Assembly (NCBI RefSeq): GCF_014201195.1
Contig: NZ_JACHDS010000001.1
Location: 4,092,001 to 4,156,000 of the forward strand
DNA from: Nocardiopsis mwathae
GTDB taxonomy: Bacteria; Actinomycetota; Actinomycetes; Streptosporangiales; Streptosporangiaceae
DNA length: 64,000 nucleotides
Direction: 5' to 3'
Below are positions 1 through 64,000 of the stretch, piece after piece. The notes beneath the pieces are model-generated. The model did not search any database and had not been told where the DNA came from. It was given only the letters and a program-made list of their open reading frames with translations. A program made the translations under genes and the position numbers. The stretch's first letter is position 1. The number at the start of each line of letters is the position of its first letter.

Positions 1-2
1 GC

Positions 3-2099
3 AAGATGCCCAGCCGCCGCCGGGGAGCGGTCGACCCGCTGCAGCTCAAGCCGGGCGACCACGTGGTGCACGAGCAGCACGGTGTGGGCCGCTACATCGA
101 GATGGTCAGCCGCAGCGTCCAGGGCGCCACGCGCGAGTACCTGGTGATCGAGTACGCGGCGACCAAGCGCGGCCAGCCCGGCGACCGCCTGTTCGTCCCG
201 ACCGACCAGCTCGACGAGGTCACGAGGTACGTGGGCGGCGAGTCGCCGACGCTGTCGAAGATGGGCGGCGCCGACTGGTCGAAGGCGAAGAACCGGGCGC
301 GCAAGGTGGTCCGGGAGATCGCCGGGGACCTGATCCGGCTGTACTCGGCGCGGCAGGCCTCGCCCGGCCACGCGTTCGGCCCGGACACGCCGTGGCAGCG
401 GGAGCTGGAGGACGCCTTCCCGTATGTGGAGACGCCCGACCAGCTGGCCGCGATCGAGGAGGTCAAGCGCGACATGGCCAAGCCGGTCCCGATGGACCGG
501 CTGATCTGCGGCGACGTGGGCTACGGCAAGACCGAGGTGGCGGTGCGCGCGGCGTTCAAGGCGGTGCAGGACGGCAAGCAGGTGGCGGTGCTGGTGCCGA
601 CCACGCTGCTGGTGCAGCAGCACCTGTCGACGTTCGCCGAGCGCTACGCGTCCTTCCCGGTCACGGTGAAGCCGATGTCGCGGTTCCAGAGCGACGCCGA
701 GGTGGAGGCGACCCGCGAGGGGCTGCGCACCGGCGAGGTGGACGTCGTCATCGGCACGCACCGGCTGCTGTCCAACGAGACGAAGTTCAAGAGCCTCGGC
801 CTGATCATCATCGACGAGGAGCAGCGCTTCGGCGTGGAGCACAAGGAGGCGCTCAAGCGGCTGCGCACCCAGGTCGACGTGCTCGCGATGTCGGCGACCC
901 CGATCCCGCGGACCCTGGAGATGGGGCTGACCGGCATCCGGGAGATGACCACGATCCTCACCCCGCCGGAGGAGCGGCACCCGGTGCTGACGTTCGTCGG
1001 CCCCTATGAGGAGAAGCAGATCGCCGCCGCGGTCCGCCGCGAGCTGATGCGCGACGGCCAGGTGTTCTTCGTGCACAACCGGGTGGCGTCGATCGAGAAG
1101 GTGGCCGCGACCCTGAGCAGACTCGTGCCCGAGGCGCGGGTGGCCTACGCGCATGGGCAGATGAACGAGCAGCAGCTCGAAAAGGTCATGGTCGACTTCT
1201 GGGAGAAGAACTTCGACGTGCTGGTCTCCACCACGATCGTGGAGTCGGGGCTCGACGTCCCCAACGCCAACACGCTGATCGTGGACCGGGCCGACACCTA
1301 CGGCCTGTCCCAGCTGCACCAGCTGCGCGGCCGGGTGGGCCGGGGCCGGGAGCGGGCCTACGCCTACTTCCTGTATCCGCCGGAGAAGCCGCTGACCGAG
1401 ACCGCGCACGAGCGGCTGACCACGGTCGCCCAGCACACCGAGACGGGTGCGGGCATGTACGTGGCCATGAAGGACCTGGAGATCCGCGGCGCCGGCAACA
1501 TCCTCGGCGCCGAGCAGTCCGGCAGCATCGCCGGGGTCGGGTTCGACCTGTACGTGCGGATGGTCGGGGAGGCCGTGCGCGAGCTGAAGGGCGATCCGGC
1601 CGCGGAGGTGGAGGCCGAGACCAAGGTCGAGCTGCCCATCGACGCGCACATCCCGCACGACTACGTGCCGGGCGAGCGGCTGCGGCTGCAGGCCTACAAG
1701 CGCATCGCGGGCGTCACCGACCACGATGACATCGCGGCGGCCCGCGACGAGCTCACCGACCGCTTCGGTGCCCCGCCGCAGCCGGTGGACAACCTGCTGA
1801 GCGTGGCCCGCTTCCGCGTGCTGGCCCGCCGCGCGGGCCTGACCGACGTGGTGCTGCAGGGCAACCAGATCCGGTTCGGCCCGGTGGCGCTGCGGGAGTC
1901 CCAGCAGCTGCGGCTGCGGCGGCTGTACCCGAAGGCCGTCTACAAGGAGGCCGCCGACACGCTGCTGGTCCCCGTTCCCAAGGCGGGTGGCATCGGCGGC
2001 CGACCGCTGCGGGACATGGAGCTCCTGCAGTGGTGCACCGAGCTGGTGAACGCGGTCTTCGAGCCGAACAGGCCGCGGGGTTCGGCCGCCGCGCCCTAA
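3..2099 (+). CDS. mfd: Transcription-repair coupling factor Mfd, C-terminal part (5' truncated by window edge)
   Basis: Mfd is the ATP-driven translocase that removes RNA polymerase stalled at DNA lesions and recruits UvrA. The visible ~697 residues begin at the RNAP-interaction domain ([14 protein letters not shown]) and run through the RecG-like translocase: Walker [14 protein letters not shown] box in [24 protein letters not shown], and the motif VI region [18 protein letters not shown]. The C-terminal TRCF domain follows ([25 protein letters not shown]). Full-length Mfd is about 1150-1200 aa, so the UvrB-like N-terminal domains lie upstream of the window. The frame is open to base 3, so the ATG at base 6 is internal. 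In Mycobacterium tuberculosis mfd lies next to the TetR gene beyond glmU; here a polysaccharide locus follows it. Identification is secure. Confidence 0.97.
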
Positions 2100-2148
2100 C
2101 CGATGGGGGCACCGTTCCATGGGAAGTCGTGGGAACGGGTCACCGATG

Positions 2149-2179
2149 AGGACCGCCTCGCTCCGGGGCGGTCCTTTTC
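2149..2179 (+). terminator. Intrinsic terminator after mfd
   Basis: A perfect 9-bp stem (AGGACCGCC at 2149-2157 with GGCGGTCCT at 2167-2175) and a 9-nt loop is followed by TTTT, 50 bases after the mfd stop. The remaining bases to the next start (2375) hold an AT-rich patch around 2328-2342 that probably contains the promoter of the polysaccharide operon; no clear -35/-10 pair was assigned. Confidence 0.75.
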
Positions 2180-2374
2180 GCGGTTTTCGGGGCGCTTCGG
2201 GGGCTGTGTCCGGTGCGTGCTGGGGTGGCGGATTCGAGCGCCGCCGGAGAACGTAAAGCTTTGCGGCGATGCGGAAATCTCCCGTGTGCGTCGCCGTTCG
2301 GCGGACCTCCGGCAACTACTGTTGGTACATATTTATTTACCCAATGTGGAGCCGCCGAAAGGATTCGTACCCGC

Positions 2375-4009
2375 ATGCAGACCGCCGCTTCCGAACCGGA
2401 GCTCAGCGATTACCTGGCCTTGCTGCGCCGTCGGTGGCGGGTTGTGGTCGCGGCCGCGCTCGCGGGCCTCGTCCTCGCCGCCGTCGCCCTCGTGCTCGCT
2501 CCGAAGACCTACACGGCGACCACGTCGGTGCAGGTCCGCCCGACCGGCCTGGCCGAGCTCACGGGCGAGCGCATCGGGCGCACCAACGGCGAGGTGAACC
2601 TGGACACCGAGGCACAGGTCGTGCGGTCCATCCGGGTGGCCGACGCGGCCGCCCGGCTGCTCGGCACCGACGAGGACCCGGTGCGGCTGCGCGAACGCGT
2701 CGATGTCACCGTCCCGCCGAACAGCAGCGTCCTGGACATCGACTACTCCGCCGGCTCCCCCACCGCGGCCCGCGCGGGCTCGGCGGCGTTCGCCGACGCC
2801 TACCTCGCCCACCGCCGCGACGAGGTGACCGACCGGATCGACGGCCGCCTCGCCGCCCTGCGTGCCAGGGCCGAGGACCGCTACGAAACCCTGGAGGACC
2901 TGGCAGCGGCCACGACCAGCGGAAAGGACGCCACCCGGGCCCGTGCCGAGAGCCGGATCGTGTCGGTGCAGGACGAGATCTCCGACCTGAACGGCGAGAT
3001 CACGCCGCTGAGCTCGCTCCGGGACTCGATGGAGCCCGGCCAGGTCATCAGCCCCGCCTCCGCGCCCGAGTCCGCCACCGCTCCCCGCGTCCCGGTGTGG
3101 CTGGCCGGAGGCCTGATGCTGGGGCTGCTGGCCGGCCTGAGCCTGGCCCACCTCGGTGAGCGCCGTGACCCGCGGCTTCACCACACGCGCGACGTGCGGC
3201 GGTGCACACCGACCCCGGTCCTGCTCGACCTGGCCGACGACCTGCCCGGCGGGGCGCCCGCCGGGCTCTCCGGCCTGCTGCCGCCCGCCGGGCGCGGCGG
3301 CCAGCGCGTCAACTCCCTCGCCCTCACCCTCGGCGCCCGGTCGGCCGTCGGCGGGCGCCTGGTCCTGGTCCCCGGAGTCTCCACCGGCCCGTCGGCGATG
3401 TTCGTCGCCGCCAACCTCGCCGCCGCGCTCGCCCGTATGAACACCGACGTGCTGCTGGTCTGCGCCGACCCCGACGGCACCGCCGCGCAGGGGCTGCTGG
3501 AACTGCCGACCGGGCCGGGGCTGGCCGAGGCGCTGGCCGCCGGGGCCGACCCGGGGCGCATGGAGTACCGTCCCGGGCGCCTGCCCGGCCTGCGGGTGCT
3601 GCGCTTCGGCGAGCGGGACGCCGTCGACCTGCTGCAGTGCGCGTCGATGACGCACCTGTTGCGGACACTGCGCACCGACGCGGAGTGCGTCGTGGTCGCG
3701 ACCGCGCCACTGGCCGAGCGGGCCGACGCGCAGGCCATGGCCGCGGTGTGCGACACCGTGCTGCCCGTCGTCGACCTCGGCCGCACCGGAGCGGCCGAGC
3801 TCGCGGCGGCGCTGCGGGTGTTCGCCGCCCTCGACGCCGACCTACCCGGCCTGGTCACCGTACGGGCGGAGGACACGGCCGCGGCGGCGGCCGGGCGCAC
3901 GCCGGGCCCCGCCGGGGCGGCGGGCGATCCGGACCGGCCCGCGGAGACGCCGCCGGGCGACGTCTCCGCCGAGGACCGGTCCTCCGCGGCACCCTCCCTG
4001 CGGAACTGA
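2375..4009 (+). CDS. Wzz/BY-kinase-like polysaccharide co-polymerase with degenerate P-loop
   Basis: About 544 aa. Residues 1-20 carry the Wzz-type start (SDYLALLRRRWRVV), TM1 is ~22-42, a periplasmic-type region with helical stretches spans ~45-235, and TM2 is ~241-260 (VPVWLAGGLMLGLLAGLSLA). The cytoplasmic part resembles a bacterial tyrosine kinase/ParA fold: the strand LVLVPGVSTGPSAM (~329-342) sits where Walker A belongs, and VLLVCADPD (~359-367) matches the Walker A' strand. The lysine of GxxGxGKS/T is absent (STGPSA), and the C-terminal tail has no tyrosine cluster. I infer a chain-length/assembly regulator without kinase activity. ATG 2375 is preferred over an upstream in-frame start because of AAAGGA at 2358-2363. 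Its TGA overlaps the next ATG (TGATG). First gene of the plus-strand operon. Confidence 0.8.
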   Translation: MQTAASEPELSDYLALLRRRWRVVVAAALAGLVLAAVALVLAPKTYTATTSVQVRPTGLAELTGERIGRTNGEVNLDTEAQVVRSIRVADAAARLLGTDEDPVRLRERVDVTVPPNSSVLDIDYSAGSPTAARAGSAAFADAYLAHRRDEVTDRIDGRLAALRARAEDRYETLEDLAAATTSGKDATRARAESRIVSVQDEISDLNGEITPLSSLRDSMEPGQVISPASAPESATAPRVPVWLAGGLMLGLLAGLSLAHLGERRDPRLHHTRDVRRCTPTPVLLDLADDLPGGAPAGLSGLLPPAGRGGQRVNSLALTLGARSAVGGRLVLVPGVSTGPSAMFVAANLAAALARMNTDVLLVCADPDGTAAQGLLELPTGPGLAEALAAGADPGRMEYRPGRLPGLRVLRFGERDAVDLLQCASMTHLLRTLRTDAECVVVATAPLAERADAQAMAAVCDTVLPVVDLGRTGAAELAAALRVFAALDADLPGLVTVRAEDTAAAAAGRTPGPAGAAGDPDRPAETPPGDVSAEDRSSAAPSLRN

Positions 4010-5424
4010 TGGCGGCCGACGGCGCGCCGTCGGCGCGCACCGCACCCCGCCCCCCGTCCGGCCCCGCGCAGGCGCAGGTGTGCCCGCGCCCCGGCGCACT
4101 GGCCCCCGGGTGGCCGCTGATCTGGCTGCTCGCCGGTTTCCCCCTGTGGTGGGCGCTGGGCATCGGGTACTTCGCGTTCTGGGTCTTCGCCGTCCCGATG
4201 GCCGTCGAGCTGGTCCGCCGCCACCGCGGGCCGGGGCTGCGGCTGCCGCCCGGTTTCGGGCTGTGGGCGCTCTTCCTGCTGTGGGCGGTCGCCGGGCTCG
4301 CGCTCATCGGCGCGGTGCCGCCGGGCACCCTGGCCGACAGCGGGGGCCTGCTCGGCGCGCTCGCCCGGGTGATCAGCTACCTGTCGGTGACCGTGATCCT
4401 GCTGTATGTGGGCAACCTGTCCCGGCGGGAGCTGCCCGACCTCGTGGTGGCGCGCGCGCTGGGCTGGCTGTGTCTGGCGACGGTCGCGGGTGGGCTGCTG
4501 GGCATGCTCGCCCCGGCCTTCGAGTTCACCTCGCCGATGGAGCTGCTGCTGCCCGGGCCGATCGCCGCCGACGAGTACGTGCGGGCACTCGTGCACCCCG
4601 AGGCGGCGCAGATCATGAACGTCCTGGGCTACGAGAGCGCCCGGCCGAAGGCCCCGTGGGAGTTCACCAACACGTGGGGCTACATGCTGTCGCTACTGCT
4701 CATCTGGCTGGTCATCGGGTGGGTGCGGGCCGGCCGGGGGTGGCGGCGGTGGACCGGTGCGGTGGCCGTGGCCCTCGCGGTGGCCCCCGTCGTCACCTCG
4801 CTCAACCGCGCCCTGTGGGCGGGCCTGGCGCTGTCGGTGGCGTTCGCGGTGGTCGTGCTGGCGCGGCGGGGCCGGGTGGCGGCGGCGGGCGCGTGTGTGC
4901 TGCTGGTGGCCGCGGCGCTGGCCGCGGTGGTGGCCTCGCCGCTGATGTCCACACTGCGCGAGCGCGCCGACAATCCGCACAGCGACGGCGGCCGCGCGGC
5001 CACGAGCGCCGCGGCGCGGGAGGCCGCCGCGGCCTCCCCCGTGCTGGGCTGGGGCACCACCCGGGACATGGCCGGCAGCTCGCAGTCGATCGCCATCGGC
5101 AAGTCACCGGAGTGCCCGGCCTGCGGCAACCCGACCATCGGGAACAACGGCCAGTTCTGGCTGCTGCTGATCAGCACCGGGTGGGTCGGCACCGCCCTGT
5201 TCCTGGGGTTTTTCGCGCGCGTGGTGTGGCGGTACCGGCGTGATGTGTCCCTGGTCGGTGGGGGCGCACTACTGACGATTTTGTTACTTTTCTGGTACAT
5301 GTTCTTTTATGTCGCGCTAACGGCGCCGCTGGCCGTCTGCATGATCGCCACCGCTCTGCTGTGGCGGCGGGCCACCGAACCCGGCGCCGTGCCTGCCGCG
5401 ACGGTGGGGGGTGATACGGCATGA
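4009..5424 (+). CDS. O-antigen ligase/Wzy-like polysaccharide polymerase
   Basis: About 471 aa integral membrane protein with roughly 10-12 hydrophobic segments. A large loop (about residues 165-220, EFTSPMELLLPGPIAADEYVRALVHPEAAQIM) and a second loop containing LGWGTTRDMAGSSQS resemble the long periplasmic loops of the Wzy/WaaL family. It likely joins lipid-linked repeat units, or ligates the glycan, on the outer face of the membrane. It is coupled to the upstream Wzz-like gene by a TGATG overlap, and its own stop overlaps the next ATG (ATGA, 5421-5424). A co-polymerase plus polymerase pair is typical of Wzx/Wzy-dependent assembly. Polymerase versus ligase cannot be decided from sequence alone. 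Confidence 0.75.
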   Translation: MAADGAPSARTAPRPPSGPAQAQVCPRPGALAPGWPLIWLLAGFPLWWALGIGYFAFWVFAVPMAVELVRRHRGPGLRLPPGFGLWALFLLWAVAGLALIGAVPPGTLADSGGLLGALARVISYLSVTVILLYVGNLSRRELPDLVVARALGWLCLATVAGGLLGMLAPAFEFTSPMELLLPGPIAADEYVRALVHPEAAQIMNVLGYESARPKAPWEFTNTWGYMLSLLLIWLVIGWVRAGRGWRRWTGAVAVALAVAPVVTSLNRALWAGLALSVAFAVVVLARRGRVAAAGACVLLVAAALAAVVASPLMSTLRERADNPHSDGGRAATSAAAREAAAASPVLGWGTTRDMAGSSQSIAIGKSPECPACGNPTIGNNGQFWLLLISTGWVGTALFLGFFARVVWRYRRDVSLVGGGALLTILLLFWYMFFYVALTAPLAVCMIATALLWRRATEPGAVPAATVGGDTA

Positions 5425-6668
5425 ACGGCGAGACCACCTACCTGACCGATCTGGCCGAGGTGCTGTGGCCGTGCGGCGGCCTCCTCGGCCGCGGGGCGGA
5501 CAGGGCCCCGCAGCGGGAGGAAACCGAGCCCCCCGGCGAGGCCGAGGTTCGCGAGTACCTCCCGGTCCCCTCCGCACACAACCCCCGGGTCATCCTCCCG
5601 GTCACCAACCGCTACGCGGCCGCCCGCGGCATCGCCGCATTCGCGCAGCGCCACTCCTTCGCCCAGCGCGTCCGCGCCGCACTGCTGACGTCGGCGTTCG
5701 CCAGCGGGCTGGCGCCACTCCTGCTGCGCGACCGGCTGCACGTCGGGCCGGGCCGGACCATCGAGCATGCGCTGGCGTCCGCGCTCGACCGCGACGTCGT
5801 CATCGCCATCCACCTCGGCCCGCCGCGCGCCAACCGCAAGCCGGTGCTGCTCCTGCTCACACCGGCCGGGCGCACCATCGGCTACGCCAAGCTCGGTGTC
5901 AACGAGCTGACCTCGCGGCTGGTCCGGGCCGAGACCGACGCGCTGCGCCGCCTCGCCGACGCCCGGCTGCCCGACATCACCGTTCCCCGGCTCATCCACG
6001 CAGGAGAGTGGAACCGGCACCCCCTGCTCGTACAGGAGGCGCTGCCCGTCGGCGACCAGACCGACCGGCCCACCCGGCGCCAGCTGCTCCGCTGCGTCCT
6101 GCAGATCTGCGATCTGGAGACGGTCCGCGAGATCCGGCTGCACACCAGCCCCTACCACCGCTCCCTGGCCCACCGGATCGCCGCCCTCGGCGACCGCGCC
6201 GAGGCACCCGCCCTGCACGACGCCCTGCGGCGGCTGCCGGACGTGGCTCTCCCGTTCGGCGCCTGGCACGGCGACCTGACCCGGTGGAACGTCGCGAGCA
6301 CCCCGCGCCGGGCGTTCGTGTGGGACTGGGAGCGGCTGTCGTTCGACGCCCCGCTGGGCTTCGACGCGCTCCACTACGAGCTGAACGAGCGCGTGCAATC
6401 CGGGGTCCACCCCGGCGTGCGGCGCTGGCTGGACAGCGGGGCGCGGCTGCTCCGCGACCCGCTGATCGCCGGGGCCGGGCTGCGCTCGGATGCCGTGCCC
6501 ACGGTCATGGCGCTGTACCTGATCGACCTGGCCACGCGCTACCTGCACGACCGGCAACTGGAAGCCGGCGGCCGCCTGGCCGCGGTGGGCGACTGGCTGC
6601 TCCCGGTCCTCGCCGAGCTGCGGGAACGCGCGGGGCAGGAGGCCCGGGAGGCGCGAACGGCCGGCTAG
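5421..6668 (+). CDS. Aminoglycoside-phosphotransferase-fold (APH-like) protein
   Basis: 415 aa. The C-terminal half shows a kinase-like APH fold: catalytic-loop motif HGDLTRWN at ~283-290 followed by WDWE at ~301-304, matching the HGDxxxxN...DxE pattern. A candidate nucleotide-binding Lys/Glu pair is YAKLGVNEL (K~157) and ETDALRRL (E~171). The first ~100 residues have no domain I recognise. It is translationally coupled to the polymerase gene by ATGA. Its position inside a glycan operon suggests phosphorylation of a sugar, polyol or lipid intermediate, or addition of a phosphate decoration, rather than antibiotic resistance; that is inference. Catalytic residues look intact. Confidence 0.65.
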   Translation: MNGETTYLTDLAEVLWPCGGLLGRGADRAPQREETEPPGEAEVREYLPVPSAHNPRVILPVTNRYAAARGIAAFAQRHSFAQRVRAALLTSAFASGLAPLLLRDRLHVGPGRTIEHALASALDRDVVIAIHLGPPRANRKPVLLLLTPAGRTIGYAKLGVNELTSRLVRAETDALRRLADARLPDITVPRLIHAGEWNRHPLLVQEALPVGDQTDRPTRRQLLRCVLQICDLETVREIRLHTSPYHRSLAHRIAALGDRAEAPALHDALRRLPDVALPFGAWHGDLTRWNVASTPRRAFVWDWERLSFDAPLGFDALHYELNERVQSGVHPGVRRWLDSGARLLRDPLIAGAGLRSDAVPTVMALYLIDLATRYLHDRQLEAGGRLAAVGDWLLPVLAELRERAGQEAREARTAG

Positions 6669-6769
6669 TCGAAGCCGGGGGCCGGGGCCGCCCGCCCCGG
6701 CCGCCCCGCCGCCGGCGGCCGCGCTTCCGCCCGCCCTTCATTGACTACTCTCTGTAAAGGAATGTACTC

Positions 6770-7645
6770 GTGACCGTGATCTCATCGACCACCCGCCACA
6801 TGCCCGACGCGGTGAAGCGGTCGGTCCGCTCGACCTGGGGTGTGTTCGGCCAGGCCACCCGGACGGCCCGGGCACTGCCCACGTTCCTCATCGTCGGCGC
6901 CCAGCGCTGCGGGACGACATCGCTGTTCAAAGCCCTGGTTCAGCACCCCCAGGTGGCCGGCCCGGTGCTCCGCAAGGGCGTCCACTACTTCGACACCGCC
7001 TACGGGCGCGGCGCGGGCTGGTACCGCGGCCACTTCCCGACGCGGGCCGCAACGCGGGCACGGGGCGGGCGGCCGCGCATCGAGGTGGGCGAGTCGAGCC
7101 CCTACTACCTGTTCCACCCCCTGGCCGCCGAGCGCATCGCCCGCGACCTGCCCGGGGTCAAGGTCATCGTGCTGCTCCGCGACCCGGTGGAGCGGGCTTA
7201 CTCCGCGCACAGCCACGAGCGGGCACGCGGCTTCGAGACCGCTGCGTTCGAGCGGGCGCTGGACCTGGAGGAGGAGCGGCTCGCCGGCGAGGAGGCGCGG
7301 CTGCGCGCCGACCCCGGTGCGCGCTCCCACGCCCACCAGCACCACGGCTACCTGGCCCGGGGGCGCTACGCCCTGCAGCTGCTGCGGCTGGAGGAGCACC
7401 TGGGGCGCGACCGCATGCACGTCATGGAGAGCGAGGACTTCTTCGCCACCCCGGAACCGGTCTTCGCCGAGGTCGAGCGCTTCCTGGGGATCCCGCACGC
7501 CGACGGGATCCGCTTCGACCGACACAACGCCCGGCCGCGCGCCGACATGTCGGAGGCGCTGCGCCGGAGACTCACCGACTACTTCGCCCGGGCCGACGAG
7601 CAGCTCGCGGCCTGGTGGGGCCGCACCCCCTCGTGGCGGGCGTGA
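6770..7645 (+). CDS. Sulfotransferase (PAPS-dependent)
   Basis: 291 aa. The 5'-phosphosulfate loop is IVGAQRCGTTSLFKAL at ~41-56 (consensus xxGxxxxGTTxL), and the 3'-phosphate motif is VKVIVLLRDPVERAYSAHSH (~128-147). The length fits the bacterial NodH/carbohydrate sulfotransferase group. It would transfer sulfate from PAPS to a sugar hydroxyl of the repeat unit. GTG start at 6770 is preceded by AAAGGA (6756-6761). It follows the APH-like gene by ~100 bases, and its TGA overlaps the GTG of the flippase gene. The PAPS precursor and PAP recycling genes (cysDN, cysQ) lie in the opposite arm of the locus, which supports the glycan-sulfation role. Confidence 0.85.
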   Translation: MTVISSTTRHMPDAVKRSVRSTWGVFGQATRTARALPTFLIVGAQRCGTTSLFKALVQHPQVAGPVLRKGVHYFDTAYGRGAGWYRGHFPTRAATRARGGRPRIEVGESSPYYLFHPLAAERIARDLPGVKVIVLLRDPVERAYSAHSHERARGFETAAFERALDLEEERLAGEEARLRADPGARSHAHQHHGYLARGRYALQLLRLEEHLGRDRMHVMESEDFFATPEPVFAEVERFLGIPHADGIRFDRHNARPRADMSEALRRRLTDYFARADEQLAAWWGRTPSWRA

Positions 7646-9252
7646 GCCGGGGGCCGGCGGTGCGGGCCGCCGACCCGCTGCTTCGCCGGGTCGCGCGCGG
7701 CGGCGCGGTCAATATGGCCGGGGCGGTGGTCGGCGCCGTGCTCAACCTGGCGCTGGTCATCGCCGTGGCCCGCGGCTTCGACCAGCACACCGCCGGGGTC
7801 CTCTTCGCCGCCACCTCGGTGTTCCTGATCGTCGCGACCGTCGCGAACCTCGGCACGTCCAACGGCATCGTGTACTTCGTGGCGCGGCTGCGCACCCTCG
7901 GCGCGGCCGGACAGGCGCCACGGGTGCTGCGGCTGGCGTTCGGCCCGGTCCTCGCGGTGTCGGCGGCGTCCGGTGCCGCGATGTTCGCGCTGGCGGGCCA
8001 GGTCGCGGAGGTGATCGGCGCGCCGGGCGCCGTCGCCTACGTGCGGATCCTCGCGGTCTTCCTGCCGTTCGCGGTGTTCACCGACGCCGCCCTGGCCTCG
8101 ACGCGCGCCTTCCACGACATGCGCGCCACGGCCCTGGTGGACCGGGTGGGTCGCCCGATGGCCCAGCTCGCCCTCATCGGAGGCGTGGCGCTGACCGGGT
8201 CGGCGGGACTGCTGACGGTCGCGTGGGCCGGGCCGTACCTGCCCGCCGCCGCGGTGGCCTGGTTCTGGCTGCGCCGCATTCTCCGAGCCGACGCCCGCAC
8301 CCCGCCCTCCGCCGATCGCGCGGACACCGGGGGGAGGACCGGCCGTGAGCCCCCTCCGTCCGTACGGTCTCCGAGATCGGCGGAGGAGGAGGTGACGGCG
8401 CGGGGGTTCTGGGGGTTCTCGTTGCCCCGGTCGGTGGCGAGCATCGCCCAGCTCGGCAACCAGCGCCTGGGCATCGTGCTGGTCGCGGCGCTGCAGGGGG
8501 CGGTCGAGGCGGCGGTGTTCACCGCCGCGACCCGGTTCTTCGCGGTGGGGCAGTTCGCCACCCAGGCCATCCAGCTCGCCGCCCAGCCCCGGCTGGCCGA
8601 ACTGCTCGCCGTCGACGACCGCCGGGGCGCCAACACCCTCTACCAGTCGGCCACGGTGTGGCTGATCTGCCTGACCTGGCCGCTGTTCCTCCCGATGATC
8701 GTCTACGCCCCGTTGGTGATGGGGCTGTTCGGCGACGACTACACCCGCGGGGCCGACGTGCTGGTCGTCATCTGCGCCGCCCAGCTCACCGCGGCGGCTC
8801 TGGGCATGGGTGACCTGGTGCTCACCATGGCCGGGCGGACCTCCTGGAACCTCGTCGACAACCTGCTCGCGCTGGCCGCCAACGTCGCGCTGTGCCTGGC
8901 CCTGGTCGGCCAGATCGGGGCGATGGGCGCGGCGTTCGGGTGGCTGGCGGCCATCGCCGCGCGCAAGCTGCTGCCGCTCGTGCAGCTGTCGGCCGCGCTC
9001 GGCCTGCACCCCTTCAGCCGCCGCTGGCTGCTGGCCATGGGGGTCTGCCTGGTGTGGTTCGGGGCCGTCCCCCTGGCCTGCGCCGCGATGCTGGGCACGG
9101 GGTGGCTCTCCCTGACCGCGGCGCTGGCGGCGGGCGGTGCCGGCTATCTCGCGACGCTGTGGCGGCTGCGCGGGGTGCTGGAGCCGCAGCTGCTCGGCAC
9201 CGCTTTCCTGCGCCGCCCCGCGCAGCCCGCCCGCGAATCGACGAAACACTGA
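7642..9252 (+). CDS. Wzx-like polysaccharide flippase (MOP superfamily)
   Basis: About 536 aa with 12-14 hydrophobic segments, matching the MATE/MOP polysaccharide-transporter architecture (GGAVNMAGAVVGAVLNLALVI at the start, repeated six-helix halves). A hydrophilic cytoplasmic loop around residues 215-255 (DARTPPSADRADTGG...) separates the halves. It should flip lipid-linked repeat units to the outer face. GTG 7642 overlaps the sulfotransferase stop by four bases (GTGA); an in-frame ATG at 7615 would overlap more and is less likely. With the Wzz-like and Wzy-like proteins it completes a Wzx/Wzy set. Confidence 0.8.
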   Translation: MSRGPAVRAADPLLRRVARGGAVNMAGAVVGAVLNLALVIAVARGFDQHTAGVLFAATSVFLIVATVANLGTSNGIVYFVARLRTLGAAGQAPRVLRLAFGPVLAVSAASGAAMFALAGQVAEVIGAPGAVAYVRILAVFLPFAVFTDAALASTRAFHDMRATALVDRVGRPMAQLALIGGVALTGSAGLLTVAWAGPYLPAAAVAWFWLRRILRADARTPPSADRADTGGRTGREPPPSVRSPRSAEEEVTARGFWGFSLPRSVASIAQLGNQRLGIVLVAALQGAVEAAVFTAATRFFAVGQFATQAIQLAAQPRLAELLAVDDRRGANTLYQSATVWLICLTWPLFLPMIVYAPLVMGLFGDDYTRGADVLVVICAAQLTAAALGMGDLVLTMAGRTSWNLVDNLLALAANVALCLALVGQIGAMGAAFGWLAAIAARKLLPLVQLSAALGLHPFSRRWLLAMGVCLVWFGAVPLACAAMLGTGWLSLTAALAAGGAGYLATLWRLRGVLEPQLLGTAFLRRPAQPARESTKH

Positions 9253-9298
9253 CCGCAAGTGATGATCAAACTACTACGAGTTGTGGAATCATTGCCGC

Positions 9299-9760
9299 AT
9301 GCCTACCGCCCCGATCCTGTTCGTCGCATCAAGTGGGGGCCACCTCGCCCAGCTGTGGTCCCTGCGTCCCTGGTGGGAGGGGCGGTCGCGGGCCTGGGTC
9401 ACGTTCCGCACGCCTGATGCCGAACCGCTGCTCGACGGCGAAGAGGTCACCTGGGCCCACCACCCCACCACCCGCCATCTCGGCAACCTCGCCCGCAACA
9501 CGGTGCTGGCGGTACGCGTGTTCGCCCGCCGCCGGCCGTCCCTGGTCATCACGACCGGGGCCGGTGTGGCGCTCCCCTTCTTCGCCCTGGCCTGGCTGCT
9601 GCGCGTCCCGACCGTCTACATCGAGGTCTACGACCGGATCGACCGCCCCACCCTGACCACCCGGCTGTGCCGCCCCTTCACCCGCCTGTACCTCGCCCAA
9701 TGGGACGAGCAGCGCACGTTCCTGCCGTCCACCGCCATCACCGTGGGACCGCTCCTGTGA
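9299..9760 (+). CDS. PssD/Alg14-like glycosyltransferase membrane subunit
   Basis: 153 aa. It begins with MPTAPILFVASSGGHLAQLW, the SSGGHLxQL signature of PssD/Alg14 proteins, and has a hydrophobic segment (GVALPFFALAWLLRVPTVYIEVYDRID, ~80-106). Such proteins anchor the PssE/Alg13 catalytic partner to the membrane; together they add the second sugar to a polyprenyl-diphosphate-linked acceptor. ATG 9299 is chosen because it places the glycine-rich loop at the N-terminus; no strong ribosome binding site is visible. The next gene begins with the PssE-like partner and overlaps by GTGA (9757-9760), confirming the pair. Confidence 0.85.
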   Translation: MPTAPILFVASSGGHLAQLWSLRPWWEGRSRAWVTFRTPDAEPLLDGEEVTWAHHPTTRHLGNLARNTVLAVRVFARRRPSLVITTGAGVALPFFALAWLLRVPTVYIEVYDRIDRPTLTTRLCRPFTRLYLAQWDEQRTFLPSTAITVGPLL

Positions 9761-11241
9761 CCAACGACGCGACCGCCACCGACCACCGACCGCTCATCCT
9801 GGTCACCGTCGGCACCGACCACCACCCCTTCGACCGGCTGATCGACTGGGCCGACGCGTATGCCGCCGACCACCCGGACATCCGCGTCCTGGTGCAGTAC
9901 GGCCGCAGCCGCGTGCCGGAGGCGGCGGAGGGCACCGATTTCCTCGGCCCTGCACGGCTCCGCGAGCTGATGCGGGAAGCCGCCGCCGTCGTCACGCACG
10001 GCGGACCGGCCACCGTCACCGAGGCGCGGCGCGCCGGGCGGCTGCCCATCACCGTCGCCCGCGACCCCGAGCTCGGCGAACACGTCGACGACCACCAGCT
10101 GCGCTTCGTGTCCCGCCTGGACAGCGCGCGGCTGGTCCGATCCTGCTGCAGCCACCAGCAGCTCGCCGCCACCCTCGACAAGGCGCTCGACCAACCCGAG
10201 GACTTCCACATCGACTCGGCGGGCGAGGACGGCGCCACCGGCGCCGCGCTGCACGCCGGGCGCATCATCGACCTGCTCACCGCGACGGCGCCGGAGCAGC
10301 CGCCGCTCCCCGTACCGGATGCGGAAGCCGCCGACTGGCCCGACGTGACGGTCGTGATCCCGACCCGCGACCGCCCCGAACTGCTGCGCCGCACCCTGCG
10401 CGCCGTCGTCGAGCAGGACTATCCGGGACGCATCACCTCACTCGTGGTCTACGACCACGACGACCCCGACGAGACGCTGGCCGTGTACGGAGGCGAGCGC
10501 CCCGTCCGGGTCCTGGTCAACACCTCCACCCCCGGCCTGGCCGGGGCCCGCAACACCGGCATCCTCGCGGCGCGGACCGAGCTGGTCGCCTTCTGCGACG
10601 ATGACGACTGCTGGCTTCCGGGGAAGCTGCGCTCCCAGGTCGCGGTGCTGCGAGCCGAGCCCGAGACCGAGGTGGTGTGCTGCGGGATCCGGGTCGTCTA
10701 CGACCGCACCGAGGCCCCGCGCGTCCTCGACCGCACCGCCGTCACCTTCGCCGACCTGCTACGGTCCCGGCTCACCGAACTCCACCCCTCGACCTTCCTG
10801 ATCCGGCGCGACGCCCTGGTCAACGGGTGCGGCCCGGTCAGCGAGACGATCCCCGGCTCCTACGGGGAGGACTACGAGCTGCTGCTGCGGCTGGCCAAGC
10901 GCGCCCCCATCCGCAACATCCCCGAGGAGGGCGTGCGGGTGCTGTGGCACCGCCGCTCGCACTTCAGCGGGCGGTGGCAGACGATCTCCACGGCGCTGCG
11001 CTGGCTGCTCGCCCAGTACCCGGAGTTCCGCCTGGTGCGGCGCGGATTCGCGCGCGTCGCCGGGCAGATCGCCTTCGCCGAGGCGGCGGCCGGACGCCGC
11101 GGCGCCTCCCTGGAGTGGGCGCTGACCACGCTGCGCGCCCACCCGGCCGAGGCCCGTGCTTACCTCGCGCTGGCGGTCACGGGGGGCCTGCCCGCCGGGC
11201 TGGTGCTGCGCACCCTCCACCGCCGCGGCCGCGGGCTGTAG
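9757..11241 (+). CDS. Fusion of PssE/Alg13-like glycosyltransferase and GT2 glycosyltransferase
   Basis: About 494 aa. Residues ~1-170 form the PssE/Alg13 module (LILVTVGTDHHPFDRLIDWAD near the N-terminus and VVTHGGPATVTEARRAGRLPI at ~105-125, the UDP-sugar-binding HGG motif). Residues ~190-440 form a family 2 glycosyltransferase (VTVVIPTRDRPELLRRTL; DDDD cluster in FCDDDDCW as the metal-binding DxD; GEDYELLLRLA as the acceptor-side motif). The GTG start overlaps the PssD stop. One polypeptide could add two successive sugars. Its 3' end overlaps the convergent hydrolase gene by 65 bases. Confidence 0.85.
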   Translation: MTNDATATDHRPLILVTVGTDHHPFDRLIDWADAYAADHPDIRVLVQYGRSRVPEAAEGTDFLGPARLRELMREAAAVVTHGGPATVTEARRAGRLPITVARDPELGEHVDDHQLRFVSRLDSARLVRSCCSHQQLAATLDKALDQPEDFHIDSAGEDGATGAALHAGRIIDLLTATAPEQPPLPVPDAEAADWPDVTVVIPTRDRPELLRRTLRAVVEQDYPGRITSLVVYDHDDPDETLAVYGGERPVRVLVNTSTPGLAGARNTGILAARTELVAFCDDDDCWLPGKLRSQVAVLRAEPETEVVCCGIRVVYDRTEAPRVLDRTAVTFADLLRSRLTELHPSTFLIRRDALVNGCGPVSETIPGSYGEDYELLLRLAKRAPIRNIPEEGVRVLWHRRSHFSGRWQTISTALRWLLAQYPEFRLVRRGFARVAGQIAFAEAAAGRRGASLEWALTTLRAHPAEARAYLALAVTGGLPAGLVLRTLHRRGRGL

Positions 11242-12595
11242 GGCGCGTGGCGCGCGGTTCGTCCCTGATGGTCAGCGGCAGGCCGTCCTGGGCCTCCAGC
11301 GCGAGTCCGAAGGCCAGATCGATCGCCTGCCGGGCCTCGTCGGGGATGTTGACATAGTCCTGCCGACTGGCCTCGGCGAAGCCGCGGCTTGCGTCGGCAT
11401 CGGCGAGTACCCGGAAGTCGCAGGAGGGGGCGGTCATGCCGTCCCACAGTTTGACCGCGCGGATGCGCTCGTACCTCGGCAGCACCTCGGGGATGGCGGC
11501 GTACCAGTCGTAGGTCGCCTCCGGGTCGCCGGGGATCGGGACGGTGCCCATCTCGCCGATCATGACCGGCTTCTCCGGGTCGATCCCGTGTTTGGGGCCC
11601 TCGTACTGCACCCATTCGTAGGCGGGGCGGACCGCCTCCTCGAAGCTGAGCACGTGCTTCCATCCCGGCTGCAGCTCGCAGCCGGTCATGTTGTAGGCCT
11701 CCCAGCTGATCCAGTCGACGTACTCGTTTCCCGGCCATAGCCCGGGCAGCCGGTCGAGATTCCGCGGCCATCCGGTCACGTTCCACACGAAGATCACGTT
11801 GTCGGCCTCCGCCTCCCGGTAGAGGTCCACGATGTGCCGCCAGGCCTGGACGAACTCCTCGGGGCTGCCGCGCTTGCGGTAGCGCTTGTTGGCGTCGGCC
11901 TCGTGGTCGAAGGTGAGGAAGAACGGTGCCTCCAGTCGGCCGATCCGCTCGGCCTGGGCGCGCAGTACGCGGTCGAACTCGCCGTCGATGATCTCCCGGT
12001 AGCGCGCCGGCGGGCGCCCCGGCAGCTTGAAGTGGCGGGCCTCGATGTTGGCGTGCAGGAACCGCCCCTCCTCGACGAGTGGCAGCTCCCGGTCGCGCGG
12101 GACCTCGGCCTGGTCGATGCCGTGCCAGGTGTAGACGATGTCCATGGGACGCCCCATGAGCCGCTCCAGCGGCCGGGGATCGTCCTTCCACGGGCTGGCG
12201 CCCCACCACACGCCGCAGGACGTCTCCAGGATCCGGTCCACCGTGCAGCGGGGGTCGATCCACGGCGGCCGGGGGATGTTCGGTGGCGGGTCGTCGGGGT
12301 GGACGGGAAGCGGCGGCCGGGGCCGGAAAGGGTGGTCGGGGCGTGGTGAGGACAGCGAGGGCCGGGGCGGGAGCGGGGCGGGCGGCCGCGACTCGGCGAA
12401 GGGGCCCGGGGGCGACCACGACCCGGTGTGCGCGCCGTCCGCGGCGGGCGTCCGGGTATCGGCATGGGCGGGGCCCGGGACCGGTGCCCCCTGGCCACCG
12501 CAGGTCGCGGCGAGGACGAGTGCGGCGAGCGCGCCGCCACCGCCCAGCTTCCACCGCCGTCCGTGTGTCGGCCGGTTCGTGCCGTGCGATCTCAC
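11177..12595 (-). CDS. Exported glycoside hydrolase family 26-like protein
   Basis: About 472 aa from the GTG at 12595 (an upstream in-frame ATG at 12667 adds 24 residues). The N-terminus looks like a signal peptide: basic RSHGTNRPTHGRRWK, then LGGGGALAALVLAAT, then CGGQG; a lipoprotein site with Thr at -1 would be atypical. A Pro-rich linker follows. The catalytic domain resembles GH26: FFLTFDHEADANKRY would carry the acid/base Glu, FVWNVTGWPRN the central strand, and KPVMIGEMGTVPIPGDP the nucleophile Glu. It probably trims or releases the locus-encoded glycan. It is convergent with, and overlaps by 65 bases, the PssE-GT2 gene. The ~300 bases between 12596 and 12893 contain no other convincing gene. 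Confidence 0.75.
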   Translation of the reverse strand: MRSHGTNRPTHGRRWKLGGGGALAALVLAATCGGQGAPVPGPAHADTRTPAADGAHTGSWSPPGPFAESRPPAPLPPRPSLSSPRPDHPFRPRPPLPVHPDDPPPNIPRPPWIDPRCTVDRILETSCGVWWGASPWKDDPRPLERLMGRPMDIVYTWHGIDQAEVPRDRELPLVEEGRFLHANIEARHFKLPGRPPARYREIIDGEFDRVLRAQAERIGRLEAPFFLTFDHEADANKRYRKRGSPEEFVQAWRHIVDLYREAEADNVIFVWNVTGWPRNLDRLPGLWPGNEYVDWISWEAYNMTGCELQPGWKHVLSFEEAVRPAYEWVQYEGPKHGIDPEKPVMIGEMGTVPIPGDPEATYDWYAAIPEVLPRYERIRAVKLWDGMTAPSCDFRVLADADASRGFAEASRQDYVNIPDEARQAIDLAFGLALEAQDGLPLTIRDEPRATRPTARGRGGGGCAAPARRAGPP

Positions 12596-12893
12596 CCGAC
12601 CACCACCCCCGCGCCCGGCGCTCGCGCACCGGAGTTCGTTCGCATCCGTCTCGCCCCCTGTGGCCATCCCCGTCCACGCGGCAGCGTCGCCATCCGCGCA
12701 TCCACCACTTGACTACCAGATGCAGCCACACAGTCACGCAAGGTAATGATTTTCGGGCGTGGCACCATAACCGGGCCTTGCTGTGGCATGACCTTCATAA
12801 GGGGCGGATTTGGCGAAGACGCCCGAATCGGCCGGGAGAGATGACGGATTCGCGACGAATTGCACGCCGAAGTGGGGCAACCCCAACCGGATG

Positions 12894-13829
12894 TCAGTAG
12901 CCGAACGTCCGCCGTGCCGGGAAGGTGAGCGCCGAGACCATGAGCCGACTGTGCGGCTCCAACCCGCCGCGCCACGAAACGTCGGGCCGCACTTCCACCT
13001 CGCCGGTGCTGAAGCGCAGCGGGTTGCCCGAGACCGTGTGCCCCGGGGAGAGCCGGGCGGCGCCGTCGGGGCCGATGGGGGTCGCCCCGCCGCTCCCGGC
13101 GAACTCCGCGATCGCGCGGAACTCGCGCTCGGGGTCGGCGGCGAAGTCCTCGTAGCGCACCCGCCGGGTCGGCGTACCGCGCCGGGACAGCTCGGCCAGC
13201 ACCGCGTTCTGCACCATCCACTGCACGGCGGCGCGGCCCGGTGAGTAACGGGCCATCTCCTTCTCCGGACTGGACGGGGTGGCGTCGGGGCGCACCACGC
13301 GCTTGCCCCAGGAGTAGGCGACGGCGCGCGGGTCGCGCACCACGTGCAGCAGGCGCAGCCGGTCGCCGTAGCGGCGGCGCAGGCACACCGCCAGCGAGGC
13401 GTGCTTGCTGGAGTCCACGATCACCGAGGAACCGCTGACCTGGGCGACCGCCGTGTAGAGGCGGTCGTAGAAGTCGGTGTAGCGGTCGACCCGCTCGGCC
13501 AGGGCGGCCGGCGGGCGCCCGCCGATGAGCAGCGGGATGTAGCGGGTGCGGTCCACGCTCGCCTTCAGGTCGAGCAGGGCGGGCGCGTCGACCCGGTCCC
13601 AGCCACCGAAGGCCTCCTCGCCGACCGCGTGCCAGAAGTCGCACGCACCGAACGGGCGGCCGCAACCGCAGACCTCGTCGTCCACGAGACTGCGGCGCCA
13701 CATGTGGACGACCTCACCCACGGAGCACACCTCGGACAACTCCCCGAGAAGGCGCTCAATCAGCGTGGATCCGGAACGGCCGATGCCACCGACGAAAAGC
13801 AGGCGAAAATCCTTCACAATCGCCCACAC
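12894..13829 (-). CDS. Sulfotransferase (second of the locus)
   Basis: 311 aa. The PAPS loop is LLFVGGIGRSGSTLIERLL near the N-terminus, and the 3'-phosphate motif is LHVVRDPRAVAYSWGKR. A Cys-containing insert (DEVCGCGRPFGACDFW) follows the first helix, as in actinobacterial sulfotransferases of the STF3 type. GTG 13829 is used; GTG 13817 is an alternative that gives the more usual short N-terminus. It lies 53 bases downstream of cysN on the same strand, so it is probably in the cysQ-cysD-cysN transcript. The two sulfotransferases differ in length and sequence, suggesting two acceptor positions. Confidence 0.85.
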   Translation of the reverse strand: MWAIVKDFRLLFVGGIGRSGSTLIERLLGELSEVCSVGEVVHMWRRSLVDDEVCGCGRPFGACDFWHAVGEEAFGGWDRVDAPALLDLKASVDRTRYIPLLIGGRPPAALAERVDRYTDFYDRLYTAVAQVSGSSVIVDSSKHASLAVCLRRRYGDRLRLLHVVRDPRAVAYSWGKRVVRPDATPSSPEKEMARYSPGRAAVQWMVQNAVLAELSRRGTPTRRVRYEDFAADPEREFRAIAEFAGSGGATPIGPDGAARLSPGHTVSGNPLRFSTGEVEVRPDVSWRGGLEPHSRLMVSALTFPARRTFGY

Positions 13830-13882
13830 TATTACTTCACGTGATCACTCGCTCACCGTTTCGCCGGTGTCGTCCAATTTCG

Positions 13883-15151
13883 TCAGTCGGCACCCACGAT
13901 CATCCCGGCTCCGACCGTGGCGTTGGTGGTCTCGTCGATGAGGATGAACCCGCCGGTCAGCCGGTTGCGCTTGTACTCGTCGGCGAACAGCGGCTGGGTG
14001 GAGCGCAGGCTCAGCCGACCGATCTCGTTCAGGCTGAGGCCGTCGGCCTCCTCGTCGCGGTGGAGCGTGTTGATGTCCAGCCGGTAGAGAAGGTCGCGGA
14101 CCACGACCTTCACCGTGCGCGTGGTGTGCTTCAGGATGAGCTTGGAGCGCGGAGTGAGCTTGCGCGACTCCGACATCCAGCACACCATCGCGTCGATGTC
14201 CTGCGAGGCGCGCGGCTGGTTGTTCGGGCGGCAGACCATGTCGCCGCGCGAGATGTCGATGTCGTCTTCGAGCAGCAGCGTGACCGACATCGGGGGGTAG
14301 GCCTCGGCCACGTCGCCGTCGGCGGTGGCGATCCGGGAGATGCGGGTGGTCAGCCCCGAGGGCAGGTGCATGACCTCGTCTCCCGGCTTGAGCACGCCGC
14401 CGGCCACCTGGCCGGCGTACCCCCGGTAGTCGTGCAGATCGGCGTCGTCGGCCCGCTGCGGCCGCACCACGTACTGCACCGGGAACCGCACGTCGATGAG
14501 GTTGCGGTCGGAGGCGATGTGCACGTTCTCCAGGTGGTGCAGCAGCGAGGGGCCGTCGTACCAGGGCATGTTGGGCGAGCGGTCCACCACGTTGTCGCCG
14601 TTGAGCGCCGACAGCGGGATGAAGGTGAGGTCGGCGACGTCCAGCTTGGCGGCGAACGCCGAGAACTCCTCCTTGATCTCCTCGAACCGCTCCTGGGCGT
14701 AGTCGACCAGGTCCATCTTGTTGATGGCCAGGACCAGGTGCGGCACCTGGAGCAGCGTGGCCAGGAAGGCGTGCCTGCGGCTCTGCTCCTGCAGGCCCTT
14801 GCGCGCGTCGACCAGGATGATCGCCAGGTCGGCCGTCGAGGCCCCGGTGACCATGTTGCGCGTGTACTGGATGTGGCCGGGGGTGTCGGCGATGATGAAC
14901 GTCCGGCGGGGCGTCGCGAAGTAGCGGTAGGCCACGTCGATGGTGATGCCCTGCTCACGCTCGGCCCGCAGGCCGTCGGTGAGCAGCGCGAGGTTGGTCT
15001 GCTCCTCGCCCCGGCTGCGGCTGGTGCGCTCCACCGCGTCGAGCTGGTCCTCGAAGATGGACTTGGAGTCGTACAGCAGGCGGCCGATGAGGGTGCTCTT
15101 GCCGTCGTCGACGGAACCGGCAGTGGCGAACCGCAGGATGTCAGTACTCAT
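13883..15151 (-). CDS. cysN: Sulfate adenylyltransferase subunit 1 (GTPase) CysN
   Basis: 422 aa from ATG 15151 (GGAAGA upstream). EF-Tu-like GTPase domain: G1 GSVDDGKST, the G2/switch region with EREQGITIDVAYRYF, G3 DTPGH, G4 NKMD, then two beta-barrel domains. CysN couples GTP hydrolysis to APS formation by CysD. The protein ends after the third domain, so there is no fused APS kinase, unlike the CysNC proteins of mycobacteria. The last step to PAPS must come from a cysC elsewhere. It is 90 bases downstream of cysD on the same strand. No sulfite/APS reductase gene is nearby, so the context points to sulfation rather than assimilation. Confidence 0.95.
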   Translation of the reverse strand: MSTDILRFATAGSVDDGKSTLIGRLLYDSKSIFEDQLDAVERTSRSRGEEQTNLALLTDGLRAEREQGITIDVAYRYFATPRRTFIIADTPGHIQYTRNMVTGASTADLAIILVDARKGLQEQSRRHAFLATLLQVPHLVLAINKMDLVDYAQERFEEIKEEFSAFAAKLDVADLTFIPLSALNGDNVVDRSPNMPWYDGPSLLHHLENVHIASDRNLIDVRFPVQYVVRPQRADDADLHDYRGYAGQVAGGVLKPGDEVMHLPSGLTTRISRIATADGDVAEAYPPMSVTLLLEDDIDISRGDMVCRPNNQPRASQDIDAMVCWMSESRKLTPRSKLILKHTTRTVKVVVRDLLYRLDINTLHRDEEADGLSLNEIGRLSLRSTQPLFADEYKRNRLTGGFILIDETTNATVGAGMIVGAD

Positions 15152-15241
15152 GCACGTCTTCCAAATGGGTGTCAGGGGATTCGCGGTCGCGTCCTCGTCC
15201 GCGCGCGGCACCCGCGGGAGTTTCCGTTGCTCGTGAGCGCC

Positions 15242-16174
15242 CTAGAAGTAACCCTCGCGCTTGCGGTCCTCCATGGCCGCCTCGCTGGTCCGGTCATCGG
15301 CCCGGGTCTGTCCGCGCTCGGTGATGCGGGTCGCGGCGATCTCGGCGATGATGCCGTCCACCTCGGTGGCGGTGGAGCGGACCGCGCCGGTGCAGGTCAT
15401 GTCGCCGACCGTGCGGTAGCGGACGGTGGCCTCGAACAGCTCCTCATCGTCGCCCCGGGTGACGTGCGGGCTGTCGGCGAGCAGGACGCCGTCGCGCTCG
15501 AAGACGGTGCGCCGGTGCGCGTAGTAGATGGAGGGGAGTTCGAGGCGCTCCCGGGCGATGTAGCCCCACACGTCCAGCTCGGTCCAGTTGGAGATGGGGA
15601 AGACCCGGATGTGCTCGCCCATGTCGGTGCGCGTGTTGTAGACGTTCCACAGCTCGGGGCGCTGCGCCTTGGGGTCCCACTGGCCGAACTCGTCGCGGAA
15701 GGAGAAGACGCGCTCCTTGGCGCGTGCCTTCTCCTCGTCGCGGCGTGCCCCGCCGAACGCGGCGTCGAAGCGGTGCTCCTCGATGGCCTCCAGCAGCGCG
15801 GCCGTCTGCAGCCGGTTCCGACTGGCCCATCGGCCGGTGGGTTCGCTGACCTTCCCGGCGTCGATCTGCTCCTGCACGGAGGCGACCACGAGCCGGACCC
15901 CGGCCTCGGCGACACGCCGGTCGCGGAACTCCATCACCTCGGGGAAGTTGTGCCCGGTGTCGACGTGCATCACCGGGAACGGGATCGCGCCGGGCCAGAA
16001 CGCCTTCTCGGCCAGGCGGAGCATGACGATGGAGTCCTTGCCGCCGGAGAAGAGCAGCACGGGCCGCTCGAACTCCGCGGCCACCTCGCGCATGATGAAG
16101 ATCGCTTCGGCCTCCAGGTAGTCCAGCTGGGACAGCTGGTACCGCCGGAGCGCCGCCGTTTCGGCCTGAGTCAT
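15242..16174 (-). CDS. cysD: Sulfate adenylyltransferase subunit 2 CysD
   Basis: 310 aa ATP sulfurylase small subunit. PP-loop SGGKDS at ~43-48, MHVDTGHNFPEVMEFRD, and AFGGARRDEEKARAKERVFSFRDEFGQWDP are the diagnostic blocks, and the C-terminus ends KREGYF as in other CysD proteins. It forms adenosine 5'-phosphosulfate from ATP and sulfate with CysN. Order on the minus strand is sugar transferase, cysQ, cysD, cysN, sulfotransferase with short gaps, an operon dedicated to activated sulfate. Length is typical. Confidence 0.96.
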   Translation of the reverse strand: MTQAETAALRRYQLSQLDYLEAEAIFIMREVAAEFERPVLLFSGGKDSIVMLRLAEKAFWPGAIPFPVMHVDTGHNFPEVMEFRDRRVAEAGVRLVVASVQEQIDAGKVSEPTGRWASRNRLQTAALLEAIEEHRFDAAFGGARRDEEKARAKERVFSFRDEFGQWDPKAQRPELWNVYNTRTDMGEHIRVFPISNWTELDVWGYIARERLELPSIYYAHRRTVFERDGVLLADSPHVTRGDDEELFEATVRYRTVGDMTCTGAVRSTATEVDGIIAEIAATRITERGQTRADDRTSEAAMEDRKREGYF

Positions 16175-16248
16175 GAACCCGCCTCACGCTCTGCGGGGCC
16201 CGCTGCTGCGGGGGCTCTACGGATCAGCCTCCCAGGTGCGGGCCCGCG

Positions 16249-17016
16249 TCAACTGAGTTCCGCGGCATCGCGGATGTTCGCCAACAACATACTCGACAAT
16301 TCCGGTCGACATACAAGGATATCGGGTAGGGACGGATCCACCTGGTTGTAGGCCAGCTCCGCGCCGTCGATGCGGGAGGCGTGCAGGCCGGCGGCGTGCG
16401 CGACCGCGACGGGCGCCGCACTGTCCCACTCGAACTGCCCTCCCGCGTGTACGTAGATGTCGGCGATGCCCAGCAGGACCGCGCAGATCTTGGCCCCCGC
16501 CGACCCCATGGGGACCACCTCGGCCCCCAGCGACGTGGCCATCCGCTGCACGAACTCCGGCGGCCGGGTACGGCTGGTGGTGATCCGCAGCCGCTGCCCC
16601 GAGGGGCGCTCGTCGGGCAGCCACGGGGGGTCGACCGTCGACAGCGTGCTGCCCTGGGCGGGAAGCGCCACCGCACCGGCCGCCAGCTCGCCGTTCTCCC
16701 ACAGGGCGACGTGCACCGCCCAGTCCGTCCGGTTCTCCTCGGCGAACTCCCGCGTGCCGTCGAGCGGATCGATGATCCACACGCGCCGGGAGCGCAGCCG
16801 CGCGGCGTCGTCGACGCCCTCCTCCGACAGCACGGCGTCGCTGGGACGCAGCCGCCCCAGCGACGAGAAGAGGAACTCGTGCGCGGTCCGGTCGCCGAGC
16901 GTCCGCAGGACCTCCGGCTCATCGAAGCCGTGCCGGGACCGCAGGCGTAGTAGTTGCCGGCCCGCCTCGGTCGCGAGGTCGCGGGCGACTTCATGATCGT
17001 TTCGGATGCTGCTCAC
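16249..17016 (-). CDS. cysQ: 3'(2'),5'-bisphosphate nucleotidase CysQ
   Basis: About 255 aa in the inositol monophosphatase/Li-sensitive phosphatase superfamily. Metal-site motifs are visible: the SEEG Glu (DAVLSEEGVDD), WIIDPLDGTREF (DPLDGT) and the second Asp in FEWDSAAPVAVAHAAG. CysQ removes the 3'-phosphate from PAP, the inhibitory by-product of sulfotransferases, and can lower PAPS. GTG 17016 is preferred: it begins VSSIRNDHEVARDLATEAG, as family members do, and leaves five bases after the sugar transferase stop, while a start at 17067 would overlap it by 46 bases. Placement beside two sulfotransferases fits by-product removal. Confidence 0.9.
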   Translation of the reverse strand: MSSIRNDHEVARDLATEAGRQLLRLRSRHGFDEPEVLRTLGDRTAHEFLFSSLGRLRPSDAVLSEEGVDDAARLRSRRVWIIDPLDGTREFAEENRTDWAVHVALWENGELAAGAVALPAQGSTLSTVDPPWLPDERPSGQRLRITTSRTRPPEFVQRMATSLGAEVVPMGSAGAKICAVLLGIADIYVHAGGQFEWDSAAPVAVAHAAGLHASRIDGAELAYNQVDPSLPDILVCRPELSSMLLANIRDAAELS

Positions 17017-17021
17017 CGGAC

Positions 17022-18494
17022 TCAGTATGCTCCCGCCCCACGGATCACTGCTGACCACGTCTTCCACAGAATCTGTACGTCAAGGGTCAGCGACCAGTTT
17101 TCCACGTAACGCAGATCCAGACGGACGGATTCCTCCCAGGAGAGGTCGGCCCGACCGCTCACCTGCCACAGACCCGTCATCCCCGGTTTCACCACCAGCC
17201 GCCGCCGCACGTCGTGGCCGTACTCGGCCACCTCCTCGGGCAGCGGCGGACGGGGACCGACCAGCGACATGTCGCCGCGCACCACGTTGATCAACTGGGG
17301 AAGCTCATCGAGGGAGTAGCGGCGCAGCCAGGCGCCCACGGGGGTGACCCGGGGGTCCGTACGCATCTTGAACAGCACACCGTCGTGCTCGTTGGCGGAG
17401 CGCAGCATCTCCTTCAGCGCCTCCGCCTCCGGAACCATGGTACGGAACTTATACAGGGTGAATTCGGCCCCGTCCTTGCCGACACGGGTCTGGCGGAACA
17501 GCGCGGGCCCCTGGTCGCCCGACCGGATGAGCACCACCAGCACCGCGAACAGCGGGGACAGCAGGACCAGTGCGCACGCCGCGGCCATCCGGTCGAACAG
17601 CCCCTTGACCACCCGGCGCGCCCCGCCCAGCTCGGGGTGCTCGACGTGCAGCAGCGGCAGCCCGGCGACCGCGCGGATGGACGTGCGCGGTCCGGCCACC
17701 TCCATCAGCGCCGGGGCGACCGTCAGGTCGGTGTCGCTCTTCTCCAGCCGCCAGGCCAGGCGGCGCAGCTCCACACCGTCCATCTCCGGGCAGCTGAGCA
17801 CCGCGACGGTGTCCGCGCCCACCGCCTCGGCGGCGTCGGCCACCGAGGCGAAGTCACCGAGCACGGGATGACCGTCGACGTAGCCGCCGTCCACCCGCGG
17901 GTGGCACTGGTGGGTGGGCAGGCAGACGCCGATGACGTTCATGCCGTGGTAGGGCTCGCGGCGGAACTGCCCGATGAGTTCGCGGACGCTGTCGCGGTGG
18001 CCCACCACGACGACTCCGCGCATGCACGCGCCGCCGCCGCGCCGCCGGTGCAGCCGCTTGCGCCAGGCGTAGCGCAGCACCAGGCAGAGCAGGACCGTCG
18101 CGGGCAGGGCCACCAGCACGTACCCGCGCGCCGCGTTGATGTCGGTGGCGTAGGCGGTGATGGTCACCGCCGCCACCAGCATCACCCCGCCGCCCAGCAC
18201 CCGCCGGAACTCCTCGGTGCCCACGCCGATGAACCGACGCGCGTATCCGCCGGCCACCGCGGCGACCAGGACCCACAGCGGCGGCAGGAGGGCGGAGGAC
18301 AGGACGTAGGGCAGCTGCCGCGGATCGGCGATCTCGCCGTGGAACCGCAGTTCCAGGGCGAGGACCCCGGCGAGCGACGCCGCAAGGAGGTCGATGGCGA
18401 CCAGACCCCGGATATAGGACCGCATCCATACCGACGACGCGCACCCGGAACGCCGCTGTGCGATACCGACCGCGGTCCCGTCGACGACGGTCAT
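17022..18494 (-). CDS. Polyprenyl glycosylphosphotransferase (initiating sugar-phosphate transferase, WbaP/CpsE type)
   Basis: 490 aa. The N-terminal half has four or so transmembrane helices and a CoA-binding-like/Rossmann domain (MRGVVVVGHRDSVRELIGQF, ~158-180). The C-terminal catalytic domain is bacterial sugar transferase: RVVKGLFDRMAAACALVLLSPLFA, then QTRVGKDGAEFTLYKFRTM, LRRYSLDELPQLINVVRGDMSLVGPRPPLP, and KPGMTGLWQVSGR. It loads the first sugar-1-phosphate onto undecaprenyl phosphate. It is the first gene of the minus-strand arm; a GGAGTGGGGGG ribosome binding site precedes ATG 18494. With PssD/PssE and GT2 it covers initiation and elongation of the repeat unit. Confidence 0.93.
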   Translation of the reverse strand: MTVVDGTAVGIAQRRSGCASSVWMRSYIRGLVAIDLLAASLAGVLALELRFHGEIADPRQLPYVLSSALLPPLWVLVAAVAGGYARRFIGVGTEEFRRVLGGGVMLVAAVTITAYATDINAARGYVLVALPATVLLCLVLRYAWRKRLHRRRGGGACMRGVVVVGHRDSVRELIGQFRREPYHGMNVIGVCLPTHQCHPRVDGGYVDGHPVLGDFASVADAAEAVGADTVAVLSCPEMDGVELRRLAWRLEKSDTDLTVAPALMEVAGPRTSIRAVAGLPLLHVEHPELGGARRVVKGLFDRMAAACALVLLSPLFAVLVVLIRSGDQGPALFRQTRVGKDGAEFTLYKFRTMVPEAEALKEMLRSANEHDGVLFKMRTDPRVTPVGAWLRRYSLDELPQLINVVRGDMSLVGPRPPLPEEVAEYGHDVRRRLVVKPGMTGLWQVSGRADLSWEESVRLDLRYVENWSLTLDVQILWKTWSAVIRGAGAY

Positions 18495-18990
18495 GACCCC
18501 CCACTCCGTACTCGGCGGAAAGAACGGTCTCTGGCCCGGGAGGAGTCGGATCCCTGCGGATGTGGCGACATGCCGAGATAAGGCACGGCGAACGGAGCCA
18601 GAGGAGCGGAATACGCTCTGTCACCCAAACAGTAGCCAAGCGCGGTCGCGAAGTCGCGCGACGTGACCACACTGGTCCCAGAAAATCCGGACCGAAGCCC
18701 GGGTAGTGGGCGGTACGGAACTCCGAACTTCGCTTCGGGGACGCGACAAGACCACACCGGGACCGATCACGCTATGTGGTCGATCTCGACGGAAAAGCCG
18801 GAAAACCGAAGATCGGCGCCGAACACGCCCAAGAGCGTGTTCCGTGGATCATGTCCGCCGCGGGCGGCACCGGGGTGCGGCCGTCACGGGGCCGAAGAAG
18901 GGGCATCCCGGTTCGGCGGCCGACCGATGGGAACGCGGCGGCGTCGTGCCCGGCCGCCGCGCGCCAGGAGGCGTTCCACGGACGCGGCAG
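18495..18990. other. Non-coding interval upstream of the minus-arm glycan operon
   Basis: About 500 bases without a convincing gene. It must contain the promoter of the sugar transferase-cysQ-cysD-cysN operon (minus strand) and the 3' flank of pth. A dyad GTCGCG (18645-18650) / CGCGAC (18657-18662) with a 6-nt spacer lies ~150 bases upstream of ATG 18494 and could be an operator. No -35/-10 pair could be assigned. Confidence 0.4.
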
Positions 18991-19006
18991 GGGCGGGGCC
19001 CCGCCC
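18991..19006 (-). terminator. GC-rich palindrome directly after pth stop
   Basis: A 16-base perfect palindrome (GGGCGGGG followed by CCCCGCCC) abuts the pth stop codon. It can fold into a 6-bp stem with a GGCC loop. No T-run follows, so terminator function is inferred from position. Confidence 0.4.
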
Positions 19007-19588
19007 TCAGGACGCCGTGTGGAAGACGTTCTGCGCCTTCTCCAGGCCCTCGGTCAGCACGCACTCCACTGCGTCGGCGGCGCGCTCGATGTTCAGGTCG
19101 AGCTCCTTGCGCTCCACCGAGGAGAAGTCCCTGAGCACGTAGGCGGCGGCGTCCATCCGCCCCGGCGGGCGGCCGATCCCGGCCCGCACCCGGATGTAGT
19201 CGGGGCTCGACAGCGACGACGTGACCGACCGCAGGCCGTTGTGCCCGCCGGCGCCTCCGCCGCGCTTCAGCTTCAGCGCGCCGTAGCCGATGTCCAGTTC
19301 GTCGTGGACCACGATGACCCGCTCGGCCGGAACCTTGTAGAACGAGCTCAGCCCGGCGACCGGGCCGCCGGACAGGTTCATGTAGGAGCGGGGTTTGGCC
19401 AGCACCACCGGCACACCCCCGATACGGGTCTCGGCGACCTCGGCGTGGGCCTTGTGCGCCTTCCAGCGCTCACCGCGCCGCTCGGCCAAGGCGTCGACCA
19501 CCATGAAGCCGATGTTGTGCCGGTTTCCGGCGTACTTGGGACCGGGGTTGCCCAGGCCTGCCACCAGCCACCGCTCGGCCTCGCCCAC
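19007..19588 (-). CDS. pth: Peptidyl-tRNA hydrolase
   Basis: 193 aa from GTG 19588, chosen for the GGGAGAAG ribosome binding site 8 bases upstream and the usual family length; an ATG at 19681 would add 31 atypical Arg/Gly-rich residues. Motifs: [26 protein letters not shown] (catalytic His in NRHN), [44 protein letters not shown]. It recycles peptidyl-tRNA released by ribosomes. It follows rplY on the same strand, the standard actinobacterial order (M. tuberculosis Rv1014c-Rv1015c). Confidence 0.97.
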
Positions 19589-19715
19589 GTCCGCTTCTTC
19601 TCCCTGCTCGACCGACCCGTGTCCGGCAGCGGACGCGCGGCCTCCCCGCCATCGCCGCAGGAGACCGCGCATCATCTGCATACCGGTAGAAATTGTACGG
19701 CCGGGGCCGGGCGGG

Positions 19716-20372
19716 TTACTCGCCGGACTTCCCCGACTCTCCCCCTTCGGCGGACTCGCCGCCCTCGGCCGCCTCGGCCGCCGGCACCTCGGCGGGGGCC
19801 TCCTCGGCCTCCTCGGCCGCCTCCACCTCTTCGGCGACCCGCTCGGCGCTGATCGACAGGATCAGCGTCTCGGGATCGGTCAGCAGCTCGACGCCCTCGG
19901 GGAGCTTGAGGTCGCCGGCGGCGACGTTCGCGCCGACCTCAAGGCCCTCGACGGAGTGCTCCACTCCCTCCGGAATGGCCGTGGCCTCGGCCTGGACCTC
20001 GACGCTGACGAGCTCCTGGGTGAGCACACCTCCCGGGGCGATGTCGCCGGTGAGGTTGACCGCGATCTCGACCGCGACCTTCTCGCCCTTCTTCACCACG
20101 AGCAGGTCGACGTGTTCGAGAAAGCCCTTGATGGGGTCGCGCTGCACGCTCTTGGGCAGCGCGAGGTTGTCCCGCCCGACACCCCCCACGCGCAGCAGCA
20201 CGTTCGGCGTCGTCAGCGCGAGCATCAGGTCGTGGCCCGGCAGGGTGATGTGCCGAGGGTCGGTGCCGTGCCCGTAGAGGACAGCCGGGATCTTGCCCGC
20301 GCGGCGTGCGCGGCGCGCCGCGCCCTTGCCGAATTCGGTGCGGGGCTCGGCGGCGATACGTACCTCGGACAC
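19716..20372 (-). CDS. rplY: 50S ribosomal protein L25/general stress protein Ctc
   Basis: 218 aa from GTG 20372 (GAGGAG upstream). N-terminal L25 domain ([33 protein letters not shown]) binds 5S rRNA; the C-terminal TL5-like domain covers ~100-185. The last ~40 residues are a low-complexity acidic Glu/Ala/Gly tail ([20 protein letters not shown]), common in actinobacterial Ctc proteins. It lies between prs and pth, as expected from actinobacterial synteny. The lpqT-type gene found between rplY and prs in M. tuberculosis is absent. Confidence 0.95.
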
Positions 20373-20465
20373 GACAGAACTCCTCAGGATCATCCCCGAC
20401 GGGGCGGGGAGCGACTACTCGATACGACAGACGCGTTCGTTCGTTGCTCGGTGAAACACCATCCT

Positions 20466-20487
20466 CAGCCCCCTGGTCAGGGGGCTG
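20466..20487 (-). terminator. Hairpin between prs and rplY
   Basis: Ten-base arms (CAGCCCCCTG at 20466-20475 and CAGGGGGCTG at 20478-20487) form a tight hairpin in the 277-base prs-rplY interval, ~95 bases upstream of the rplY start. It may terminate or attenuate the glmU-prs transcript, or sit in the rplY leader. Confidence 0.5.
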
Positions 20488-20649
20488 CCGTGCACGCGGA
20501 GCAGGCCCGCGGGCACGGGGAAACCTCTGTCAAGTCTACTGTCGACGACGGTGAGGCGGGCCACACCCCCGGGTGGGGAGCGTCGCAGCCCCGGCCCGAC
20601 CGGGGGTGCGACCCGCGCACGGCATGGAGAAGGCGATCGGCGCGGGCGG

Positions 20650-21621
20650 TCAGCTCTCGAAGAGGCTGGCCACCGAACCGTCGCTGAAGACCTCGCTGAT
20701 CGCCCGCGCCAGCATCGGCGCGATCGACAGCTGCGTGAGCTTGTCGAACTGCCGCTCCTTGGGCACCGGCAGCGAGTTGGTGATGACGACCTCCGAGATC
20801 CGCGAGTTCTGCAGGCGCTCCGCGGCCGGGCCGGACAGCACACCGTGCGTCGCCGCCGCGATGACCTCGCGCGCGCCGTTCTCGAACAGCGCGTCGGCCG
20901 CCTTCACGATCGTCCCGGCGGTGTCGATCATGTCGTCCACCAGGATGCAGGTGCGGCCCTGGACCTGACCGACGACCTCGTGCACCTTGACCTCGTTGGC
21001 CACGTTCGGGTCGCGCCGCTTGTGGATGATCGCCAGCGGCGCGCCCAGGCGGTCCGCCCACCGGTCGGCGGTGCGCACGCGGCCGGCGTCCGGCGAGACC
21101 ACGGTCGCGTCGATGCCGGTGACCCGCGACTTCACGTAGTCGGCCAGGATCGGCAGCGCGAAGAGGTGGTCGACCGGGCCGTCGAAGAAGCCCTGGATCT
21201 GGTCGGTGTGCAGGTCGACCGCCATGAGCCGGTTGGCACCGGCGGTGCGGAACAGGTCGGTCATCAGCCGCGCCGAGATGGGCTCGCGGCCCAGGTGCTT
21301 CTTGTCCTGGCGGGCGTAGCCGAGGAACGGCGTCACCACGGTGATGCGCTTGGCCGACGCGCGCTTGAGCGCGTCGACCATGATGAGCTGCTCCATGATC
21401 GACTCGTTGATCGGGTCGGCGTGGCACTGCAGGACGAACGCGTCGCTGCCGCGCACCGACTCCAGGTACCGCACGTAGGTCTCACCGTTGGCGAAGTCCT
21501 GGAACCTCGTCGGCACGACGCCCAGACCGAGCTGGTCGGCGACCTCCTGGGCGAGGTCCGGGTGGGTACGCCCGGAGAACAGCTTGAGTTCCTTCTGACC
21601 TGCGGCCTTGATGCCGGTCAC
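20650..21621 (-). CDS. prs: Ribose-phosphate pyrophosphokinase
   Basis: 323 aa from GTG 21621 (GGGGGATG upstream). It makes PRPP from ribose 5-phosphate and ATP. Landmarks: KLFSGRTHPDLAQEVADQLG, FANGETYVRY, LGYARQDKKHLGREPISARL, DLHTDQIQGFFD, VVSPDAGRVRTADRWADRL (flexible loop side), and the PRPP signature CILVDDMIDTAGT. Thirty-four bases separate it from the upstream glmU on the same strand, so the two are almost certainly cotranscribed. The glmU-prs pairing is conserved in bacteria. Confidence 0.98.
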   Translation of the reverse strand: MTGIKAAGQKELKLFSGRTHPDLAQEVADQLGLGVVPTRFQDFANGETYVRYLESVRGSDAFVLQCHADPINESIMEQLIMVDALKRASAKRITVVTPFLGYARQDKKHLGREPISARLMTDLFRTAGANRLMAVDLHTDQIQGFFDGPVDHLFALPILADYVKSRVTGIDATVVSPDAGRVRTADRWADRLGAPLAIIHKRRDPNVANEVKVHEVVGQVQGRTCILVDDMIDTAGTIVKAADALFENGAREVIAAATHGVLSGPAAERLQNSRISEVVITNSLPVPKERQFDKLTQLSIAPMLARAISEVFSDGSVASLFES

Positions 21622-21655
21622 TTTTCTACATCCCCCACAGAACTGGTGTTCGCCG

Positions 21656-23107
21656 CTAGCGGCGCTGATCGTCCTCGTCCGCCCGCCGCGCGGCCTCTGC
21701 CGCGGGCGTACCCGGACGCTTCCGCCGCACCCACCCCTCGATGTTGCGCTGGGAACCGGCCGAAACCGCAAGCGCGCCGGGTGGGACGTCTTCGCGGACC
21801 ACGGTCCCGGCGCCGGTGTAGGCGCCGTCGCCGACCGACACCGGTGCGACGAACATGTTGTCGCTGCCGGTACGGGCGTGGTCTCCGATGGTGGTGCGGT
21901 GCTTGTTGACACCGTCGTAGTTGACGAACACGGAGGACGCGCCGATGTTGACGCCCGTGCCGATGTCGGCGTCGCCGACGTAGGTCAGGTGCGGGACCTT
22001 GGAACCCTCGCCGACGGTGGAGTTCTTCACCTCGACGAAGGTGCCGACCTTGGCGGACTTCTCCAGCACCGCGCCGGGGCGCAGGTAGGCGTAGGGTCCG
22101 ACCTTGACACCCGCACCGATCACGGCCCCGTCGGCGACCGCGTGGCACACGACGGCGTCGTCGCCGACGGTGGTGTCGGTGAGCAGCGCGCCGGGGCCCA
22201 CGTGGGCGCCCTCACCGATGGCGGTGCCGCCCCTGAGCTGGGTCTGCGGTTCGATGACGGAGTCGCGCCCGACGCTCACCTCGGCGTCCACCCAGGTGGT
22301 GGCGGGGTCGACGACGGTGACGCCCGCGCGCATGAGGTCGGTGAGCAGGCGGTCGTTGAGCAGCCGCCGCGCCTGGGCGAGCTGGACCCGGTCGTTGACG
22401 CCCTGGATCTCGACCCAGTCGCGGGCGACGGCGGCGTCGACGCGGTGGCCGTCGCCGCGCAGGATCGCCACGGCGTCGGTGATGTACTCCTCGCCCTTGG
22501 CGTTGTCGGTGGACAGGCGGGTGACGACGTCGGCGAGCAGCGCACCGTCGAAGGCGTACATGCCGGAGTTGATCTCGTCGACCGCCCGCTGCTCCTCGGT
22601 CGCGTCCGCGTGCTCGACGATCTCGGTGAAGGCGCCATCGGCGTCGCGTACGACGCGGCCGTAGCCGGCGGGGTCGGGGACCTTCGCAGACAGGACGGTG
22701 ACGGCGTTGCCCCCGGCCTCGTGCGCGGCGACGAGGTCGGACAGGGTCCGGGCGCGGAGCAGGGGGGTGTCGCCGTAGGCCAGGACCACGGTGCCGGACA
22801 GGTCGGCGCCCTGGGCCTGGAGGGCTTCGACGGCCATGCGCACGGCGTGGCCGGTCCCGTTCTGCTGTTCCTGCAGTGCGGTGCCCACGTGCGGGGTGGT
22901 GTCCTTGAGGTGCTGGGTCACCTGGTCGCGCCCGTGTCCGACGACGACCACGGTGCGCTCCGGCCCGAGCCCGTCCGCGGCGGCCAGGACGTGTCCCAGC
23001 ATGCTGCGTCCGCAGATCTCGTGGAGGACCTTGGGAAGCCTGGACTTCATACGGGTGCCCTCGCCCGCCGCGAGGACGATGACGGCAGCCGGGCGGCTCA
23101 CGCTCAC
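21656..23107 (-). CDS. glmU: Bifunctional UDP-N-acetylglucosamine pyrophosphorylase / glucosamine-1-phosphate N-acetyltransferase
   Basis: 483 aa from GTG 23107 (GAGGAG 9 bases upstream; GTG 23101 also possible). N-terminal uridyltransferase: PAAVIVLAAGEGTRMKSRLPKVLHEICG, with QNGTGHAV and YGDTPLL. C-terminal left-handed beta-helix acetyltransferase with hexapeptide repeats, ending in HARTGSDNMFVAPVSVGDGAYTGAGTVV. It supplies UDP-GlcNAc for peptidoglycan and potentially for the neighbouring surface-glycan locus. The C-terminal ~30 residues after the helix (RRKRPGTPAAEAARRADEDDQRR) are charged and typical of actinobacterial GlmU. Confidence 0.97.
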   Translation of the reverse strand: MSVSRPAAVIVLAAGEGTRMKSRLPKVLHEICGRSMLGHVLAAADGLGPERTVVVVGHGRDQVTQHLKDTTPHVGTALQEQQNGTGHAVRMAVEALQAQGADLSGTVVLAYGDTPLLRARTLSDLVAAHEAGGNAVTVLSAKVPDPAGYGRVVRDADGAFTEIVEHADATEEQRAVDEINSGMYAFDGALLADVVTRLSTDNAKGEEYITDAVAILRGDGHRVDAAVARDWVEIQGVNDRVQLAQARRLLNDRLLTDLMRAGVTVVDPATTWVDAEVSVGRDSVIEPQTQLRGGTAIGEGAHVGPGALLTDTTVGDDAVVCHAVADGAVIGAGVKVGPYAYLRPGAVLEKSAKVGTFVEVKNSTVGEGSKVPHLTYVGDADIGTGVNIGASSVFVNYDGVNKHRTTIGDHARTGSDNMFVAPVSVGDGAYTGAGTVVREDVPPGALAVSAGSQRNIEGWVRRKRPGTPAAEAARRADEDDQRR

Positions 23108-23531
23108 TGGCGGAGACTCCTCATGTCGCTGGCGGATGAACTGGTTCTGGGACAGGTTTCCGCACGGGTCTGTGATCCGCACCAGGCCCGTACCGGGATC
23201 TGTTCCGTGTCTGCAAAGACTGATCGAGCTGCGATCGGCGTTCGGCGCGGTCACCTGCGCTACCCCACGCGGTCGACGTGGGTGTGTCGGGCGGACTGGT
23301 GGATCCCGACGCGCACGCGAACAAACGCGGCCCTCGGCCGACATGGGAAGGATACATGCGCGCGGATGGCGACGAAGGTGCCGGTCACGGACACGGCGGC
23401 GGGATCGGGCACACGGGCGGCCCGGGAGGGCGGTCCGACCGGGACCGGCGGGCCGGGGCCGCGCCGACCGGGCCGGAGGTGTGAGATTGCTTGCCGACCG
23501 GTACCGCGTCGCGCGGGGTCGGCGTCCTGTG
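23108..23531. other. Non-coding interval upstream of glmU
   Basis: About 420 bases between the glmU start and tRNA-Gln. Apart from the GAGGAG ribosome binding site of glmU I see no supported gene. A 42-codon plus-strand frame (ATG 23356, GGGAAGGA upstream) is Gly/Arg-rich and not convincing. The glmU-prs promoter must be here. Confidence 0.35.
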
Positions 23532-23603
23532 CTCCCGGGGAAGGATTCGAACCCTCACCACAAGGCACCAAAAGCCTGTGTCCTGCCGTTAGACCACCCG
23601 GGA
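23532..23603 (-). tRNA. tRNA-Gln (anticodon UUG)
   Basis: On the minus strand a 72-nt cloverleaf: a perfect 7-bp acceptor stem (TCCCGGG with CCCGGGA), D stem GTCT/GGAC, anticodon loop TTTTGGT giving UUG, T arm GAGGG-TTCGAAT-CCTTC, and discriminator G. The anticodon stem has one C-U mismatch at its outer pair. CCA is not encoded. The position between glmU and the TetR gene is a familiar actinobacterial arrangement. Confidence 0.93.
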
Positions 23604-23758
23604 TGGGAGCGATGAGCCGACGATCCGCCGCACCCCCGCGCGGCTGCAGCGCCGACCGCGGTTCTGCCCGCCGCGGCCCTAGCTTAGCGGCTCGCCCCAC
23701 TCCGAGCACACTCGTATCGGCCCGGCGGCACCCCCGTCCGCCCGAATCCCACTTGCCA

Positions 23759-23778
23759 AACCTACGGTGCCGTAGGTT
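23759..23778. promoter_or_regulatory. Operator-like palindrome upstream of the TetR gene
   Basis: Arms AACCTACGG and CCGTAGGTT flank a TG centre (9 bp each, perfect). It lies ~180 bases upstream of the TetR start, in the otherwise empty 23604-23959 interval between tRNA-Gln and that gene. Size and symmetry fit a TetR-family operator; autoregulation is inference. Confidence 0.55.
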
Positions 23779-23959
23779 ACGGTTGGGTCGCTACCACGCT
23801 CACATCACTCCCCGAGCGATCCGGAGCTTTGCGAAACCGGGGTGGGCGAGCAGAGACACCAGGCACGACGAAGTCCGCTGGCCCGATGCCCCAAGCGTCT
23901 CGCTTCCGAACGCGTCGGCATGGAGAGCTAGAGTGAGAGGCCAATATGGGAGCCGTGAC

Positions 23960-24613
23960 GTGACGCAAGCGAAGACCCGGTCGCCTCGAAAGCGCATGAC
24001 CGGCAAGGAGCGCCGGGAGCAGCTGCTCGGCATCGGACGGGAGCTGTTCGCGGAGCGCGGTTTCGACGGGACGTCCATCGAGGAGATCGCCGCCCGCGCC
24101 GGCGTCTCCAAGCCCGTGGTCTACGAGCACTTCGGCGGCAAGGAGGGCATCTACGCCGTCGTCGTCGACCGCGAGATGCGCAAGCTGCTGGGCATGGTGG
24201 GCGACTCGCTGACGGCCGACCACGCGCGCGGCAAGATCGAGAACGCCGCGCTGGCGCTGCTGCAGTACGTGGAGGAGAGCAGCGAGGGCTTCCGCATCCT
24301 CGCCCGCGACTCCCACGCCGCCTCGGGCACCGGCAGCTTCGCCAGCCTGATCAGCGACATCGCCACACAGGTCGAGCACATCCTGGCCGAGGAGTTCCGC
24401 GAGCGCGGGTACGACCCCAAGCTCGCGCCGATGTACGCGCAGTCCCTGGTGGGGATGGTGGCGCTGACCGGCCAGTGGTGGCTGGAGGTCCGCAAGCCCA
24501 AGCGCGAGGTGGTCGCCGCCCACCTGGTCAACCTGGCGTGGAACGGGCTGTCCAACCTCGACACCAAGCCCCGGCTCGACGTCATGCAGCGGCGTCGGAA
24601 GAACGCCTCCTGA
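23960..24613 (+). CDS. TetR/AcrR family transcriptional regulator
   Basis: 217 aa from GTG 23960 (GGGAG at 23948-23952). N-terminal helix-turn-helix: MTGKERREQLLGIGRELFAERGFDGTSIEEIAARAGVSKPVVYEHFGGKEGIYAVVVDREM. The C-terminal all-helical ligand domain (~75-205) gives no ligand clue. It is positionally equivalent to the TetR gene Rv1019 that follows glmU in M. tuberculosis, divergent from the glmU operon. A 20-base palindrome upstream may be its operator. A two-helix hairpin follows the stop. Confidence 0.93.
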   Translation: MTQAKTRSPRKRMTGKERREQLLGIGRELFAERGFDGTSIEEIAARAGVSKPVVYEHFGGKEGIYAVVVDREMRKLLGMVGDSLTADHARGKIENAALALLQYVEESSEGFRILARDSHAASGTGSFASLISDIATQVEHILAEEFRERGYDPKLAPMYAQSLVGMVALTGQWWLEVRKPKREVVAAHLVNLAWNGLSNLDTKPRLDVMQRRRKNAS

Positions 24614-24621
24614 CCGCTTCC

Positions 24622-24699
24622 CGTTCGTGCGCCGATCCCGGGAGGAGCGGTCGGCATCGCCGCGGATCCCCCACCGCTCCCCGAGTCGACGCACGAACG
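24622..24699 (+). terminator. Nested hairpin after TetR gene
   Basis: Outer arms CGTTCGTGCG (24622-24631) and CGCACGAACG (24690-24699) enclose a second pair, GGAGCGGT (24644-24651) and ACCGCTCC (24673-24680). The structure starts nine bases after the TetR stop. It probably ends that transcript; no T-run is present. Confidence 0.5.
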
Positions 24700-24718
24700 C
24701 GGAGCATTCGCTGCACTA

Positions 24719-24732
24719 TCTTGATATCGAGA
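24719..24732. promoter_or_regulatory. MarR-type operator overlapping the MarR gene promoter
   Basis: TCTTGATATCGAGA is a 14-base near-palindrome (12 of 14 symmetric, GATATC centre), ending 14 bases before ATG 24747. Such A/T-centred dyads are usual MarR sites. Its closeness to the start codon implies it covers the promoter, so autorepression is likely. Confidence 0.6.
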
Positions 24733-24746
24733 GATAAGCTGTCCGT

Positions 24747-25256
24747 ATGCGCGATGAGGTAGACGGACTGGTCGAGGCGTGGCGCTCGGAGCGCCCGGAC
24801 CTCGACGTCGAGCCATTACAGGTGCTCAGCCGGGTCTCCCGGCTGGCACGCCACCTGGATCGCGCCCGGCGCAGCGTGTTCACCCGGCACGGCCTGGAGC
24901 CCTGGGAGTTCGACGTGCTCGCCGAACTGCGCCGCTCCGGCCCGCCCTACGAGCTCAGCCCCGGCCGGCTGCTGCGCGCCACACTGGTGACCTCGGGGAC
25001 CATGACCAACCGCATCGACCGGCTCGCCGCCGCCGGCCTGGTCGCCCGCCGCCCCGACCCCGACGACAAGCGCGGCGTACTCGTCCGGCTCTCCGACGAG
25101 GGCCGCGAGCGGGTCGACGCCGCCCTCACCGACCTGCTCGGCTACGAGGAGTCGATCCTCGGTGAGGTCCTGCACGCGGACCGTGAACGCCTCGCCGCGC
25201 TCCTGCGCCGCGTCCTCGCGCCTCTCGACGAAACGCCCGCCCATCAGCGATCCTGA
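24747..25256 (+). CDS. MarR family transcriptional regulator
   Basis: 169 aa winged-helix regulator. DNA-binding core: LEPWEFDVLAELRRSGPPYELSPGRLLRATLVTSGTMTNRIDRLAAAGLVARRPDPDDKRGVLVRLSDEGRERV, i.e. helices 2-4 and the beta-wing with the DxRGxxVxLT-like signature (DDKRGVLVRLSDEG). N- and C-terminal helices would dimerise. ATG 24747 gives a very short leader after the palindrome at 24719-24732. It precedes a lipoprotein esterase on the same strand by ~80 bases; whether that gene is its target is unknown. Confidence 0.94.
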   Translation: MRDEVDGLVEAWRSERPDLDVEPLQVLSRVSRLARHLDRARRSVFTRHGLEPWEFDVLAELRRSGPPYELSPGRLLRATLVTSGTMTNRIDRLAAAGLVARRPDPDDKRGVLVRLSDEGRERVDAALTDLLGYEESILGEVLHADRERLAALLRRVLAPLDETPAHQRS

Positions 25257-25339
25257 TCGACGGCGGTGTCCGTCCTCTCACCGGGATGCCGCGTTTCCCG
25301 GCGCGCCCCCATCGTGACTGGTGAGCGGAGAACATACAC

Positions 25340-26257
25340 GTGCACATGCGCCTGAGTACCGCCCTCGTGGCGGCGTCCGCGCTGCTCGCGGTCGGCTGCT
25401 CCGCGGCCGGCGACGCAGCCCCCGACAAGCGCTACTACGTCTCGCTCGGCGACTCCCTCGCCGAGGGCGTCCAACCCGATACCGACGGCCGCGCGCAGGT
25501 GACCCCGCAGGGCTACACCGACGCCCTGTTCCGGAGCCTCTACGACCGCGACTCCACCCTCGAACACCGGAGGATGGGCTGCGGCGGCGAGGACACGACC
25601 ACGTTCACCCACGGCGGCATCCAGCGGTGCGACGAGCGCTACCCCGAACCGTCGCAGCTCGGCGCCGCCGAACGGTTTCTGGAGGACCACCGCGGCAGCG
25701 TCGCCCTGGTGACCCTCGACATCGGGGGCAACAACTTCACCGGCTGCGTCGAGGAGGGCGGCGGCGAGGCGGTGGCCGACGTCGACGAGGCGTGCGTAGA
25801 CGAGGGCCTGGCCCGATTGCGGGAGGAGGTTCCGGAGATCGCCGTCCGCCTGCGCACGGCCGCCGGCCCGGACGTGCAGATCGTCGGGATGACCTACTAC
25901 AACCCCTACCTCGCCGCCCTGCTGCTGGAGGACGCGGATCCGGACGCGGCGGACACCGCCGATCCGACCCCGCGCGACATCGCCGAGTACGCCGACGACG
26001 TTCTCGGGCGGTTGAACGACACCCTGCGCTCCGCCTACGCGGAAGCGGGAATCGACGTCGCGGACGTGGCCGAGGCCTTCGAATCGGAGAACTTCGACGT
26101 TCCGCGGGGAAGTGAGAGCGGCCTTCCGGTCAACGTCCGCCGCATCTGCGACTACACCTGGATGTGCGATCCCGAGCGCGGCCCCGACATCCACACCAAC
26201 CAGGCCGGAGCCCAGCGGATCGCCGAGGTCTTCGGCCAGGTCGTCGTGGCCTTCTGA
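25340..26257 (+). CDS. SGNH/GDSL-family hydrolase lipoprotein
   Basis: 305 aa. Signal peptide with lipobox LAVGC (Cys ~20). SGNH blocks: I VSLGDSLAEG (Ser ~39), III DIGGNNFTGC, and V DIHTNQAGAQRIAEV (Asp-x-x-His near the C-terminus). Six or more Cys residues suggest disulfides in the exported enzyme. It is likely a surface-anchored esterase/lipase; the substrate is unknown, and deacylation of surface glycan is only a possibility. GTG 25340 or ATG 25346 are both possible, with GGAG at 25327-25330. It is convergent with the ABC-F gene across a long hairpin. Confidence 0.9.
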   Translation: MHMRLSTALVAASALLAVGCSAAGDAAPDKRYYVSLGDSLAEGVQPDTDGRAQVTPQGYTDALFRSLYDRDSTLEHRRMGCGGEDTTTFTHGGIQRCDERYPEPSQLGAAERFLEDHRGSVALVTLDIGGNNFTGCVEEGGGEAVADVDEACVDEGLARLREEVPEIAVRLRTAAGPDVQIVGMTYYNPYLAALLLEDADPDAADTADPTPRDIAEYADDVLGRLNDTLRSAYAEAGIDVADVAEAFESENFDVPRGSESGLPVNVRRICDYTWMCDPERGPDIHTNQAGAQRIAEVFGQVVVAF

Positions 26258-26270
26258 CCCCTCACGCCCA

Positions 26271-26346
26271 CCCCTCCGTTGATCTCGGGAATATTGGGGT
26301 ATCAGCGCCGATTTTCACCCCAGTATCTCCGAGATCAACGGAGGGG
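26271..26346. terminator. Long bidirectional hairpin (GATCTCG family, copy 1)
   Basis: Perfect 18-base arms (26271-26288 and 26329-26346, containing GTTGATCTCGG) continue inward with ATATTGGGGT / ACCCCAGTAT, giving a stem of about 30 bp around a 16-nt loop. It fills the gap between the convergent SGNH and ABC-F genes. Two relatives lie at 30858-30922 and 34105-34172. Confidence 0.75.
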
Positions 26347-26364
26347 GACTGAGACAGGCGGATA

Positions 26365-28161
26365 TCAGGTGTCGGTCAGCTTCTCCGCCTCCATGAGCCA
26401 CGCCTCCTCCAGCTCGCCCTTCTCCGCCTCCAGCTTCTTCAGCTCGGCGTCGAGCTCGGCCAGCCGGGCGTAGTCGTCGGCGGCCCGCGCCATGAGATCG
26501 TGCAGCTCGGCCTCGCGGGCGGAAATGCGGTCGATACGCCGCTCGATCCGCTGCAGCTCCTTCTGCGCCGCCCGCCGCTCGGCCGCCGAGAGTCCCGGCG
26601 CGGGCACGGACGCGGCGGCGCCTTCGCCGAGCCGGCGCTCCCCCGCCGGGCCGTGGACGGGCACCTCTCCCCCGTCGGCCGCGGCCTCCCTGCGGGCCAG
26701 GTACTCGTCGATACCGCCGGGCAGGAAGGCGAGCTTCCGGTCGCCCATCAGCGCCAGCACCCGGTCGGTGACGCGCTCCAGGAAGTACCGGTCGTGGCTG
26801 ACGAGCACCAGCGAGCCGGGCCAGCCGTCGAGCAGGTCCTCCAGCTCGGTCAGCGTCTCGATGTCGAGGTCGTTGGTCGGCTCGTCGAGCAGAATGACGT
26901 TGGGCTCGTCCATCAGCAGCCGGAGCAGCTGGAGCCGCCGCCGCTCGCCACCGGACAGGTCCCCGATGGGGGTCCACTGGCGCTCGCCGCGGAAGCCGAA
27001 GCGCTCCAGCATCTGGCTGGCGGAGAACTCCTTCTTGCCGATGGTGACGTACTTGCGGATCTCCTCGACGGCCTCCAGCGGCCGCCGGTCCGCGCCCAGT
27101 TCGATGAGGGCCTGCGACAGGTGCGCGAGCTTGACGGTCTTGCCATGCCGGACCGAGCCGCCGTCGGGCGCGCGCTCGCCCGCCAGCGCACGCAGCAGCG
27201 TGGTCTTACCGGAACCGTTGACACCGACGAGACCGATGCGGTCACCGGGGCCGAGCTGCCAGGTCAGGCGATCGAGCAGCGGCTCGTCCCCGGCGGTGAG
27301 CGTCATGTCCAGGGTGTCGATGACCGTCTTGCCCAGCCGGGAACTGGCGAAGCGGACGAGCTCCACGGTGTCGCGGGCGGGCGGCTCGTCGGCGATGAGA
27401 GCCTTGGCGGCATCGACCCGGAACTTCGCCTTGGTCGAGCGCGCCCGCGCACCGCGGCTGAGCCAGGCCAGCTCCTTGCGCATGAGGTTCTGCCGCCGCT
27501 CCTCGGCCGCGGCGGCCAGGCGCTCGCGCTCGGCCTTCGCCAGGACGTAGGCGGCGTACCCGCCCTCGTACTGCTCGACCCGGCCGCCGACGACCTCCCA
27601 GGTGCGGGTGGTGACCGCGTCCAGGAACCAGCGGTCGTGCGTGACGACGACCAGCGCCTCACGGCGCTGCTTCATGTGCCCGGCCAGCCAGGCGATGCCC
27701 TCGATGTCCAGGTGGTTGGTGGGCTCGTCGAGGATGATCAGGTCGTGCGTCTCGATGAGCAGCCGTGCCAGGGTGGCCCGGCGGCGCTCGCCGCCCGAGA
27801 GGTTGGCCATCGCCCCGCGGAGGTCCCACCCGCTGAGCAGCCCGCGCAGCACATCGCGGGCCCGCGGGTTGCCCGCCCATTCGTGCTCCGCGAGATCGCC
27901 CAGCACGTACTCGCCGACGGTGCAGTCCGGGTAGCTGTCCCGCTGGTGCAGGTACCCGACGCGCAGCCCGCGTCCGTGGATCACCCGCCCGGAATCGGGT
28001 GCGGTGAGGGCGGCGATCACCGACACCAGGGTGGACTTACCACCGCCGTTGCGGCCGACGACGCCGATCCGGTCGCCTTCGTCCACACCGAGCGAAACAT
28101 TGTCGAGGAGGACGAGAGGCCCAAAGGCCAGGGAAACATCCTGAAGATTGACGAGATTCAT
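26365..28161 (-). CDS. ABC-F family ATPase (Uup-like)
   Basis: 598 aa, soluble, two ABC domains. First: GRNGGGKST (~36-44), LSGGERRRATLARLL, IILDEPTNHLDIE. Second: GVNGSGKTTLLRAL, LSGGERRRLQLLRLL, VILLDEPTNDLDIET, each with a switch His. An inter-domain linker (about residues 200-260) and a C-terminal coiled coil (LSAAERRAAQKELQRIERRIDRISAREAELHDLM...) match the Uup subgroup; these proteins act on the ribosome or in DNA-structure maintenance, not transport. ATG 28161 is preferred although no ribosome binding site is visible. The frame remains open through the upstream tandem repeat to 28809, which I read as GC-rich readthrough. Confidence 0.93.
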   Translation of the reverse strand: MNLVNLQDVSLAFGPLVLLDNVSLGVDEGDRIGVVGRNGGGKSTLVSVIAALTAPDSGRVIHGRGLRVGYLHQRDSYPDCTVGEYVLGDLAEHEWAGNPRARDVLRGLLSGWDLRGAMANLSGGERRRATLARLLIETHDLIILDEPTNHLDIEGIAWLAGHMKQRREALVVVTHDRWFLDAVTTRTWEVVGGRVEQYEGGYAAYVLAKAERERLAAAAEERRQNLMRKELAWLSRGARARSTKAKFRVDAAKALIADEPPARDTVELVRFASSRLGKTVIDTLDMTLTAGDEPLLDRLTWQLGPGDRIGLVGVNGSGKTTLLRALAGERAPDGGSVRHGKTVKLAHLSQALIELGADRRPLEAVEEIRKYVTIGKKEFSASQMLERFGFRGERQWTPIGDLSGGERRRLQLLRLLMDEPNVILLDEPTNDLDIETLTELEDLLDGWPGSLVLVSHDRYFLERVTDRVLALMGDRKLAFLPGGIDEYLARREAAADGGEVPVHGPAGERRLGEGAAASVPAPGLSAAERRAAQKELQRIERRIDRISAREAELHDLMARAADDYARLAELDAELKKLEAEKGELEEAWLMEAEKLTDT

Positions 28162-28589
28162 CGTGTACCCATTGTGGGGGCTGGGGGCGGGTGGCCGGGC
28201 CACGCCCACCGCACCGGGGGTCGAAGGGGGTCGCCCCCTGGGCAGATACGGATCGTGTACCCATCGTGGGGGCTGGGGGCGGGTGCCCGGGCCACGCCCA
28301 CCGCACCGGGGGTCGAAGGGGGTCGCCCCCTGGGCAGATACGGATCGTGTACCCATCGTGGGGGCTGGGGGCTGGGGGCGGGTGGCCGGGCCACGCCCAC
28401 CGCACCGGGGGTCGAAGGGGGTCGCCCCCTGGGCAGATACGGATCGTGTACCCATCGTGGGGGCTGGGGGCGGGTGCCCGGGCCACGCCCACCGCACCGG
28501 GGGTCGAAGGGGGTCGCCCCCTGGGCAGATACGGATCGTGTACCCATCGTGGGGGCTGGGGGCTGGGGGCGGGTGCCCGGGCCACGCCC
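28162..28589. repeat. Tandem repeat, 4.5 copies of a ~92-bp unit
   Basis: Units start at 28162, 28254, 28346, 28445 and 28537 (last one truncated near 28589), with lengths 92, 92, 99, 92 and ~53. The 99-bp copy and the last copy carry an extra 7-bp GCTGGGG. Copies 1 and 3 read GGCCGGG where 2, 4 and 5 read GCCCGGG. Every full copy contains the hairpin AGGGGG-TCG-CCCCCT. The array runs from the base before the ABC-F start codon nearly to the end of the transketolase gene. The 92-bp period is not a multiple of three, so it is not a coding repeat. No CRISPR-like spacers. Confidence 0.95.
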
Positions 28590-28642
28590 GTGGTGGCACC
28601 GGGGGCCGGGCGCACCTTCCCGTCCCCCGGCCCCGCCCCGAG

Positions 28643-29629
28643 TCACACGAGGAAGAAGTCGCGCGCCGACCTCGCGATGCCGTCGGCGTCCAGGCCGTGG
28701 ACGCGGTCGTGGTCCGCGGAAGTGCCGTAGATGCGTACCTCGTCGGCGCGGCTGACGCCCAGGGACAGCTGCCGGTGTCGGCGGTCCGACAGCGCGGCGG
28801 CGATCTCATGGGCGGAGGTGCCCTCCAGGTACGGCTCGACCATGAGGACGTCGGCTTGCCCCGCCTCCCCGACGAGGCGGTTGAGTCCGGCCCGGTCGAA
28901 GGGGCGGACCGTGGCGGTGTAGGCGACGGTGACGTCGAGTTCCCTGGTCGCGGCCAGCACCCGGTCGAGCATCGGCCCGACGGCGAGCACGACGCCCAGG
29001 GAGCGCGCGGACCCGGTGCGGATGGGCACGATTCCCTCTCCCACCGGTCGGGCCGCCGCGTTGCCGCGCTCGCTCATCCTCAGGTAGACGCGGTCGTCGG
29101 TGCGGAACGCCGCTTCGAGGAGCCGCGCCGCCTCCGTGGCGTGGCCCGGCACGTGCACCGTCCAGCCGGGCAGTGAGTCCATCACGGCGACGTCGCCCGG
29201 CGCCATGTGGGTGCGCCCTGCGGACGGGACGTCGTAGGAGCCGCCGTTGCTGACCAGGAGGGCGCCCACGTCCTGGTGGACGAGGTCGAGCTTGATCTGT
29301 TCGAAGGCACGCTCGATCAGGAACGGCGCGTAGGTGTGCACGACCGGCCGCATGCCGGTCAGCGCCAGCCCTCCGGCCGTACCGATCATCAGCTGCTCGC
29401 GGATACCGACGTTGATGACCCGGTCGGGGTGGCGGGCTGCGGCCCCGGTGAACCGGTCGGCGGAGATGTCGGCGAGCACGACGGCGAGCCTGGGGTCGTC
29501 GTCGAGGGCGGCCGTGGTGACGTCGACGAAGGTGTCCCGCATCGGCTGGGGGCCGACGAGCTGCTCCTCCGTGCTGAGCTCGGACTCCCGGTCGGTCGTC
29601 GTGGTGGTCGGGGTGGCCATGGCGCTCAT
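28643..29629 (-). CDS. Transketolase, C-terminal subunit (split enzyme)
   Basis: 328 aa. Pyrimidine-binding plus C-terminal transketolase domains: PRLAVVLADISADRF, HPDRVINVGIREQLMIGTAGGLALTGMRPVVHTYAPFLIERAFEQIKLD (catalytic Glu in IREQ), SYDVPSAGRTHMAPGDVAVMDSLPG, and the C-terminal fold from ~205. It needs the N-terminal ThDP-binding subunit encoded just upstream; the two genes overlap by ATGA (29626-29629). Together they would move two-carbon units in the pentose phosphate pathway or a related ketose reaction. The operon lies behind a SoxR box. Confidence 0.9.
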   Translation of the reverse strand: MSAMATPTTTTTDRESELSTEEQLVGPQPMRDTFVDVTTAALDDDPRLAVVLADISADRFTGAAARHPDRVINVGIREQLMIGTAGGLALTGMRPVVHTYAPFLIERAFEQIKLDLVHQDVGALLVSNGGSYDVPSAGRTHMAPGDVAVMDSLPGWTVHVPGHATEAARLLEAAFRTDDRVYLRMSERGNAAARPVGEGIVPIRTGSARSLGVVLAVGPMLDRVLAATRELDVTVAYTATVRPFDRAGLNRLVGEAGQADVLMVEPYLEGTSAHEIAAALSDRRHRQLSLGVSRADEVRIYGTSADHDRVHGLDADGIARSARDFFLV

Positions 29630-30318
29630 CCCTTCGTGTTCACGTGGGCGACCACCACGAGCGGGCGGCCGGGGTGCGGGGTGGTGAAGGCGGAGTGGAG
29701 GGCGTCGTGGTCGCGCCCGCTGACGGTGCGGGCGGCCCAGCCCTCGACCTTGAACCGCTCGGCGATGCCGCCGGGCCAGCCGTGGGTGCCGGAGCGGTTG
29801 TCGACGGCGATGACGGTGATCCCGTCGAGTCCGAGCCGGCCGGCGGCGGCGATGGCCTCGTGGTTGCTGCCCTCGTCGAGTTCGCCGTCGCCGACGAGGA
29901 CGAAGACGCGCGGCTTGGTGCGGCCCTGGGCGCGCAGGCCCAGGGCGGTCCCGACGGCCAGGCCCAGCCCGTGGCCCAGGGAGCCGCTGCCGATCTCGAC
30001 CCCGGGGATCAACACCCGGTCGGGGTGGTATCCGAGCGGGGAGTCGGCGCGCGTCCAGTTTCGCAGTGTCCGGACGTCGATGAAGCCCTTGGTGGCGAGA
30101 ACGGCGTAGTAGGCCGACGGTCCATGGCCCTTGGACAGCAGGAAGCGGTCGCGGTCGGGGTCGTCGACGGTTTCGGGCGAGATGTCGAGGACACGGTCGT
30201 AGAGGACCCACAGCACGTCGAGCGTCGATTCCGACGCGGCCTGGTGCTTCTCGTCTCCGGTCATCAAGCCGATGAGGGCCGGCAGGTCGGCGTAGCGCGA
30301 GAGTGTTGTCGTAGCCAT
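29626..30318 (-). CDS. Transketolase, N-terminal subunit (split enzyme)
   Basis: 230 aa from ATG 30318. ThDP domain: FLLSKGHGPSAYYAVLATKG, GVEIGSGSLGHGLGLAVG, and VLVGDGELDEGSNHEA with the GDGxxxEG...N metal/ThDP motif. A conventional transketolase is one ~650-700 aa chain; split forms occur in archaea and some bacteria. The inferred -10 of the minus-strand promoter ends seven bases before this ATG, so the message is probably leaderless. It is divergent from soxR. Confidence 0.9.
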   Translation of the reverse strand: MATTTLSRYADLPALIGLMTGDEKHQAASESTLDVLWVLYDRVLDISPETVDDPDRDRFLLSKGHGPSAYYAVLATKGFIDVRTLRNWTRADSPLGYHPDRVLIPGVEIGSGSLGHGLGLAVGTALGLRAQGRTKPRVFVLVGDGELDEGSNHEAIAAAGRLGLDGITVIAVDNRSGTHGWPGGIAERFKVEGWAARTVSGRDHDALHSAFTTPHPGRPLVVVAHVNTKG

Positions 30319-30333
30319 GCGGCCAGTCTCAGA

Positions 30334-30351
30334 CCTCAAGTTAACTGGAGG
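30334..30351 (-). promoter_or_regulatory. SoxR box in promoter of the split transketolase operon
   Basis: CCTCAAGTTAACTGGAGG differs at one position from the classic enterobacterial SoxR site CCTCAAGTTAACTTGAGG. On the minus strand it lies inside a MerR-type promoter: TTGACC (30355-30350), a 19-bp spacer, and GAGACT (30330-30325). The long spacer is what SoxR corrects when oxidised. SoxR itself is encoded on the other side. Confidence 0.85.
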
Positions 30352-30392
30352 TCAAGCCCGAAAGAGAGAACCCACCCCCGCCGGGATGTGAT

Positions 30393-30854
30393 ATGCGCCA
30401 CCCACCCGCCGTACTGACCATCGGCCAGCTCGCCGAGCGCAGCGGCGTGCCCCGCTCCACTCTGCGCTACTACGAGGACAGGGGGCTCATCCGCAGCGAG
30501 CGGACCCCCGGCAACCAGCGCCGATACCCCCGCGGCACACTGCGCCGCCTGGCCTTCGTCTCCGCCGCGCAGCGCGTCGGGCTGACCCTGGACCGGATCC
30601 ACGAGGCGCTGGCGGCCCTCCCCGACGATCGGACGCCGACGTCGCAGGACTGGGCCCGGCTGTCCGAGCAGTGGCGGGTCGAACTCGACACCAGGATCGA
30701 CGCCCTGCGGCGGCTCCGCGACCGGCTCTCCGAGTGCATCGGCTGCGGCTGCCTCTCCTTCGACGTCTGCGACCTGTACAACCACGACGACGCCATGGCC
30801 GCCCAGGGGCCGGGCGCGCCGCTGCTGAAGCCCGCCGGCGAAGGCGGGCTCTAG
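30393..30854 (+). CDS. soxR: Redox-sensitive MerR-family activator SoxR
   Basis: 153 aa. MerR winged helix: LTIGQLAERSGVPRSTLRYYEDRGLIRSERTPGNQRRYPRGTLRRLAFV; dimerisation coiled coil ~75-112; then the [2Fe-2S] cluster loop CIGCGCLSFDVC (Cys ~115, 118, 120, 126), exactly the SoxR spacing. In Streptomyces and other non-enterics SoxR senses redox-active compounds and controls a handful of genes directly. Divergent from the split transketolase genes with the SoxR box between, making them its obvious target. A bidirectional hairpin follows the stop. Confidence 0.97.
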   Translation: MRHPPAVLTIGQLAERSGVPRSTLRYYEDRGLIRSERTPGNQRRYPRGTLRRLAFVSAAQRVGLTLDRIHEALAALPDDRTPTSQDWARLSEQWRVELDTRIDALRRLRDRLSECIGCGCLSFDVCDLYNHDDAMAAQGPGAPLLKPAGEGGL

Positions 30855-30857
30855 CTG

Positions 30858-30922
30858 CGTCGATCTCGGGGGGTACCGACGGAATTCGCTGCGGGATTCG
30901 GTCGATACCCCCGAGATCGACG
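30858..30922. terminator. Long bidirectional hairpin (GATCTCG family, copy 2)
   Basis: Left arm CGTCGATCTCGGGGGGTA pairs with TACCCCCGAGATCGACG (30906-30922) with one bulged G; TACCGAC / GTCGATA and inner GAAT / ATTC extend it. It starts four bases after the soxR stop and ends five bases before the ispE stop, so it serves both convergent genes. Confidence 0.75.
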
Positions 30923-30926
30923 AGGG

Positions 30927-31868
30927 CTAGAGGCCGGGTCGGCGGATCACGGTCGCGCCCTCGACGTCGCCCTGCGCCCGCACGGCGCGCTCGCAGACGC
31001 CGGACTTCTCCAGGGCTGCGGCGACCGCAGCGGCGCCGCCCTCGTCCTCGGCGAGGAAGGCGCAGGTCGGACCGGAGCCCGAGACGATCGCGCCGACCGC
31101 CCCGGCCGCGCGCCCCGTCGCCAGGGTGTCCGCCAGATCGGGGCGCAGGGACAGGGCCGCGCCCTGCAGGTCGTTGCTGAGCGCCGCGCCCAGCCGCCGG
31201 GCGTCGCCGGCGGCCAGGGCGGCCATGAGCCGCTCGTCGCCGCGCGGTTCCGGAGCGTCGGGGCGCAGCCGGTCGTACTCGGCGAAGACGGCGGCGGTGG
31301 ACAGCCCGCCCTCGGCGAGCGCGAACACCCACTCGTAGCGGCCGGGGCTCGGCACGGGGCTGAGGACCTCGCCGCGCCCGGTCCCCACCGCTGTCGCGCC
31401 GACGAGGGGGAAGGGCACATCGCTGCCGAGCTCTGCGGCCAGTTCGAGCAGCCGATCCGCCGACAGGCCGGTGTGCCACAGCCGGTCGCACGCCACGAGG
31501 GCGGCGGCCGCGTCGGCGCTGCCCCCGGCCATACCTCCGGCGACGGGGATCCGCTTGTTCAGGTGGATGTCGACCGGCCCGGCCCCGGTCGCCTCGCGGG
31601 CGACGAGGCGCGCGGCGCGGGCGGCCAGGTTGGTGTCGTCGAGGGGGACACGCTCGGTGTGCGAGCCGAGGTCGCCCGCGACGCTGAGCCGGACGAACCC
31701 GCGTCCCGCACGCGAGCGGGCCTCGCTGACGGTAACCTCGTCGAACAGCGAAACGGCGTGAAAGACATTGACCAGATCGTGGTATCCATCTTCGCGCGCC
31801 GGCCCCACCGCCAGCTGGAGGTTCACCTTCGCGGGTACCCGTACGGTCACGGCGGTATTAGCGGTCAC
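30927..31868 (-). CDS. ispE: 4-diphosphocytidyl-2-C-methyl-D-erythritol kinase
   Basis: 313 aa GHMP kinase of the MEP isoprenoid pathway. Motifs: VRVPAKVNLQLAVGPAREDGYHDLVNVFHAVSL, IPVAGGMAGGSADAAAALVA (P-loop-like GHMP motif), LGSDVPFPLVGATAVGTGRGE, and AIVSGSGPTCAFLAED. GTG 31868 has AGGA just upstream. In most actinomycetes ispE directly follows rsmA; here a divergent kinase gene separates them. Isopentenyl products also feed the undecaprenyl carrier used by the glycan locus. Confidence 0.96.
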   Translation of the reverse strand: MTANTAVTVRVPAKVNLQLAVGPAREDGYHDLVNVFHAVSLFDEVTVSEARSRAGRGFVRLSVAGDLGSHTERVPLDDTNLAARAARLVAREATGAGPVDIHLNKRIPVAGGMAGGSADAAAALVACDRLWHTGLSADRLLELAAELGSDVPFPLVGATAVGTGRGEVLSPVPSPGRYEWVFALAEGGLSTAAVFAEYDRLRPDAPEPRGDERLMAALAAGDARRLGAALSNDLQGAALSLRPDLADTLATGRAAGAVGAIVSGSGPTCAFLAEDEGGAAAVAAALEKSGVCERAVRAQGDVEGATVIRRPGL

Positions 31869-31910
31869 GAGTCCTAGATCGTAAAGGAACCCCCACCCCT
31901 GTGAGCCCAC

Positions 31911-31962
31911 GAACCCGCAATGGGATACTTGTGCGGCTCGCGCGTCACGTCACTGCGGGTTC
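31911..31962. promoter_or_regulatory. Inverted repeat in the ispE / Ser-Thr kinase divergent promoter
   Basis: GAACCCGCA (31911-31919) and TGCGGGTTC (31954-31962) are perfect 9-bp arms separated by 34 bases in the 256-base divergent intergenic region 31869-32124. It could be a regulator site or a leader hairpin of the kinase message. No other element is evident there. Confidence 0.35.
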
Positions 31963-32124
31963 CCCGGACGCCCCGAGAGGACGTCCCGGTCACGTTTCCA
32001 CTCCCGGTCGGGTCGTCCTGGACGGCCGGATCAGGGCGCAGTGGCCTGCGCGGGTGGGTATCTGGGCACAATCCCCGCTACCTTGGGGGCCAGACGGAGT
32101 GTGGACACCGTCGGGGAGGATCGC

Positions 32125-34086
32125 TTGCCGTCGGATGGGCTCCCGAAGAACCTGGAACCGCTGGCCGCCGGTGACCCGGCGACCATCGGGCCATACGTGC
32201 TGGCCGGGCGGCTGGGCAGCGGAGGAATGGGGACGGTCTATCTCGGCCGTACCCCGGAGAAGGGTGCCCAGGTCGCGATCAAGGTGATCCGGCCGGAGCT
32301 CGCCTTCGACGAGGCCACCCGCGCCCGGTTCCACGACGAGATGGAGAACGCCCGCCGCGTCGCCTCCTTCTGCACGGCCAAGGTCCTGGACCACGGCACC
32401 TTCGAGAACCGCCCCTACATGGTCACCGAGTACATCGCGGGGACCGCGCTGGCCGAGCACATCGCCGAGCACGGGGCGCTCGACTCCAGCACGCTGCACG
32501 GGTTCGCGCTGGGTGTGGCGGCGGCGCTCGCCGCCATCCACAGAGCGGGGCTGGTGCACCGCGACCTCAAGCCGGCCAACGTGCTGCTGTCGCTGTCCGG
32601 CCCGCGGGTGATCGACTTCGGCATCGCGCGGGCGATGGACACACGGTCCAACCACACCCAGACCGGCATCGTCATGGGCAGCCCGGGGTGGATGGCCCCG
32701 GAGCAACTGCTGGAGGAGCAGGTCACCACCGCGGCCGACATCTTCGCGTGGGGATGCCTGGTGGCGTTCGCCGGAAACGGCACCCACCCCTTCGGCAACG
32801 GCGACGCCATGACACTCGGCAAGCGGGTGCTGTTCGCCGAACCGCAGATCGGCAACCTGGACGGCCCGCTCGACCGGCTGGTGCTCCAGGCGCTGGCCAA
32901 GGAGCCCGACCGCCGCCCCAAGGCCCAGGACCTGATGCTGGAGCTGGCCGGCGGCGAGGACGACCCGGCGGAGGCCACCGACATGGTGAGCCACGCCCTG
33001 CACCAGTCCTGGCGGCCCAACCTGCCGCCGATGCCGCCCATCATGCCGCCGGGCCACCATCCCGGTCCGCCTCCGGTCATGGGCGGGATGCGCCCTGGCG
33101 GGCACGGCCCCGCCGCCCCGCCCGCGCACGCTCCCCCGCCCTACCCCCACCCGCAGCACCCCCAGCAGCACCCGCAGCCCCAGCAAGCCCAACCGGCTCA
33201 GCAGGCGCCGATACCGCCGACCCACCAGAGCCAGCAGGTGCAGCGCCCGGCGGCCGGTGTGGCCCAGCAGCACCCGGTGCACCAGACCGGCCAATTCCCG
33301 GCTCACCAGACGGGGCAGTTCCCGGCGGTCGGCCCGAACCAGACGGGGCCGATTCCGCAGCTCGGCCCGCAGGCGCAGCAGGAGCGGCAGCGCACGGGGC
33401 AGACCGGCCCGCGGCGGCCGCAGGCCCAGCCGTACGTGCCACCGGTGCCGCCGCCCCCGCACCATCCGCTCCAGCCGACGAAGCGGCGGATGAAGTGGGT
33501 CGCGATGACCGCGGTCATCGCCGTCGCCCTGGTACTGGTGCTGTTCACCGCGCTCACCGTGCTCGGTATCAGCGGGCTGGGCGGCCTGCCCTGGTTCGGA
33601 CCGGGCAACGGCTCGGCCGAGCAGCAGGAGCCGGGCGCGCAGCAGGACGCGGCCGGAGGCGAGCCCGACCCCGGTGAGCGGAGTCGGCCCACCCGGGGCT
33701 CGGACGCCGACTCCCACATGGTGTTCAAGGCACGCGAGTACACGTGCACACCCGACCCCGGCGAGCGGTCCATCCCGAGCCAGGGCACCTACTGCGTGTT
33801 CACTCTGCTCGTGGAGAACACGTCGGACCGGACGCTCAGGCTCGACCACGACTGGCAGGAGCTGAAGGATCACGCGGGGCCCCCGTATGCGGCGGAGCCG
33901 CCGCTGGGGTCGGAGGCCGACGCGCCGCTGTGGCACCCGGTGCAGGCCGGCAAGGCGGCCGAGGGCCGGGTCGTGTTCTTCGTGGAGGACGAGAACCTGC
34001 TGGACTCCGCCGAGCTCGTGCTGCGCAGCCAGCAGGAGAGCGAACCCGCGGTGATCCCGGTCGACGACATCCCGCGCAGCGCCTGA
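32125..34086 (+). CDS. Eukaryotic-like membrane Ser/Thr protein kinase
   Basis: About 653 aa from TTG 32125, chosen for the GGGGAGG site five bases upstream and because actinobacterial relatives begin the same way (LPSDGLPKNLEPLAAGDPATIGPY); GTG 32101 is an alternative. Kinase domain ~20-290: GRLGSGGMGTVYLG, VAIKVI (catalytic Lys), HRDLKPANVLL, IDFGIAR, GSPGWMAPEQ. Then a 170-residue Pro/Gln/His-rich linker with HQTGQFP repeats, one TM helix (WVAMTAVIAVALVLVLFTALTVLG), and an extracellular beta-type domain with two Cys (YTCTPDPG...TYCVFTLLVENTSDRTL) resembling DUF4352/telokin-like sensors. No PASTA repeats. The ligand and substrates are unknown. Confidence 0.9.
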   Translation: MPSDGLPKNLEPLAAGDPATIGPYVLAGRLGSGGMGTVYLGRTPEKGAQVAIKVIRPELAFDEATRARFHDEMENARRVASFCTAKVLDHGTFENRPYMVTEYIAGTALAEHIAEHGALDSSTLHGFALGVAAALAAIHRAGLVHRDLKPANVLLSLSGPRVIDFGIARAMDTRSNHTQTGIVMGSPGWMAPEQLLEEQVTTAADIFAWGCLVAFAGNGTHPFGNGDAMTLGKRVLFAEPQIGNLDGPLDRLVLQALAKEPDRRPKAQDLMLELAGGEDDPAEATDMVSHALHQSWRPNLPPMPPIMPPGHHPGPPPVMGGMRPGGHGPAAPPAHAPPPYPHPQHPQQHPQPQQAQPAQQAPIPPTHQSQQVQRPAAGVAQQHPVHQTGQFPAHQTGQFPAVGPNQTGPIPQLGPQAQQERQRTGQTGPRRPQAQPYVPPVPPPPHHPLQPTKRRMKWVAMTAVIAVALVLVLFTALTVLGISGLGGLPWFGPGNGSAEQQEPGAQQDAAGGEPDPGERSRPTRGSDADSHMVFKAREYTCTPDPGERSIPSQGTYCVFTLLVENTSDRTLRLDHDWQELKDHAGPPYAAEPPLGSEADAPLWHPVQAGKAAEGRVVFFVEDENLLDSAELVLRSQQESEPAVIPVDDIPRSA

Positions 34087-34104
34087 ACGCCTGGCCGCAC
34101 TCCG

Positions 34105-34172
34105 TCCGATGATCTCGAAAGGACGGTTCGGATTCACGACGGAATCCGAACCGTCCTTTCGAGATCATCGGA
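34105..34172. terminator. Long bidirectional hairpin (GATCTCG family, copy 3)
   Basis: A perfect 31-bp inverted repeat: left arm 34105-34135, right arm 34142-34172, with a 6-nt loop. The outer part reads TCCGATGATCTCGAAAGG. It lies between the convergent kinase and rsmA stops. It is the longest and most perfect of the three copies. Confidence 0.85.
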
Positions 34173-34195
34173 GGTCGGACGGCGCGCGGGAAGGG

Positions 34196-35080
34196 TCAGG
34201 AGGCGCGGGTCGGCGCATGCTCGGCGATGCGGGCGAACTCCACCACGTCCAGGGCTTCGCCGCGGGCCGAGGGGTCGACCCCGGCGGCCCGCAGGGCGGC
34301 CTCCGCGGCCGGTGCCGACCCGGCCCAGGAGGACAGGGCCGAGCGCAGCGTCTTGCGGCGCTGCGCGAACGCGGCGTCGATCACCGCGAACACCTGCTCA
34401 CGGGAGGCGGTCGCGCTCGGCGCGGGCCGACGGCGCAACTCGACCAGGCCGGAGTCGACGTTGGGAGCCGGCCAGAAGACGTTGCGGCCGACGGCGCCCG
34501 CGCGGCGCACGTCGGCGTACCAAGCGGCCTTGGCGGAGGGCACGCCGTAGGTCCGGCTGCCCGGACGGGCGGCGAGCCGGTCGGCCACCTCCGACTGCAC
34601 CATCACCAGGCCGCGCCGCAGCGACGGCAGCAGCTCCAGCAGGTGGAGCACGACCGGAACGGCGACGTTGTAGGGCAGGTTGGCGACCAGCGCGGTCGGC
34701 GCGGGGCCGGGGATCTCGTCGACGCGCATGGCGTCGGCGGTGACGACCCGCAGGCGGTCGGCGAGGTCCGGGGCGTACTCGCCGACGGTGGCGGGCAGCG
34801 CCTCGGCGAGCCTGGGGTCGATCTCGACCGCGGTGACCTGGCGGACGTGCGGGAGCAGCGCCAGCGTGAGCGACCCGAGACCGGGACCCACCTCCAGGAC
34901 GACGTCGTCCGCTCCGACCTCCGCGACCCGTACGATCCGGCGCACGGTCCCGGCGTCGATGACGAAGTTCTGGCCGAGCGTCTTGGTCGGCCGGACTCCG
35001 AGGCGGTCGGCGAGCCGCCGCACGTCGGCCGGGGTGAGCAGGCGGGTGGAATCGGGTATCTCAGCGTGGGTCACCCACAT
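34196..35080 (-). CDS. rsmA: 16S rRNA (adenine1518/1519-N6,N6) dimethyltransferase RsmA/KsgA
   Basis: About 294 aa from ATG 35080 (GTG 35074 also possible). SAM-binding GxGx[40 protein letters not shown]; catalytic NLPY in [17 protein letters not shown]; and [14 protein letters not shown]. It dimethylates two adenosines near the 3' end of 16S rRNA, a ribosome-assembly checkpoint. Convergent with the Ser/Thr kinase across the 31-bp hairpin, divergent from the AMACR-type gene. Confidence 0.96.
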
Positions 35081-35205
35081 ATCTTGCCAGGCCGCCGGGG
35101 CGGGGTGGCCGCTCCGCGGCATGGCGCATCCGGCTCTCGACCCGCACAATGGGAATCCACCCAAAACCGAATGAGATTCGAATCAGGCTCAGTGGAGGCT
35201 AACCG

Positions 35206-36312
35206 ATGGGTCCCCTCAACGGCGTCCGAGTCGTGGAGTTCGCCGGTATCGGCCCCGGTCCGATGGCCGCGATGCTCCTCGCCGACCTCGGCGCCGACGT
35301 CATCCGGCTAGACCGGCCCGCCACCGCCGACGCGGTGCGTGCGGGCGCGCCCCGCCCGCACATGGCCTCCGGACGCCCGATCCTCGGGGTCGACCTCAAG
35401 TCCGAGGAGGGCGTCGCCACCGCGCGCCGCCTGGTCGCCGCCGCCGACGTGCTGCTGGAGGGCTACCGCCCCGGCGTCATGGAGCGGCGGGGGCTCGGTC
35501 CCGACGAGTGCCTCGGCCTCAACCCGCGGCTCGTCTACGCGCGGATGACCGGGTGGGGGCAGGACGGGCCGCTCGCCGAGCGCGCCGGACACGATATGAA
35601 CTACATCTCGCTGAACGGGACCCTGCACTCCATCGGCCGCCGCGGCGGGCCGCCGCTGCCCCCGGTCAACCTGCTCGGCGACTTCGGCGGCGGCACCATG
35701 TTCGTCGTCACCGGCATCCTCAGCGCCCTCGTGGAACGGCAGTCCTCCGGCCGGGGCCAGGTCGTGGACGCCGCGATGGTCGACGGCAGCGCCTTCCTGG
35801 CCTCGATGATGTACGAGGACCGCGAGCGCGGGATGTGGACCGACGAGCGCGGCACCAACTACCTCGACACCGGGGCGCCCTGGTACGACGTCTACGAGTG
35901 CGCCGACGGGCGGCACATCTCCGTCGGCTGCATCGAGCCGCAGTTCTACGCGGCGTTCCTGGCGGGGATCGGGCTGGCCGAGGCCGACCTCCCGGACCAG
36001 TGGGACCGCGACCGCTGGCCCGAGCTGCGCGAACGCTTCGCCGAGGTGCTGCGCACCCGTACCCGCGACGAATGGGCCGACACCTTCGCCGACACCGACG
36101 CCTGCGTCCAGCCGGTCCTGTCCATGCCCGAGGCCGCCGACCACCCGCACGTGCGGGCCCGCGGCGCGGTCGTCCGCAAGGGCGACCGCCTCTACCCGGG
36201 CCCGGCCCCCCGCTTCAGCCGCACCCCCGGAACCGCCACGCGCGACCCCGACCACCCGGAACCCGCCCTGGACGACGTCCTCACGTCCTGGGGCGTCGAC
36301 CCCCGGCCGTGA
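35206..36312 (+). CDS. Alpha-methylacyl-CoA racemase / family III CoA-transferase
   Basis: 368 aa. N-terminal [37 protein letters not shown]. Racemase catalytic residues can be placed by analogy with M. tuberculosis MCR: His in [12 protein letters not shown], Asp in NLLGDFGGG, and Glu in [12 protein letters not shown]. Racemases have these three, whereas CoA-transferases use an Asp at another position, so AMACR is preferred. It would epimerise 2-methylacyl-CoA thioesters during branched-chain or sterol side-chain degradation. It is inserted between rsmA and tatD, where many actinomycetes have an rpf gene; no rpf is seen here. Confidence 0.88.
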
Positions 36313-36313
36313 C

Positions 36314-36361
36314 CAGGGCGGCCGGCGGCGATCCGTCCGTCCTGCCCCGTCGGCCGCCCTG
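36314..36361. terminator. Hairpin between convergent AMACR and tatD genes
   Basis: Arms CAGGGCGGCCG (36314-36324) and CGGCCGCCCTG (36351-36361), 11 bp perfect, 26-nt spacer, between the two convergent stops. It lacks the GATCTCG core of the other family. Confidence 0.55.
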
Positions 36362-36373
36362 AGCGCCGCGGGG

Positions 36374-37297
36374 TCAGTCCAGGCCGAAGGCGCGCTTGGC
36401 GTTGGCGGCGACCGACGTCGCCAGGTCATCCTCGTCCAGGCCCTTGACCCCGGCCAGGGCGCGCAGGGTGTGCGGAACGAGGTAGGGGGCGTTGGGGCGG
36501 CCCCGGTAGGGCTTGGGGGTGAGGAACGGGGCGTCGGTCTCCACCAGGATCAGGTCGGCCGGGGCGACCGCGGCCGCGTCGCGCAGCGACTGGGCACTGG
36601 CGAAGGTGACGTTGCCCGCGAAGCTCATGAAGTAGCCGTTGTCAGCGCACACCCGGGCCATGTCGGCGTCGCCGGAGAAGCAGTGGAAGACCACCCGGTC
36701 CGGGGCGCCCTCCTCCTTGAGGACGCGCAGGACGTCGTCGTGGGCGTCGCGGTCGTGGATCATCACGGCCAGCCCGTGCCGCTTGGCGATGTCGATGTGG
36801 CGCCGGAACGACTCCTGCTGCGCCGCGACCCCCTCCCCGCCGGTGCGGAAGTAGTCCAGGCCGGTCTCGCCCACCGCCCGCACCTGCGGCAGCGCCGCCA
36901 GCCGGTCGATCTCGGCGACGGCCTCCTCCAGCCCGGCCATGCCCGCGGCCGCGCGCACCTTGCCGGCCCAGTCGGTGTCGTCGACCTCGACGCCCTCGGC
37001 GCCGTCGCCGTGCACGATGCGCGGGGCCTCGTTGGGGTGCAGGGCGACCGCGGCCCAGACGGCGGGGTGCTCGGCGGCCACCCGGGCCGCCCACTGCGAG
37101 GAGGCGACGTCCACGCCGACCTGGATCAGCGGGGTGACCCCCACCGCCTCGGCGGCGGCGACGATCTCACCGACGTCCGGGTCCTGCATGTCCATGTGGG
37201 TGTGGCTGTCGGCGACGGCCACGCGCAGCGGCTCGGGCGCGGGCGGCGGGGTCGCGGCGTTGCGTTCGCGGACGGCCTTGCCACTGCGTTTGCCCAT
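36374..37297 (-). CDS. tatD: TatD family deoxyribonuclease/hydrolase
   Basis: 307 aa from ATG 37297 (GAGGAAA eight bases upstream). Metal-dependent TIM-barrel motifs: VADSHTHMDM, AVGETGLDYFRT, AVMIHDRDAHDD, VVFHCFSGD, and ILVETDAPFLTPKPYRGRPN. The charged N-terminal ~35 residues are not part of the barrel. It follows metG on the minus strand, the conserved metG-tatD order. TatD has 3'-5' DNase activity and a role in DNA repair or degradation; it is not a Tat translocase component. Confidence 0.94.
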   Translation of the reverse strand: MGKRSGKAVRERNAATPPPAPEPLRVAVADSHTHMDMQDPDVGEIVAAAEAVGVTPLIQVGVDVASSQWAARVAAEHPAVWAAVALHPNEAPRIVHGDGAEGVEVDDTDWAGKVRAAAGMAGLEEAVAEIDRLAALPQVRAVGETGLDYFRTGGEGVAAQQESFRRHIDIAKRHGLAVMIHDRDAHDDVLRVLKEEGAPDRVVFHCFSGDADMARVCADNGYFMSFAGNVTFASAQSLRDAAAVAPADLILVETDAPFLTPKPYRGRPNAPYLVPHTLRALAGVKGLDEDDLATSVAANAKRAFGLD

Positions 37298-37432
37298 CGG
37301 TCCGGTTTCCTCTTTCCCTCTGCGTTCTTCCACCCGGCGCGCACGCCTCCGGCGGACCGCTCCGGTACAACAACGGTCCGCCGGTGATTGTTCTCCGAGG
37401 CCCGCCCGGGCACCCGGGCGGGCCCTGGCGCG

Positions 37433-39250
37433 TCAGCCCGCGGCCGCTTCCAGGCGGGCCAGTTCCTCGTCGACGACGCTCTGGTCGAGCTTGGCGAACA
37501 GCGGCTTGGGGGGCGACAGCGGGGTGCCGGGGACGATCGGGACGGACGCCCAGGTCGCCTCGTTGTCCGCGTAGTCGCCGGTGATGACCGGGTAGGAGGT
37601 CGACTCACTCCCACCGCCGATGGTGTCCACGCCCTCGTCGATGCGCGGCATGCCCGACCAGACGCCGGTGCCGCCCAGCATCGCGTACACCTTGTTGGAC
37701 GACTCGGGCAGGAACGGGGTCAGCAGCGTCTTGGCGTCGCTGACGAGCTGCAGCGCGACGTGCAGCACCGTCGCCATCCGCTCCGGGTCGGTCTTCTTCA
37801 GCGCCCACGGGGCCTGGTCGGAGATGTACTTGTTGGCCTCGGCGACGGTGCGCATGGCCTCCTGCAGGGCCGCTTTGAACCGGGACCGGTCCAGGTGCTC
37901 GCCGACCACCGCGAACGCCGCCTTGGAGTGGTCGAGCACGCGGCGGTCCTCGTCGGTGAGCTCTCCGGCCTCGGGGATCGCGCCGAGGTTCTTCACCGCC
38001 ATCGAGATGGACCGGTTGACCAGGTTGCCCCACGCCGCGACGAGCTCGTCGTTGTTGCGGCGCACGAACTCGGCCCAGGTGAAGTCGGTGTCCTGGGTCT
38101 CCGGACCGGCCGCGACGATGTAGTAGCGCAGCGCGTCGGCGGAGTAGCGCTCCAGGAAGTCGCGGACGTAGATGACCACGCGCCGCGACGAGGAGAACTT
38201 GCGGCCCTCCATGGTGAGGAACTCGCTGGCCACGACCTCGGTGGGCAGGTTCATCGCACCCAGCGTCCCGGGCAGGCCGCCGCGGTCTCCGCGCCCGTTG
38301 TAGCCGAGCAGGATGGCCGGCCAGATCTCGGAGTGGAAGACGATGTTGTCCTTGCCCATGAAGTAGTAGGACTCGGCCCCCTCCGCCTGCCACCAGCGGC
38401 GCCACGCCTCCGGGTCGCCGGTGCGCTTGGCCCACTCGATGGCGGCCGACAGGTAGCCGATGACCGCGTCGAACCACACGTAGAGGCGCTTGTTCTCGTT
38501 GTCGCTCCAGCCCTCGACAGGGATCGGTACACCCCAGTTGAGGTCGCGCGTGACCGCGCGCGGCTGCAGGTCGTCGAGGAGGTTGAGGGAGAACTTCAGG
38601 ACGTTGGGGCGCCACTGGCCGGACTTGGACCGCAGCCACTCCCCCAGCACCTCGGTGAACGCGGGAAGGTCGAGCATGAAGTGCTCGGTGTCGACGAACT
38701 CCGGAACCTCGCCGTCGATCTTCGAGCGCGGATCGATCAGGTCGATGGGGTCGAGCTGGTTGCCGCAGTTGTCGCACTGGTCGCCGCGCGCGCCGTCGTA
38801 GCCGCAGATCGGGCAGACACCCTCGATGTAGCGGTCGGGCAGGGTGCGCCTGGTCGTCGGGGAGACGGCGCCCTTGGTGGTGCGGGTGAAGATGTAGCCG
38901 TTCTCATAGAGCCCGGTGAACAGCTCCTGGGCGACGGCGTAGTGGTTGCCCGTGGTGGTGCGGGTGAACAGGTCGTAGGAGAGCCCGAGCGCGACGAGGT
39001 CTTCGACGATGACCTTGTTGTACCGGTCGGCCAGCTCGCGGGCCGAGACGCCCTCCTTGTCGGCCAGCACCTGGATGGGGGTGCCGTGCTCGTCGGTGCC
39101 GCTGACCATGAGCACGTCGTGGCCGGACATTCGCTGGAACCGAGCGAAGACGTCGGAGGGGACTCCGAACCCGGATACGTGCCCAATGTGGCGGGGCCCG
39201 TTGGTGTAGGGCCAGGCCACCGCGGTCAGGATGTGGCGTTTCGACGACAT
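37433..39250 (-). CDS. metG: Methionyl-tRNA synthetase
   Basis: 605 aa class I aminoacyl-tRNA synthetase. HIGH box: [31 protein letters not shown] equivalent is KFSSSR ([21 protein letters not shown]). Zinc-binding connective peptide [18 protein letters not shown] is a two-CxxC form. Length fits the actinobacterial type without a C-terminal tRNA-binding extension. No T-box or SAM-dependent leader is recognisable upstream. Confidence 0.98.
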
Positions 39251-39372
39251 GCCCCAAGCCTAAAGGGCAAGGGGTGCGGCTTCGCACCGCATTTCCCCGC
39301 GGCGTCGCGGTGTCCATTCGTTTCCGCACCTCGATAGTGTGTGTTTCGGAACTCTTGTATGCGACACGCGAG

Positions 39373-39882
39373 GTGACCGGCACGTCCGGTGGTCCGACGA
39401 AGGCGGTGGTCATCACGGTCTCCCGTGTCCTGGCCATGCTGCTCGTGGCCGCAGCGCTGCTGCTCGGCGCGCCGCTGCAGTCGGCGGCCGCCGCCGGCTC
39501 GATCCCGGCCTCCCTGATTCCGGCGGGCCGGGCCGTCGCCATGCCCGGACCCGACGCCGAGGAGGCGCAGCCGCGCACCTGCCGCGTCGCCGGCACCGCG
39601 TCGGCGACGGCGGCATCGACGTCCGCGGGCGGCACGCACACCGCCGAGCACCCGCGGCACGACACCGAGGTCGTCGCACCGGCGATGCCCGTGTGGAAGG
39701 GCGACCACCGCCCCGCCCTGCGGGACATGCCCGACGTCTACGCCCCGGGCACGCCGCAGCTGCCCGACATCGGCGAGGCGTGGGGGCGCGCGCCCCTGCC
39801 CTCGTCGGCGCGGATGCCGGACCATGCCGACACGTGCTCCCTTCCGCTGGGTCGGGCACCGCCTCTCAGCGCACGCGCGTGA
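39373..39882 (+). CDS. Hypothetical exported protein
   Basis: About 169 aa from GTG 39373 (GTG 39406, preceded by GAAGG, is equally possible). A clear signal peptide is present: VITVSRVLAMLLVAAALLLGAPLQSAAAAG. The mature part is Pro/Ala-rich and low in recognisable motifs, with two Cys (RTCRVAG and DTCSLPLG). Codon third positions are GC-rich throughout the reading frame, supporting expression. Divergent from metG and 80 bases before secDF. I do not recognise a family. Confidence 0.5.
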   Translation: MTGTSGGPTKAVVITVSRVLAMLLVAAALLLGAPLQSAAAAGSIPASLIPAGRAVAMPGPDAEEAQPRTCRVAGTASATAASTSAGGTHTAEHPRHDTEVVAPAMPVWKGDHRPALRDMPDVYAPGTPQLPDIGEAWGRAPLPSSARMPDHADTCSLPLGRAPPLSARA

Positions 39883-39963
39883 ACTCCGCTCTCACGTGAC
39901 CCGGCGCTCGCCGTCGGGCCCATCCGTCGTTCTTCATTCGCATATCCCTGAGAGGTACCCGTC

Positions 39964-42588
39964 TTGTCCACTCAAACGGGAGCCGGTGCACGCTGGGCGC
40001 GTGGCATCATCTCCCTGGTCATCGTGCTCGGCGCCTTCGCCGCCGCATGGTTCATACCGCCGAAACTGGGGCTCGACCTCAGCGGCGGTACCCAGATCGT
40101 CCTGCAGACCGAGGACGGCGCCGACGGCACTCCCGCCGACGCCGACAACACCGACAAGGTCATCGAGGTGCTCCGGCAGCGCATCGACAGCCTCGGTGTC
40201 AGCGAGGCGACGATGTCGCGCTCCGGCTCGGACCGGATCATCGTCGAACTTCCCGGTGTTCAGGACCCGACCGAAGCCGCCGACATCCTCGGCCAGACCG
40301 CGCAGCTGACCTTCCACCCGGTCCTTGGCGTCGCCCCCGCGGGCGGCGGCGGACCCGGTGTGGCCCCGCCCGGCGGTGACGAGGCCCGCGCCCCGTCCGA
40401 CGCGGCCGACGAGGCCAAGCCCCCGGCGGAGCACGACACCGGCGCCGGTCCCGACGAGGACGGCATCTCCCAGGAGCAGCTGCAGGAGATGCTCCAGGGG
40501 CAGCAGGGCCAGCCGCCGGGCGGCGGCGGACAGCCGGCCGAGAACCCCGACGACGTCAAGCTGACGCTCCCCGACGACCAGGGCGAGCAGCTGCAGCTCG
40601 GCGACACCGCGATCCGGGGCGACAAGGTCTCCAGCGCCTCGGCCGTCCTCGACGCCACGACGCAGACCCAGTGGCAGGTCGACGTCGCGTTCCGCGGCGA
40701 CGGCCGCGACCAGTGGCGTGAGCTGACCGGACAGGCCGCCTGCAACCCGATGGGCGACCCCAAGCGCCGGGTGGCCATCGTCCTGGACGACAAGATCATC
40801 TCGGCCCCCGAGGTCAACCAGGACGTGGCCTGTGAGACCGGCATGTCCGGCGGGTCCACCACCATCACCAGCTCCGCCTTCACCAAGGAGACCTCCAACG
40901 AGCTGGCGGTCCTGATCGAGGGCGGCTCGCTGCCGCTGCCGGTCCAGGAGATCCAGCGCCAGACCGTCGGCCCGACGCTGGGCGCCGACGCGATCAAGGC
41001 CAGCTTCATCGCCGGCGGTGTCGGCATCCTGCTGACCGCCATCTACATCTGCCTGGCCTACCGCTTCGTCGGTTTCCTCGCCTCCGTGGCGCTGGCCTGC
41101 TACACGCTGATCGCCTACGCGGCGCTGGTCGCGCTGGGGGCGACGCTCACCTTGCCGGGCCTGGCCGGGTTCGTGCTCGCGATCGGTATGGCGATCGACG
41201 CCAACGTGCTGATATTCGAACGAGCGCGGGAGGAGTACCAACACCAGCAGAAGGTGTACGACTCCAACAAGTCGGCCGGGATGATCGACGCCACCGAGGC
41301 GGAGACCGAACAGGCGGAGGCCGGGGTGCTGTCCCGGCGCCGCCGCCGGGCGATCCCGCCGAACCTGCAGAAGGCGTTCGTCACCGGTTCGCAGAAGGCG
41401 TGGAGCGCCGTCATCGACACGAACATCACGACGCTCATCGCGGCGGCGCTGCTGTTCTTCCTCGCCTCCGGCAACGTCCAGGGCTTCGGTGTCACGCTGG
41501 GCCTGGGCACGCTGGCGTCGATGATCTCGGCTCTGGTCATCGCGCGTGTGTTCGTGGAGTGGGCGGTCCGCCGCAAGATCGTCCGCAAGCACCCCGCGAT
41601 CAGCGGTATCTCCAAGATCAGCGGTGTGCGCGCCTGGCTGACGCGCCGCAACCCGAACCTGATGGGCATGCGCAAGGCGTTCCTCATGGTCGCCGGGGTG
41701 GTCGTGGTGGTCGCGGTCGCCGGTGTGCTGATCCGCCCGCCGAACTTCGGTGTGGAGTTCACCGGTGGCCGGGTCATGGACTTCACCACCGAGCAGACCA
41801 TCAGCGTCACCGATGCCCGCCAGGCGGTGTCCGATGCCGGATTCCCCAGCGCGGTGGTCCAGGCGTCGGGCGACGGCGACATCGCGGTGCGCACCGGTCC
41901 GATCAGCGACGCCGACGCGGAGACGATCCAGAACGCCATCGGCGACGAGGCCGGGGCGACGGAGCGCATCAGCGACGAGAAGATCGGCCCGAGCATGGGC
42001 AACGAGCTGCGGAACAAGGCGCTGATCGCGCTCATCGCCGCGCTCGCGCTGCAGATGATCTACCTGGCCTGGCGGTTCCGCTGGTCGTTCGGCCTGGCCA
42101 CAATGGTGTCGCTGGCGTTCAACCTGGCCGTGGTCATCGGTCTGTTCTGCTGGCTGGGCAAGCCGATCGACGGCGTGTTCCTGGCCGCACTGCTGAGTGT
42201 CATCGGCTTCACGGTCAATGACGCGGTGGTCGTGATGGACCGTATCCGCGACGAGTGGGCACGAGATAGCAAGTCCGGGTTCGTCTCGATCACCAACACG
42301 GCCATCCTGCACACGCTGCCGCGAACGGTGAACACGACCATCGGCGGTGTGTTCATCCTGGCCACGCTTGCGGTCTTCGGCGGTTCCTCGCTGCGGGACT
42401 TCTCGATCGCGATGCTGGTGGGTCTGATCACCGGTGTGCTGTCCACGATCATCGTGGCGTCGCCACTGGCGATCTGGCTGCAGAGGTTCGACAAGACCGA
42501 CCCGCCGCACGTGCAGCGGGAGAAGAAGGCCAAGCAGCGCCGGGAGGTGCGCAGCGCACGGGAGCAGAGCGACGGCGCGGTCGTCTGA
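39964..42588 (+). CDS. secDF: Fused protein translocase subunit SecDF
   Basis: 874 aa in which SecD (about 1-540) and SecF (about 570-870) are one chain with 12 expected TM segments. SecD landmarks: LGLDLSGGTQIVL (D1) and the P1-head strands VAIVLDDKIISAPEV; first RND block AIGMAIDANVLIFERAREE. SecF: NFGVEFTGGRVMDF, and VIGFTVNDAVVVMDRIRDE. The SecD part carries an ~80-residue Gly/Pro/Gln/Asp insertion (about 122-200). TTG start 39964 with GAGAGG upstream. SecDF uses the proton motive force to help late steps of secretion. Fused SecDF is usually an additional copy in actinobacteria; yajC and a separate secD/secF are not in the window. Confidence 0.94.
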   Translation: MSTQTGAGARWARGIISLVIVLGAFAAAWFIPPKLGLDLSGGTQIVLQTEDGADGTPADADNTDKVIEVLRQRIDSLGVSEATMSRSGSDRIIVELPGVQDPTEAADILGQTAQLTFHPVLGVAPAGGGGPGVAPPGGDEARAPSDAADEAKPPAEHDTGAGPDEDGISQEQLQEMLQGQQGQPPGGGGQPAENPDDVKLTLPDDQGEQLQLGDTAIRGDKVSSASAVLDATTQTQWQVDVAFRGDGRDQWRELTGQAACNPMGDPKRRVAIVLDDKIISAPEVNQDVACETGMSGGSTTITSSAFTKETSNELAVLIEGGSLPLPVQEIQRQTVGPTLGADAIKASFIAGGVGILLTAIYICLAYRFVGFLASVALACYTLIAYAALVALGATLTLPGLAGFVLAIGMAIDANVLIFERAREEYQHQQKVYDSNKSAGMIDATEAETEQAEAGVLSRRRRRAIPPNLQKAFVTGSQKAWSAVIDTNITTLIAAALLFFLASGNVQGFGVTLGLGTLASMISALVIARVFVEWAVRRKIVRKHPAISGISKISGVRAWLTRRNPNLMGMRKAFLMVAGVVVVVAVAGVLIRPPNFGVEFTGGRVMDFTTEQTISVTDARQAVSDAGFPSAVVQASGDGDIAVRTGPISDADAETIQNAIGDEAGATERISDEKIGPSMGNELRNKALIALIAALALQMIYLAWRFRWSFGLATMVSLAFNLAVVIGLFCWLGKPIDGVFLAALLSVIGFTVNDAVVVMDRIRDEWARDSKSGFVSITNTAILHTLPRTVNTTIGGVFILATLAVFGGSSLRDFSIAMLVGLITGVLSTIIVASPLAIWLQRFDKTDPPHVQREKKAKQRREVRSAREQSDGAVV

Positions 42589-42607
42589 CCGGGTCGCGCG
42601 ACGCGAG

Positions 42608-42650
42608 GGGGGCTCCCGGCGGACTCCGTTCCGCCGGGAGCCCCCTTCTT
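42608..42650. terminator. Strong intrinsic terminator after secDF
   Basis: Perfect 15-bp stem (GGGGGCTCCCGGCGG 42608-42622, CCGCCGGGAGCCCCC 42631-42645), 8-nt loop, followed by TTCTTTT. It lies between secDF and convergent rsmI. Confidence 0.9.
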
Positions 42651-42680
42651 TTCCGATGGTCGCGGGAGAGGGCCGTCGGG

Positions 42681-43553
42681 TCAGCGGTGGACGGCGTCGT
42701 AGACCTCGCGCTTGGGCAGCCCGAGTGCCTTGGCCACCTCCTGGATGGCCTGTTTGCGGGGCACCCCCTCGCCCTCGCGTTCGGCGACGGCCGCGGCCAG
42801 GTCGGCGGGTTCGCGGGGGACCGCGCCCGGGACGGCGCCGCCCACGACGAGGGTGATCTCCCCGCGCACCTCACCGCTCGCCCACTCGGCGAGCTCGGCC
42901 AGCGGGCCGCGGCGCACCTCCTCGTAGGTCTTGGTGAGTTCCCGGCACACCGCCGCGGGGCGGTCCGGGCCGAACGCCTCGGCCATGGCCCGCAGCGTCG
43001 CGGCCAGCCGGTGCGGGCTCTCGAAGAAGACCATGGTGCGGCGCTCCGCGGCCAGCTCGGCGAGTCGCCCGGCCAGTCCCTTGCGCGGTGGGAAGCCCTC
43101 GAAGCAGAAGCGGTCGGTCGGCAGCCCGGACAGCACCAGCGCCGTGGTGACGGCCGACGGGCCGGGGATGGCGGTGACACGCACCCCCGCCGCCACGCAG
43201 GCGGTCACCAGGCGGTAGCCGGGATCGGAGACGCCCGGCATCCCGGCGTCGGTCACCACCAGGACGTCCCGCCCGGCGCGCAGCTCGTCGAGCAGCTCGG
43301 CGGCACGGCGGGTCTCGTTGGCATCGTAGTAGGACACGACCCTGGCACCGCTCTCGCCGCCCAGCCGGACGTCGAGCCGGGAGGCGAACTGGCGCAGCCG
43401 CCGTGTATCCTCCGCCGCGATGATGTCCGCGTCGCGAAGCGCGTCCAGGAGGCGCGGCTGCGCGTCGCCACTGTGGCCGATGGGTATTCCCGCCAGCGTC
43501 AGCGTCCCGTACTCTGTGGCACTCGCGTCACCCGCGGTGGCCCCTTCGGTCAC
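42681..43553 (-). CDS. rsmI: 16S rRNA (cytidine1402-2'-O)-methyltransferase RsmI
   Basis: 290 aa tetrapyrrole-methylase-fold enzyme. Motifs: GTLTLAGIPIGHSGDAQPRLLDALRDADIIAAEDTRRLRQF, VVTDAGMPGVSDPGYRLV, VTAIPGPSAVTTALVLSGLPTDRFCFEGFPPRK, and the ECRELTK-like VCRELTKTYEEVRRG. The usual C-terminal HTH-like tail ends with KREVYDAVHR. GTG 43553. The gene is divergent from the PMT gene with ~90 bases between, a common actinobacterial pairing. Confidence 0.95.
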   Translation of the reverse strand: MTEGATAGDASATEYGTLTLAGIPIGHSGDAQPRLLDALRDADIIAAEDTRRLRQFASRLDVRLGGESGARVVSYYDANETRRAAELLDELRAGRDVLVVTDAGMPGVSDPGYRLVTACVAAGVRVTAIPGPSAVTTALVLSGLPTDRFCFEGFPPRKGLAGRLAELAAERRTMVFFESPHRLAATLRAMAEAFGPDRPAAVCRELTKTYEEVRRGPLAELAEWASGEVRGEITLVVGGAVPGAVPREPADLAAAVAEREGEGVPRKQAIQEVAKALGLPKREVYDAVHR

Positions 43554-43640
43554 TTTTCACCCGATCCATAAGCGCTACGGTTGGCTTGCCCCTCCGTCGG
43601 CGGACGGATCGGCGCCTGCAACCATCTCCGAACCAACTCT

Positions 43641-45281
43641 ATGAGCGAGATGACCACAACAGCACCCGAAGTCGCACCCGAACCGGCACCGACCTCGAAG
43701 GACTCCGTCCGCGCGCGGCTGGTGCCGCCGATGCCGCAACCGGCCTGGGCGGGGTGGCTCGGTGCCGTCCTGGTGGCGCTGTTCGCCGGTGTGCTCCGCT
43801 TCGTCCGGCTGGGCGACCCCGGCCAGATCTACTTCGACGAGACGTACTACGCCAAGGACGCGTTCTCGCTGTGGCGGTTCGGCTACGAGCACGAGACGCT
43901 GGAGAACGCCGACCAGGTGCTGGCCCAGGGCGGCAAGGAGATCTGGACGGGCGGCGGCGACTTCGTCGTGCATCCGCCGCTGGGCAAGTGGATGATCGCC
44001 CTGGGCGACCACATGTGGGGGCTGCTGCCGTTCGGTGAGTCGATGACCCCGGCCGGGTGGCGGGTGGCGGCGGCGGTGATCGGCGCGCTGTCGGTGCTGC
44101 TGCTGGTGCGCCTGGCGCTGCGGATGACCCGGTCGTGGTTGCTGGGCTGCACGGCGGGGCTGATCATGGCGCTCGACGGCCTGCACTTCACCATGAGCCG
44201 GATCGCCATGGTGGACATCTTCCTGACGTTCTGGATCCTGGCCGGCTTCACCTGCCTGGTGATCGACCGCGACCGGACGCGTGCCCGGCTGGGTGAGCTG
44301 GCCGACGCCGGGCATACCGCCGTGGGCTATCTCGGGATGCGCTGGTGGCGGCTGGCGGCCGGGCTGTGCTTCGGCCTGGCGATCGGCACCAAGTGGTCGG
44401 CGCTGTTCTACCTGGCGGCGTTCGGGCTGCTCACGGTGGCGTGGGACTACGGGGCGCGGCGCGGTATCGGGCAGCAGGGCGCGGGGTGGCGCTGGTTCGT
44501 CTACGACGCGGTCCCGGCGTTCTTCCAGACGGTGGGTGTGGCCGCGGTGGCCTACGTCGCCACGTGGACGGGCTGGCTGGTCACCTCGGGCGGTTACGAC
44601 CGGGGCTGGGCGGCCGAGCGCACCGGCGGCGTGCTGGACGGGCTGCCGGCGTGGGTGCGCGGGCCACTGGACGCGATGGCCAGCCTGGCGCACTACCACT
44701 CCGAGATGCTGGGCTTCCACACCCACCTCTCGGCGCCGCACGACTATGCGTCCCAGCCGTGGGAGTGGCTCATCATGCGCACCCCGGTCGCGTTCTACTA
44801 CGACGGCGAGGGGACCGGCTGCGGCGCGGCGAAGTGCTCCTCGGCGATCCTGGGGATCGGCACCCCGGCGGTGTGGTGGCTGAGCATCGCGGCGCTGGCG
44901 GTGATGGTCGGCTGGTGGGTGATCTACCGGGACTGGCGCGCGGGGGCCGTGCTGCTGGGTGTGGCGGCCGGGTGGCTGCCGTGGTTCGCCTACCCGGACC
45001 GGACCATGTTCGTGTTCTACGCGCTGCCGATGCTGCCGTTCCTGGTGCTGGCGATCGTCCTGGCGCTGGGGTTGATCATGGGGGCCGGGGAGAGCAGCCC
45101 GCGGTATTCACCGTGGATCCGCGTGGTCGGCGGTGTGGTGTTCGGTGTGGTGCTGCTGGTCATCATCGCCGACTTCGCGTTCATGTACCCGGTACTGAGC
45201 GCGGAGACGATCCCCTACGACGAGTGGGCCAAGCGCATGTGGTTCCCGACCTGGATCTACGGGAGTGGCGGGCCGTCGTGA
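43641..45281 (+). CDS. Protein O-mannosyltransferase (PMT/GT39 family)
   Basis: 546 aa GT-C membrane enzyme. First external loop has the catalytic Asp-Glu: PGQIYFDETYYAKDAFSLW. Later loops contain VVHPPLGKWMIALGD and LSAPHDYASQPWEWLIMRTPVAFYY, hallmarks of the PMT family. About 10-11 TM helices. It transfers mannose from polyprenyl-phosphate-mannose to Ser/Thr of secreted proteins; Pro/Ala/Thr-rich exported proteins in this window are conceivable substrates. ATG 43641 is chosen (ATG 43650 possible). Confidence 0.94.
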   Translation: MSEMTTTAPEVAPEPAPTSKDSVRARLVPPMPQPAWAGWLGAVLVALFAGVLRFVRLGDPGQIYFDETYYAKDAFSLWRFGYEHETLENADQVLAQGGKEIWTGGGDFVVHPPLGKWMIALGDHMWGLLPFGESMTPAGWRVAAAVIGALSVLLLVRLALRMTRSWLLGCTAGLIMALDGLHFTMSRIAMVDIFLTFWILAGFTCLVIDRDRTRARLGELADAGHTAVGYLGMRWWRLAAGLCFGLAIGTKWSALFYLAAFGLLTVAWDYGARRGIGQQGAGWRWFVYDAVPAFFQTVGVAAVAYVATWTGWLVTSGGYDRGWAAERTGGVLDGLPAWVRGPLDAMASLAHYHSEMLGFHTHLSAPHDYASQPWEWLIMRTPVAFYYDGEGTGCGAAKCSSAILGIGTPAVWWLSIAALAVMVGWWVIYRDWRAGAVLLGVAAGWLPWFAYPDRTMFVFYALPMLPFLVLAIVLALGLIMGAGESSPRYSPWIRVVGGVVFGVVLLVIIADFAFMYPVLSAETIPYDEWAKRMWFPTWIYGSGGPS

Positions 45282-45408
45282 GCCGCCGCGGCCCGGGGAG
45301 GACCGAATACCCATTAGTGCGTCACCAGCGGAAAATCAACAAGGGGGCCACCCCTAATTGGCCAGAGTTCGACCACTCCGATTTCCTGCCGGGAAAGTCT
45401 CGGCAACC

Positions 45409-45589
45409 GCCGTATACGGCTGGTAGTGTCGTGCTCCGGTTGCGGTTGTGGTTTCCACGGATGCCTAAGGCGCCTCGCGGAACTAACACATGGGCGCTGG
45501 TCATTTGGGTGGAAACCCCCGGGGGCGGCGTCCGGCAACCCGGGGCCAGCAGGGTGCGGCCCCGTTTGTAGTCCCCAAAGGGAGAGCAG
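45409..45589 (+). promoter_or_regulatory. Structured 5' leader and promoter region of cspA
   Basis: The gap 45282-45589 (about 310 bases) precedes cspA. A perfect 12-base palindrome GCCGTATACGGC (45409-45420) abuts TAGTGT (45424-45429), a plausible -10. Downstream, GGTTTCCAC (45450-45458) can pair with GTGGAAACC (45509-45517), and CGGGGCC (45541-45547) with GGCCCCG (45558-45564), the latter followed by TTTGT. TCCCC just before the ribosome binding site GGGAG could also pair with it. A leader of ~150 nt able to rearrange is typical of cold-shock mRNAs; function here is inferred. Confidence 0.5.
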
Positions 45590-45793
45590 ATGGCTCAGGG
45601 CACCGTGAAGTGGTTCAACTCTGAGAAGGGTTTCGGGTTCATCGCCGTTGAGGGCGGCGGCCCGGACGTGTTCGTTCACTACTCGGCGATCGCGGGTACC
45701 GGCTTCCGGAACCTGGAAGAAAACCAGCATGTCGAGTTCGAGATCACGCAGGGCCCCAAGGGCCCGCAGGCGTCCAACGTCGTCACGGTCTAG
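45590..45793 (+). CDS. cspA: Cold-shock protein CspA
   Basis: 67 aa single CSD domain: [20 protein letters not shown] (RNP1 KGFGFI) and DVFVHYSAI (RNP2). Ends [17 protein letters not shown], typical of actinobacterial Csp. It binds single-stranded nucleic acids and melts RNA structure. GGGAG ribosome binding site six bases before ATG. A long structured leader precedes it and a terminator hairpin follows. Confidence 0.97.
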
Positions 45794-45833
45794 GACTGTG
45801 GAGCAGTTGTAGTCTCGCCTGAAACGTTCCTCG

Positions 45834-45862
45834 GCCCTTCGCCCGTGAGCCGGGCGAAGGGC
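45834..45862. terminator. Terminator hairpin after cspA
   Basis: Perfect 12-bp stem (GCCCTTCGCCCG 45834-45845, CGGGCGAAGGGC 45851-45862), 5-nt loop, then TGTTGTGT. Between cspA and the convergent channel gene. Confidence 0.8.
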
Positions 45863-45926
45863 TGTTGTGTGGGGGGCGGGTGGTCGGGTGGGCCCGCCAC
45901 CGGCCGACGGCAGGGCCGACCCGTCC

Positions 45927-46769
45927 TCAGCGGGCGATCTCGCGGTCGGCGTCGGGGTCGGGGCGGCCGCCGAGTTCCCGCACGCGCTCGTCGAGGACCG
46001 CCACCTGGTCGCTGAGCGCCTCGATCTTGGCCATGAGCTGGTCGTGCAGGCGCTGCTCGATCTCCTGGTCCTCCTCCCAACGCCCCTTGTCGACCTCGCC
46101 CTGCAGCGACGTGACGATGACACCGATGATCAGGTTGAGCACCACGAATGCGCTCACCACGATGACCACCACGAAGTAGATCCACGCGAGGGGCGCCTGG
46201 TCGATCACGGCGTCGGAGACTTCGGGCCAGTCCTCGGTGGTCAGCAGGCGGAACACGGTGTACAGGGAGATGCCGACATTGTCGAAGAACTCGGGGGCGA
46301 TGTCCTTGAAGAGGTTGGCGCCCATCACCGCCGACGTGTAGATGATGACGAAGAGCAGGGCGATGACCGTGCCGAGTCCGGGCACTGCCCGGAACAGCGC
46401 GTTGACAATGGTGCGCATCTGCGGGATGACGCTGATGAGCCGGAGCAGACGAAGCGTCCGGACAACGGAGAACCCCGAGGTGGTCGGAATGAGCGAGACA
46501 CCGACGACGATGAGATCGAACCAGTTCCACGGATCGCGGAAGAACGCCCATCCGCGCGCGGAGAATTTGAGCAGCAGTTCGACGACGAAGAAGCCCACGA
46601 AGATGTGTTCGGCCGCCAGGAAGGCGCTCCCATGGGTGGCGGTGTGCCCCTCATAGGTCTGCAGGCCGAGGACCAGCCCGTTGAGGACGATCATCACGAT
46701 GACGGTGTTCTGGAACCCACTGTGGTCGACGAACCGGCGGACACCGCCCCGGAGCGCACCCACGGACAT
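45927..46769 (-). CDS. Single-domain voltage-gated cation channel (BacNav-like)
   Basis: 280 aa, six TM segments with pore loop, tetrameric type. S4 (SVVRTLRLLRLISVIPQMRTI, ~101-121) has Arg at every third position (104, 107, 110). Pore helix/selectivity filter is FRLLTTEDWPEVSD (~173-186): T-T-E-D-W in place of the T-L-E-S-W of NaChBac/NavAb, so an extra acidic residue sits next to the filter Glu. S6 is WIYFVVVIVVSAFVVLNLIIGVIV, followed by a coiled coil (EEDQEIEQRLHDQLMAKIEALSDQVAVLDERVREL) as in BacNav channels. Ion selectivity (Na versus Ca) cannot be read from sequence. Confidence 0.9.
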   Translation of the reverse strand: MSVGALRGGVRRFVDHSGFQNTVIVMIVLNGLVLGLQTYEGHTATHGSAFLAAEHIFVGFFVVELLLKFSARGWAFFRDPWNWFDLIVVGVSLIPTTSGFSVVRTLRLLRLISVIPQMRTIVNALFRAVPGLGTVIALLFVIIYTSAVMGANLFKDIAPEFFDNVGISLYTVFRLLTTEDWPEVSDAVIDQAPLAWIYFVVVIVVSAFVVLNLIIGVIVTSLQGEVDKGRWEEDQEIEQRLHDQLMAKIEALSDQVAVLDERVRELGGRPDPDADREIAR

Positions 46770-46936
46770 CTATTCCCCCTTCACCCCGGGCACCGCGGAT
46801 CTTCCACGGGCAAAGGCCCCAAGCCAACCAGCCAACCCTAATGCCCGCTGTGGCGCGCGCGGAGGCGTGCGCCCACATTCCCCACGAGGCGCCTAGACTC
46901 CTAACGGTTTTGGTATACGCGGGAGGTGTGAGAAGC

Positions 46937-47722
46937 GTGCTGGCATGGCTCGGCGGAGCCTGGTGGCGGCCGCACGCGGCAGGGGCCGCCGTCGCCGCGT
47001 TCCTGCTCGCCCTGATAACCGTGCAGGTCATCGGGCACGGTCCGGTCACCGCGGTCGACGCACCGGTGCACGCGTACTTCGACCCCCGCGAGCCCGAGGG
47101 CGCGCTGCACGCACTGGCGGTGGCCGGTGCCCGGCTCGGCCAGCGGGCGGTCACCATCCCCCTGTTGGCGGCCGCCGCCGTCTGGGCAAGCCTCCGGTGG
47201 CGCGATCCGCGTCCGATTGTGGCCACGGTCACCGGCCTGGGCGCGCTGGCCCTGGTGGGCACGGTGCTCAAGGTGTACGTGGGGCGGACCCCGCCCGTGC
47301 TGGACGTGGACGTCGTCAACGCCGGCATCGACAACGTCACCGCCTGGCTGACCTCGCTGGCGACCTTCGGCGCCACGCCCTTCGACGGCTTCGTCTCCTA
47401 CCCGTCCGGGCACACCGCCAACGCCGCCCTGACCTTCCCGCTGCTCGCCTGGCTGCTGTTCGGGCCCTACGGCGTGCGCCCCGGGGCGGTGGCGCTGCGC
47501 CGCGCCCTGCTGTGCTCGCTCGTTCCGGTGGTGCTGGTGGGGTCGATGATGGTCGTGCTGGACTACCACTGGGTCAGCGAGGTCCTGGGCGGGGCCGCTC
47601 TGGGCGCCGCGCTGGCCCTGCTCAGCCGACTGGTACTGGGTTCCGGGACGGCGCGCGGCACGGAGGCGGTCGCGCGGGCGGCACCGGCCTCCCCTGTCCG
47701 GGTACCGCGGAAGAGCGGTTAA
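46937..47722 (+). CDS. PAP2-family membrane protein with altered catalytic motifs
   Basis: About 261 aa from GTG 46937 (GGGAGG at 46921-46926). Six TM helices of the PAP2/undecaprenyl-diphosphatase type. Motif 1 reads KVYVGRTPP (the canonical K-x6-R-P would need Arg where Pro is). Motif 2, YPSGHTANA, is intact. Motif 3, VVLDYHWVSEVLGG, keeps His but lacks the SR pair, and has Glu in place of Asp. Activity may be altered or lost. Divergent from the channel gene and upstream of tatB. Confidence 0.8.
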   Translation: MLAWLGGAWWRPHAAGAAVAAFLLALITVQVIGHGPVTAVDAPVHAYFDPREPEGALHALAVAGARLGQRAVTIPLLAAAAVWASLRWRDPRPIVATVTGLGALALVGTVLKVYVGRTPPVLDVDVVNAGIDNVTAWLTSLATFGATPFDGFVSYPSGHTANAALTFPLLAWLLFGPYGVRPGAVALRRALLCSLVPVVLVGSMMVVLDYHWVSEVLGGAALGAALALLSRLVLGSGTARGTEAVARAAPASPVRVPRKSG

Positions 47723-47777
47723 CCTGCATAAGAGGTCGACGGCAGCCGACGGAATCGGTCAGTCAGAAGGGGGAGGC

Positions 47778-48095
47778 ATGTTCAACATCAGCGGGGGTGA
47801 GTTCCTCGTCCTGGGTGCCCTCGCGCTGTTGATCTTCGGCCCCGACCAGCTGCCGAAGGCAGCGGCGCAGATCGGGCGGGTGCTGCGGCAGCTGCGCACC
47901 ATGGCCGACAGCGCCAAGGACGACCTTCGCGAGGGTCTGGGACCGGAGTTCAAGGACTTCGACGTGCAGGACCTCAACCCCAAGCGGTTCGTGCAGAAGC
48001 ACTTCTGGGAGGCCGGCGAGGACGAGGGCGCGGGAAGCCGCCCGGTCTCGCAGCTGAACGGCAAGCGGCCGCCCTTCGACCCCGAGGCGACCTGA
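47778..48095 (+). CDS. tatB: Sec-independent protein translocase subunit TatB
   Basis: 105 aa. One N-terminal TM helix (MFNISGGEFLVLGALALLIFGPDQLPKA) with the FGPxxLP hinge followed by an amphipathic helix (AAQIGRVLRQLRTMADSAKDDLREGL), then a charged tail (EFKDFDVQDLNPKRFVQKHFWE). The Glu at position 8 in the membrane helix is the TatB signature rather than TatA. Ribosome binding site GGGGGAGG. Forms the receptor complex with TatC for folded-protein export. Confidence 0.93.
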   Translation: MFNISGGEFLVLGALALLIFGPDQLPKAAAQIGRVLRQLRTMADSAKDDLREGLGPEFKDFDVQDLNPKRFVQKHFWEAGEDEGAGSRPVSQLNGKRPPFDPEAT

Positions 48096-48160
48096 GCGCG
48101 AAACCTTCGCACCGGTCGCACCGGTCGCACCACCGCGCGGCCCGTCGGCGGCGACGGGGG

Positions 48161-48760
48161 TCAGCCGAACATCAGCACCAGGAACAGGCCGAGCGCCAGC
48201 AGGATCACCGACCCGACCATGATGATCGGGGAGCCCAGGGTCGCGATGAGCAGTTCGGCCGCCAGCGAGCCGCCGAGCGCCGCGGCCGCCCACGGCCAGC
48301 GCGCGGTGGCCTCCCAGTCGTTGCGCCGCTCCCGGTGGACGGTCACGGCTGCGGCGATCCCGACCAGCGCCCAGAAGGCCAGGTGCCAGTAGACGCGGGT
48401 GACCTCCTCGATGTAGTCGGCCCAGCTGCCCAGGAACATGACGAACAGGACGGTGCCGGCCACCAGCCGCCAGCGGTGGCGGGTCTGCAGGGCCGGGATG
48501 GCCTTGCTTCGGGCCGGGGTCGCGCGACGGAACCGCTCGGCCGCCAGGGGCGTATCGCCCCCGCGCTCCTCTTCGGGTTCCTCGGCACGCTCCATGGGGT
48601 GGGTCGGGTCCGTCGGCTCCGTCGGCACCTCGGGGAGGTGGTAGCCGCCGGCGGCCTCCCCTTCGGGGTACTCGCGGCCGCGGGCGCCAGGGGACCGCGG
48701 GGGACGGTCGGGGGTGGGGTCGTCGGGGAATCCGGGCACGGTCGGCGCCCCTCTCTCCAT
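48161..48760 (-). CDS. Hypothetical membrane protein, four TM segments
   Basis: 199 aa. A Pro/Glu-rich cytoplasmic N-terminal ~90 residues (YPEGEAAGGYHLPEVPTEPTDPTHP) is followed by four TM helices: WRLVAGTVLFVMFLGSW, YWHLAFWALVGIAAAVTV, WAAAALGGSLAAELLIAT, and PIIMVGSVILLALGLFLVLMFG. Convergent with tatB. No recognised domain. GC-rich codon use supports a real gene. Confidence 0.75.
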   Translation of the reverse strand: MERGAPTVPGFPDDPTPDRPPRSPGARGREYPEGEAAGGYHLPEVPTEPTDPTHPMERAEEPEEERGGDTPLAAERFRRATPARSKAIPALQTRHRWRLVAGTVLFVMFLGSWADYIEEVTRVYWHLAFWALVGIAAAVTVHRERRNDWEATARWPWAAAALGGSLAAELLIATLGSPIIMVGSVILLALGLFLVLMFG

Positions 48761-48918
48761 GTCTCACCCGGGGGTGGGGGTCATGCCGGGTGACTACCCG
48801 GAGTCGCCGCCGGAGAACCGTTGCCGATCCCTTCCGTCTTCGGCCGTCCCCCACCCCGCTGACCGCGGCGGGCCGCCCCGGGGCAGCCTGGGGCAGCCCG
48901 GGGCGGGATGGGGCGCGG

Positions 48919-50808
48919 CTACGGCCGCCCCGCACCCGAGTAGTACCTGCGGTCCTCGCGCCGGTCGACCTTGGCGTCGCCGGTCAGCGGGCGGAACCGG
49001 ACGACCTGCGGGTCGTGGTCGCTGACCTGGTCGTGGAACTCGGAGTTGGTCCGCACGATCCGGTAGCGGGCACGATCGGCCGCGGCCCCGCTGAGCAGCA
49101 TGTGGTCCAGCATCTGGGAGTTCCCGTCGAAGACGTAGTTGTACCGCTCACCGGCGGGAAGCTCCAGGGCCGGGTTGTCCAGGCCGCCGTCGGCGGTGAG
49201 GATCTCCAGGGTCCGCGAGAACTCGAAGTCGTTGAGGTCTCCGATCACCATGACGTTGGCGGCCGGGTCCACCGCGGCGAGCTCGTCGGTGAACTCCCGC
49301 ACCCGTTCGGCCTGGGCGTTGCGCTGCACCTCCGAGGTCCGCTCGGGCGGCTGCCGCAGGCCGTGCATCGGCTGGTCGCCGCGTTTGGAGCCGAAATGGT
49401 TGGTGACCACGAACACCGTGCGGCCCTCGAACACGAACTCGCCGACGAGGGGCTTGCGACTGCTGCGCCAGGCCTCGTCACCCGGGGCGATGCGCCCGGG
49501 TGAGACGCTCAGTGCGGCGCGGCCGTCCGCGCCCTCGACCACTTCGACGGGTGTGGTCGCGTCGCCGCCCTCGCGGTCGACGAAGGCGACGCGATCGGGG
49601 TTGAACAGGAAGACGTTGCGGATGTTGCCGCCGGGCTGGCCGCCGTCGGCGCCGTCTTCGGGGTTGATCTGCCTCCACTGGTAGGCCGGGCCGCCGGCAT
49701 CCTTGATCGCGGCCACGAACCGACTCAGGGTCTCGTCGGCGTCCACGGTGCCGTCGTCCACCGGGCCGTTGTCGTCCTGGATCTCCTCCAGGCCCACGAT
49801 GTCCGGGGAGCCGAGGTTGTGGGCGACGCCGCGCGCGAGCCCGTCCACCTTCTCCTGGTCGTCGGCGGCCGACAGGTTCTCCACGTTGTAGGTGGCGACC
49901 GACAGCTCCCAGTCCCGGTGCTCGTCGGCCACCTCGCGGGGCAGTTCGTTGTCCACGTGGCGGCCGAGCTGGGTGGCCCGTAGCTGGTAGCCGCCCCAGC
50001 GGCTGTAGTAGAGGGGGCCCTGCGTGGTTCCGGCCAGAACGTCGCCGACGTCGGCCCGGGGGAAGGGGCGCTCGGCGTAGGGGATCAGCGACTCGACCTT
50101 GAGCCGCCCGCTGTTGGGGTCGGCGTAGTCCCCGTAGACGGTGCCGCCACGGGGGCTGCGGTTCTGGTCGTCCTTGGTGGTCACCCACAGCGCGTTGAAG
50201 CGGTCGGTGGGGCCGACCACGGGCGCGTCGTCGACCCGGACGAGCATGTGCTCGTGGGCCTCCCAGAAGTCGAGGGCGTAGGTGTCCGGCTTGAGTTCCA
50301 GGCCGCTTATGTCGCCGCCGTGGTCGGGGGCGTAGGCGTCGGGGACGGTGTCGGTGTCGAGGAGGACGGCCGACGGGATGTCGGCACCGGAGCCGACCAC
50401 GGTCCAGCGGGCGTCGGCGAGCTGGGTGATGGTCTGCAGGCCGGAGCCGGGGCTGTACTCGGTGACGGTGCCGCTCACCCTGACGTCGTCGCCGGGGCGG
50501 ACGTCGGGCGTGGTGGCGGCGGTGAACACGAAGAGGGCCTCGCTGGTGCGGGGGTCGTCGTCGCCTTCGGGGTCCTGGAACCAGAAGCCGCGGGCCGAAC
50601 CGAAGCGGTTGACGGCGGTGACGATGCCGGGGACGTCGGCCACCTCCTGCCCGGCGTACGGGGAGACCCGGGTCGTGCCCTGGATGGTGTGGATGCGCGG
50701 GGAATCCGCGGCCGCGGGTGCGGGCGCCGCGGGGACGAGCGCGGCGCCGATGGTGACCGCCGCCGCCACTGCCGCCGCGGACAGCGGCCGCGTGTGTGAG
50801 AGAGACAC
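48919..50808 (-). CDS. Exported endonuclease/exonuclease/phosphatase-family nuclease
   Basis: 629 aa from GTG 50808, preceded by GGAGGAGAGG. Signal peptide SLSHTRPLSAAAVAAAVTIGAALVPAAPAPAAA. An OB-fold-like domain at ~40-130 (TTRVSPYAGQEVADVPGIVTAVNRFGSARGFWFQDPEGDD), then the EEP nuclease: ELSVATYNVENL, DIVGLEEIQDDNG (catalytic Glu), VFVVTNHFGSKRGD, VMVIGDLNDFEFSRTL, and VSDHDPQVVRF. Architecture matches ExeM/NucH-type extracellular DNases. It may degrade environmental DNA for nutrients or during mycelial remodelling. Confidence 0.92.
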   Translation of the reverse strand: MSLSHTRPLSAAAVAAAVTIGAALVPAAPAPAAADSPRIHTIQGTTRVSPYAGQEVADVPGIVTAVNRFGSARGFWFQDPEGDDDPRTSEALFVFTAATTPDVRPGDDVRVSGTVTEYSPGSGLQTITQLADARWTVVGSGADIPSAVLLDTDTVPDAYAPDHGGDISGLELKPDTYALDFWEAHEHMLVRVDDAPVVGPTDRFNALWVTTKDDQNRSPRGGTVYGDYADPNSGRLKVESLIPYAERPFPRADVGDVLAGTTQGPLYYSRWGGYQLRATQLGRHVDNELPREVADEHRDWELSVATYNVENLSAADDQEKVDGLARGVAHNLGSPDIVGLEEIQDDNGPVDDGTVDADETLSRFVAAIKDAGGPAYQWRQINPEDGADGGQPGGNIRNVFLFNPDRVAFVDREGGDATTPVEVVEGADGRAALSVSPGRIAPGDEAWRSSRKPLVGEFVFEGRTVFVVTNHFGSKRGDQPMHGLRQPPERTSEVQRNAQAERVREFTDELAAVDPAANVMVIGDLNDFEFSRTLEILTADGGLDNPALELPAGERYNYVFDGNSQMLDHMLLSGAAADRARYRIVRTNSEFHDQVSDHDPQVVRFRPLTGDAKVDRREDRRYYSGAGRP

Positions 50809-51034
50809 CCTCTCCTCCAAATCATGTGGGGTGCCCTCATCGTGCTTCCGGCGGGTAACCGGCCGGAACCTGAAACATGAAGGAGATGCAACGAATGTGT
50901 CGATTGTCGCGACCGAGGGGGTTCGAGGGAATCCTGGTGGCCGGGCGGAGGGCCGCACGTCCGGACATACGAGGGGGCCGGCCCCGGGAGCGCCCGGGAC
51001 CGGCCCTTGATCCTCGTCGGTGTCGTGGCACCGA

Positions 51035-51274
51035 CTACAGCCACCAGCTCCATCCTGCGGAGGCATCGAACAGTTCGTCGGCCCCGAGCCAGTCCGCGAT
51101 CAGCTCGGAGGTTTCGGACGTGGTTTCGGCCGTCACGGTCCACCAGCTCCATCCGGCGAGCGCGCCCCAGCCGGGGCTCTGCGATACGGCGACCTCGTCC
51201 GCAGCGGCGGGGAAAGACGTCCCCATAACGACGGCGGCTGAGATCGCCGCCACCGCACAGATCTTCTTGAGCAC
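51035..51274 (-). CDS. Small exported peptide with duplicated GWSWW motif
   Basis: 79 aa from GTG 51274 (AAAGG seven bases upstream). Signal peptide LKKICAVAAISAAVVMGTSFPAAAD, predicted mature peptide ~54 aa with two copies of AGWSWW (ALAGWSWWTVTAETT in the middle and DASAGWSWWL at the C-terminus). The DNA encoding them repeats CCACCAGCTCCATCC. No Cys in the mature part. It is acidic and aromatic-rich. I recognise no family. It is upstream of the exported nuclease on the same strand, with a strong GC hairpin (50975-51006) in between. Confidence 0.7.
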   Translation of the reverse strand: MLKKICAVAAISAAVVMGTSFPAAADEVAVSQSPGWGALAGWSWWTVTAETTSETSELIADWLGADELFDASAGWSWWL

Positions 51275-51972
51275 AGCGCACCTTTCGCTCGAACTTCGTC
51301 CATCCCCGTCCAATAAGATGACCTATCGGGCACACCAGACACAAGCCCCGGATCCAAATATTAACGGCGTTCTTCGGCAATCCCTGGCATAGTGTGAAAT
51401 TCAACCTGAATGCCGCACGGGCACGTCCCCTGCCCCAGGGCAGGTGCACGCACCATTGACACCGCAGCTACCTGCGGCTACGCAACATTCAACGCTCGGC
51501 GACGGAGATGGGGACGCCATCCTCTTCCGGAGAGCGAAAGCACGGCCTCACGCGCGCGCCCGCCGCCTCCGCAGTCGGCTCTGCCGGAGTCGAATTTCAC
51601 CTCACCACCAGCGAAATTCCCAGGACTGAGGAAACCTAGGCCATCGCGGCGGCTAAAGTGCGCCAAATATCGTACAAAAGCACTCCCCCTGAGCGCCCGG
51701 GTACGCGAAGCTCCCCCGCGGAGGGCACACGCCTCCGACACCTCATGAACCCCAGGTTACGGTCAAGCACTCCCCATAATAAGGGCCCTTAGACCCTCAT
51801 GCGGCGGTATTGAAGCTTTCCCGCCGCTTCGGTCCGGATTGCACCCCCTGAACCAGGCTGAATCATGGGGAAACGTGAGCAATGTCGGCATGGCCCCTAT
51901 GGTCCGCATGGCCGGAAGGGTCGGAAAGGTCGGCTTTGTCACGTTCGCCGGTACTCCGCCGGGTCGCGTCGC
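51275..51972. other. Long AT-richer intergenic interval with no supported gene
   Basis: About 700 bases visibly less GC-rich than the neighbours (for example 51640-51690 and 51765-51830). Short frames on both strands (51410-51748 plus, 51478-51741 minus) lack ribosome binding sites or sensible composition. GGGCCCTT with AAGGGCCC-like elements near 51783 and repeated GGAAGGGTCGGAAAGGTCGG at 51915-51935 are the only structures noted. The left edge holds the promoter of the small exported peptide. Confidence 0.4.
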
Positions 51973-54900
51973 CTACAGCAATCGCAGCTGGGTGTCGCGC
52001 GGCTTCCGGCGCGCGGCGGCCGCGCCGACGCGCTCGCAGACGTCGGCGCCGAGGTCGGCGAGGAACGGCGAGGGCGCACTCCTGCGCGCGCTCCCCTGCC
52101 GCACGCGCTCGGCCGCATGACTCAGGAACAGGTGTCGCCGAGCGCGCGTCATACCGACGAACAGCAGGCGCCGCTCCTCTCGGACCTCCTCCTCATCGGT
52201 GTCCTCCGGCGACACCCCCGGCCAGCGCAGCGGCAGCAGGCCGTCCTCGCATCCCACGACGAACACCACCGGGAACTCCAACCCCTTGGCGGCGTGCAGC
52301 GTCAGCAGCGAGACCCGGTCCGCCCGCGGATCCCAGGTGTCCACCTCGACCCCCAGGGCCAGCTCGTCGCGGAACCGCTCCAGGTCGGTGCCGCACGCCT
52401 CGGCCCGCGGGCGCAAGAGGTCGACCGCGGTGTGGACGTCGACCTCGGCCTCCCCCCGCTCCGCCCGCGGAATCCGCTCGATGACGGCTTCGGCAGCCCA
52501 CCGCAGCCGCTCGGTGACCGAAGCGGGCGCGCCCGCCGCCGGGGCGAACGCCAACTCGGCGAGGAGCGGGCGCACCCCCGGCCGATCGGCCAGCCGGTCG
52601 TGCGAGCGCTTCTGGAACGGCAGCCCGGCCCGGGTCAGCCCCGCCATCACCGCCTCGGCCTGGCGGTCGGTCCGGTAGAGCACGGCGAAGTCGGAGAAGC
52701 CCAGCCCGTGGGTCTCGTCGGAGTCGATCCGCCCGCTGTCGAAGGAGTGGAACGACGCCCCGCCCAGCAGCAGCTCGACCGTGCGCGCCACGAACGACGC
52801 CTCGGCCCGCTCGTCGGCCGCCGGGTACACGCCGACCCGAGCCGGCCCATGGTCGCCCATCGGCCGCAGCTCGCGCCCGGGCACCAGTGTCGTGGGCGCG
52901 ATGGCCTGCAGGGACGCGGTGAGGATGGCGGCGCTGGAGCGGTAGTTGCGGGTGAGCCGGACCATGCGGGCACCCGGGAAGTCCTCGCGGAACCGCAGGA
53001 AGAACCCGACGTCGGCGCCGCGGAACCGGTAGATGGCCTGGTCGGGGTCGCCGATGGCGGTGAGGTGGCCGTCGGCGGGGGCGAGCAGGCGCAACAGGCG
53101 GTACTGCTGCCCGTCGACGTCCTGGTACTCGTCGACCGAGATCCACCGGAAGCGGTCGCGGTAGGCGGCGGCCAGGTCGGGGGCGGCCTCCAGCAGTTCG
53201 ACGGGCAGTGTGATGAGGTCGTCGAAGTCCACCAGGTCGCGCTGGCGCAGCGCCTTGGTGTAGCGCTCAGCGGCGTCGGCGAGGTCGGGCGACGCACCGT
53301 CGTCCGACCCGCGCCGCCGGGAGCGCTCGGCCAGCAGCCGCCGCCCCGACTTCTCGTCTCCGGCGGCCTCGGTGGCCAGCGCCAGCCGGGTGGCCTGGTC
53401 GGCGATGCCGAAGGCCGGTCCGAGACCCGCCCGGTCGTGCTGCTCGCGCAGTATGCGCAGGCCCAGCGAGTGGAACGTGGCGATGGTCAGGCCGGGTGCG
53501 TGGTCCGGTACCAGAGCGGCGAGGCGCTCGGCCATCTCCTCGGCCGCGCGGCGGGTGAAGGTGATCGCAAGGCAGTGCCGCGGATCCACGCCGCGTTCGG
53601 CCACGAGATGGGCGAGGCGGTGGGTGAGGGTGCGCGTCTTTCCGGTCCCCGGACCGGCGATGATCAGTACCGGCCCGCCGGTGATATCGGCGGCGGCCCG
53701 CTGGTCGGGGTCGAGACCGTCGAGCAGGGACGCCTCGCGGTGGTCGGCGCGGTCCGGGTGGTCGGAGACGGCGGTAGGGCCGTCCGGCCCCGCGGAGCGG
53801 CGGGAGCGGTCCGGGTCTTCGCGCCGCGCCCCGGCCTCCGCCGACCCGCCGGGCGCCGCGGCTTCGGGGGCCGTCCCGTGCTCCGGCGCGCCGGAGGCGC
53901 GCTGCGGCTCGGCGGCGGGCGACTGCGGTTCGGCCGCGACCGCCTGTTTCCCGGCCGCCCCGCCCGCCTCGCCGGGAAGCAGGTCGTCGAAAAGCGACGG
54001 CGCGGAGGCGGCCCGCACCCGCTTCAGCTCGCCGGGCTCGAACAGCCGGATCACCCCGTACTCGCCGTCGTACCCGGCCTCGCGGATCACCTCGCCGCGG
54101 CGCAGCCGCCGCACCGCCTCGGCCAGCAGGGGCGAGTGGCGCTCGATGTCGTCGGCCGGAACGCCTTCCAGGATCGCCAGCTCCGGGCCGAGTGCGGAGG
54201 TGAGCCCGTCGATCTCGCCGCGGACCTTCTTGCTCTTCGGTCCCACACCGAGGATCTCGCCCATGACCTCCGGCAGCGGCACCAGGCTGCGGAAGCCGGC
54301 GGCGCCCTCGGGCCGGGCGCCCTCCGGCCGGTCGGCCAGCTCCTCCACGCGGCTGAGCACGCCGACGGTGACCGGCTTTCCGCACACAGGGCAGGCCGTG
54401 CCGCGCCGACGCGTCTCGCTCGGCTCCATCCGGACCTCGCACTTGCGGTGCCCGTCGACGTGGTACTTGCCCTCCTCGGGGAAGAACTCGACGCTGCCTT
54501 CGTGCCCGGCGCCGGTCTCCAGGGCGCGCCGGATGGCGAAGTAGTCCAGCTCGGTGTCGAACACCGTGGTCTCGCGGCCGAGCATCGGCGGCGAGTGCGC
54601 GTCGGAGTTGCTGACCAACCGGTAGCGGTCCAGGCCGGAGATCCGCCAGTTCATGGCGGGATCGCTGGACAGGCCGGTCTCCAGCGCGAAGATGTGGTCG
54701 GCCAGGTCGACGTAGCAGTCCTCGACGGCGTCGAACCCGGCCTTGGATCCGAGCACCGCGAACCACGGGGTCCAGATGTGGGCGGGAACGAGGTAGGAGC
54801 CGGCGCCGCTTTCGAGGGTGATCTCCAGCAGGTCGCGGGAGTCCAGCCCGATGATCGGGCGGCCGTCGGAGCCCAGGTTGCCGATCGTGCCCAGCCTGCG

Positions 54901-55272
54901 GTTGAACTCCGCAGCCGCGTCGAAATCGGGCATGTAGACGAGATGGTGGATCTTGCGGGTGCGCTCGCCGCGCTTGTAGATCGTGGAGATCTCCACCGAG
55001 AGCATGAACCGCACCGGTGCCGCGGCCATGGCGGGCGGCAGTGTACGGACGATGTCGGCGTCCAGGTCGTCCCGGAGCCGGAACAGCCCCGGCTCCGCCG
55101 GCACCAGGCTCTCCTGGAGATGGGCGAACCACGCCGGATGGGTGAAGTCACCCGTCCCGACGACCGTGATCCCCTTGCGCCGCGCCCACCAGGTCAGATG
55201 TTCCAGGTCGGCGTCCTTGCTGCAGGCCCTGGAGTACTTCGAGTGGATATGCAGATCGGCATGGAAGCGCAC
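51973..55272 (-). CDS. Endonuclease Q-like PHP domain fused to UvrD/Rep-type helicase
   Basis: 1099 aa from GTG 55272, with GGGAGGA eight bases upstream. Residues ~1-430 match the EndoQ/COG1379 PHP family: VRFHADLHIHSKYSRACSKD, VVGTGDFTHPAW (~38-48), LSVEIS, LVSNSDAHSP (~219-228), and a zinc site KCEVRMEPSE...ACPVCGKPVTVGVLSRVEELADR (Cys ~278, 294, 297). EndoQ nicks DNA 5' of deaminated bases. An 85-residue linker leads to an SF1 helicase (~515-1090): IIAGPGTGKTRTLTHRLA, SVDEYQDVDGQQ, DQAIYRFRGADV, LLTLHAAKGLEFPVVFVVG, and LFVGMTRARRHL. The helicase would act on the nick made by the nuclease. All motifs look intact. Confidence 0.9.
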   Translation of the reverse strand: MRFHADLHIHSKYSRACSKDADLEHLTWWARRKGITVVGTGDFTHPAWFAHLQESLVPAEPGLFRLRDDLDADIVRTLPPAMAAAPVRFMLSVEISTIYKRGERTRKIHHLVYMPDFDAAAEFNRRLGTIGNLGSDGRPIIGLDSRDLLEITLESGAGSYLVPAHIWTPWFAVLGSKAGFDAVEDCYVDLADHIFALETGLSSDPAMNWRISGLDRYRLVSNSDAHSPPMLGRETTVFDTELDYFAIRRALETGAGHEGSVEFFPEEGKYHVDGHRKCEVRMEPSETRRRGTACPVCGKPVTVGVLSRVEELADRPEGARPEGAAGFRSLVPLPEVMGEILGVGPKSKKVRGEIDGLTSALGPELAILEGVPADDIERHSPLLAEAVRRLRRGEVIREAGYDGEYGVIRLFEPGELKRVRAASAPSLFDDLLPGEAGGAAGKQAVAAEPQSPAAEPQRASGAPEHGTAPEAAAPGGSAEAGARREDPDRSRRSAGPDGPTAVSDHPDRADHREASLLDGLDPDQRAAADITGGPVLIIAGPGTGKTRTLTHRLAHLVAERGVDPRHCLAITFTRRAAEEMAERLAALVPDHAPGLTIATFHSLGLRILREQHDRAGLGPAFGIADQATRLALATEAAGDEKSGRRLLAERSRRRGSDDGASPDLADAAERYTKALRQRDLVDFDDLITLPVELLEAAPDLAAAYRDRFRWISVDEYQDVDGQQYRLLRLLAPADGHLTAIGDPDQAIYRFRGADVGFFLRFREDFPGARMVRLTRNYRSSAAILTASLQAIAPTTLVPGRELRPMGDHGPARVGVYPAADERAEASFVARTVELLLGGASFHSFDSGRIDSDETHGLGFSDFAVLYRTDRQAEAVMAGLTRAGLPFQKRSHDRLADRPGVRPLLAELAFAPAAGAPASVTERLRWAAEAVIERIPRAERGEAEVDVHTAVDLLRPRAEACGTDLERFRDELALGVEVDTWDPRADRVSLLTLHAAKGLEFPVVFVVGCEDGLLPLRWPGVSPEDTDEEEVREERRLLFVGMTRARRHLFLSHAAERVRQGSARRSAPSPFLADLGADVCERVGAAAARRKPRDTQLRLL

Positions 55273-55441
55273 GCGTGGAATCCTCCCACACCCCGAATGC
55301 CCGGTGGGATGCGAATGCACTTCATTGGCGGCGAATGTCGGCCCTGCGCCACGGCCCCACGGTCGTCGGACAGGGTCCGGCGACAGGCCCCGAAAAACAC
55401 CGCAGGCCAGAACCGAAGTCCTGGCCTGGTGATCTCCTGGG

Positions 55442-55515
55442 TGGAGCTGAGGGGATTTGAACCCCTGACCCCCTCGATGCGAACGAGGTGCGCTACCGGA
55501 CTGCGCTACAGCCCC
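55442..55515 (-). tRNA. tRNA-Ala (anticodon CGC)
   Basis: 74 nt on the minus strand. Acceptor stem GGGGCTG / CAGCTCC with G3-U70, the alanine identity pair. D stem GCGC/GCGC, anticodon stem CCTCG/CGAGG with loop TTCGCAT (anticodon CGC), T arm GGGG-TTCAAAT-CCCC, discriminator A. CCA not encoded. Confidence 0.95.
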
Positions 55516-55589
55516 TGAAGACGTGTACGACTTTAGCAGCTTCGCCGAGGTGGTTCGAACGGGTTGTGCGGGTTGTGCGGGCCGGGCGG

Positions 55590-56288
55590 TCAGTCGCCGG
55601 CCGCGCGGAGGTGGGCGTCGGCGTACTGGTCGTAGACCTGGTCGCGGCGGGCGGCCAGTTCGGTGAGTTCGACGATCTCGGCCTCCCGCGCGGCCTGCTC
55701 GCGGGCGCGGCGGGCGCGCTGGGCGACGCGGCGGCGGTGTTCGCGTTCGCGGAGCTCGGCGGCGCGGCGCTCGGCGTCGGCCCGGGCGGCTTCGCGGAGT
55801 AGCACCAGGTGGCCCAGGAGCAGGCCGGTGGGCGGGAGCAGCACCCACCACGGCCCCATCCCGAGGGACACGGCCAGCGCCGTCGCGGCGAACAGGGCGG
55901 TCAGGGCCGTGGTGCGGCGTCTGCGGCGGGCGATGACGCGGGCGCGGCCGGACGGCCGGGCCGGCCGGCCCGGCCGGGGCGCACGGGTGCGCGGGCCGCC
56001 GGGGCCGGCGCCGCCGTTGACGCTGTCGTAGTGGAGCACCTGGGTCCGTTGGGAGTCGGGGTCGTCGATGGGGTCGTCGATGGGGTCGTCAGCAGTGATG
56101 TCGGCGACACCCCCGTCCGCGGCGTCGTCAGGGGAGGCGTCGGTGTCCGTGCTGGCGTCGGTCCCGGCACCGTCGGCCCGGTCGCCGGTCCTAGCGGCGG
56201 GTTCGGCGGCGTCCCGCCGCATCAGCATCGGGACGAGCACGATGAGCCAGACGACCACGATCGCCAGGTACAAGGGAGCGCTGCTCAT
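55590..56288 (-). CDS. sepX: SepX/GlpR-type membrane protein (division, Glp receptor)
   Basis: 232 aa from ATG 56288 (GAGGAGGAG upstream). N-terminal TM and motif SSAPLYLAIVVVWLIVLVPMLMRRDAAEP, then an acidic linker (~35-85), an Arg/Pro-rich stretch, two hydrophobic segments (TALTALFAATALAVSLGMGPWWVLLPPTGLLLGHLVLL) and a C-terminal coiled coil (ADAERRAAELREREHRRRVAQRARRAREQAAREAEI). This layout and the position downstream of rimJ and the MoeA-like glp match SepX of Streptomyces and GlpR of Corynebacterium, the membrane partner through which Glp links FtsZ to the envelope. Assignment rests on context and topology. Confidence 0.78.
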   Translation of the reverse strand: MSSAPLYLAIVVVWLIVLVPMLMRRDAAEPAARTGDRADGAGTDASTDTDASPDDAADGGVADITADDPIDDPIDDPDSQRTQVLHYDSVNGGAGPGGPRTRAPRPGRPARPSGRARVIARRRRRTTALTALFAATALAVSLGMGPWWVLLPPTGLLLGHLVLLREAARADAERRAAELREREHRRRVAQRARRAREQAAREAEIVELTELAARRDQVYDQYADAHLRAAGD

Positions 56289-56577
56289 CACTCCTCCTCG
56301 TACCGCAGGTCGCCGGACACTTTCGGACACCCGGCGATGCGGCGGCCCGTGCACGCACCGGCACGGGGACCAGCGGGCGACCCGAGGTCACGAACCGCTG
56401 TCTGCGGCTTGTGCGCTACCGCTCACCAACAGCCGTCTCCCATGCGCCTTATGCACGTATGCCCGCATCGTCGATGCCTCTACGTTCCGCACCGTACGAC
56501 CCGGTGTCCGAAAATGCGCAGTATTCGGGCCGGAGTGTCGTGAGATTACAGTCTTTCCTTGTTCCCTGAAGTTCTCC

Positions 56578-56685
56578 TCAGCGGACGAATCGGCGTCGGA
56601 TCCACCGCTCCCACCATCCGTCATCGTCCGCCGACGGGGAGTCACGGGCGGTGAGCCGACGAATCGACCTCGTCTGAGGTTGCAC
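56578..56685 (-). CDS. Candidate small protein (35 aa)
   Basis: GTG 56685 is preceded by AAGGAG with a 9-base spacer, immediately after the rimJ stop (14-base gap). The product is Arg/Trp-rich: it starts VQPQTRSIRRLTARD and ends DDGWWERWIRRRFVR, a basic amphipathic tail that could bind membrane. It would be cotranscribed with rimJ. The interval from here to the sepX start (56289-56577) shows no further gene, only a direct repeat CGGACAC-TTT-CGGACAC near 56320. Confidence 0.45.
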   Translation of the reverse strand: MQPQTRSIRRLTARDSPSADDDGWWERWIRRRFVR

Positions 56686-56699
56686 GTTCGGTGTCTCCT

Positions 56700-57341
56700 T
56701 CAGCGGCCGTCCTGCGACGGCCCCGTCTCGCTGACACGGCCCTTGCGCCGCCATCGGGCCAGCAGGCCGCCGGGAACGTCCTCGGCGGTCAGGGCATAGC
56801 AGATGTGGTCCCGCCACGCGCCGTCGATGTGCAGCTGGCGGCGGCGGATCCCCTCCTCGTGGAACCCCAGCTTCTCGGCGACGCGGCGGCTCGCGTGGTT
56901 CTCCGGCCGGATGTTGGCCTCGATCCGGTGCAGGCCGACGGCGAAGAAGGCGTGGTCGACCGCCAGCGCCACCGCCGTCGGGGTGATCCCCCGCCCCGCA
57001 TGGGCACTGTCGACCCAGTACCCCACCTGCGCGGAGCGCGCCGACCCCCAGACGATCGCGCTGATCGTCAGCTGGCCGACGAACACCCCCTCATAGGTGA
57101 CGGCCCACGGCATCGAGACGCCGTTGCGCGCCTCCCTGCGGATGGCCTGGAGCATCGCGATGTAGGGAGTGATGCCGCTGGTCTGCAGCGGCATCTCGGG
57201 GTGGGTGGGTTCCCAGGGACGGAGCCAATCGGCGTTGCGCACACGCGTCTCCCGCAGCGCCGCGGCGTCGCGGAGCCGTAGCGGGCGAAGGCCCACCGGC
57301 CCCTCGACGAGGGTGGCCGGCCAGCCGCGGATCCGATTCAC
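56700..57341 (-). CDS. rimJ: RimJ-type GNAT N-acetyltransferase
   Basis: 213 aa from GTG 57341 (GGAGGG seven bases upstream). GNAT fold: GPVGLRPLRLRDAAALRETRVRN, EGVFVGQLTISAIVWGSARSAQVGYWVDSAHAGRGITPTAVALAVDHAF (acetyl-CoA motif A, AGRGITP), and LHRIEANIRPENHASRRVAEKLGFHEEGIRRRQLHIDGAWRDHICYALT (motif B). Similar to RimJ/RimL protein alanine acetyltransferases. It is part of the conserved galU-glp-rimJ-sepX neighbourhood, so a link to Glp/division is possible. Confidence 0.92.
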   Translation of the reverse strand: MNRIRGWPATLVEGPVGLRPLRLRDAAALRETRVRNADWLRPWEPTHPEMPLQTSGITPYIAMLQAIRREARNGVSMPWAVTYEGVFVGQLTISAIVWGSARSAQVGYWVDSAHAGRGITPTAVALAVDHAFFAVGLHRIEANIRPENHASRRVAEKLGFHEEGIRRRQLHIDGAWRDHICYALTAEDVPGGLLARWRRKGRVSETGPSQDGR

Positions 57342-57522
57342 TTCCGTCCCTCCGATCCCGGGGTGACAAGGCCCAGTATTCCACCACGCCGCACAGGCGG
57401 GCGGGGATCGGGCAATGTGACGGCAAAAGGGGCAGGTAGTAACCCGGGATAGATTCGGGGACAATCCCCGGTCACGGCAGGGCGAGGGCACCGCAGCACC
57501 GCGGCGGCAGGGGATGCGGGGC

Positions 57523-58071
57523 TCAGGCCCCCCGGGGGTGATCTCCGCCGTGCAGCTGGTCGATCGCGTGCCCCAGCACCGGGCGGAGCACCTCCATGCC
57601 GTCGCGCACTCCCCCGCTCGACCCCGGCAGGTTGACCACGAGCATGCGGTGGCCTCCGGCCTCGGCGATCCCCGCCAGCCCGCGGGAGAGGATCGCCGTC
57701 GGCACGCCCTTCTCCCGCCCCGCCGCACGCAGCGCCTCCGCGATGCCCGGGATCTCCCGTGTCAGCAGCGGACGGGTCACCTCCGGGGTGTCGTCGCCGG
57801 GCGTCAGCCCGGTGCCTCCGGTGGTGAGCGCCGCGTCGCAGCCCTCGGTCAGCGCGCGCCGCAGCGCCTCGGCGACCGGAGGGCCGTCGGGCACCACCCA
57901 CGGCCCGACCGCGGCGAACCCGGCGCGCTCCAGCTCCGCCACCATGATCGGTCCGGAGCGGTCGGGGTAGACCCCGGCGGCGGCCCGGTTGGAGGCGGTG
58001 ATGACGGCGACGCGGCGCGGCCCGGCGCTCCCCGCCGACAGGTCGCCGGGTCCGGCTGCACCCCCGCTCAC
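57523..58071 (-). CDS. mog: Molybdopterin adenylyltransferase (MogA/MoaB)
   Basis: 182 aa from GTG 58071, which overlaps the moaC stop by four bases (GTGA) and has GGAGG upstream. Core: RRVAVITASNRAAAGVYPDRSGPIMVAELERAGF, ALTTGGTGLTPGDDTPEVTRPLL (the GGTGxxxxDxTxE motif), MLVVNLPGSSGGVRDGMEVLRPVLGHAIDQL. It adenylylates molybdopterin before metal insertion by MoeA. Translational coupling to moaC implies coordinated cofactor synthesis. Confidence 0.94.
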   Translation of the reverse strand: MSGGAAGPGDLSAGSAGPRRVAVITASNRAAAGVYPDRSGPIMVAELERAGFAAVGPWVVPDGPPVAEALRRALTEGCDAALTTGGTGLTPGDDTPEVTRPLLTREIPGIAEALRAAGREKGVPTAILSRGLAGIAEAGGHRMLVVNLPGSSGGVRDGMEVLRPVLGHAIDQLHGGDHPRGA

Positions 58072-58571
58072 CGCGACCTCCGCCAGTGCCCGCTCTTTCC
58101 ACCGGTCTTCTCCTCGACCCGCACATCGGTGACGACCGCTTCGGGATCGAGCGCCTTGACCATGTCCACCAGTCCCAGCGCGGCCGTCATCACGCCGGTC
58201 AGCGCCTCCATCTCGACCCCCGTGCGGTCGGCGGTGCGCACCGTCGCGCTGATCCCCACCCCGTCGTCGCGCACGTCCAGGGCGACGTCGACGCCGTGCA
58301 CGGCGATCGGGTGGCACAGCGGAACCAGGTCGGGGGTGCGCTTGGCCCCCTGGATCCCGGCCAGTCGGGCCACGGCCAGCGCGTCGCCCTTGGGCACCTC
58401 GCCACCGCGCAGCGCGGCGACCGCGTCGGGCGAGAGCAGGACGCGCCCGGTGGCGGTGGCGGTGCGGGCGGTGACCTCCTTGGCCGAGACGTCGACCATG
58501 CGGGCCGCGCCGGAGGAGTCGAGATGGGTCATTCCGGAAGCGTGCGGACCGGATGCGTGGGATTCGGACAT
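58068..58571 (-). CDS. moaC: Cyclic pyranopterin monophosphate synthase MoaC
   Basis: 167 aa. THLDSSGAARMVDVSAKEVTARTATATGRVLL, LAGIQGAKRTPDLVPLCHPIAVHGVDVALDV (active-site LCHP), TGVEMEALTGVMTAALGLVDMVKALD, and VRVEEKTGGKSGHW (Lys in TGGKSG) are all present. It converts the MoaA product to cPMP. moaA is not in the window. The gene lies between glp and mog in one minus-strand unit. Confidence 0.97.
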   Translation of the reverse strand: MSESHASGPHASGMTHLDSSGAARMVDVSAKEVTARTATATGRVLLSPDAVAALRGGEVPKGDALAVARLAGIQGAKRTPDLVPLCHPIAVHGVDVALDVRDDGVGISATVRTADRTGVEMEALTGVMTAALGLVDMVKALDPEAVVTDVRVEEKTGGKSGHWRRSR

Positions 58572-58643
58572 GGCACGACCCTACGACGACCGCTCCCCCG
58601 CCGGGGAGCCCGTCCCCGTGTCGGACGCGGACGGCCGGGCCCC

Positions 58644-59885
58644 TCAGGCCAGGTCGGGCAGTTTCACGACCTCGACCACGCTGCCCGCGGCCAACTCGGT
58701 CACCTGCTCGGGAACCACGACCAGGGCGTTGGTCTCCGCCAGCGCGGACAGCTGGTGGGAGCCCTGGCGCGCGGCCGGCAGGGCGGTGAAGGCGACGCCG
58801 TCGCCGTCGCCGCTGCGGTCGTACTCCAGGATCGCCCGCAGGTAGGAGCGGCGCCCGTTGGGCGAGGACGTGACCGGTTCGGCGAGACGGGCGTGCACGG
58901 TGGGCAGCGGCTGCGGCGGCAGACCGCGCATCCGCCGCAGCACCGGCAGGACGAACAGCTGGAAGGAGACGAACGCGCTGACCGGGTTGCCGGGCAGCGT
59001 CAGAATCGGCGTCTTGGACACGCCGATGGTCCCGTAGCCCTGGGGCTTGCCGGGCTGCATGGCCACCCGGTCGAAGGTGACCGTCCCCGATCGGGACAGC
59101 ACCTCCTTGACCACGTCGTAGGCGCCCATGCTGACCCCGCCCGTGGTGAGGATGATGTCCGCCTGGAGCAGGACGTCGTCGAGCGTGTCCAGGACGGTGG
59201 CGGGGTCGTCGCCGATGAAGCCGTGCCGGTAGGCGGTGCACCCGGCGTCCTGCGCGGCGGCGGTCAGCATGAAGCTGTTGGACTCCCAGATCTGCCCGGG
59301 GCCGACCGGCCGACCCGGCTCCACCAGCTCCTCTCCCGTGGACAGGACGACCACGCGGGGGCTCGGGTGGATCCTCACCGATCTGCGGCCGACGGCGGCG
59401 AGCACGCCCAGTTCGGCGGCGCCGATGCGGATGCCGGCGCGCAGCACCGTGCTGCCCGCCGCGACGTCCCCGCCCGCTCTGCGGATGGCGTTGCCCTCGG
59501 GGACGGAGCGGCCGACGGCGACGGTGACCTGCCCGCCGTCGGTCCACTCCACCGGGACCACGGCGGTGGCCCCCGCTGGCAGGGGTGCCCCGGTCATGAT
59601 GCGAGCGCAGTGCCCGGAGCGGATCGCGTTGGCGGAGGGGTCGCCGGCGGGGATGTCCGCGACCACGGGGAGTCGCACGGGGGTCTGCGCCGAGGCGCCT
59701 GCGAGGTCGGCCGCCACCACCGCGTAGCCGTCCATCGAGGAGTTGTCGAACTGCGGCAGCGGGACGGGCGAGGCCACCGCTTCGGCCAGGACACCGCCGT
59801 GTGCGCGCATGATGTCCAGCTCGATCGGGTCGAGCGGATCGACCAGATCCAGGACATCGGAGATGTGCTGTTCGACGCTCTTCAT
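58644..59885 (-). CDS. glp: MoeA-like gephyrin homologue Glp
   Basis: 413 aa with the full MoeA/gephyrin E architecture: LPQFDNSSMDGYAVVAADLAG, RIMTGAPLPAGATAVVPVEW, then the MogA-like domain (VVVLSTGEELVEPGRPVGPGQIWESNSFML; TTGGVSMGAYDVVKEVL; LPGNPVSAFVSFQLFVLPVL), and a C-terminal beta-barrel domain. In Corynebacterium a MoeA paralogue in this position (Glp) binds FtsZ and its receptor GlpR; the order galU-glp-...-rimJ-sepX supports that identity. A plain molybdenum insertase role is equally compatible, the more so with moaC and mog between. GAGGG ribosome binding site. Confidence 0.85.
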   Translation of the reverse strand: MKSVEQHISDVLDLVDPLDPIELDIMRAHGGVLAEAVASPVPLPQFDNSSMDGYAVVAADLAGASAQTPVRLPVVADIPAGDPSANAIRSGHCARIMTGAPLPAGATAVVPVEWTDGGQVTVAVGRSVPEGNAIRRAGGDVAAGSTVLRAGIRIGAAELGVLAAVGRRSVRIHPSPRVVVLSTGEELVEPGRPVGPGQIWESNSFMLTAAAQDAGCTAYRHGFIGDDPATVLDTLDDVLLQADIILTTGGVSMGAYDVVKEVLSRSGTVTFDRVAMQPGKPQGYGTIGVSKTPILTLPGNPVSAFVSFQLFVLPVLRRMRGLPPQPLPTVHARLAEPVTSSPNGRRSYLRAILEYDRSGDGDGVAFTALPAARQGSHQLSALAETNALVVVPEQVTELAAGSVVEVVKLPDLA

Positions 59886-59954
59886 TGGTGTTCCCTCACC
59901 CGTTGCCGTGGTCGGCCGCGCGGACTCCCGAACCGCGGCGGCCGCTGTCGTCCC

Positions 59955-60872
59955 TCAGACCTGCTGCTTCGCCACGAACTCGCGCAGCCACGGCAGGAGC
60001 TCCGCGGCGAGGTCGGGGCGGGCACATGCGAATTCCACCACAGTGCGAAGGTAGTCGACCTTGTTGCCGGTGTCGTGGCGGCGGCCGCGGAACAGCACGC
60101 CGTGCACGGGGCCGCCGTCGGCGGGGGTGCGCTTGGCCAGCTCGCGCAGGGCGTCGGTCAGCTGGATCTCGCCGCCGCGCCCCGGAGGCGTCTCGCGCAG
60201 CACCCCGAAGACCGCGGGGTCGCAGATGTAGCGGCCGATGATGGCCCATCGGCTCGGCGCCTGGTCGGCGGGGGGCTTTTCGACGAGGTCGGTGATGACG
60301 ACGACGTCCTCCTCCTGGGTGCCGTCGATGGCGGCGCAGCCGTACAGCGAGACCTGTTCCGGCTCGACCTCCATCAGCGCGACCACGCTGCCGCCATAGG
60401 TGGCGTGCACTTCGATCATGCGCTTGAGCAGCGCTTCGCGGCCGGCGATGATGTCGTCGCCGAGGAGGACGGCGAACGGATCGCTGCCGGCATGCGCCTC
60501 CGCGCACAGCACCGCGTGGCCCAGCCCGCGCGGCTCGCCCTGGCGGACGTAGTGGATCTGGGCCAGCTCACTCGACTCGCGCACGGCGTTGAGCCGCTCG
60601 GTGTCGTTCTTGGCCCGCAGCGCCTCCTCCAGCTCGTAGGCGCGGTCGAAGTGGTCCTCGATGGAGCGCTTGCTGCGCCCGGTGATCATCAGGACGTCGT
60701 CGAGGCCGGCGGCGACGGCCTCCTCCACCACGTACTGGATCGCCGGCTTGTCGACGATCGGCAGCATCTCCTTGGGGGTGGCCTTGGTCGCGGGGAGGAA
60801 GCGAGTCCCCAGGCCGGCGGCCGGCACCACGGCCTTGGTCACCAGAGGGCGGACGGCTTGCGATTCACTCAT
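59955..60872 (-). CDS. galU: UTP-glucose-1-phosphate uridylyltransferase
   Basis: 305 aa. Nucleotidyltransferase signature KAVVPAAGLGTRFLPATKATPKEMLPIVDKPAIQYVVEEAVAAG, then QGEPRGLGHAVLCAEAHAG, FAVLLGDDII, LVEKPP, RGRRHDTGNKVDYLRTVVEFA. It makes UDP-glucose for glycans and trehalose. It is the first gene of the minus-strand galU-glp-moaC-mog-rimJ-sepX series and is divergent from the folate gene. Confidence 0.97.
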   Translation of the reverse strand: MSESQAVRPLVTKAVVPAAGLGTRFLPATKATPKEMLPIVDKPAIQYVVEEAVAAGLDDVLMITGRSKRSIEDHFDRAYELEEALRAKNDTERLNAVRESSELAQIHYVRQGEPRGLGHAVLCAEAHAGSDPFAVLLGDDIIAGREALLKRMIEVHATYGGSVVALMEVEPEQVSLYGCAAIDGTQEEDVVVITDLVEKPPADQAPSRWAIIGRYICDPAVFGVLRETPPGRGGEIQLTDALRELAKRTPADGGPVHGVLFRGRRHDTGNKVDYLRTVVEFACARPDLAAELLPWLREFVAKQQV

Positions 60873-61037
60873 GTCGGCACTGTACGCCGCACAGCCGCCC
60901 CCACGCGTGCTCTGACCTGCCGCTCCAGGCGATTGGCGCCGGTAGGAGCGCTATGTCGGACCACCGGGCGGCCGGACGTTCATCTGCCTTTCCCCTCATC
61001 CTCACCTTCCGGCGCCGGGCTGGGACACTTCTGTGTC

Positions 61038-61613
61038 ATGGACATCGAGGCGAAACGGGAGATGCGGCGCGAGATCCTCGCGGCGCGGCGGGCGATGCCG
61101 GAGGCAGAGCGGGCTGCCGCGGGACCGGCGATCCGCGACGCCGTCGCCGCCCTTCCCGAGCTGGGTATGGGCGGCACCGTGGCGGCCTACTTCTCGGTAG
61201 GCACCGAACCGGACACGCACAGGCTGGTCACGACCCTGTGGAAACGAGGCACCTACGTCCTACTTCCGGTCGTGATGCCCGACCGGAGCCTCGACTGGGC
61301 CGCCTATGAGGGGCCGGACAGCCTCGCCCCGGCCGGGCACGGGCTGCTCGAACCCACCGGGCACCGCTACGGCCCCGACGCGGTCCGCACGGCGGCCGCT
61401 GTGATCTGCCCGGCGCTGGCGGTGGACCGGGCGGGGCGGCGGCTCGGCCGGGGCGCCGGGTGCTACGACAGGGCGCTGGCGCGCGTCGGCCCAAACACGC
61501 TCACCCTGGCGGTGATTTACGACACAGAACTCGTGGCGTCCGTCCCCGCCGAGGAGCACGATCTCGCGGTGCGGGCGGTCGTGACGCCGGGCCGGGGGGT
61601 GGTGCGCTGCTGA
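61038..61613 (+). CDS. 5-formyltetrahydrofolate cyclo-ligase
   Basis: 191 aa from ATG 61038. EAKREMRREILAARRAMPEAERAAAGPAI (N-terminal basic helix), VAAYFSVGTEPDT, YVLLPVVMPDRSLDWAAYEG, and the ATP-binding motif DRAGRRLGRGAGCYDRALAR (GRGAGCYDR for the usual GxGxGYYDR). It converts 5-formyl-THF to 5,10-methenyl-THF. Divergent from galU, the conserved actinobacterial arrangement. Confidence 0.94.
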   Translation: MDIEAKREMRREILAARRAMPEAERAAAGPAIRDAVAALPELGMGGTVAAYFSVGTEPDTHRLVTTLWKRGTYVLLPVVMPDRSLDWAAYEGPDSLAPAGHGLLEPTGHRYGPDAVRTAAAVICPALAVDRAGRRLGRGAGCYDRALARVGPNTLTLAVIYDTELVASVPAEEHDLAVRAVVTPGRGVVRC

Positions 61614-61799
61614 GGCGCGCCGCTTCACGGGACTCGCCGGGGACCGGGGGGAACACAGCGGGGCGGTCGGGTGTTACAGGGTTCGGCCCACCACCCGCCG
61701 GCAGGAGCGGCACTCCCCAGCACCGATGTCGCGGCTTTGCCGTGCGAGAGCGTACTATTTGGCAGTCGGTGGGCGAGAGTGCCAGCAAGGAGGACCACA

Positions 61800-62180
61800 G
61801 TGCCTACGTACCAGTACGCATGCACCGAGTGCGACCACGGGATGGAGGTCGTCCAGAGCTTCAGCGACGAGTCCCTGACCGTCTGCCCGCAGTGCCAGGG
61901 GCGGCTCCGCAAGGTGTACTCGGCCGTGGGCATCGTCTTCAAGGGCTCCGGCTTCTACCGCACGGACAGCGGCACCAGCTCCGACAGCTCGGTGCTGGCC
62001 GGGTCGAACGGCAGCGGCACCAACGGAAACGGCAGCGGCAAGGGCGAGGCGGCTGCGGCTTCCTCGGACTCCGGCGCGTCGTCGACCTCTTCGTCGTCCG
62101 CCTCGACGGCCTCTTCTTCTTCGTCCTCCTCCGGGGGATCGGCGAGCACGTCCAGCGCACCGGCGGCCGCCACGAGCTGA
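61800..62180 (+). CDS. FmdB-family zinc-ribbon protein with Ser-rich tail
   Basis: 126 aa from GTG 61800, with AAGGAGG at 61787-61793. VPTYQYACTECDHGMEVVQSF and LTVCPQCQGRLRKVYSAVGIVFKGSGFYRTDS make a CxxC...CPxC zinc ribbon (Cys ~8, 11, 29, 32) characteristic of FmdB regulatory-like proteins. Residues ~60-126 are a low-complexity Ser/Gly/Ala tail. Function unknown; commonly lies between the folate cyclo-ligase and mscL genes in actinomycetes, as here. Confidence 0.93.
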   Translation: MPTYQYACTECDHGMEVVQSFSDESLTVCPQCQGRLRKVYSAVGIVFKGSGFYRTDSGTSSDSSVLAGSNGSGTNGNGSGKGEAAAASSDSGASSTSSSSASTASSSSSSSGGSASTSSAPAAATS

Positions 62181-62210
62181 GTCGGCGGCCTGAGCCGACA
62201 CGACATCGAG

Positions 62211-62249
62211 AAGGACCGGGGCTCCCCGCGGGGAACCGCCCCGGTCCTT
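62211..62249 (+). terminator. Intrinsic terminator after the FmdB-like gene
   Basis: Perfect 12-bp stem (AAGGACCGGGGC 62211-62222 with GCCCCGGTCCTT 62238-62249), 15-nt loop, and TTTCG following, 30 bases after the stop codon. Confidence 0.75.
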
Positions 62250-62385
62250 TCGCGTTCCATGGGACGCCGAGCCGGGAGCCGCCGCCCGCCGCACCCCGGG
62301 CTCCCCTCGGGCCGCACCGACCGGACCGCCCCCACCCTGTGGACGGCGCCACCCCGGGGCGCCGCCCGTCGCCTAACGTCCAGGC

Positions 62386-63024
62386 ATGATCACCGGAACA
62401 CCGCGCGCCTTCGTCCACCTGGCCCGCTACCGGCGCCCCCTCGGCGCCGTGTGCGCCGCGCTCGCACTCGGCGGGGCGGTGCTGATCATCCGCCCGCCAC
62501 CCGCCCCGACGGTCGAGGTGCTGGTCGCCGCCCGCGATCTGACGGCCGAGTCGCCCCTCACCGCGGCCGACCTCACCGCGCGTGCCCTGCCGTCGCGCGC
62601 GGTCCCCGACGGGGCGCTGCGTCCGGACTCCGCCCCGGTCGGCTCCGGCCTCGCCGGGCCGATGCGGCGCGGCGAGGTGCTCACGACCGCACGCGTCGCC
62701 GACCCGCCCGCGAGTGGCTACGGGGCCGACCTGGTGGCCGCCCCGGTCCGGGTCGCCGACCCGGGCGCGGTGGCACTCCTGCACCCGGGAAGCAGGGTCG
62801 ACATCCTGTCGGCGGCACCGGCCCCGGCGGCCGACCTCGGCGCGGCGGCGCCCGCGGCCGCGACCGTCGCGGCGAACCGCCCGGTCATCGCCGTTCCGGA
62901 CGAGCAGGGCGCCATCTCCGGTGAGGCGGGTGCTCTGATCCTGGTCGCGGTCAGCGACGACGAAGCACGGGCACTGGCCGGGCGGGCAGCCGCCGAGCGG
63001 CTCTCCATCACCATCCGAGGTTGA
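62386..63024 (+). CDS. SAF-domain protein (CpaB/RcpC-like)
   Basis: 212 aa. One N-terminal TM helix (PLGAVCAALALGGAVLIIRPPP), then a SAF domain (VEVLVAARDLTAESPLTAADLTARALPSRAVPDGAL) followed by an RcpC/CpaB-like region (GLAGPMRRGEVLTTARV...VALLHPGSRVDILSA). CpaB-type proteins are usually part of Flp pilus assembly, but no tad/flp gene is present here, so it probably has another envelope role. Followed by mscL after 184 bases. Confidence 0.85.
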   Translation: MITGTPRAFVHLARYRRPLGAVCAALALGGAVLIIRPPPAPTVEVLVAARDLTAESPLTAADLTARALPSRAVPDGALRPDSAPVGSGLAGPMRRGEVLTTARVADPPASGYGADLVAAPVRVADPGAVALLHPGSRVDILSAAPAPAADLGAAAPAAATVAANRPVIAVPDEQGAISGEAGALILVAVSDDEARALAGRAAAERLSITIRG

Positions 63025-63208
63025 CCCATGACGCATCGAGGTACATCCTGACCAGGCGCTTCGCCACCGCTGCCCGCGGCGGTCCGGTGGGCGGCCCGGG
63101 ACCACCGGACCGGCCGCCCGTGCCGGAACGGTCCAGCGGTCACCCGGCGGCGCTTCTCGGCCCCCGGTCGGCCACCCGGTCAGTCAGCGATCACTCGGGA
63201 GTATCCCC

Positions 63209-63613
63209 ATGGACGGATTCAAGAAGTTCCTGTTCCAAGGCAATCTCATCCAGCTCGCCGTCGCCGTGGTCATCGGCGCCGTCTTCGCGGACCTGATCAC
63301 CGCGTTCACCGAAGGGTTCATCACCCCGCTGCTGGGCATCTTCGGCGGGGTCCCCACGTTCGGCGACCTCTACTTCGAGATCAACGGCAGCCGCTTCATG
63401 TACGGGGCGTTCGTCGACTCCCTGATCGCCTTCCTGCTCACCGCGGCGATCCTGTACTTCTTCGTGGTCCTGCCCGTCGCCAAGCTCTTCGACCGGTTCA
63501 TCTCCGAGGAGGAGGCCACCCACCGCGCCTGCCCCCAGTGCCGCAGCGAGATCGACAGGGCGGCCACCCGCTGCGCCTTCTGCACCAGCGAGGTCGTGCC
63601 CGAACCGGCCTGA
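63209..63613 (+). CDS. mscL: Large-conductance mechanosensitive channel MscL
   Basis: 134 aa. N-terminal amphipathic helix and TM1 MDGFKKFLFQGNLIQLAVAVVIGAVFADLITAFTEGFITPLLG, periplasmic loop, TM2 YGAFVDSLIAFLLTAAILYFFVVLPV, then a C-terminal tail with a CxxC...CxxC zinc-ribbon-like element (ACPQCRSEIDRAATRCAFCTSE), often found in actinobacterial MscL. An osmotic emergency valve. Confidence 0.96.
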   Translation: MDGFKKFLFQGNLIQLAVAVVIGAVFADLITAFTEGFITPLLGIFGGVPTFGDLYFEINGSRFMYGAFVDSLIAFLLTAAILYFFVVLPVAKLFDRFISEEEATHRACPQCRSEIDRAATRCAFCTSEVVPEPA

Positions 63614-63618
63614 CAGCG

Positions 63619-63647
63619 GCCTGGGACGGCCCGAGGCCGCCCCAGGC
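63619..63647. terminator. Hairpin between mscL and the convergent peptidase gene
   Basis: GCCTGGGACGGCC (63619-63631) pairs with GGCCGCCCCAGGC (63635-63647) with one mismatch and a 3-nt loop, in the 47-base gap between convergent stops. Confidence 0.55.
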
Positions 63648-63660
63648 GCCACGGCGCGGG

Positions 63661-64000
63661 TCACCCCGCTCCGCTCACCGCCTCGTACTCCCAGTGCCAG
63701 GGCTCGAACGGGCTGGAGTAGGCCCACTGCGGGTGGAACCAGCCCCACTGGCGCGAGTTCTGCTCCAGCCAGTTGAACGGCTCCGAGCCCTGGTTCTGCA
63801 CGCCGCCGCACAGGTCGATGGCCAGCCCCCATCCGTGGTTGCTGGTGCCGGGGACGGCGGCGTTGCCGGGCGGCTGCTCGGCGTACACGCGGTGCTGGTT
63901 GGACAGGTCCCGGTAGGAGCTGGTGATGCACATCGACCGGCCGAAGCGCTCCTGGTAGGCCTCGTTCATCTTGAGGAAGTCGACGGCGGCGTCGGCGCGC
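63661..64000 (-). CDS. D-alanyl-D-alanine carboxypeptidase, VanY type (5' end outside window)
   Basis: The last ~113 residues of a VanY/LAS-family peptidase. The zinc-binding set is visible: SYRDLSNQHRVYAEQPPGNAAVPGTSNHGWGLAIDLCG (SxHxxGxAxD) and WHWEYEAVSGAG (the third ligand His in WHWEY). The frame is open to the window edge on the right, and the ATG at 63969 is internal. It trims the terminal D-Ala of peptidoglycan stem peptides or acts as an L,D/D,D-peptidase. Two Cys may form a disulfide, so the enzyme is likely exported. Confidence 0.9.
   Translation of the reverse strand, partial: RADAAVDFLKMNEAYQERFGRSMCITSSYRDLSNQHRVYAEQPPGNAAVPGTSNHGWGLAIDLCGGVQNQGSEPFNWLEQNSRQWGWFHPQWAYSSPFEPWHWEYEAVSGAG

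Follow-up and report, generated by a model that had tools for sequence, protein, structure and literature searches.

Why should genes for building a surface polysaccharide stand beside two unlike sulfotransferases and the genes of sulfate activation? The question is raised by a block at positions 2375-18494 of the window (the whole stretch of 64,000 nucleotides of Nocardiopsis mwathae DNA analysed here), which holds an initiating sugar transferase (PGT), PssD, a PssE-GT2 fusion, Wzx, Wzy, Wzz, two unlike PAPS sulfotransferases (ST1 and ST2), and CysD, CysN, and CysQ. We consider it quite probable that this block is self-contained, makes a sulfated exopolysaccharide by the Wzx/Wzy route, and is the counterpart of wps-1 of Actinoplanes; its sequence makes it very probable that a sugar polymer carrying sulfate is built and exported here. 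The product may be a capsule, a free exopolysaccharide, or spore-matrix material.

Anatomy of the locus

Every gene named in the earlier note was recovered by profile searches (Table 1), and because the same set is syntenic across relatives, it represents more than a chance assembly. The locus is flanked by mfd on one side and pth on the other, and it occupies the same chromosomal spot in many relatives. Since the PGT, the glycosyltransferases, Wzx, Wzy, and Wzz all lie in one locus, the Wzx/Wzy-dependent set is complete, with Wzy_C slightly under its cut-off. The PssE-GT2 gene probably starts at 9757. Two genes extend the earlier list: an APH-like kinase and a GH26-like protein that is predicted from its N-terminal sequence to be secreted. 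A family search with the single kinase sequence gave no match at E 0.001; PF01636 (APH) is matched by 14 of its 35 aligned relatives, and its HGD...N and WDWE motifs are invariant in 25 sequences. An anti-phage role for these two proteins was considered and dropped, as PADLOC models gave no match to either at E 0.01.

A TACTGTT-like element is common to both arms, and before wzz it is accompanied by the inverted repeat TTGGTA-N10-TACCcAA. This repeat is found in 13 of 38 wzz upstream stretches (the window counted; the rows are related and some loci are present twice) against an expected 0.0 in simulated sequences. The developmental promoters BldN and WhiG, searched for in the window by their consensus sequences, gave no good match.

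Table 1. Features of the locus and its boundaries (positions in the window).
Feature	Position	Strand	Evidence
mfd (C-terminal part), conserved left boundary	6..2099	+	Pfam TRCF, CarD_TRCF_RID, DEAD
Putative promoter/operator before wzz (TACTGTT element, inverted repeat)	2316..2344	+	
Wzz-like co-polymerase, ParA/BY-kinase-like C-terminal part	2375..4009	+	PF02706 34.3 bits; TIGR01005/TIGR03018 partial, below cut-off
Wzy-like polymerase, 471 aa	4009..5424	+	Wzy_C 29.9 bits, just below 31.7 cut-off; 9 hydrophobic segments
APH-like kinase, counterpart of WpsI	5421..6668	+	Relatives' matches; invariant motifs
ST1, PAPS sulfotransferase, heparan-sulfate 3-O/N-sulfotransferase type, counterpart of WpsH	6770..7645	+	Sulfotransfer_3 46.6 bits
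Wzx-like flippase	7615..9252	+	PF01554 (MatE)/PF13440 (Polysacc_synt_3), both just over cut-off
PssD (Alg14-like) glycosyltransferase subunit	9281..9760	+	PF08660 27.4 bits, cut-off 27
PssE-like GT28 domain fused to GT2 domain	9667..11241	+	PF04101, PF00535; NF041548 PssE partial, below cut-off
GH26-like protein, counterpart of WpsE	11177..12667	-	Profile to C. thermocellum Endoglucanase H E 2e-22; PF02156 19.7 bits, just below cut-off
ST2, second PAPS sulfotransferase, counterpart of WpsB	12894..13829	-	PF13469 (Sulfotransfer_3) 53.3 bits
CysN, GTPase subunit of sulfate adenylyltransferase, without APS-kinase fusion	13883..15211	-	TIGR02034 568.9 bits
CysD	15242..16174	-	TIGR02039 450.4 bits; sole copy in genome
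CysQ-like PAP phosphatase	16249..17067	-	PF00459 120 bits; TIGR01331 109 bits, below equivalog cut-off
WbaP/WcaJ-type polyprenyl-phosphate sugar transferase, initiating enzyme (PGT)	17022..18494	-	PF02397 225.8 bits; TIGR03025 416 bits
Putative TACTGTT element upstream of minus-strand arm	18628..18634	-	TACTGTT-like element common to both arms
pth, conserved right boundary	19007..19681	-	PF01195; synteny

Sulfotransferases and the proposed supply of PAPS

Among solved enzymes of known function, those nearest to ST1 are the heparan sulfate sulfotransferases (HS 3-OST-5, E 2.3e-22; NDST, E 1.7e-19), with which its profile aligns over most of the catalytic domain, PAPS motifs included. Unlike them, ST1 is bacterial and has no membrane anchor, and an invariant Gly replaces the Glu of the QEIHFFD-like motif: G70, present in 24 of 24 sequences, aligns with the E of 3bd9, the residue before the HFF motif that we take to be the catalytic base of the HS 3-OSTs. 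ST2 carries a GRSGST motif that is invariant in 24 family members; the solved proteins closest to it by profile are polyketide-synthase, tyrosine-, and aryl-sulfotransferases. The idea, suggested by PF00685, that the locus holds the genome's only sulfotransferases proved wrong, as PF13469 is over its cut-off for two more (C1:2711208 and C1:2357571).

An APS kinase gene, cysC, lies at G000:C1:4088686-4089141, about 3 kb left of the window and beyond mfd. PF01747 finds a single sulfurylase domain in the genome, and this one, joined to the APS kinase, is degenerate: CysC reads LAERPLHH where 2gks and 1m8p read QTRNPMHR and is altered in the second (GRDH) motif as well. With both catalytic motifs lost, a working sulfurylase in CysC appears unlikely, so that CysDN should supply APS, which CysC would convert to PAPS, with CysQ removing PAP; CysDN would also feed assimilation through the unlinked CysH. 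In the proposed pathway, the PGT would place the first sugar phosphate on undecaprenyl phosphate, and PssD/PssE and GT2 would add one or two further sugars. ST1 and ST2, taken as cytosolic because they have no membrane segments, would then sulfate the lipid-linked unit with PAPS before it is flipped by Wzx and polymerised by Wzy to a length set by Wzz, and the secreted GH26-like protein may trim the polymer. The counterpart of the kinase-like gene is required in Actinoplanes, according to the published account (PMC13390465).

Conservation across relatives and alternative readings

Among 80 named ST2 loci, ST1 occurs in 65, and these contain Wzx and GT2 in every case (65/65 each), the kinase in 61, and Wzy in 54; presence here means tblastn coverage of at least 40%, which undercounts Wzz, Wzy, and CysC, and several of the 15 loci lacking an ST1 match stop early, at a contig end or at the limit of the 10-kb flank, beyond which ST1 may lie. 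For the family, 32 loci were compared, taken from the 35 relatives that scored best among 200 sampled genomes (G008, G123, and G142 were left out for short contig or flank; G174 had entered through a GT2-part match alone). In these loci, ST1, ST2, and Wzx are jointly present in 27 and jointly absent in five, all of which keep cysN, cysD, and cysQ. Distances between locus proteins track those of Pth (r 0.75-0.84); divergence thus follows housekeeping genes, and inheritance therefore looks vertical. Several observations run against the sulfated-polysaccharide reading. Four of 20 ST1-chosen loci, hand-picked from the upper part of a 145-genome list, are at odds with co-conservation: L208 and L209 keep ST1, the kinase, and cysN/D/Q without Wzx, Wzy, or Wzz, and L193 and L206 gave no Wzx match despite the presence of Wzy and Wzz. 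ST1 was not found in 6 of 12 phylum-level ST2 loci (12 of 67 genomes), and the ST2 genes of three Actinopolymorpha lack any companion from the locus within 10 kb. The Gly of ST1 and the sharing of CysDN with assimilation weigh on the same side, as do the mild effects described for deletion of wpsB or wpsE, the counterparts of ST2 and of the GH26 gene, in Actinoplanes (PMC13390465).

The solitary Actinopolymorpha genes would suit sulfotransferases that act on a lipid or a small secondary metabolite, leaving the adjoining Wzx/Wzy glycan unsulfated: in one of them, L077, a scan of the genes around ST2 gave a transporter, an MFS protein, a P450, and a ROK protein, and the profile affinities of ST2 point the same way. 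We nevertheless regard this explanation as very unlikely, because Wzx accompanies ST1 and ST2 in every named locus that holds both and all three are lost together in five relatives, because ST1 is of the heparan-sulfotransferase type, and because deletion of wpsH resembles deletion of Wzx, Wzy, and Wzz in Actinoplanes as described (PMC13390465). It is also rather doubtful that the product serves solely as a matrix of sporangia or spores, as in Actinoplanes. The locus is present in Nocardiopsis, Streptomonospora, and Modestobacter, which to our knowledge form no sporangia, and the ST1 family was found in 37 of the 137 genera sampled in the class; this breadth has to be set against the report that wps-1 is turned on early in sporangium formation and that its loss deforms sporangia (PMC13390465). 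The anatomy, the joint retention and joint loss of both sulfotransferases and Wzx, and the published wps-1 genetics together give good support to the proposal that the locus serves a sulfated exopolysaccharide or surface glycan.

The further claim of the earlier note, that CysD, CysN, and CysQ are dedicated to the glycan and not to assimilation, had to be rejected, because CysD is single-copy, the only other sulfurylase domain is degenerate, and cysN/D/Q survive in 5 of 32 relatives without the sulfotransferases; CysDN is likely common to both. The accompanying statement that APS and sulfite reductases are lacking holds for the block alone: elsewhere in the genome, CysH and sulfite reductase lie at 1.74 Mb, unlinked to cysDN in the locus at 4.1 Mb. 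These facts, and the persistence of cysN/D/Q in L208 and L209, would fit plain assimilation genes that stand by chance beside an exopolysaccharide locus without its own precursor supply, an arrangement compatible with a sulfated glycan and to which we give slightly less than an even chance. It is opposed by the place of cysNDQ next to ST2, which is conserved across genera with the PAP phosphatase included, and by the APS-kinase matches that 18 of 20 ST1-chosen family loci show inside the same 20 kb (2 of 20 when 40% of the full protein must be covered). Furthermore, CysH has a CC...CxxC pattern, presumably that of APS reductases, and assimilation would therefore not need PAPS.

Comparison with wps-1 and synechan

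The wps-1 cluster of Actinoplanes missouriensis (AMIS_7280-7380) is needed for sporangium formation and is predicted to make a sulfated polysaccharide (PMC13390465, 2026), a polymer that, according to its authors, still awaits verification. As described there, squashed sporangia result from deletion of wpsH, Wzx, Wzy, Wzz, the kinase, or either glycosyltransferase, and deletion of wpsD (DUF4262) has no effect. The gene order of the wps-1 type (Wzz-Wzy-kinase-heparan-type sulfotransferase-Wzx, plus GH26, a second sulfotransferase, and GT2) is found in the window locus, a likeness that rests on the published description and on L129 and other named Actinoplanes loci standing in for the AMIS sequences. 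The order in L129 (Wzz-Wzy-kinase-ST1-Wzx...GH26-DUF4262...ST2-GT2) agrees with that described for wps-1; the L129 frames scanned showed neither the GT26 nor the methyltransferase of wps-1, and GT26 is present in the relative L200. None of the GT26, methyltransferase, and DUF4262 genes was found among the window proteins scanned. In place of GT26, the window locus has PssD/PssE, the PssE part being fused to GT2, and, unlike wps-1 as described, it carries its own PGT and CysD/N/Q. In wps-1, the sulfurylase/APS kinase gene AMIS_7390 adjoins Wzz; cysC is likewise near the window locus, beyond mfd. Deletion of AMIS_7390 causes a severe sporangium defect that its discoverers called unexpected (PMC13390465), and PAPS supply by the CysC counterpart offers a reading of this defect that can be tested.

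The view that sulfated surface glycans are rarely described in actinomycetes holds within the literature searched, which gave one paper on such a locus, that on wps-1; cyanobacteria and certain marine strains aside, bacteria are seldom reported to make sulfated polysaccharides (PMC13390465). If many actinomycete genera share this conserved, core-located machinery, sulfation would be a general trait open to gene-deletion tests, and these bacteria might serve as a source of sulfated glycans. We give an even chance to a broader reading, in which a sulfated glycan of the surface or the spores is an ancient, vertically inherited trait across a large part of Actinomycetota. On this reading, a single conserved set of Wzx/Wzy, kinase, heparan-type ST1, and ST2 would make the glycan, linked to a PAPS supply and PAP removal of its own, and such a glycan would be no peculiarity of cyanobacteria or sporangia. 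By description, the synechan (xss) cluster of Synechocystis PCC 6803, which belongs to another phylum, is likewise a bacterial system for a sulfated exopolysaccharide with Wzx and sulfotransferases (PMC8205485).

Organization and putative regulatory elements of the locus

In the 5.94-Mb genome of Nocardiopsis mwathae (window, G000:C1:4092001-4156000), every gene listed in the earlier note was located where it had been placed, and the block additionally includes an APH-like kinase and a secreted GH26-like protein (GH), both absent from that list. The two arms are convergent and meet at ~11.2 kb; the plus-strand arm runs from wzz to PssE-GT2 and the minus-strand arm from the polyprenyl-phosphate sugar transferase gene (PGT) to GH, with mfd flanking the block on one side and pth/rplY/prs on the other. 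The inverted repeat before wzz recurs in relatives with changes in its arms (TTRGTR-N10-YACYAA); of 38 sequences taken from upstream of wzz, 13 show it overlapping the presumed -10. It is likely a repressor operator. In many relatives a TACTGTT-like element lies upstream of both arms (wzz, 15/38; PGT, 26/68; expected under 1 each). The counts for both elements are non-independent, the rows being related and some loci appearing twice. Elsewhere in the window, a protein O-mannosyltransferase and an ion-transport-family channel show no visible link to the sulfated-glycan locus.

Coordinates of the locus features and of related genes
Feature	Position	Strand	Remark
Inverted repeat TTGGTA-N10-TACCcAA	window 2316-2344		before wzz; overlaps TACTGTT element
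APH-like kinase	window 5421-6668	+	
Sulfotransferase ST1	window 6770-7645	+	
GH (GH26-like)	window 11177-12667	-	
Sulfotransferase ST2	window 12894-13829	-	
PGT	window 17022-18494	-	
Protein O-mannosyltransferase	window 43581-45281		
Ion-transport-family channel	window 45927-46769		
CysC, APS kinase fused to sulfurylase domain without catalytic motifs	G000:C1:4088686-4089777		left of window
APS kinase (PF01583)	G000:C1:4088686-4089141		~3 kb left of window, beside mfd
Sulfotransfer_3 genes beyond the locus	G000:C1:2711208 and 2357571		
Third sulfotransferase in relatives' loci	L200:12023-12928; L178:9968-10981		

Co-conservation, inheritance and exceptions

The PssE-GT2 protein (threshold 1e-10) matched at least 170 of 200 genomes sampled from the GTDB family, many in the GT2 part only. 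When 20-kb stretches were compared from 32 of the 35 best-scoring relatives among the matches listed, ST1, ST2 and Wzx were jointly present in 27 and jointly absent in five (L042, L056, L058, L063 and L067), which retain the kinase, PssE-GT2 and cysN/D/Q. The ST1 family (E 1e-30) occurs in 145/200 family genomes and in none of the five genomes of those loci; at class level it was found in 73/394 genomes (37/137 genera), and the ST2 family (E 1e-25) in 67/396 genomes of the phylum. The co-occurrence in actinomycetes that the earlier note had proposed to look for was borne out among named genomes, whose genera include Nocardiopsis, Streptomonospora and Marinactinospora and so suggest a Nocardiopsaceae-like host: ST1 was present in 65 of the best 80 of 237 ST2 relatives, and these 65 loci contain Wzx and GT2 without exception, the kinase in 61 and Wzy in 54. 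From the 145 family genomes with ST1, twenty additional loci were selected by hand; these carry the kinase (20/20), Wzy (18/20), Wzz (17/20), Wzx (16/20), ST2 (13/20), cysN/D/Q (10/20) and a CysC kinase-part match (18/20). Twelve phylum-level ST2 loci, from 12 of the 67 genomes, include six with ST1, all with Wzx, and six in which ST1 was not found.

The pairwise distances of nine locus proteins track those of Pth (r 0.75-0.84) and CysN (r 0.72-0.89; 12 to 31 sequences per test), values reached in every case by 0 of 300 permutations; thus the locus appears to behave as core genome and would differ in this from a horizontally shuffled capsule locus.

Strict coupling is opposed by L208 and L209, which keep ST1 and the kinase without Wzx, Wzy and Wzz, and by L193 and L206, in which no Wzx match was found. 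In Actinopolymorpha (L077, L099 and L107), a further exception, ST2 shares 60-66% identity with the window protein and has no other locus genes within 10 kb; four scanned neighbors in L077 are AI-2E transporter, MFS, P450 and ROK proteins, and two in L107 were assigned no family. This ST2 looks like a transferred gene in other use. The kinase persists in all seven reduced loci (the five named first, L208 and L209), even where Wzx, Wzy and Wzz have been lost or survive as remnants; PssE-GT2 remains in five of the seven and ST1 in two. The kinase may have a second role. PF01636 matched the kinase in 14/35 relatives and not in the window, and the kinase profile matched no solved structure.

Sulfate activation and predicted enzymes

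A PF01507 search of the genome returned two proteins, the locus CysD and a CysH at 1.74 Mb that adjoins a sulfite-reductase-like protein. The single APS kinase (PF01583) forms the C-terminal end of CysC, a protein of 640 aa whose N-terminal PUA/sulfurylase part is the sole PF01747 match in the genome; it scores low (31.8 bits), and its catalytic motifs are changed relative to 2gks and 1m8p, as in five aligned homologs (L067 lacking part of the region). CysDN is therefore expected to be the sole source of APS, feeding CysH as well as sulfation, so that the contrast drawn earlier between dedicated activation and assimilation is unsupported. CysH contains CC...CxxC, which we take to mark APS reductases; if so, PAPS would be required for sulfotransfer only. 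What is supported is a route that supplies PAPS for the glycan. The locus pair could not be retained as the genome's only sulfotransferases: a first PF00685 search showed these two, and further Sulfotransfer_3 genes exist.

The ST1 profile matched the bacterial sulfotransferase 3rnl (4e-34) more strongly than it did heparan sulfate 3-O- and N-sulfotransferases (E 2e-22 to 4e-18), but in ST1 an invariant Gly occupies the position of the 3bd9 Glu; ST2 gave weak matches to several sulfotransferase types. Because a simple hydropathy count detected no membrane segments in either, sulfation followed by flipping would be the simplest order. GH matched C. thermocellum Endoglucanase H (2e-22); among 18 aligned proteins its DHE motif is invariant and the Glu of a later GEM motif is missing in three. 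The third sulfotransferase of some relatives suggests more sulfation sites.

Comparison with wps-1 of Actinoplanes

In the openly licensed literature, the sole description found of an actinomycete locus of this type is that of wps-1 from Actinoplanes missouriensis (Tezuka and Ohnishi, 2026; PMC13390465). Its authors concluded that all genes but wpsD are required for normal sporangia; the effect was strong for wpsH (the ST1 counterpart) and little for wpsB (the ST2 counterpart) and wpsE (GH26). AMIS_7390, a sulfurylase/APS kinase gene adjoining the Wzz gene, was “unexpectedly” needed (PMC13390465), and we infer that it is the PAPS source. Its position before wpsK parallels that of a cysC homolog whose end, cut by the locus edge, lies just before wzz in L118, L120, L125, L139 and L143, which we place in Micromonosporaceae. 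Actinoplanes L129 has DUF4262 and GH26 at the wps-1 positions, and the wps-1 GT26 and methyltransferase were not found in its scanned frames; the family member L200 contains GT26 and the third sulfotransferase.

The locus is real and well conserved, and very probably makes a sulfated polysaccharide, its predicted product. Its core genes and their order match those of wps-1, whereas PssD/PssE stand in place of GT26, and its own PGT and CysD/N/Q lie within the block; it is a member of the kind described for wps-1, with added supply genes.
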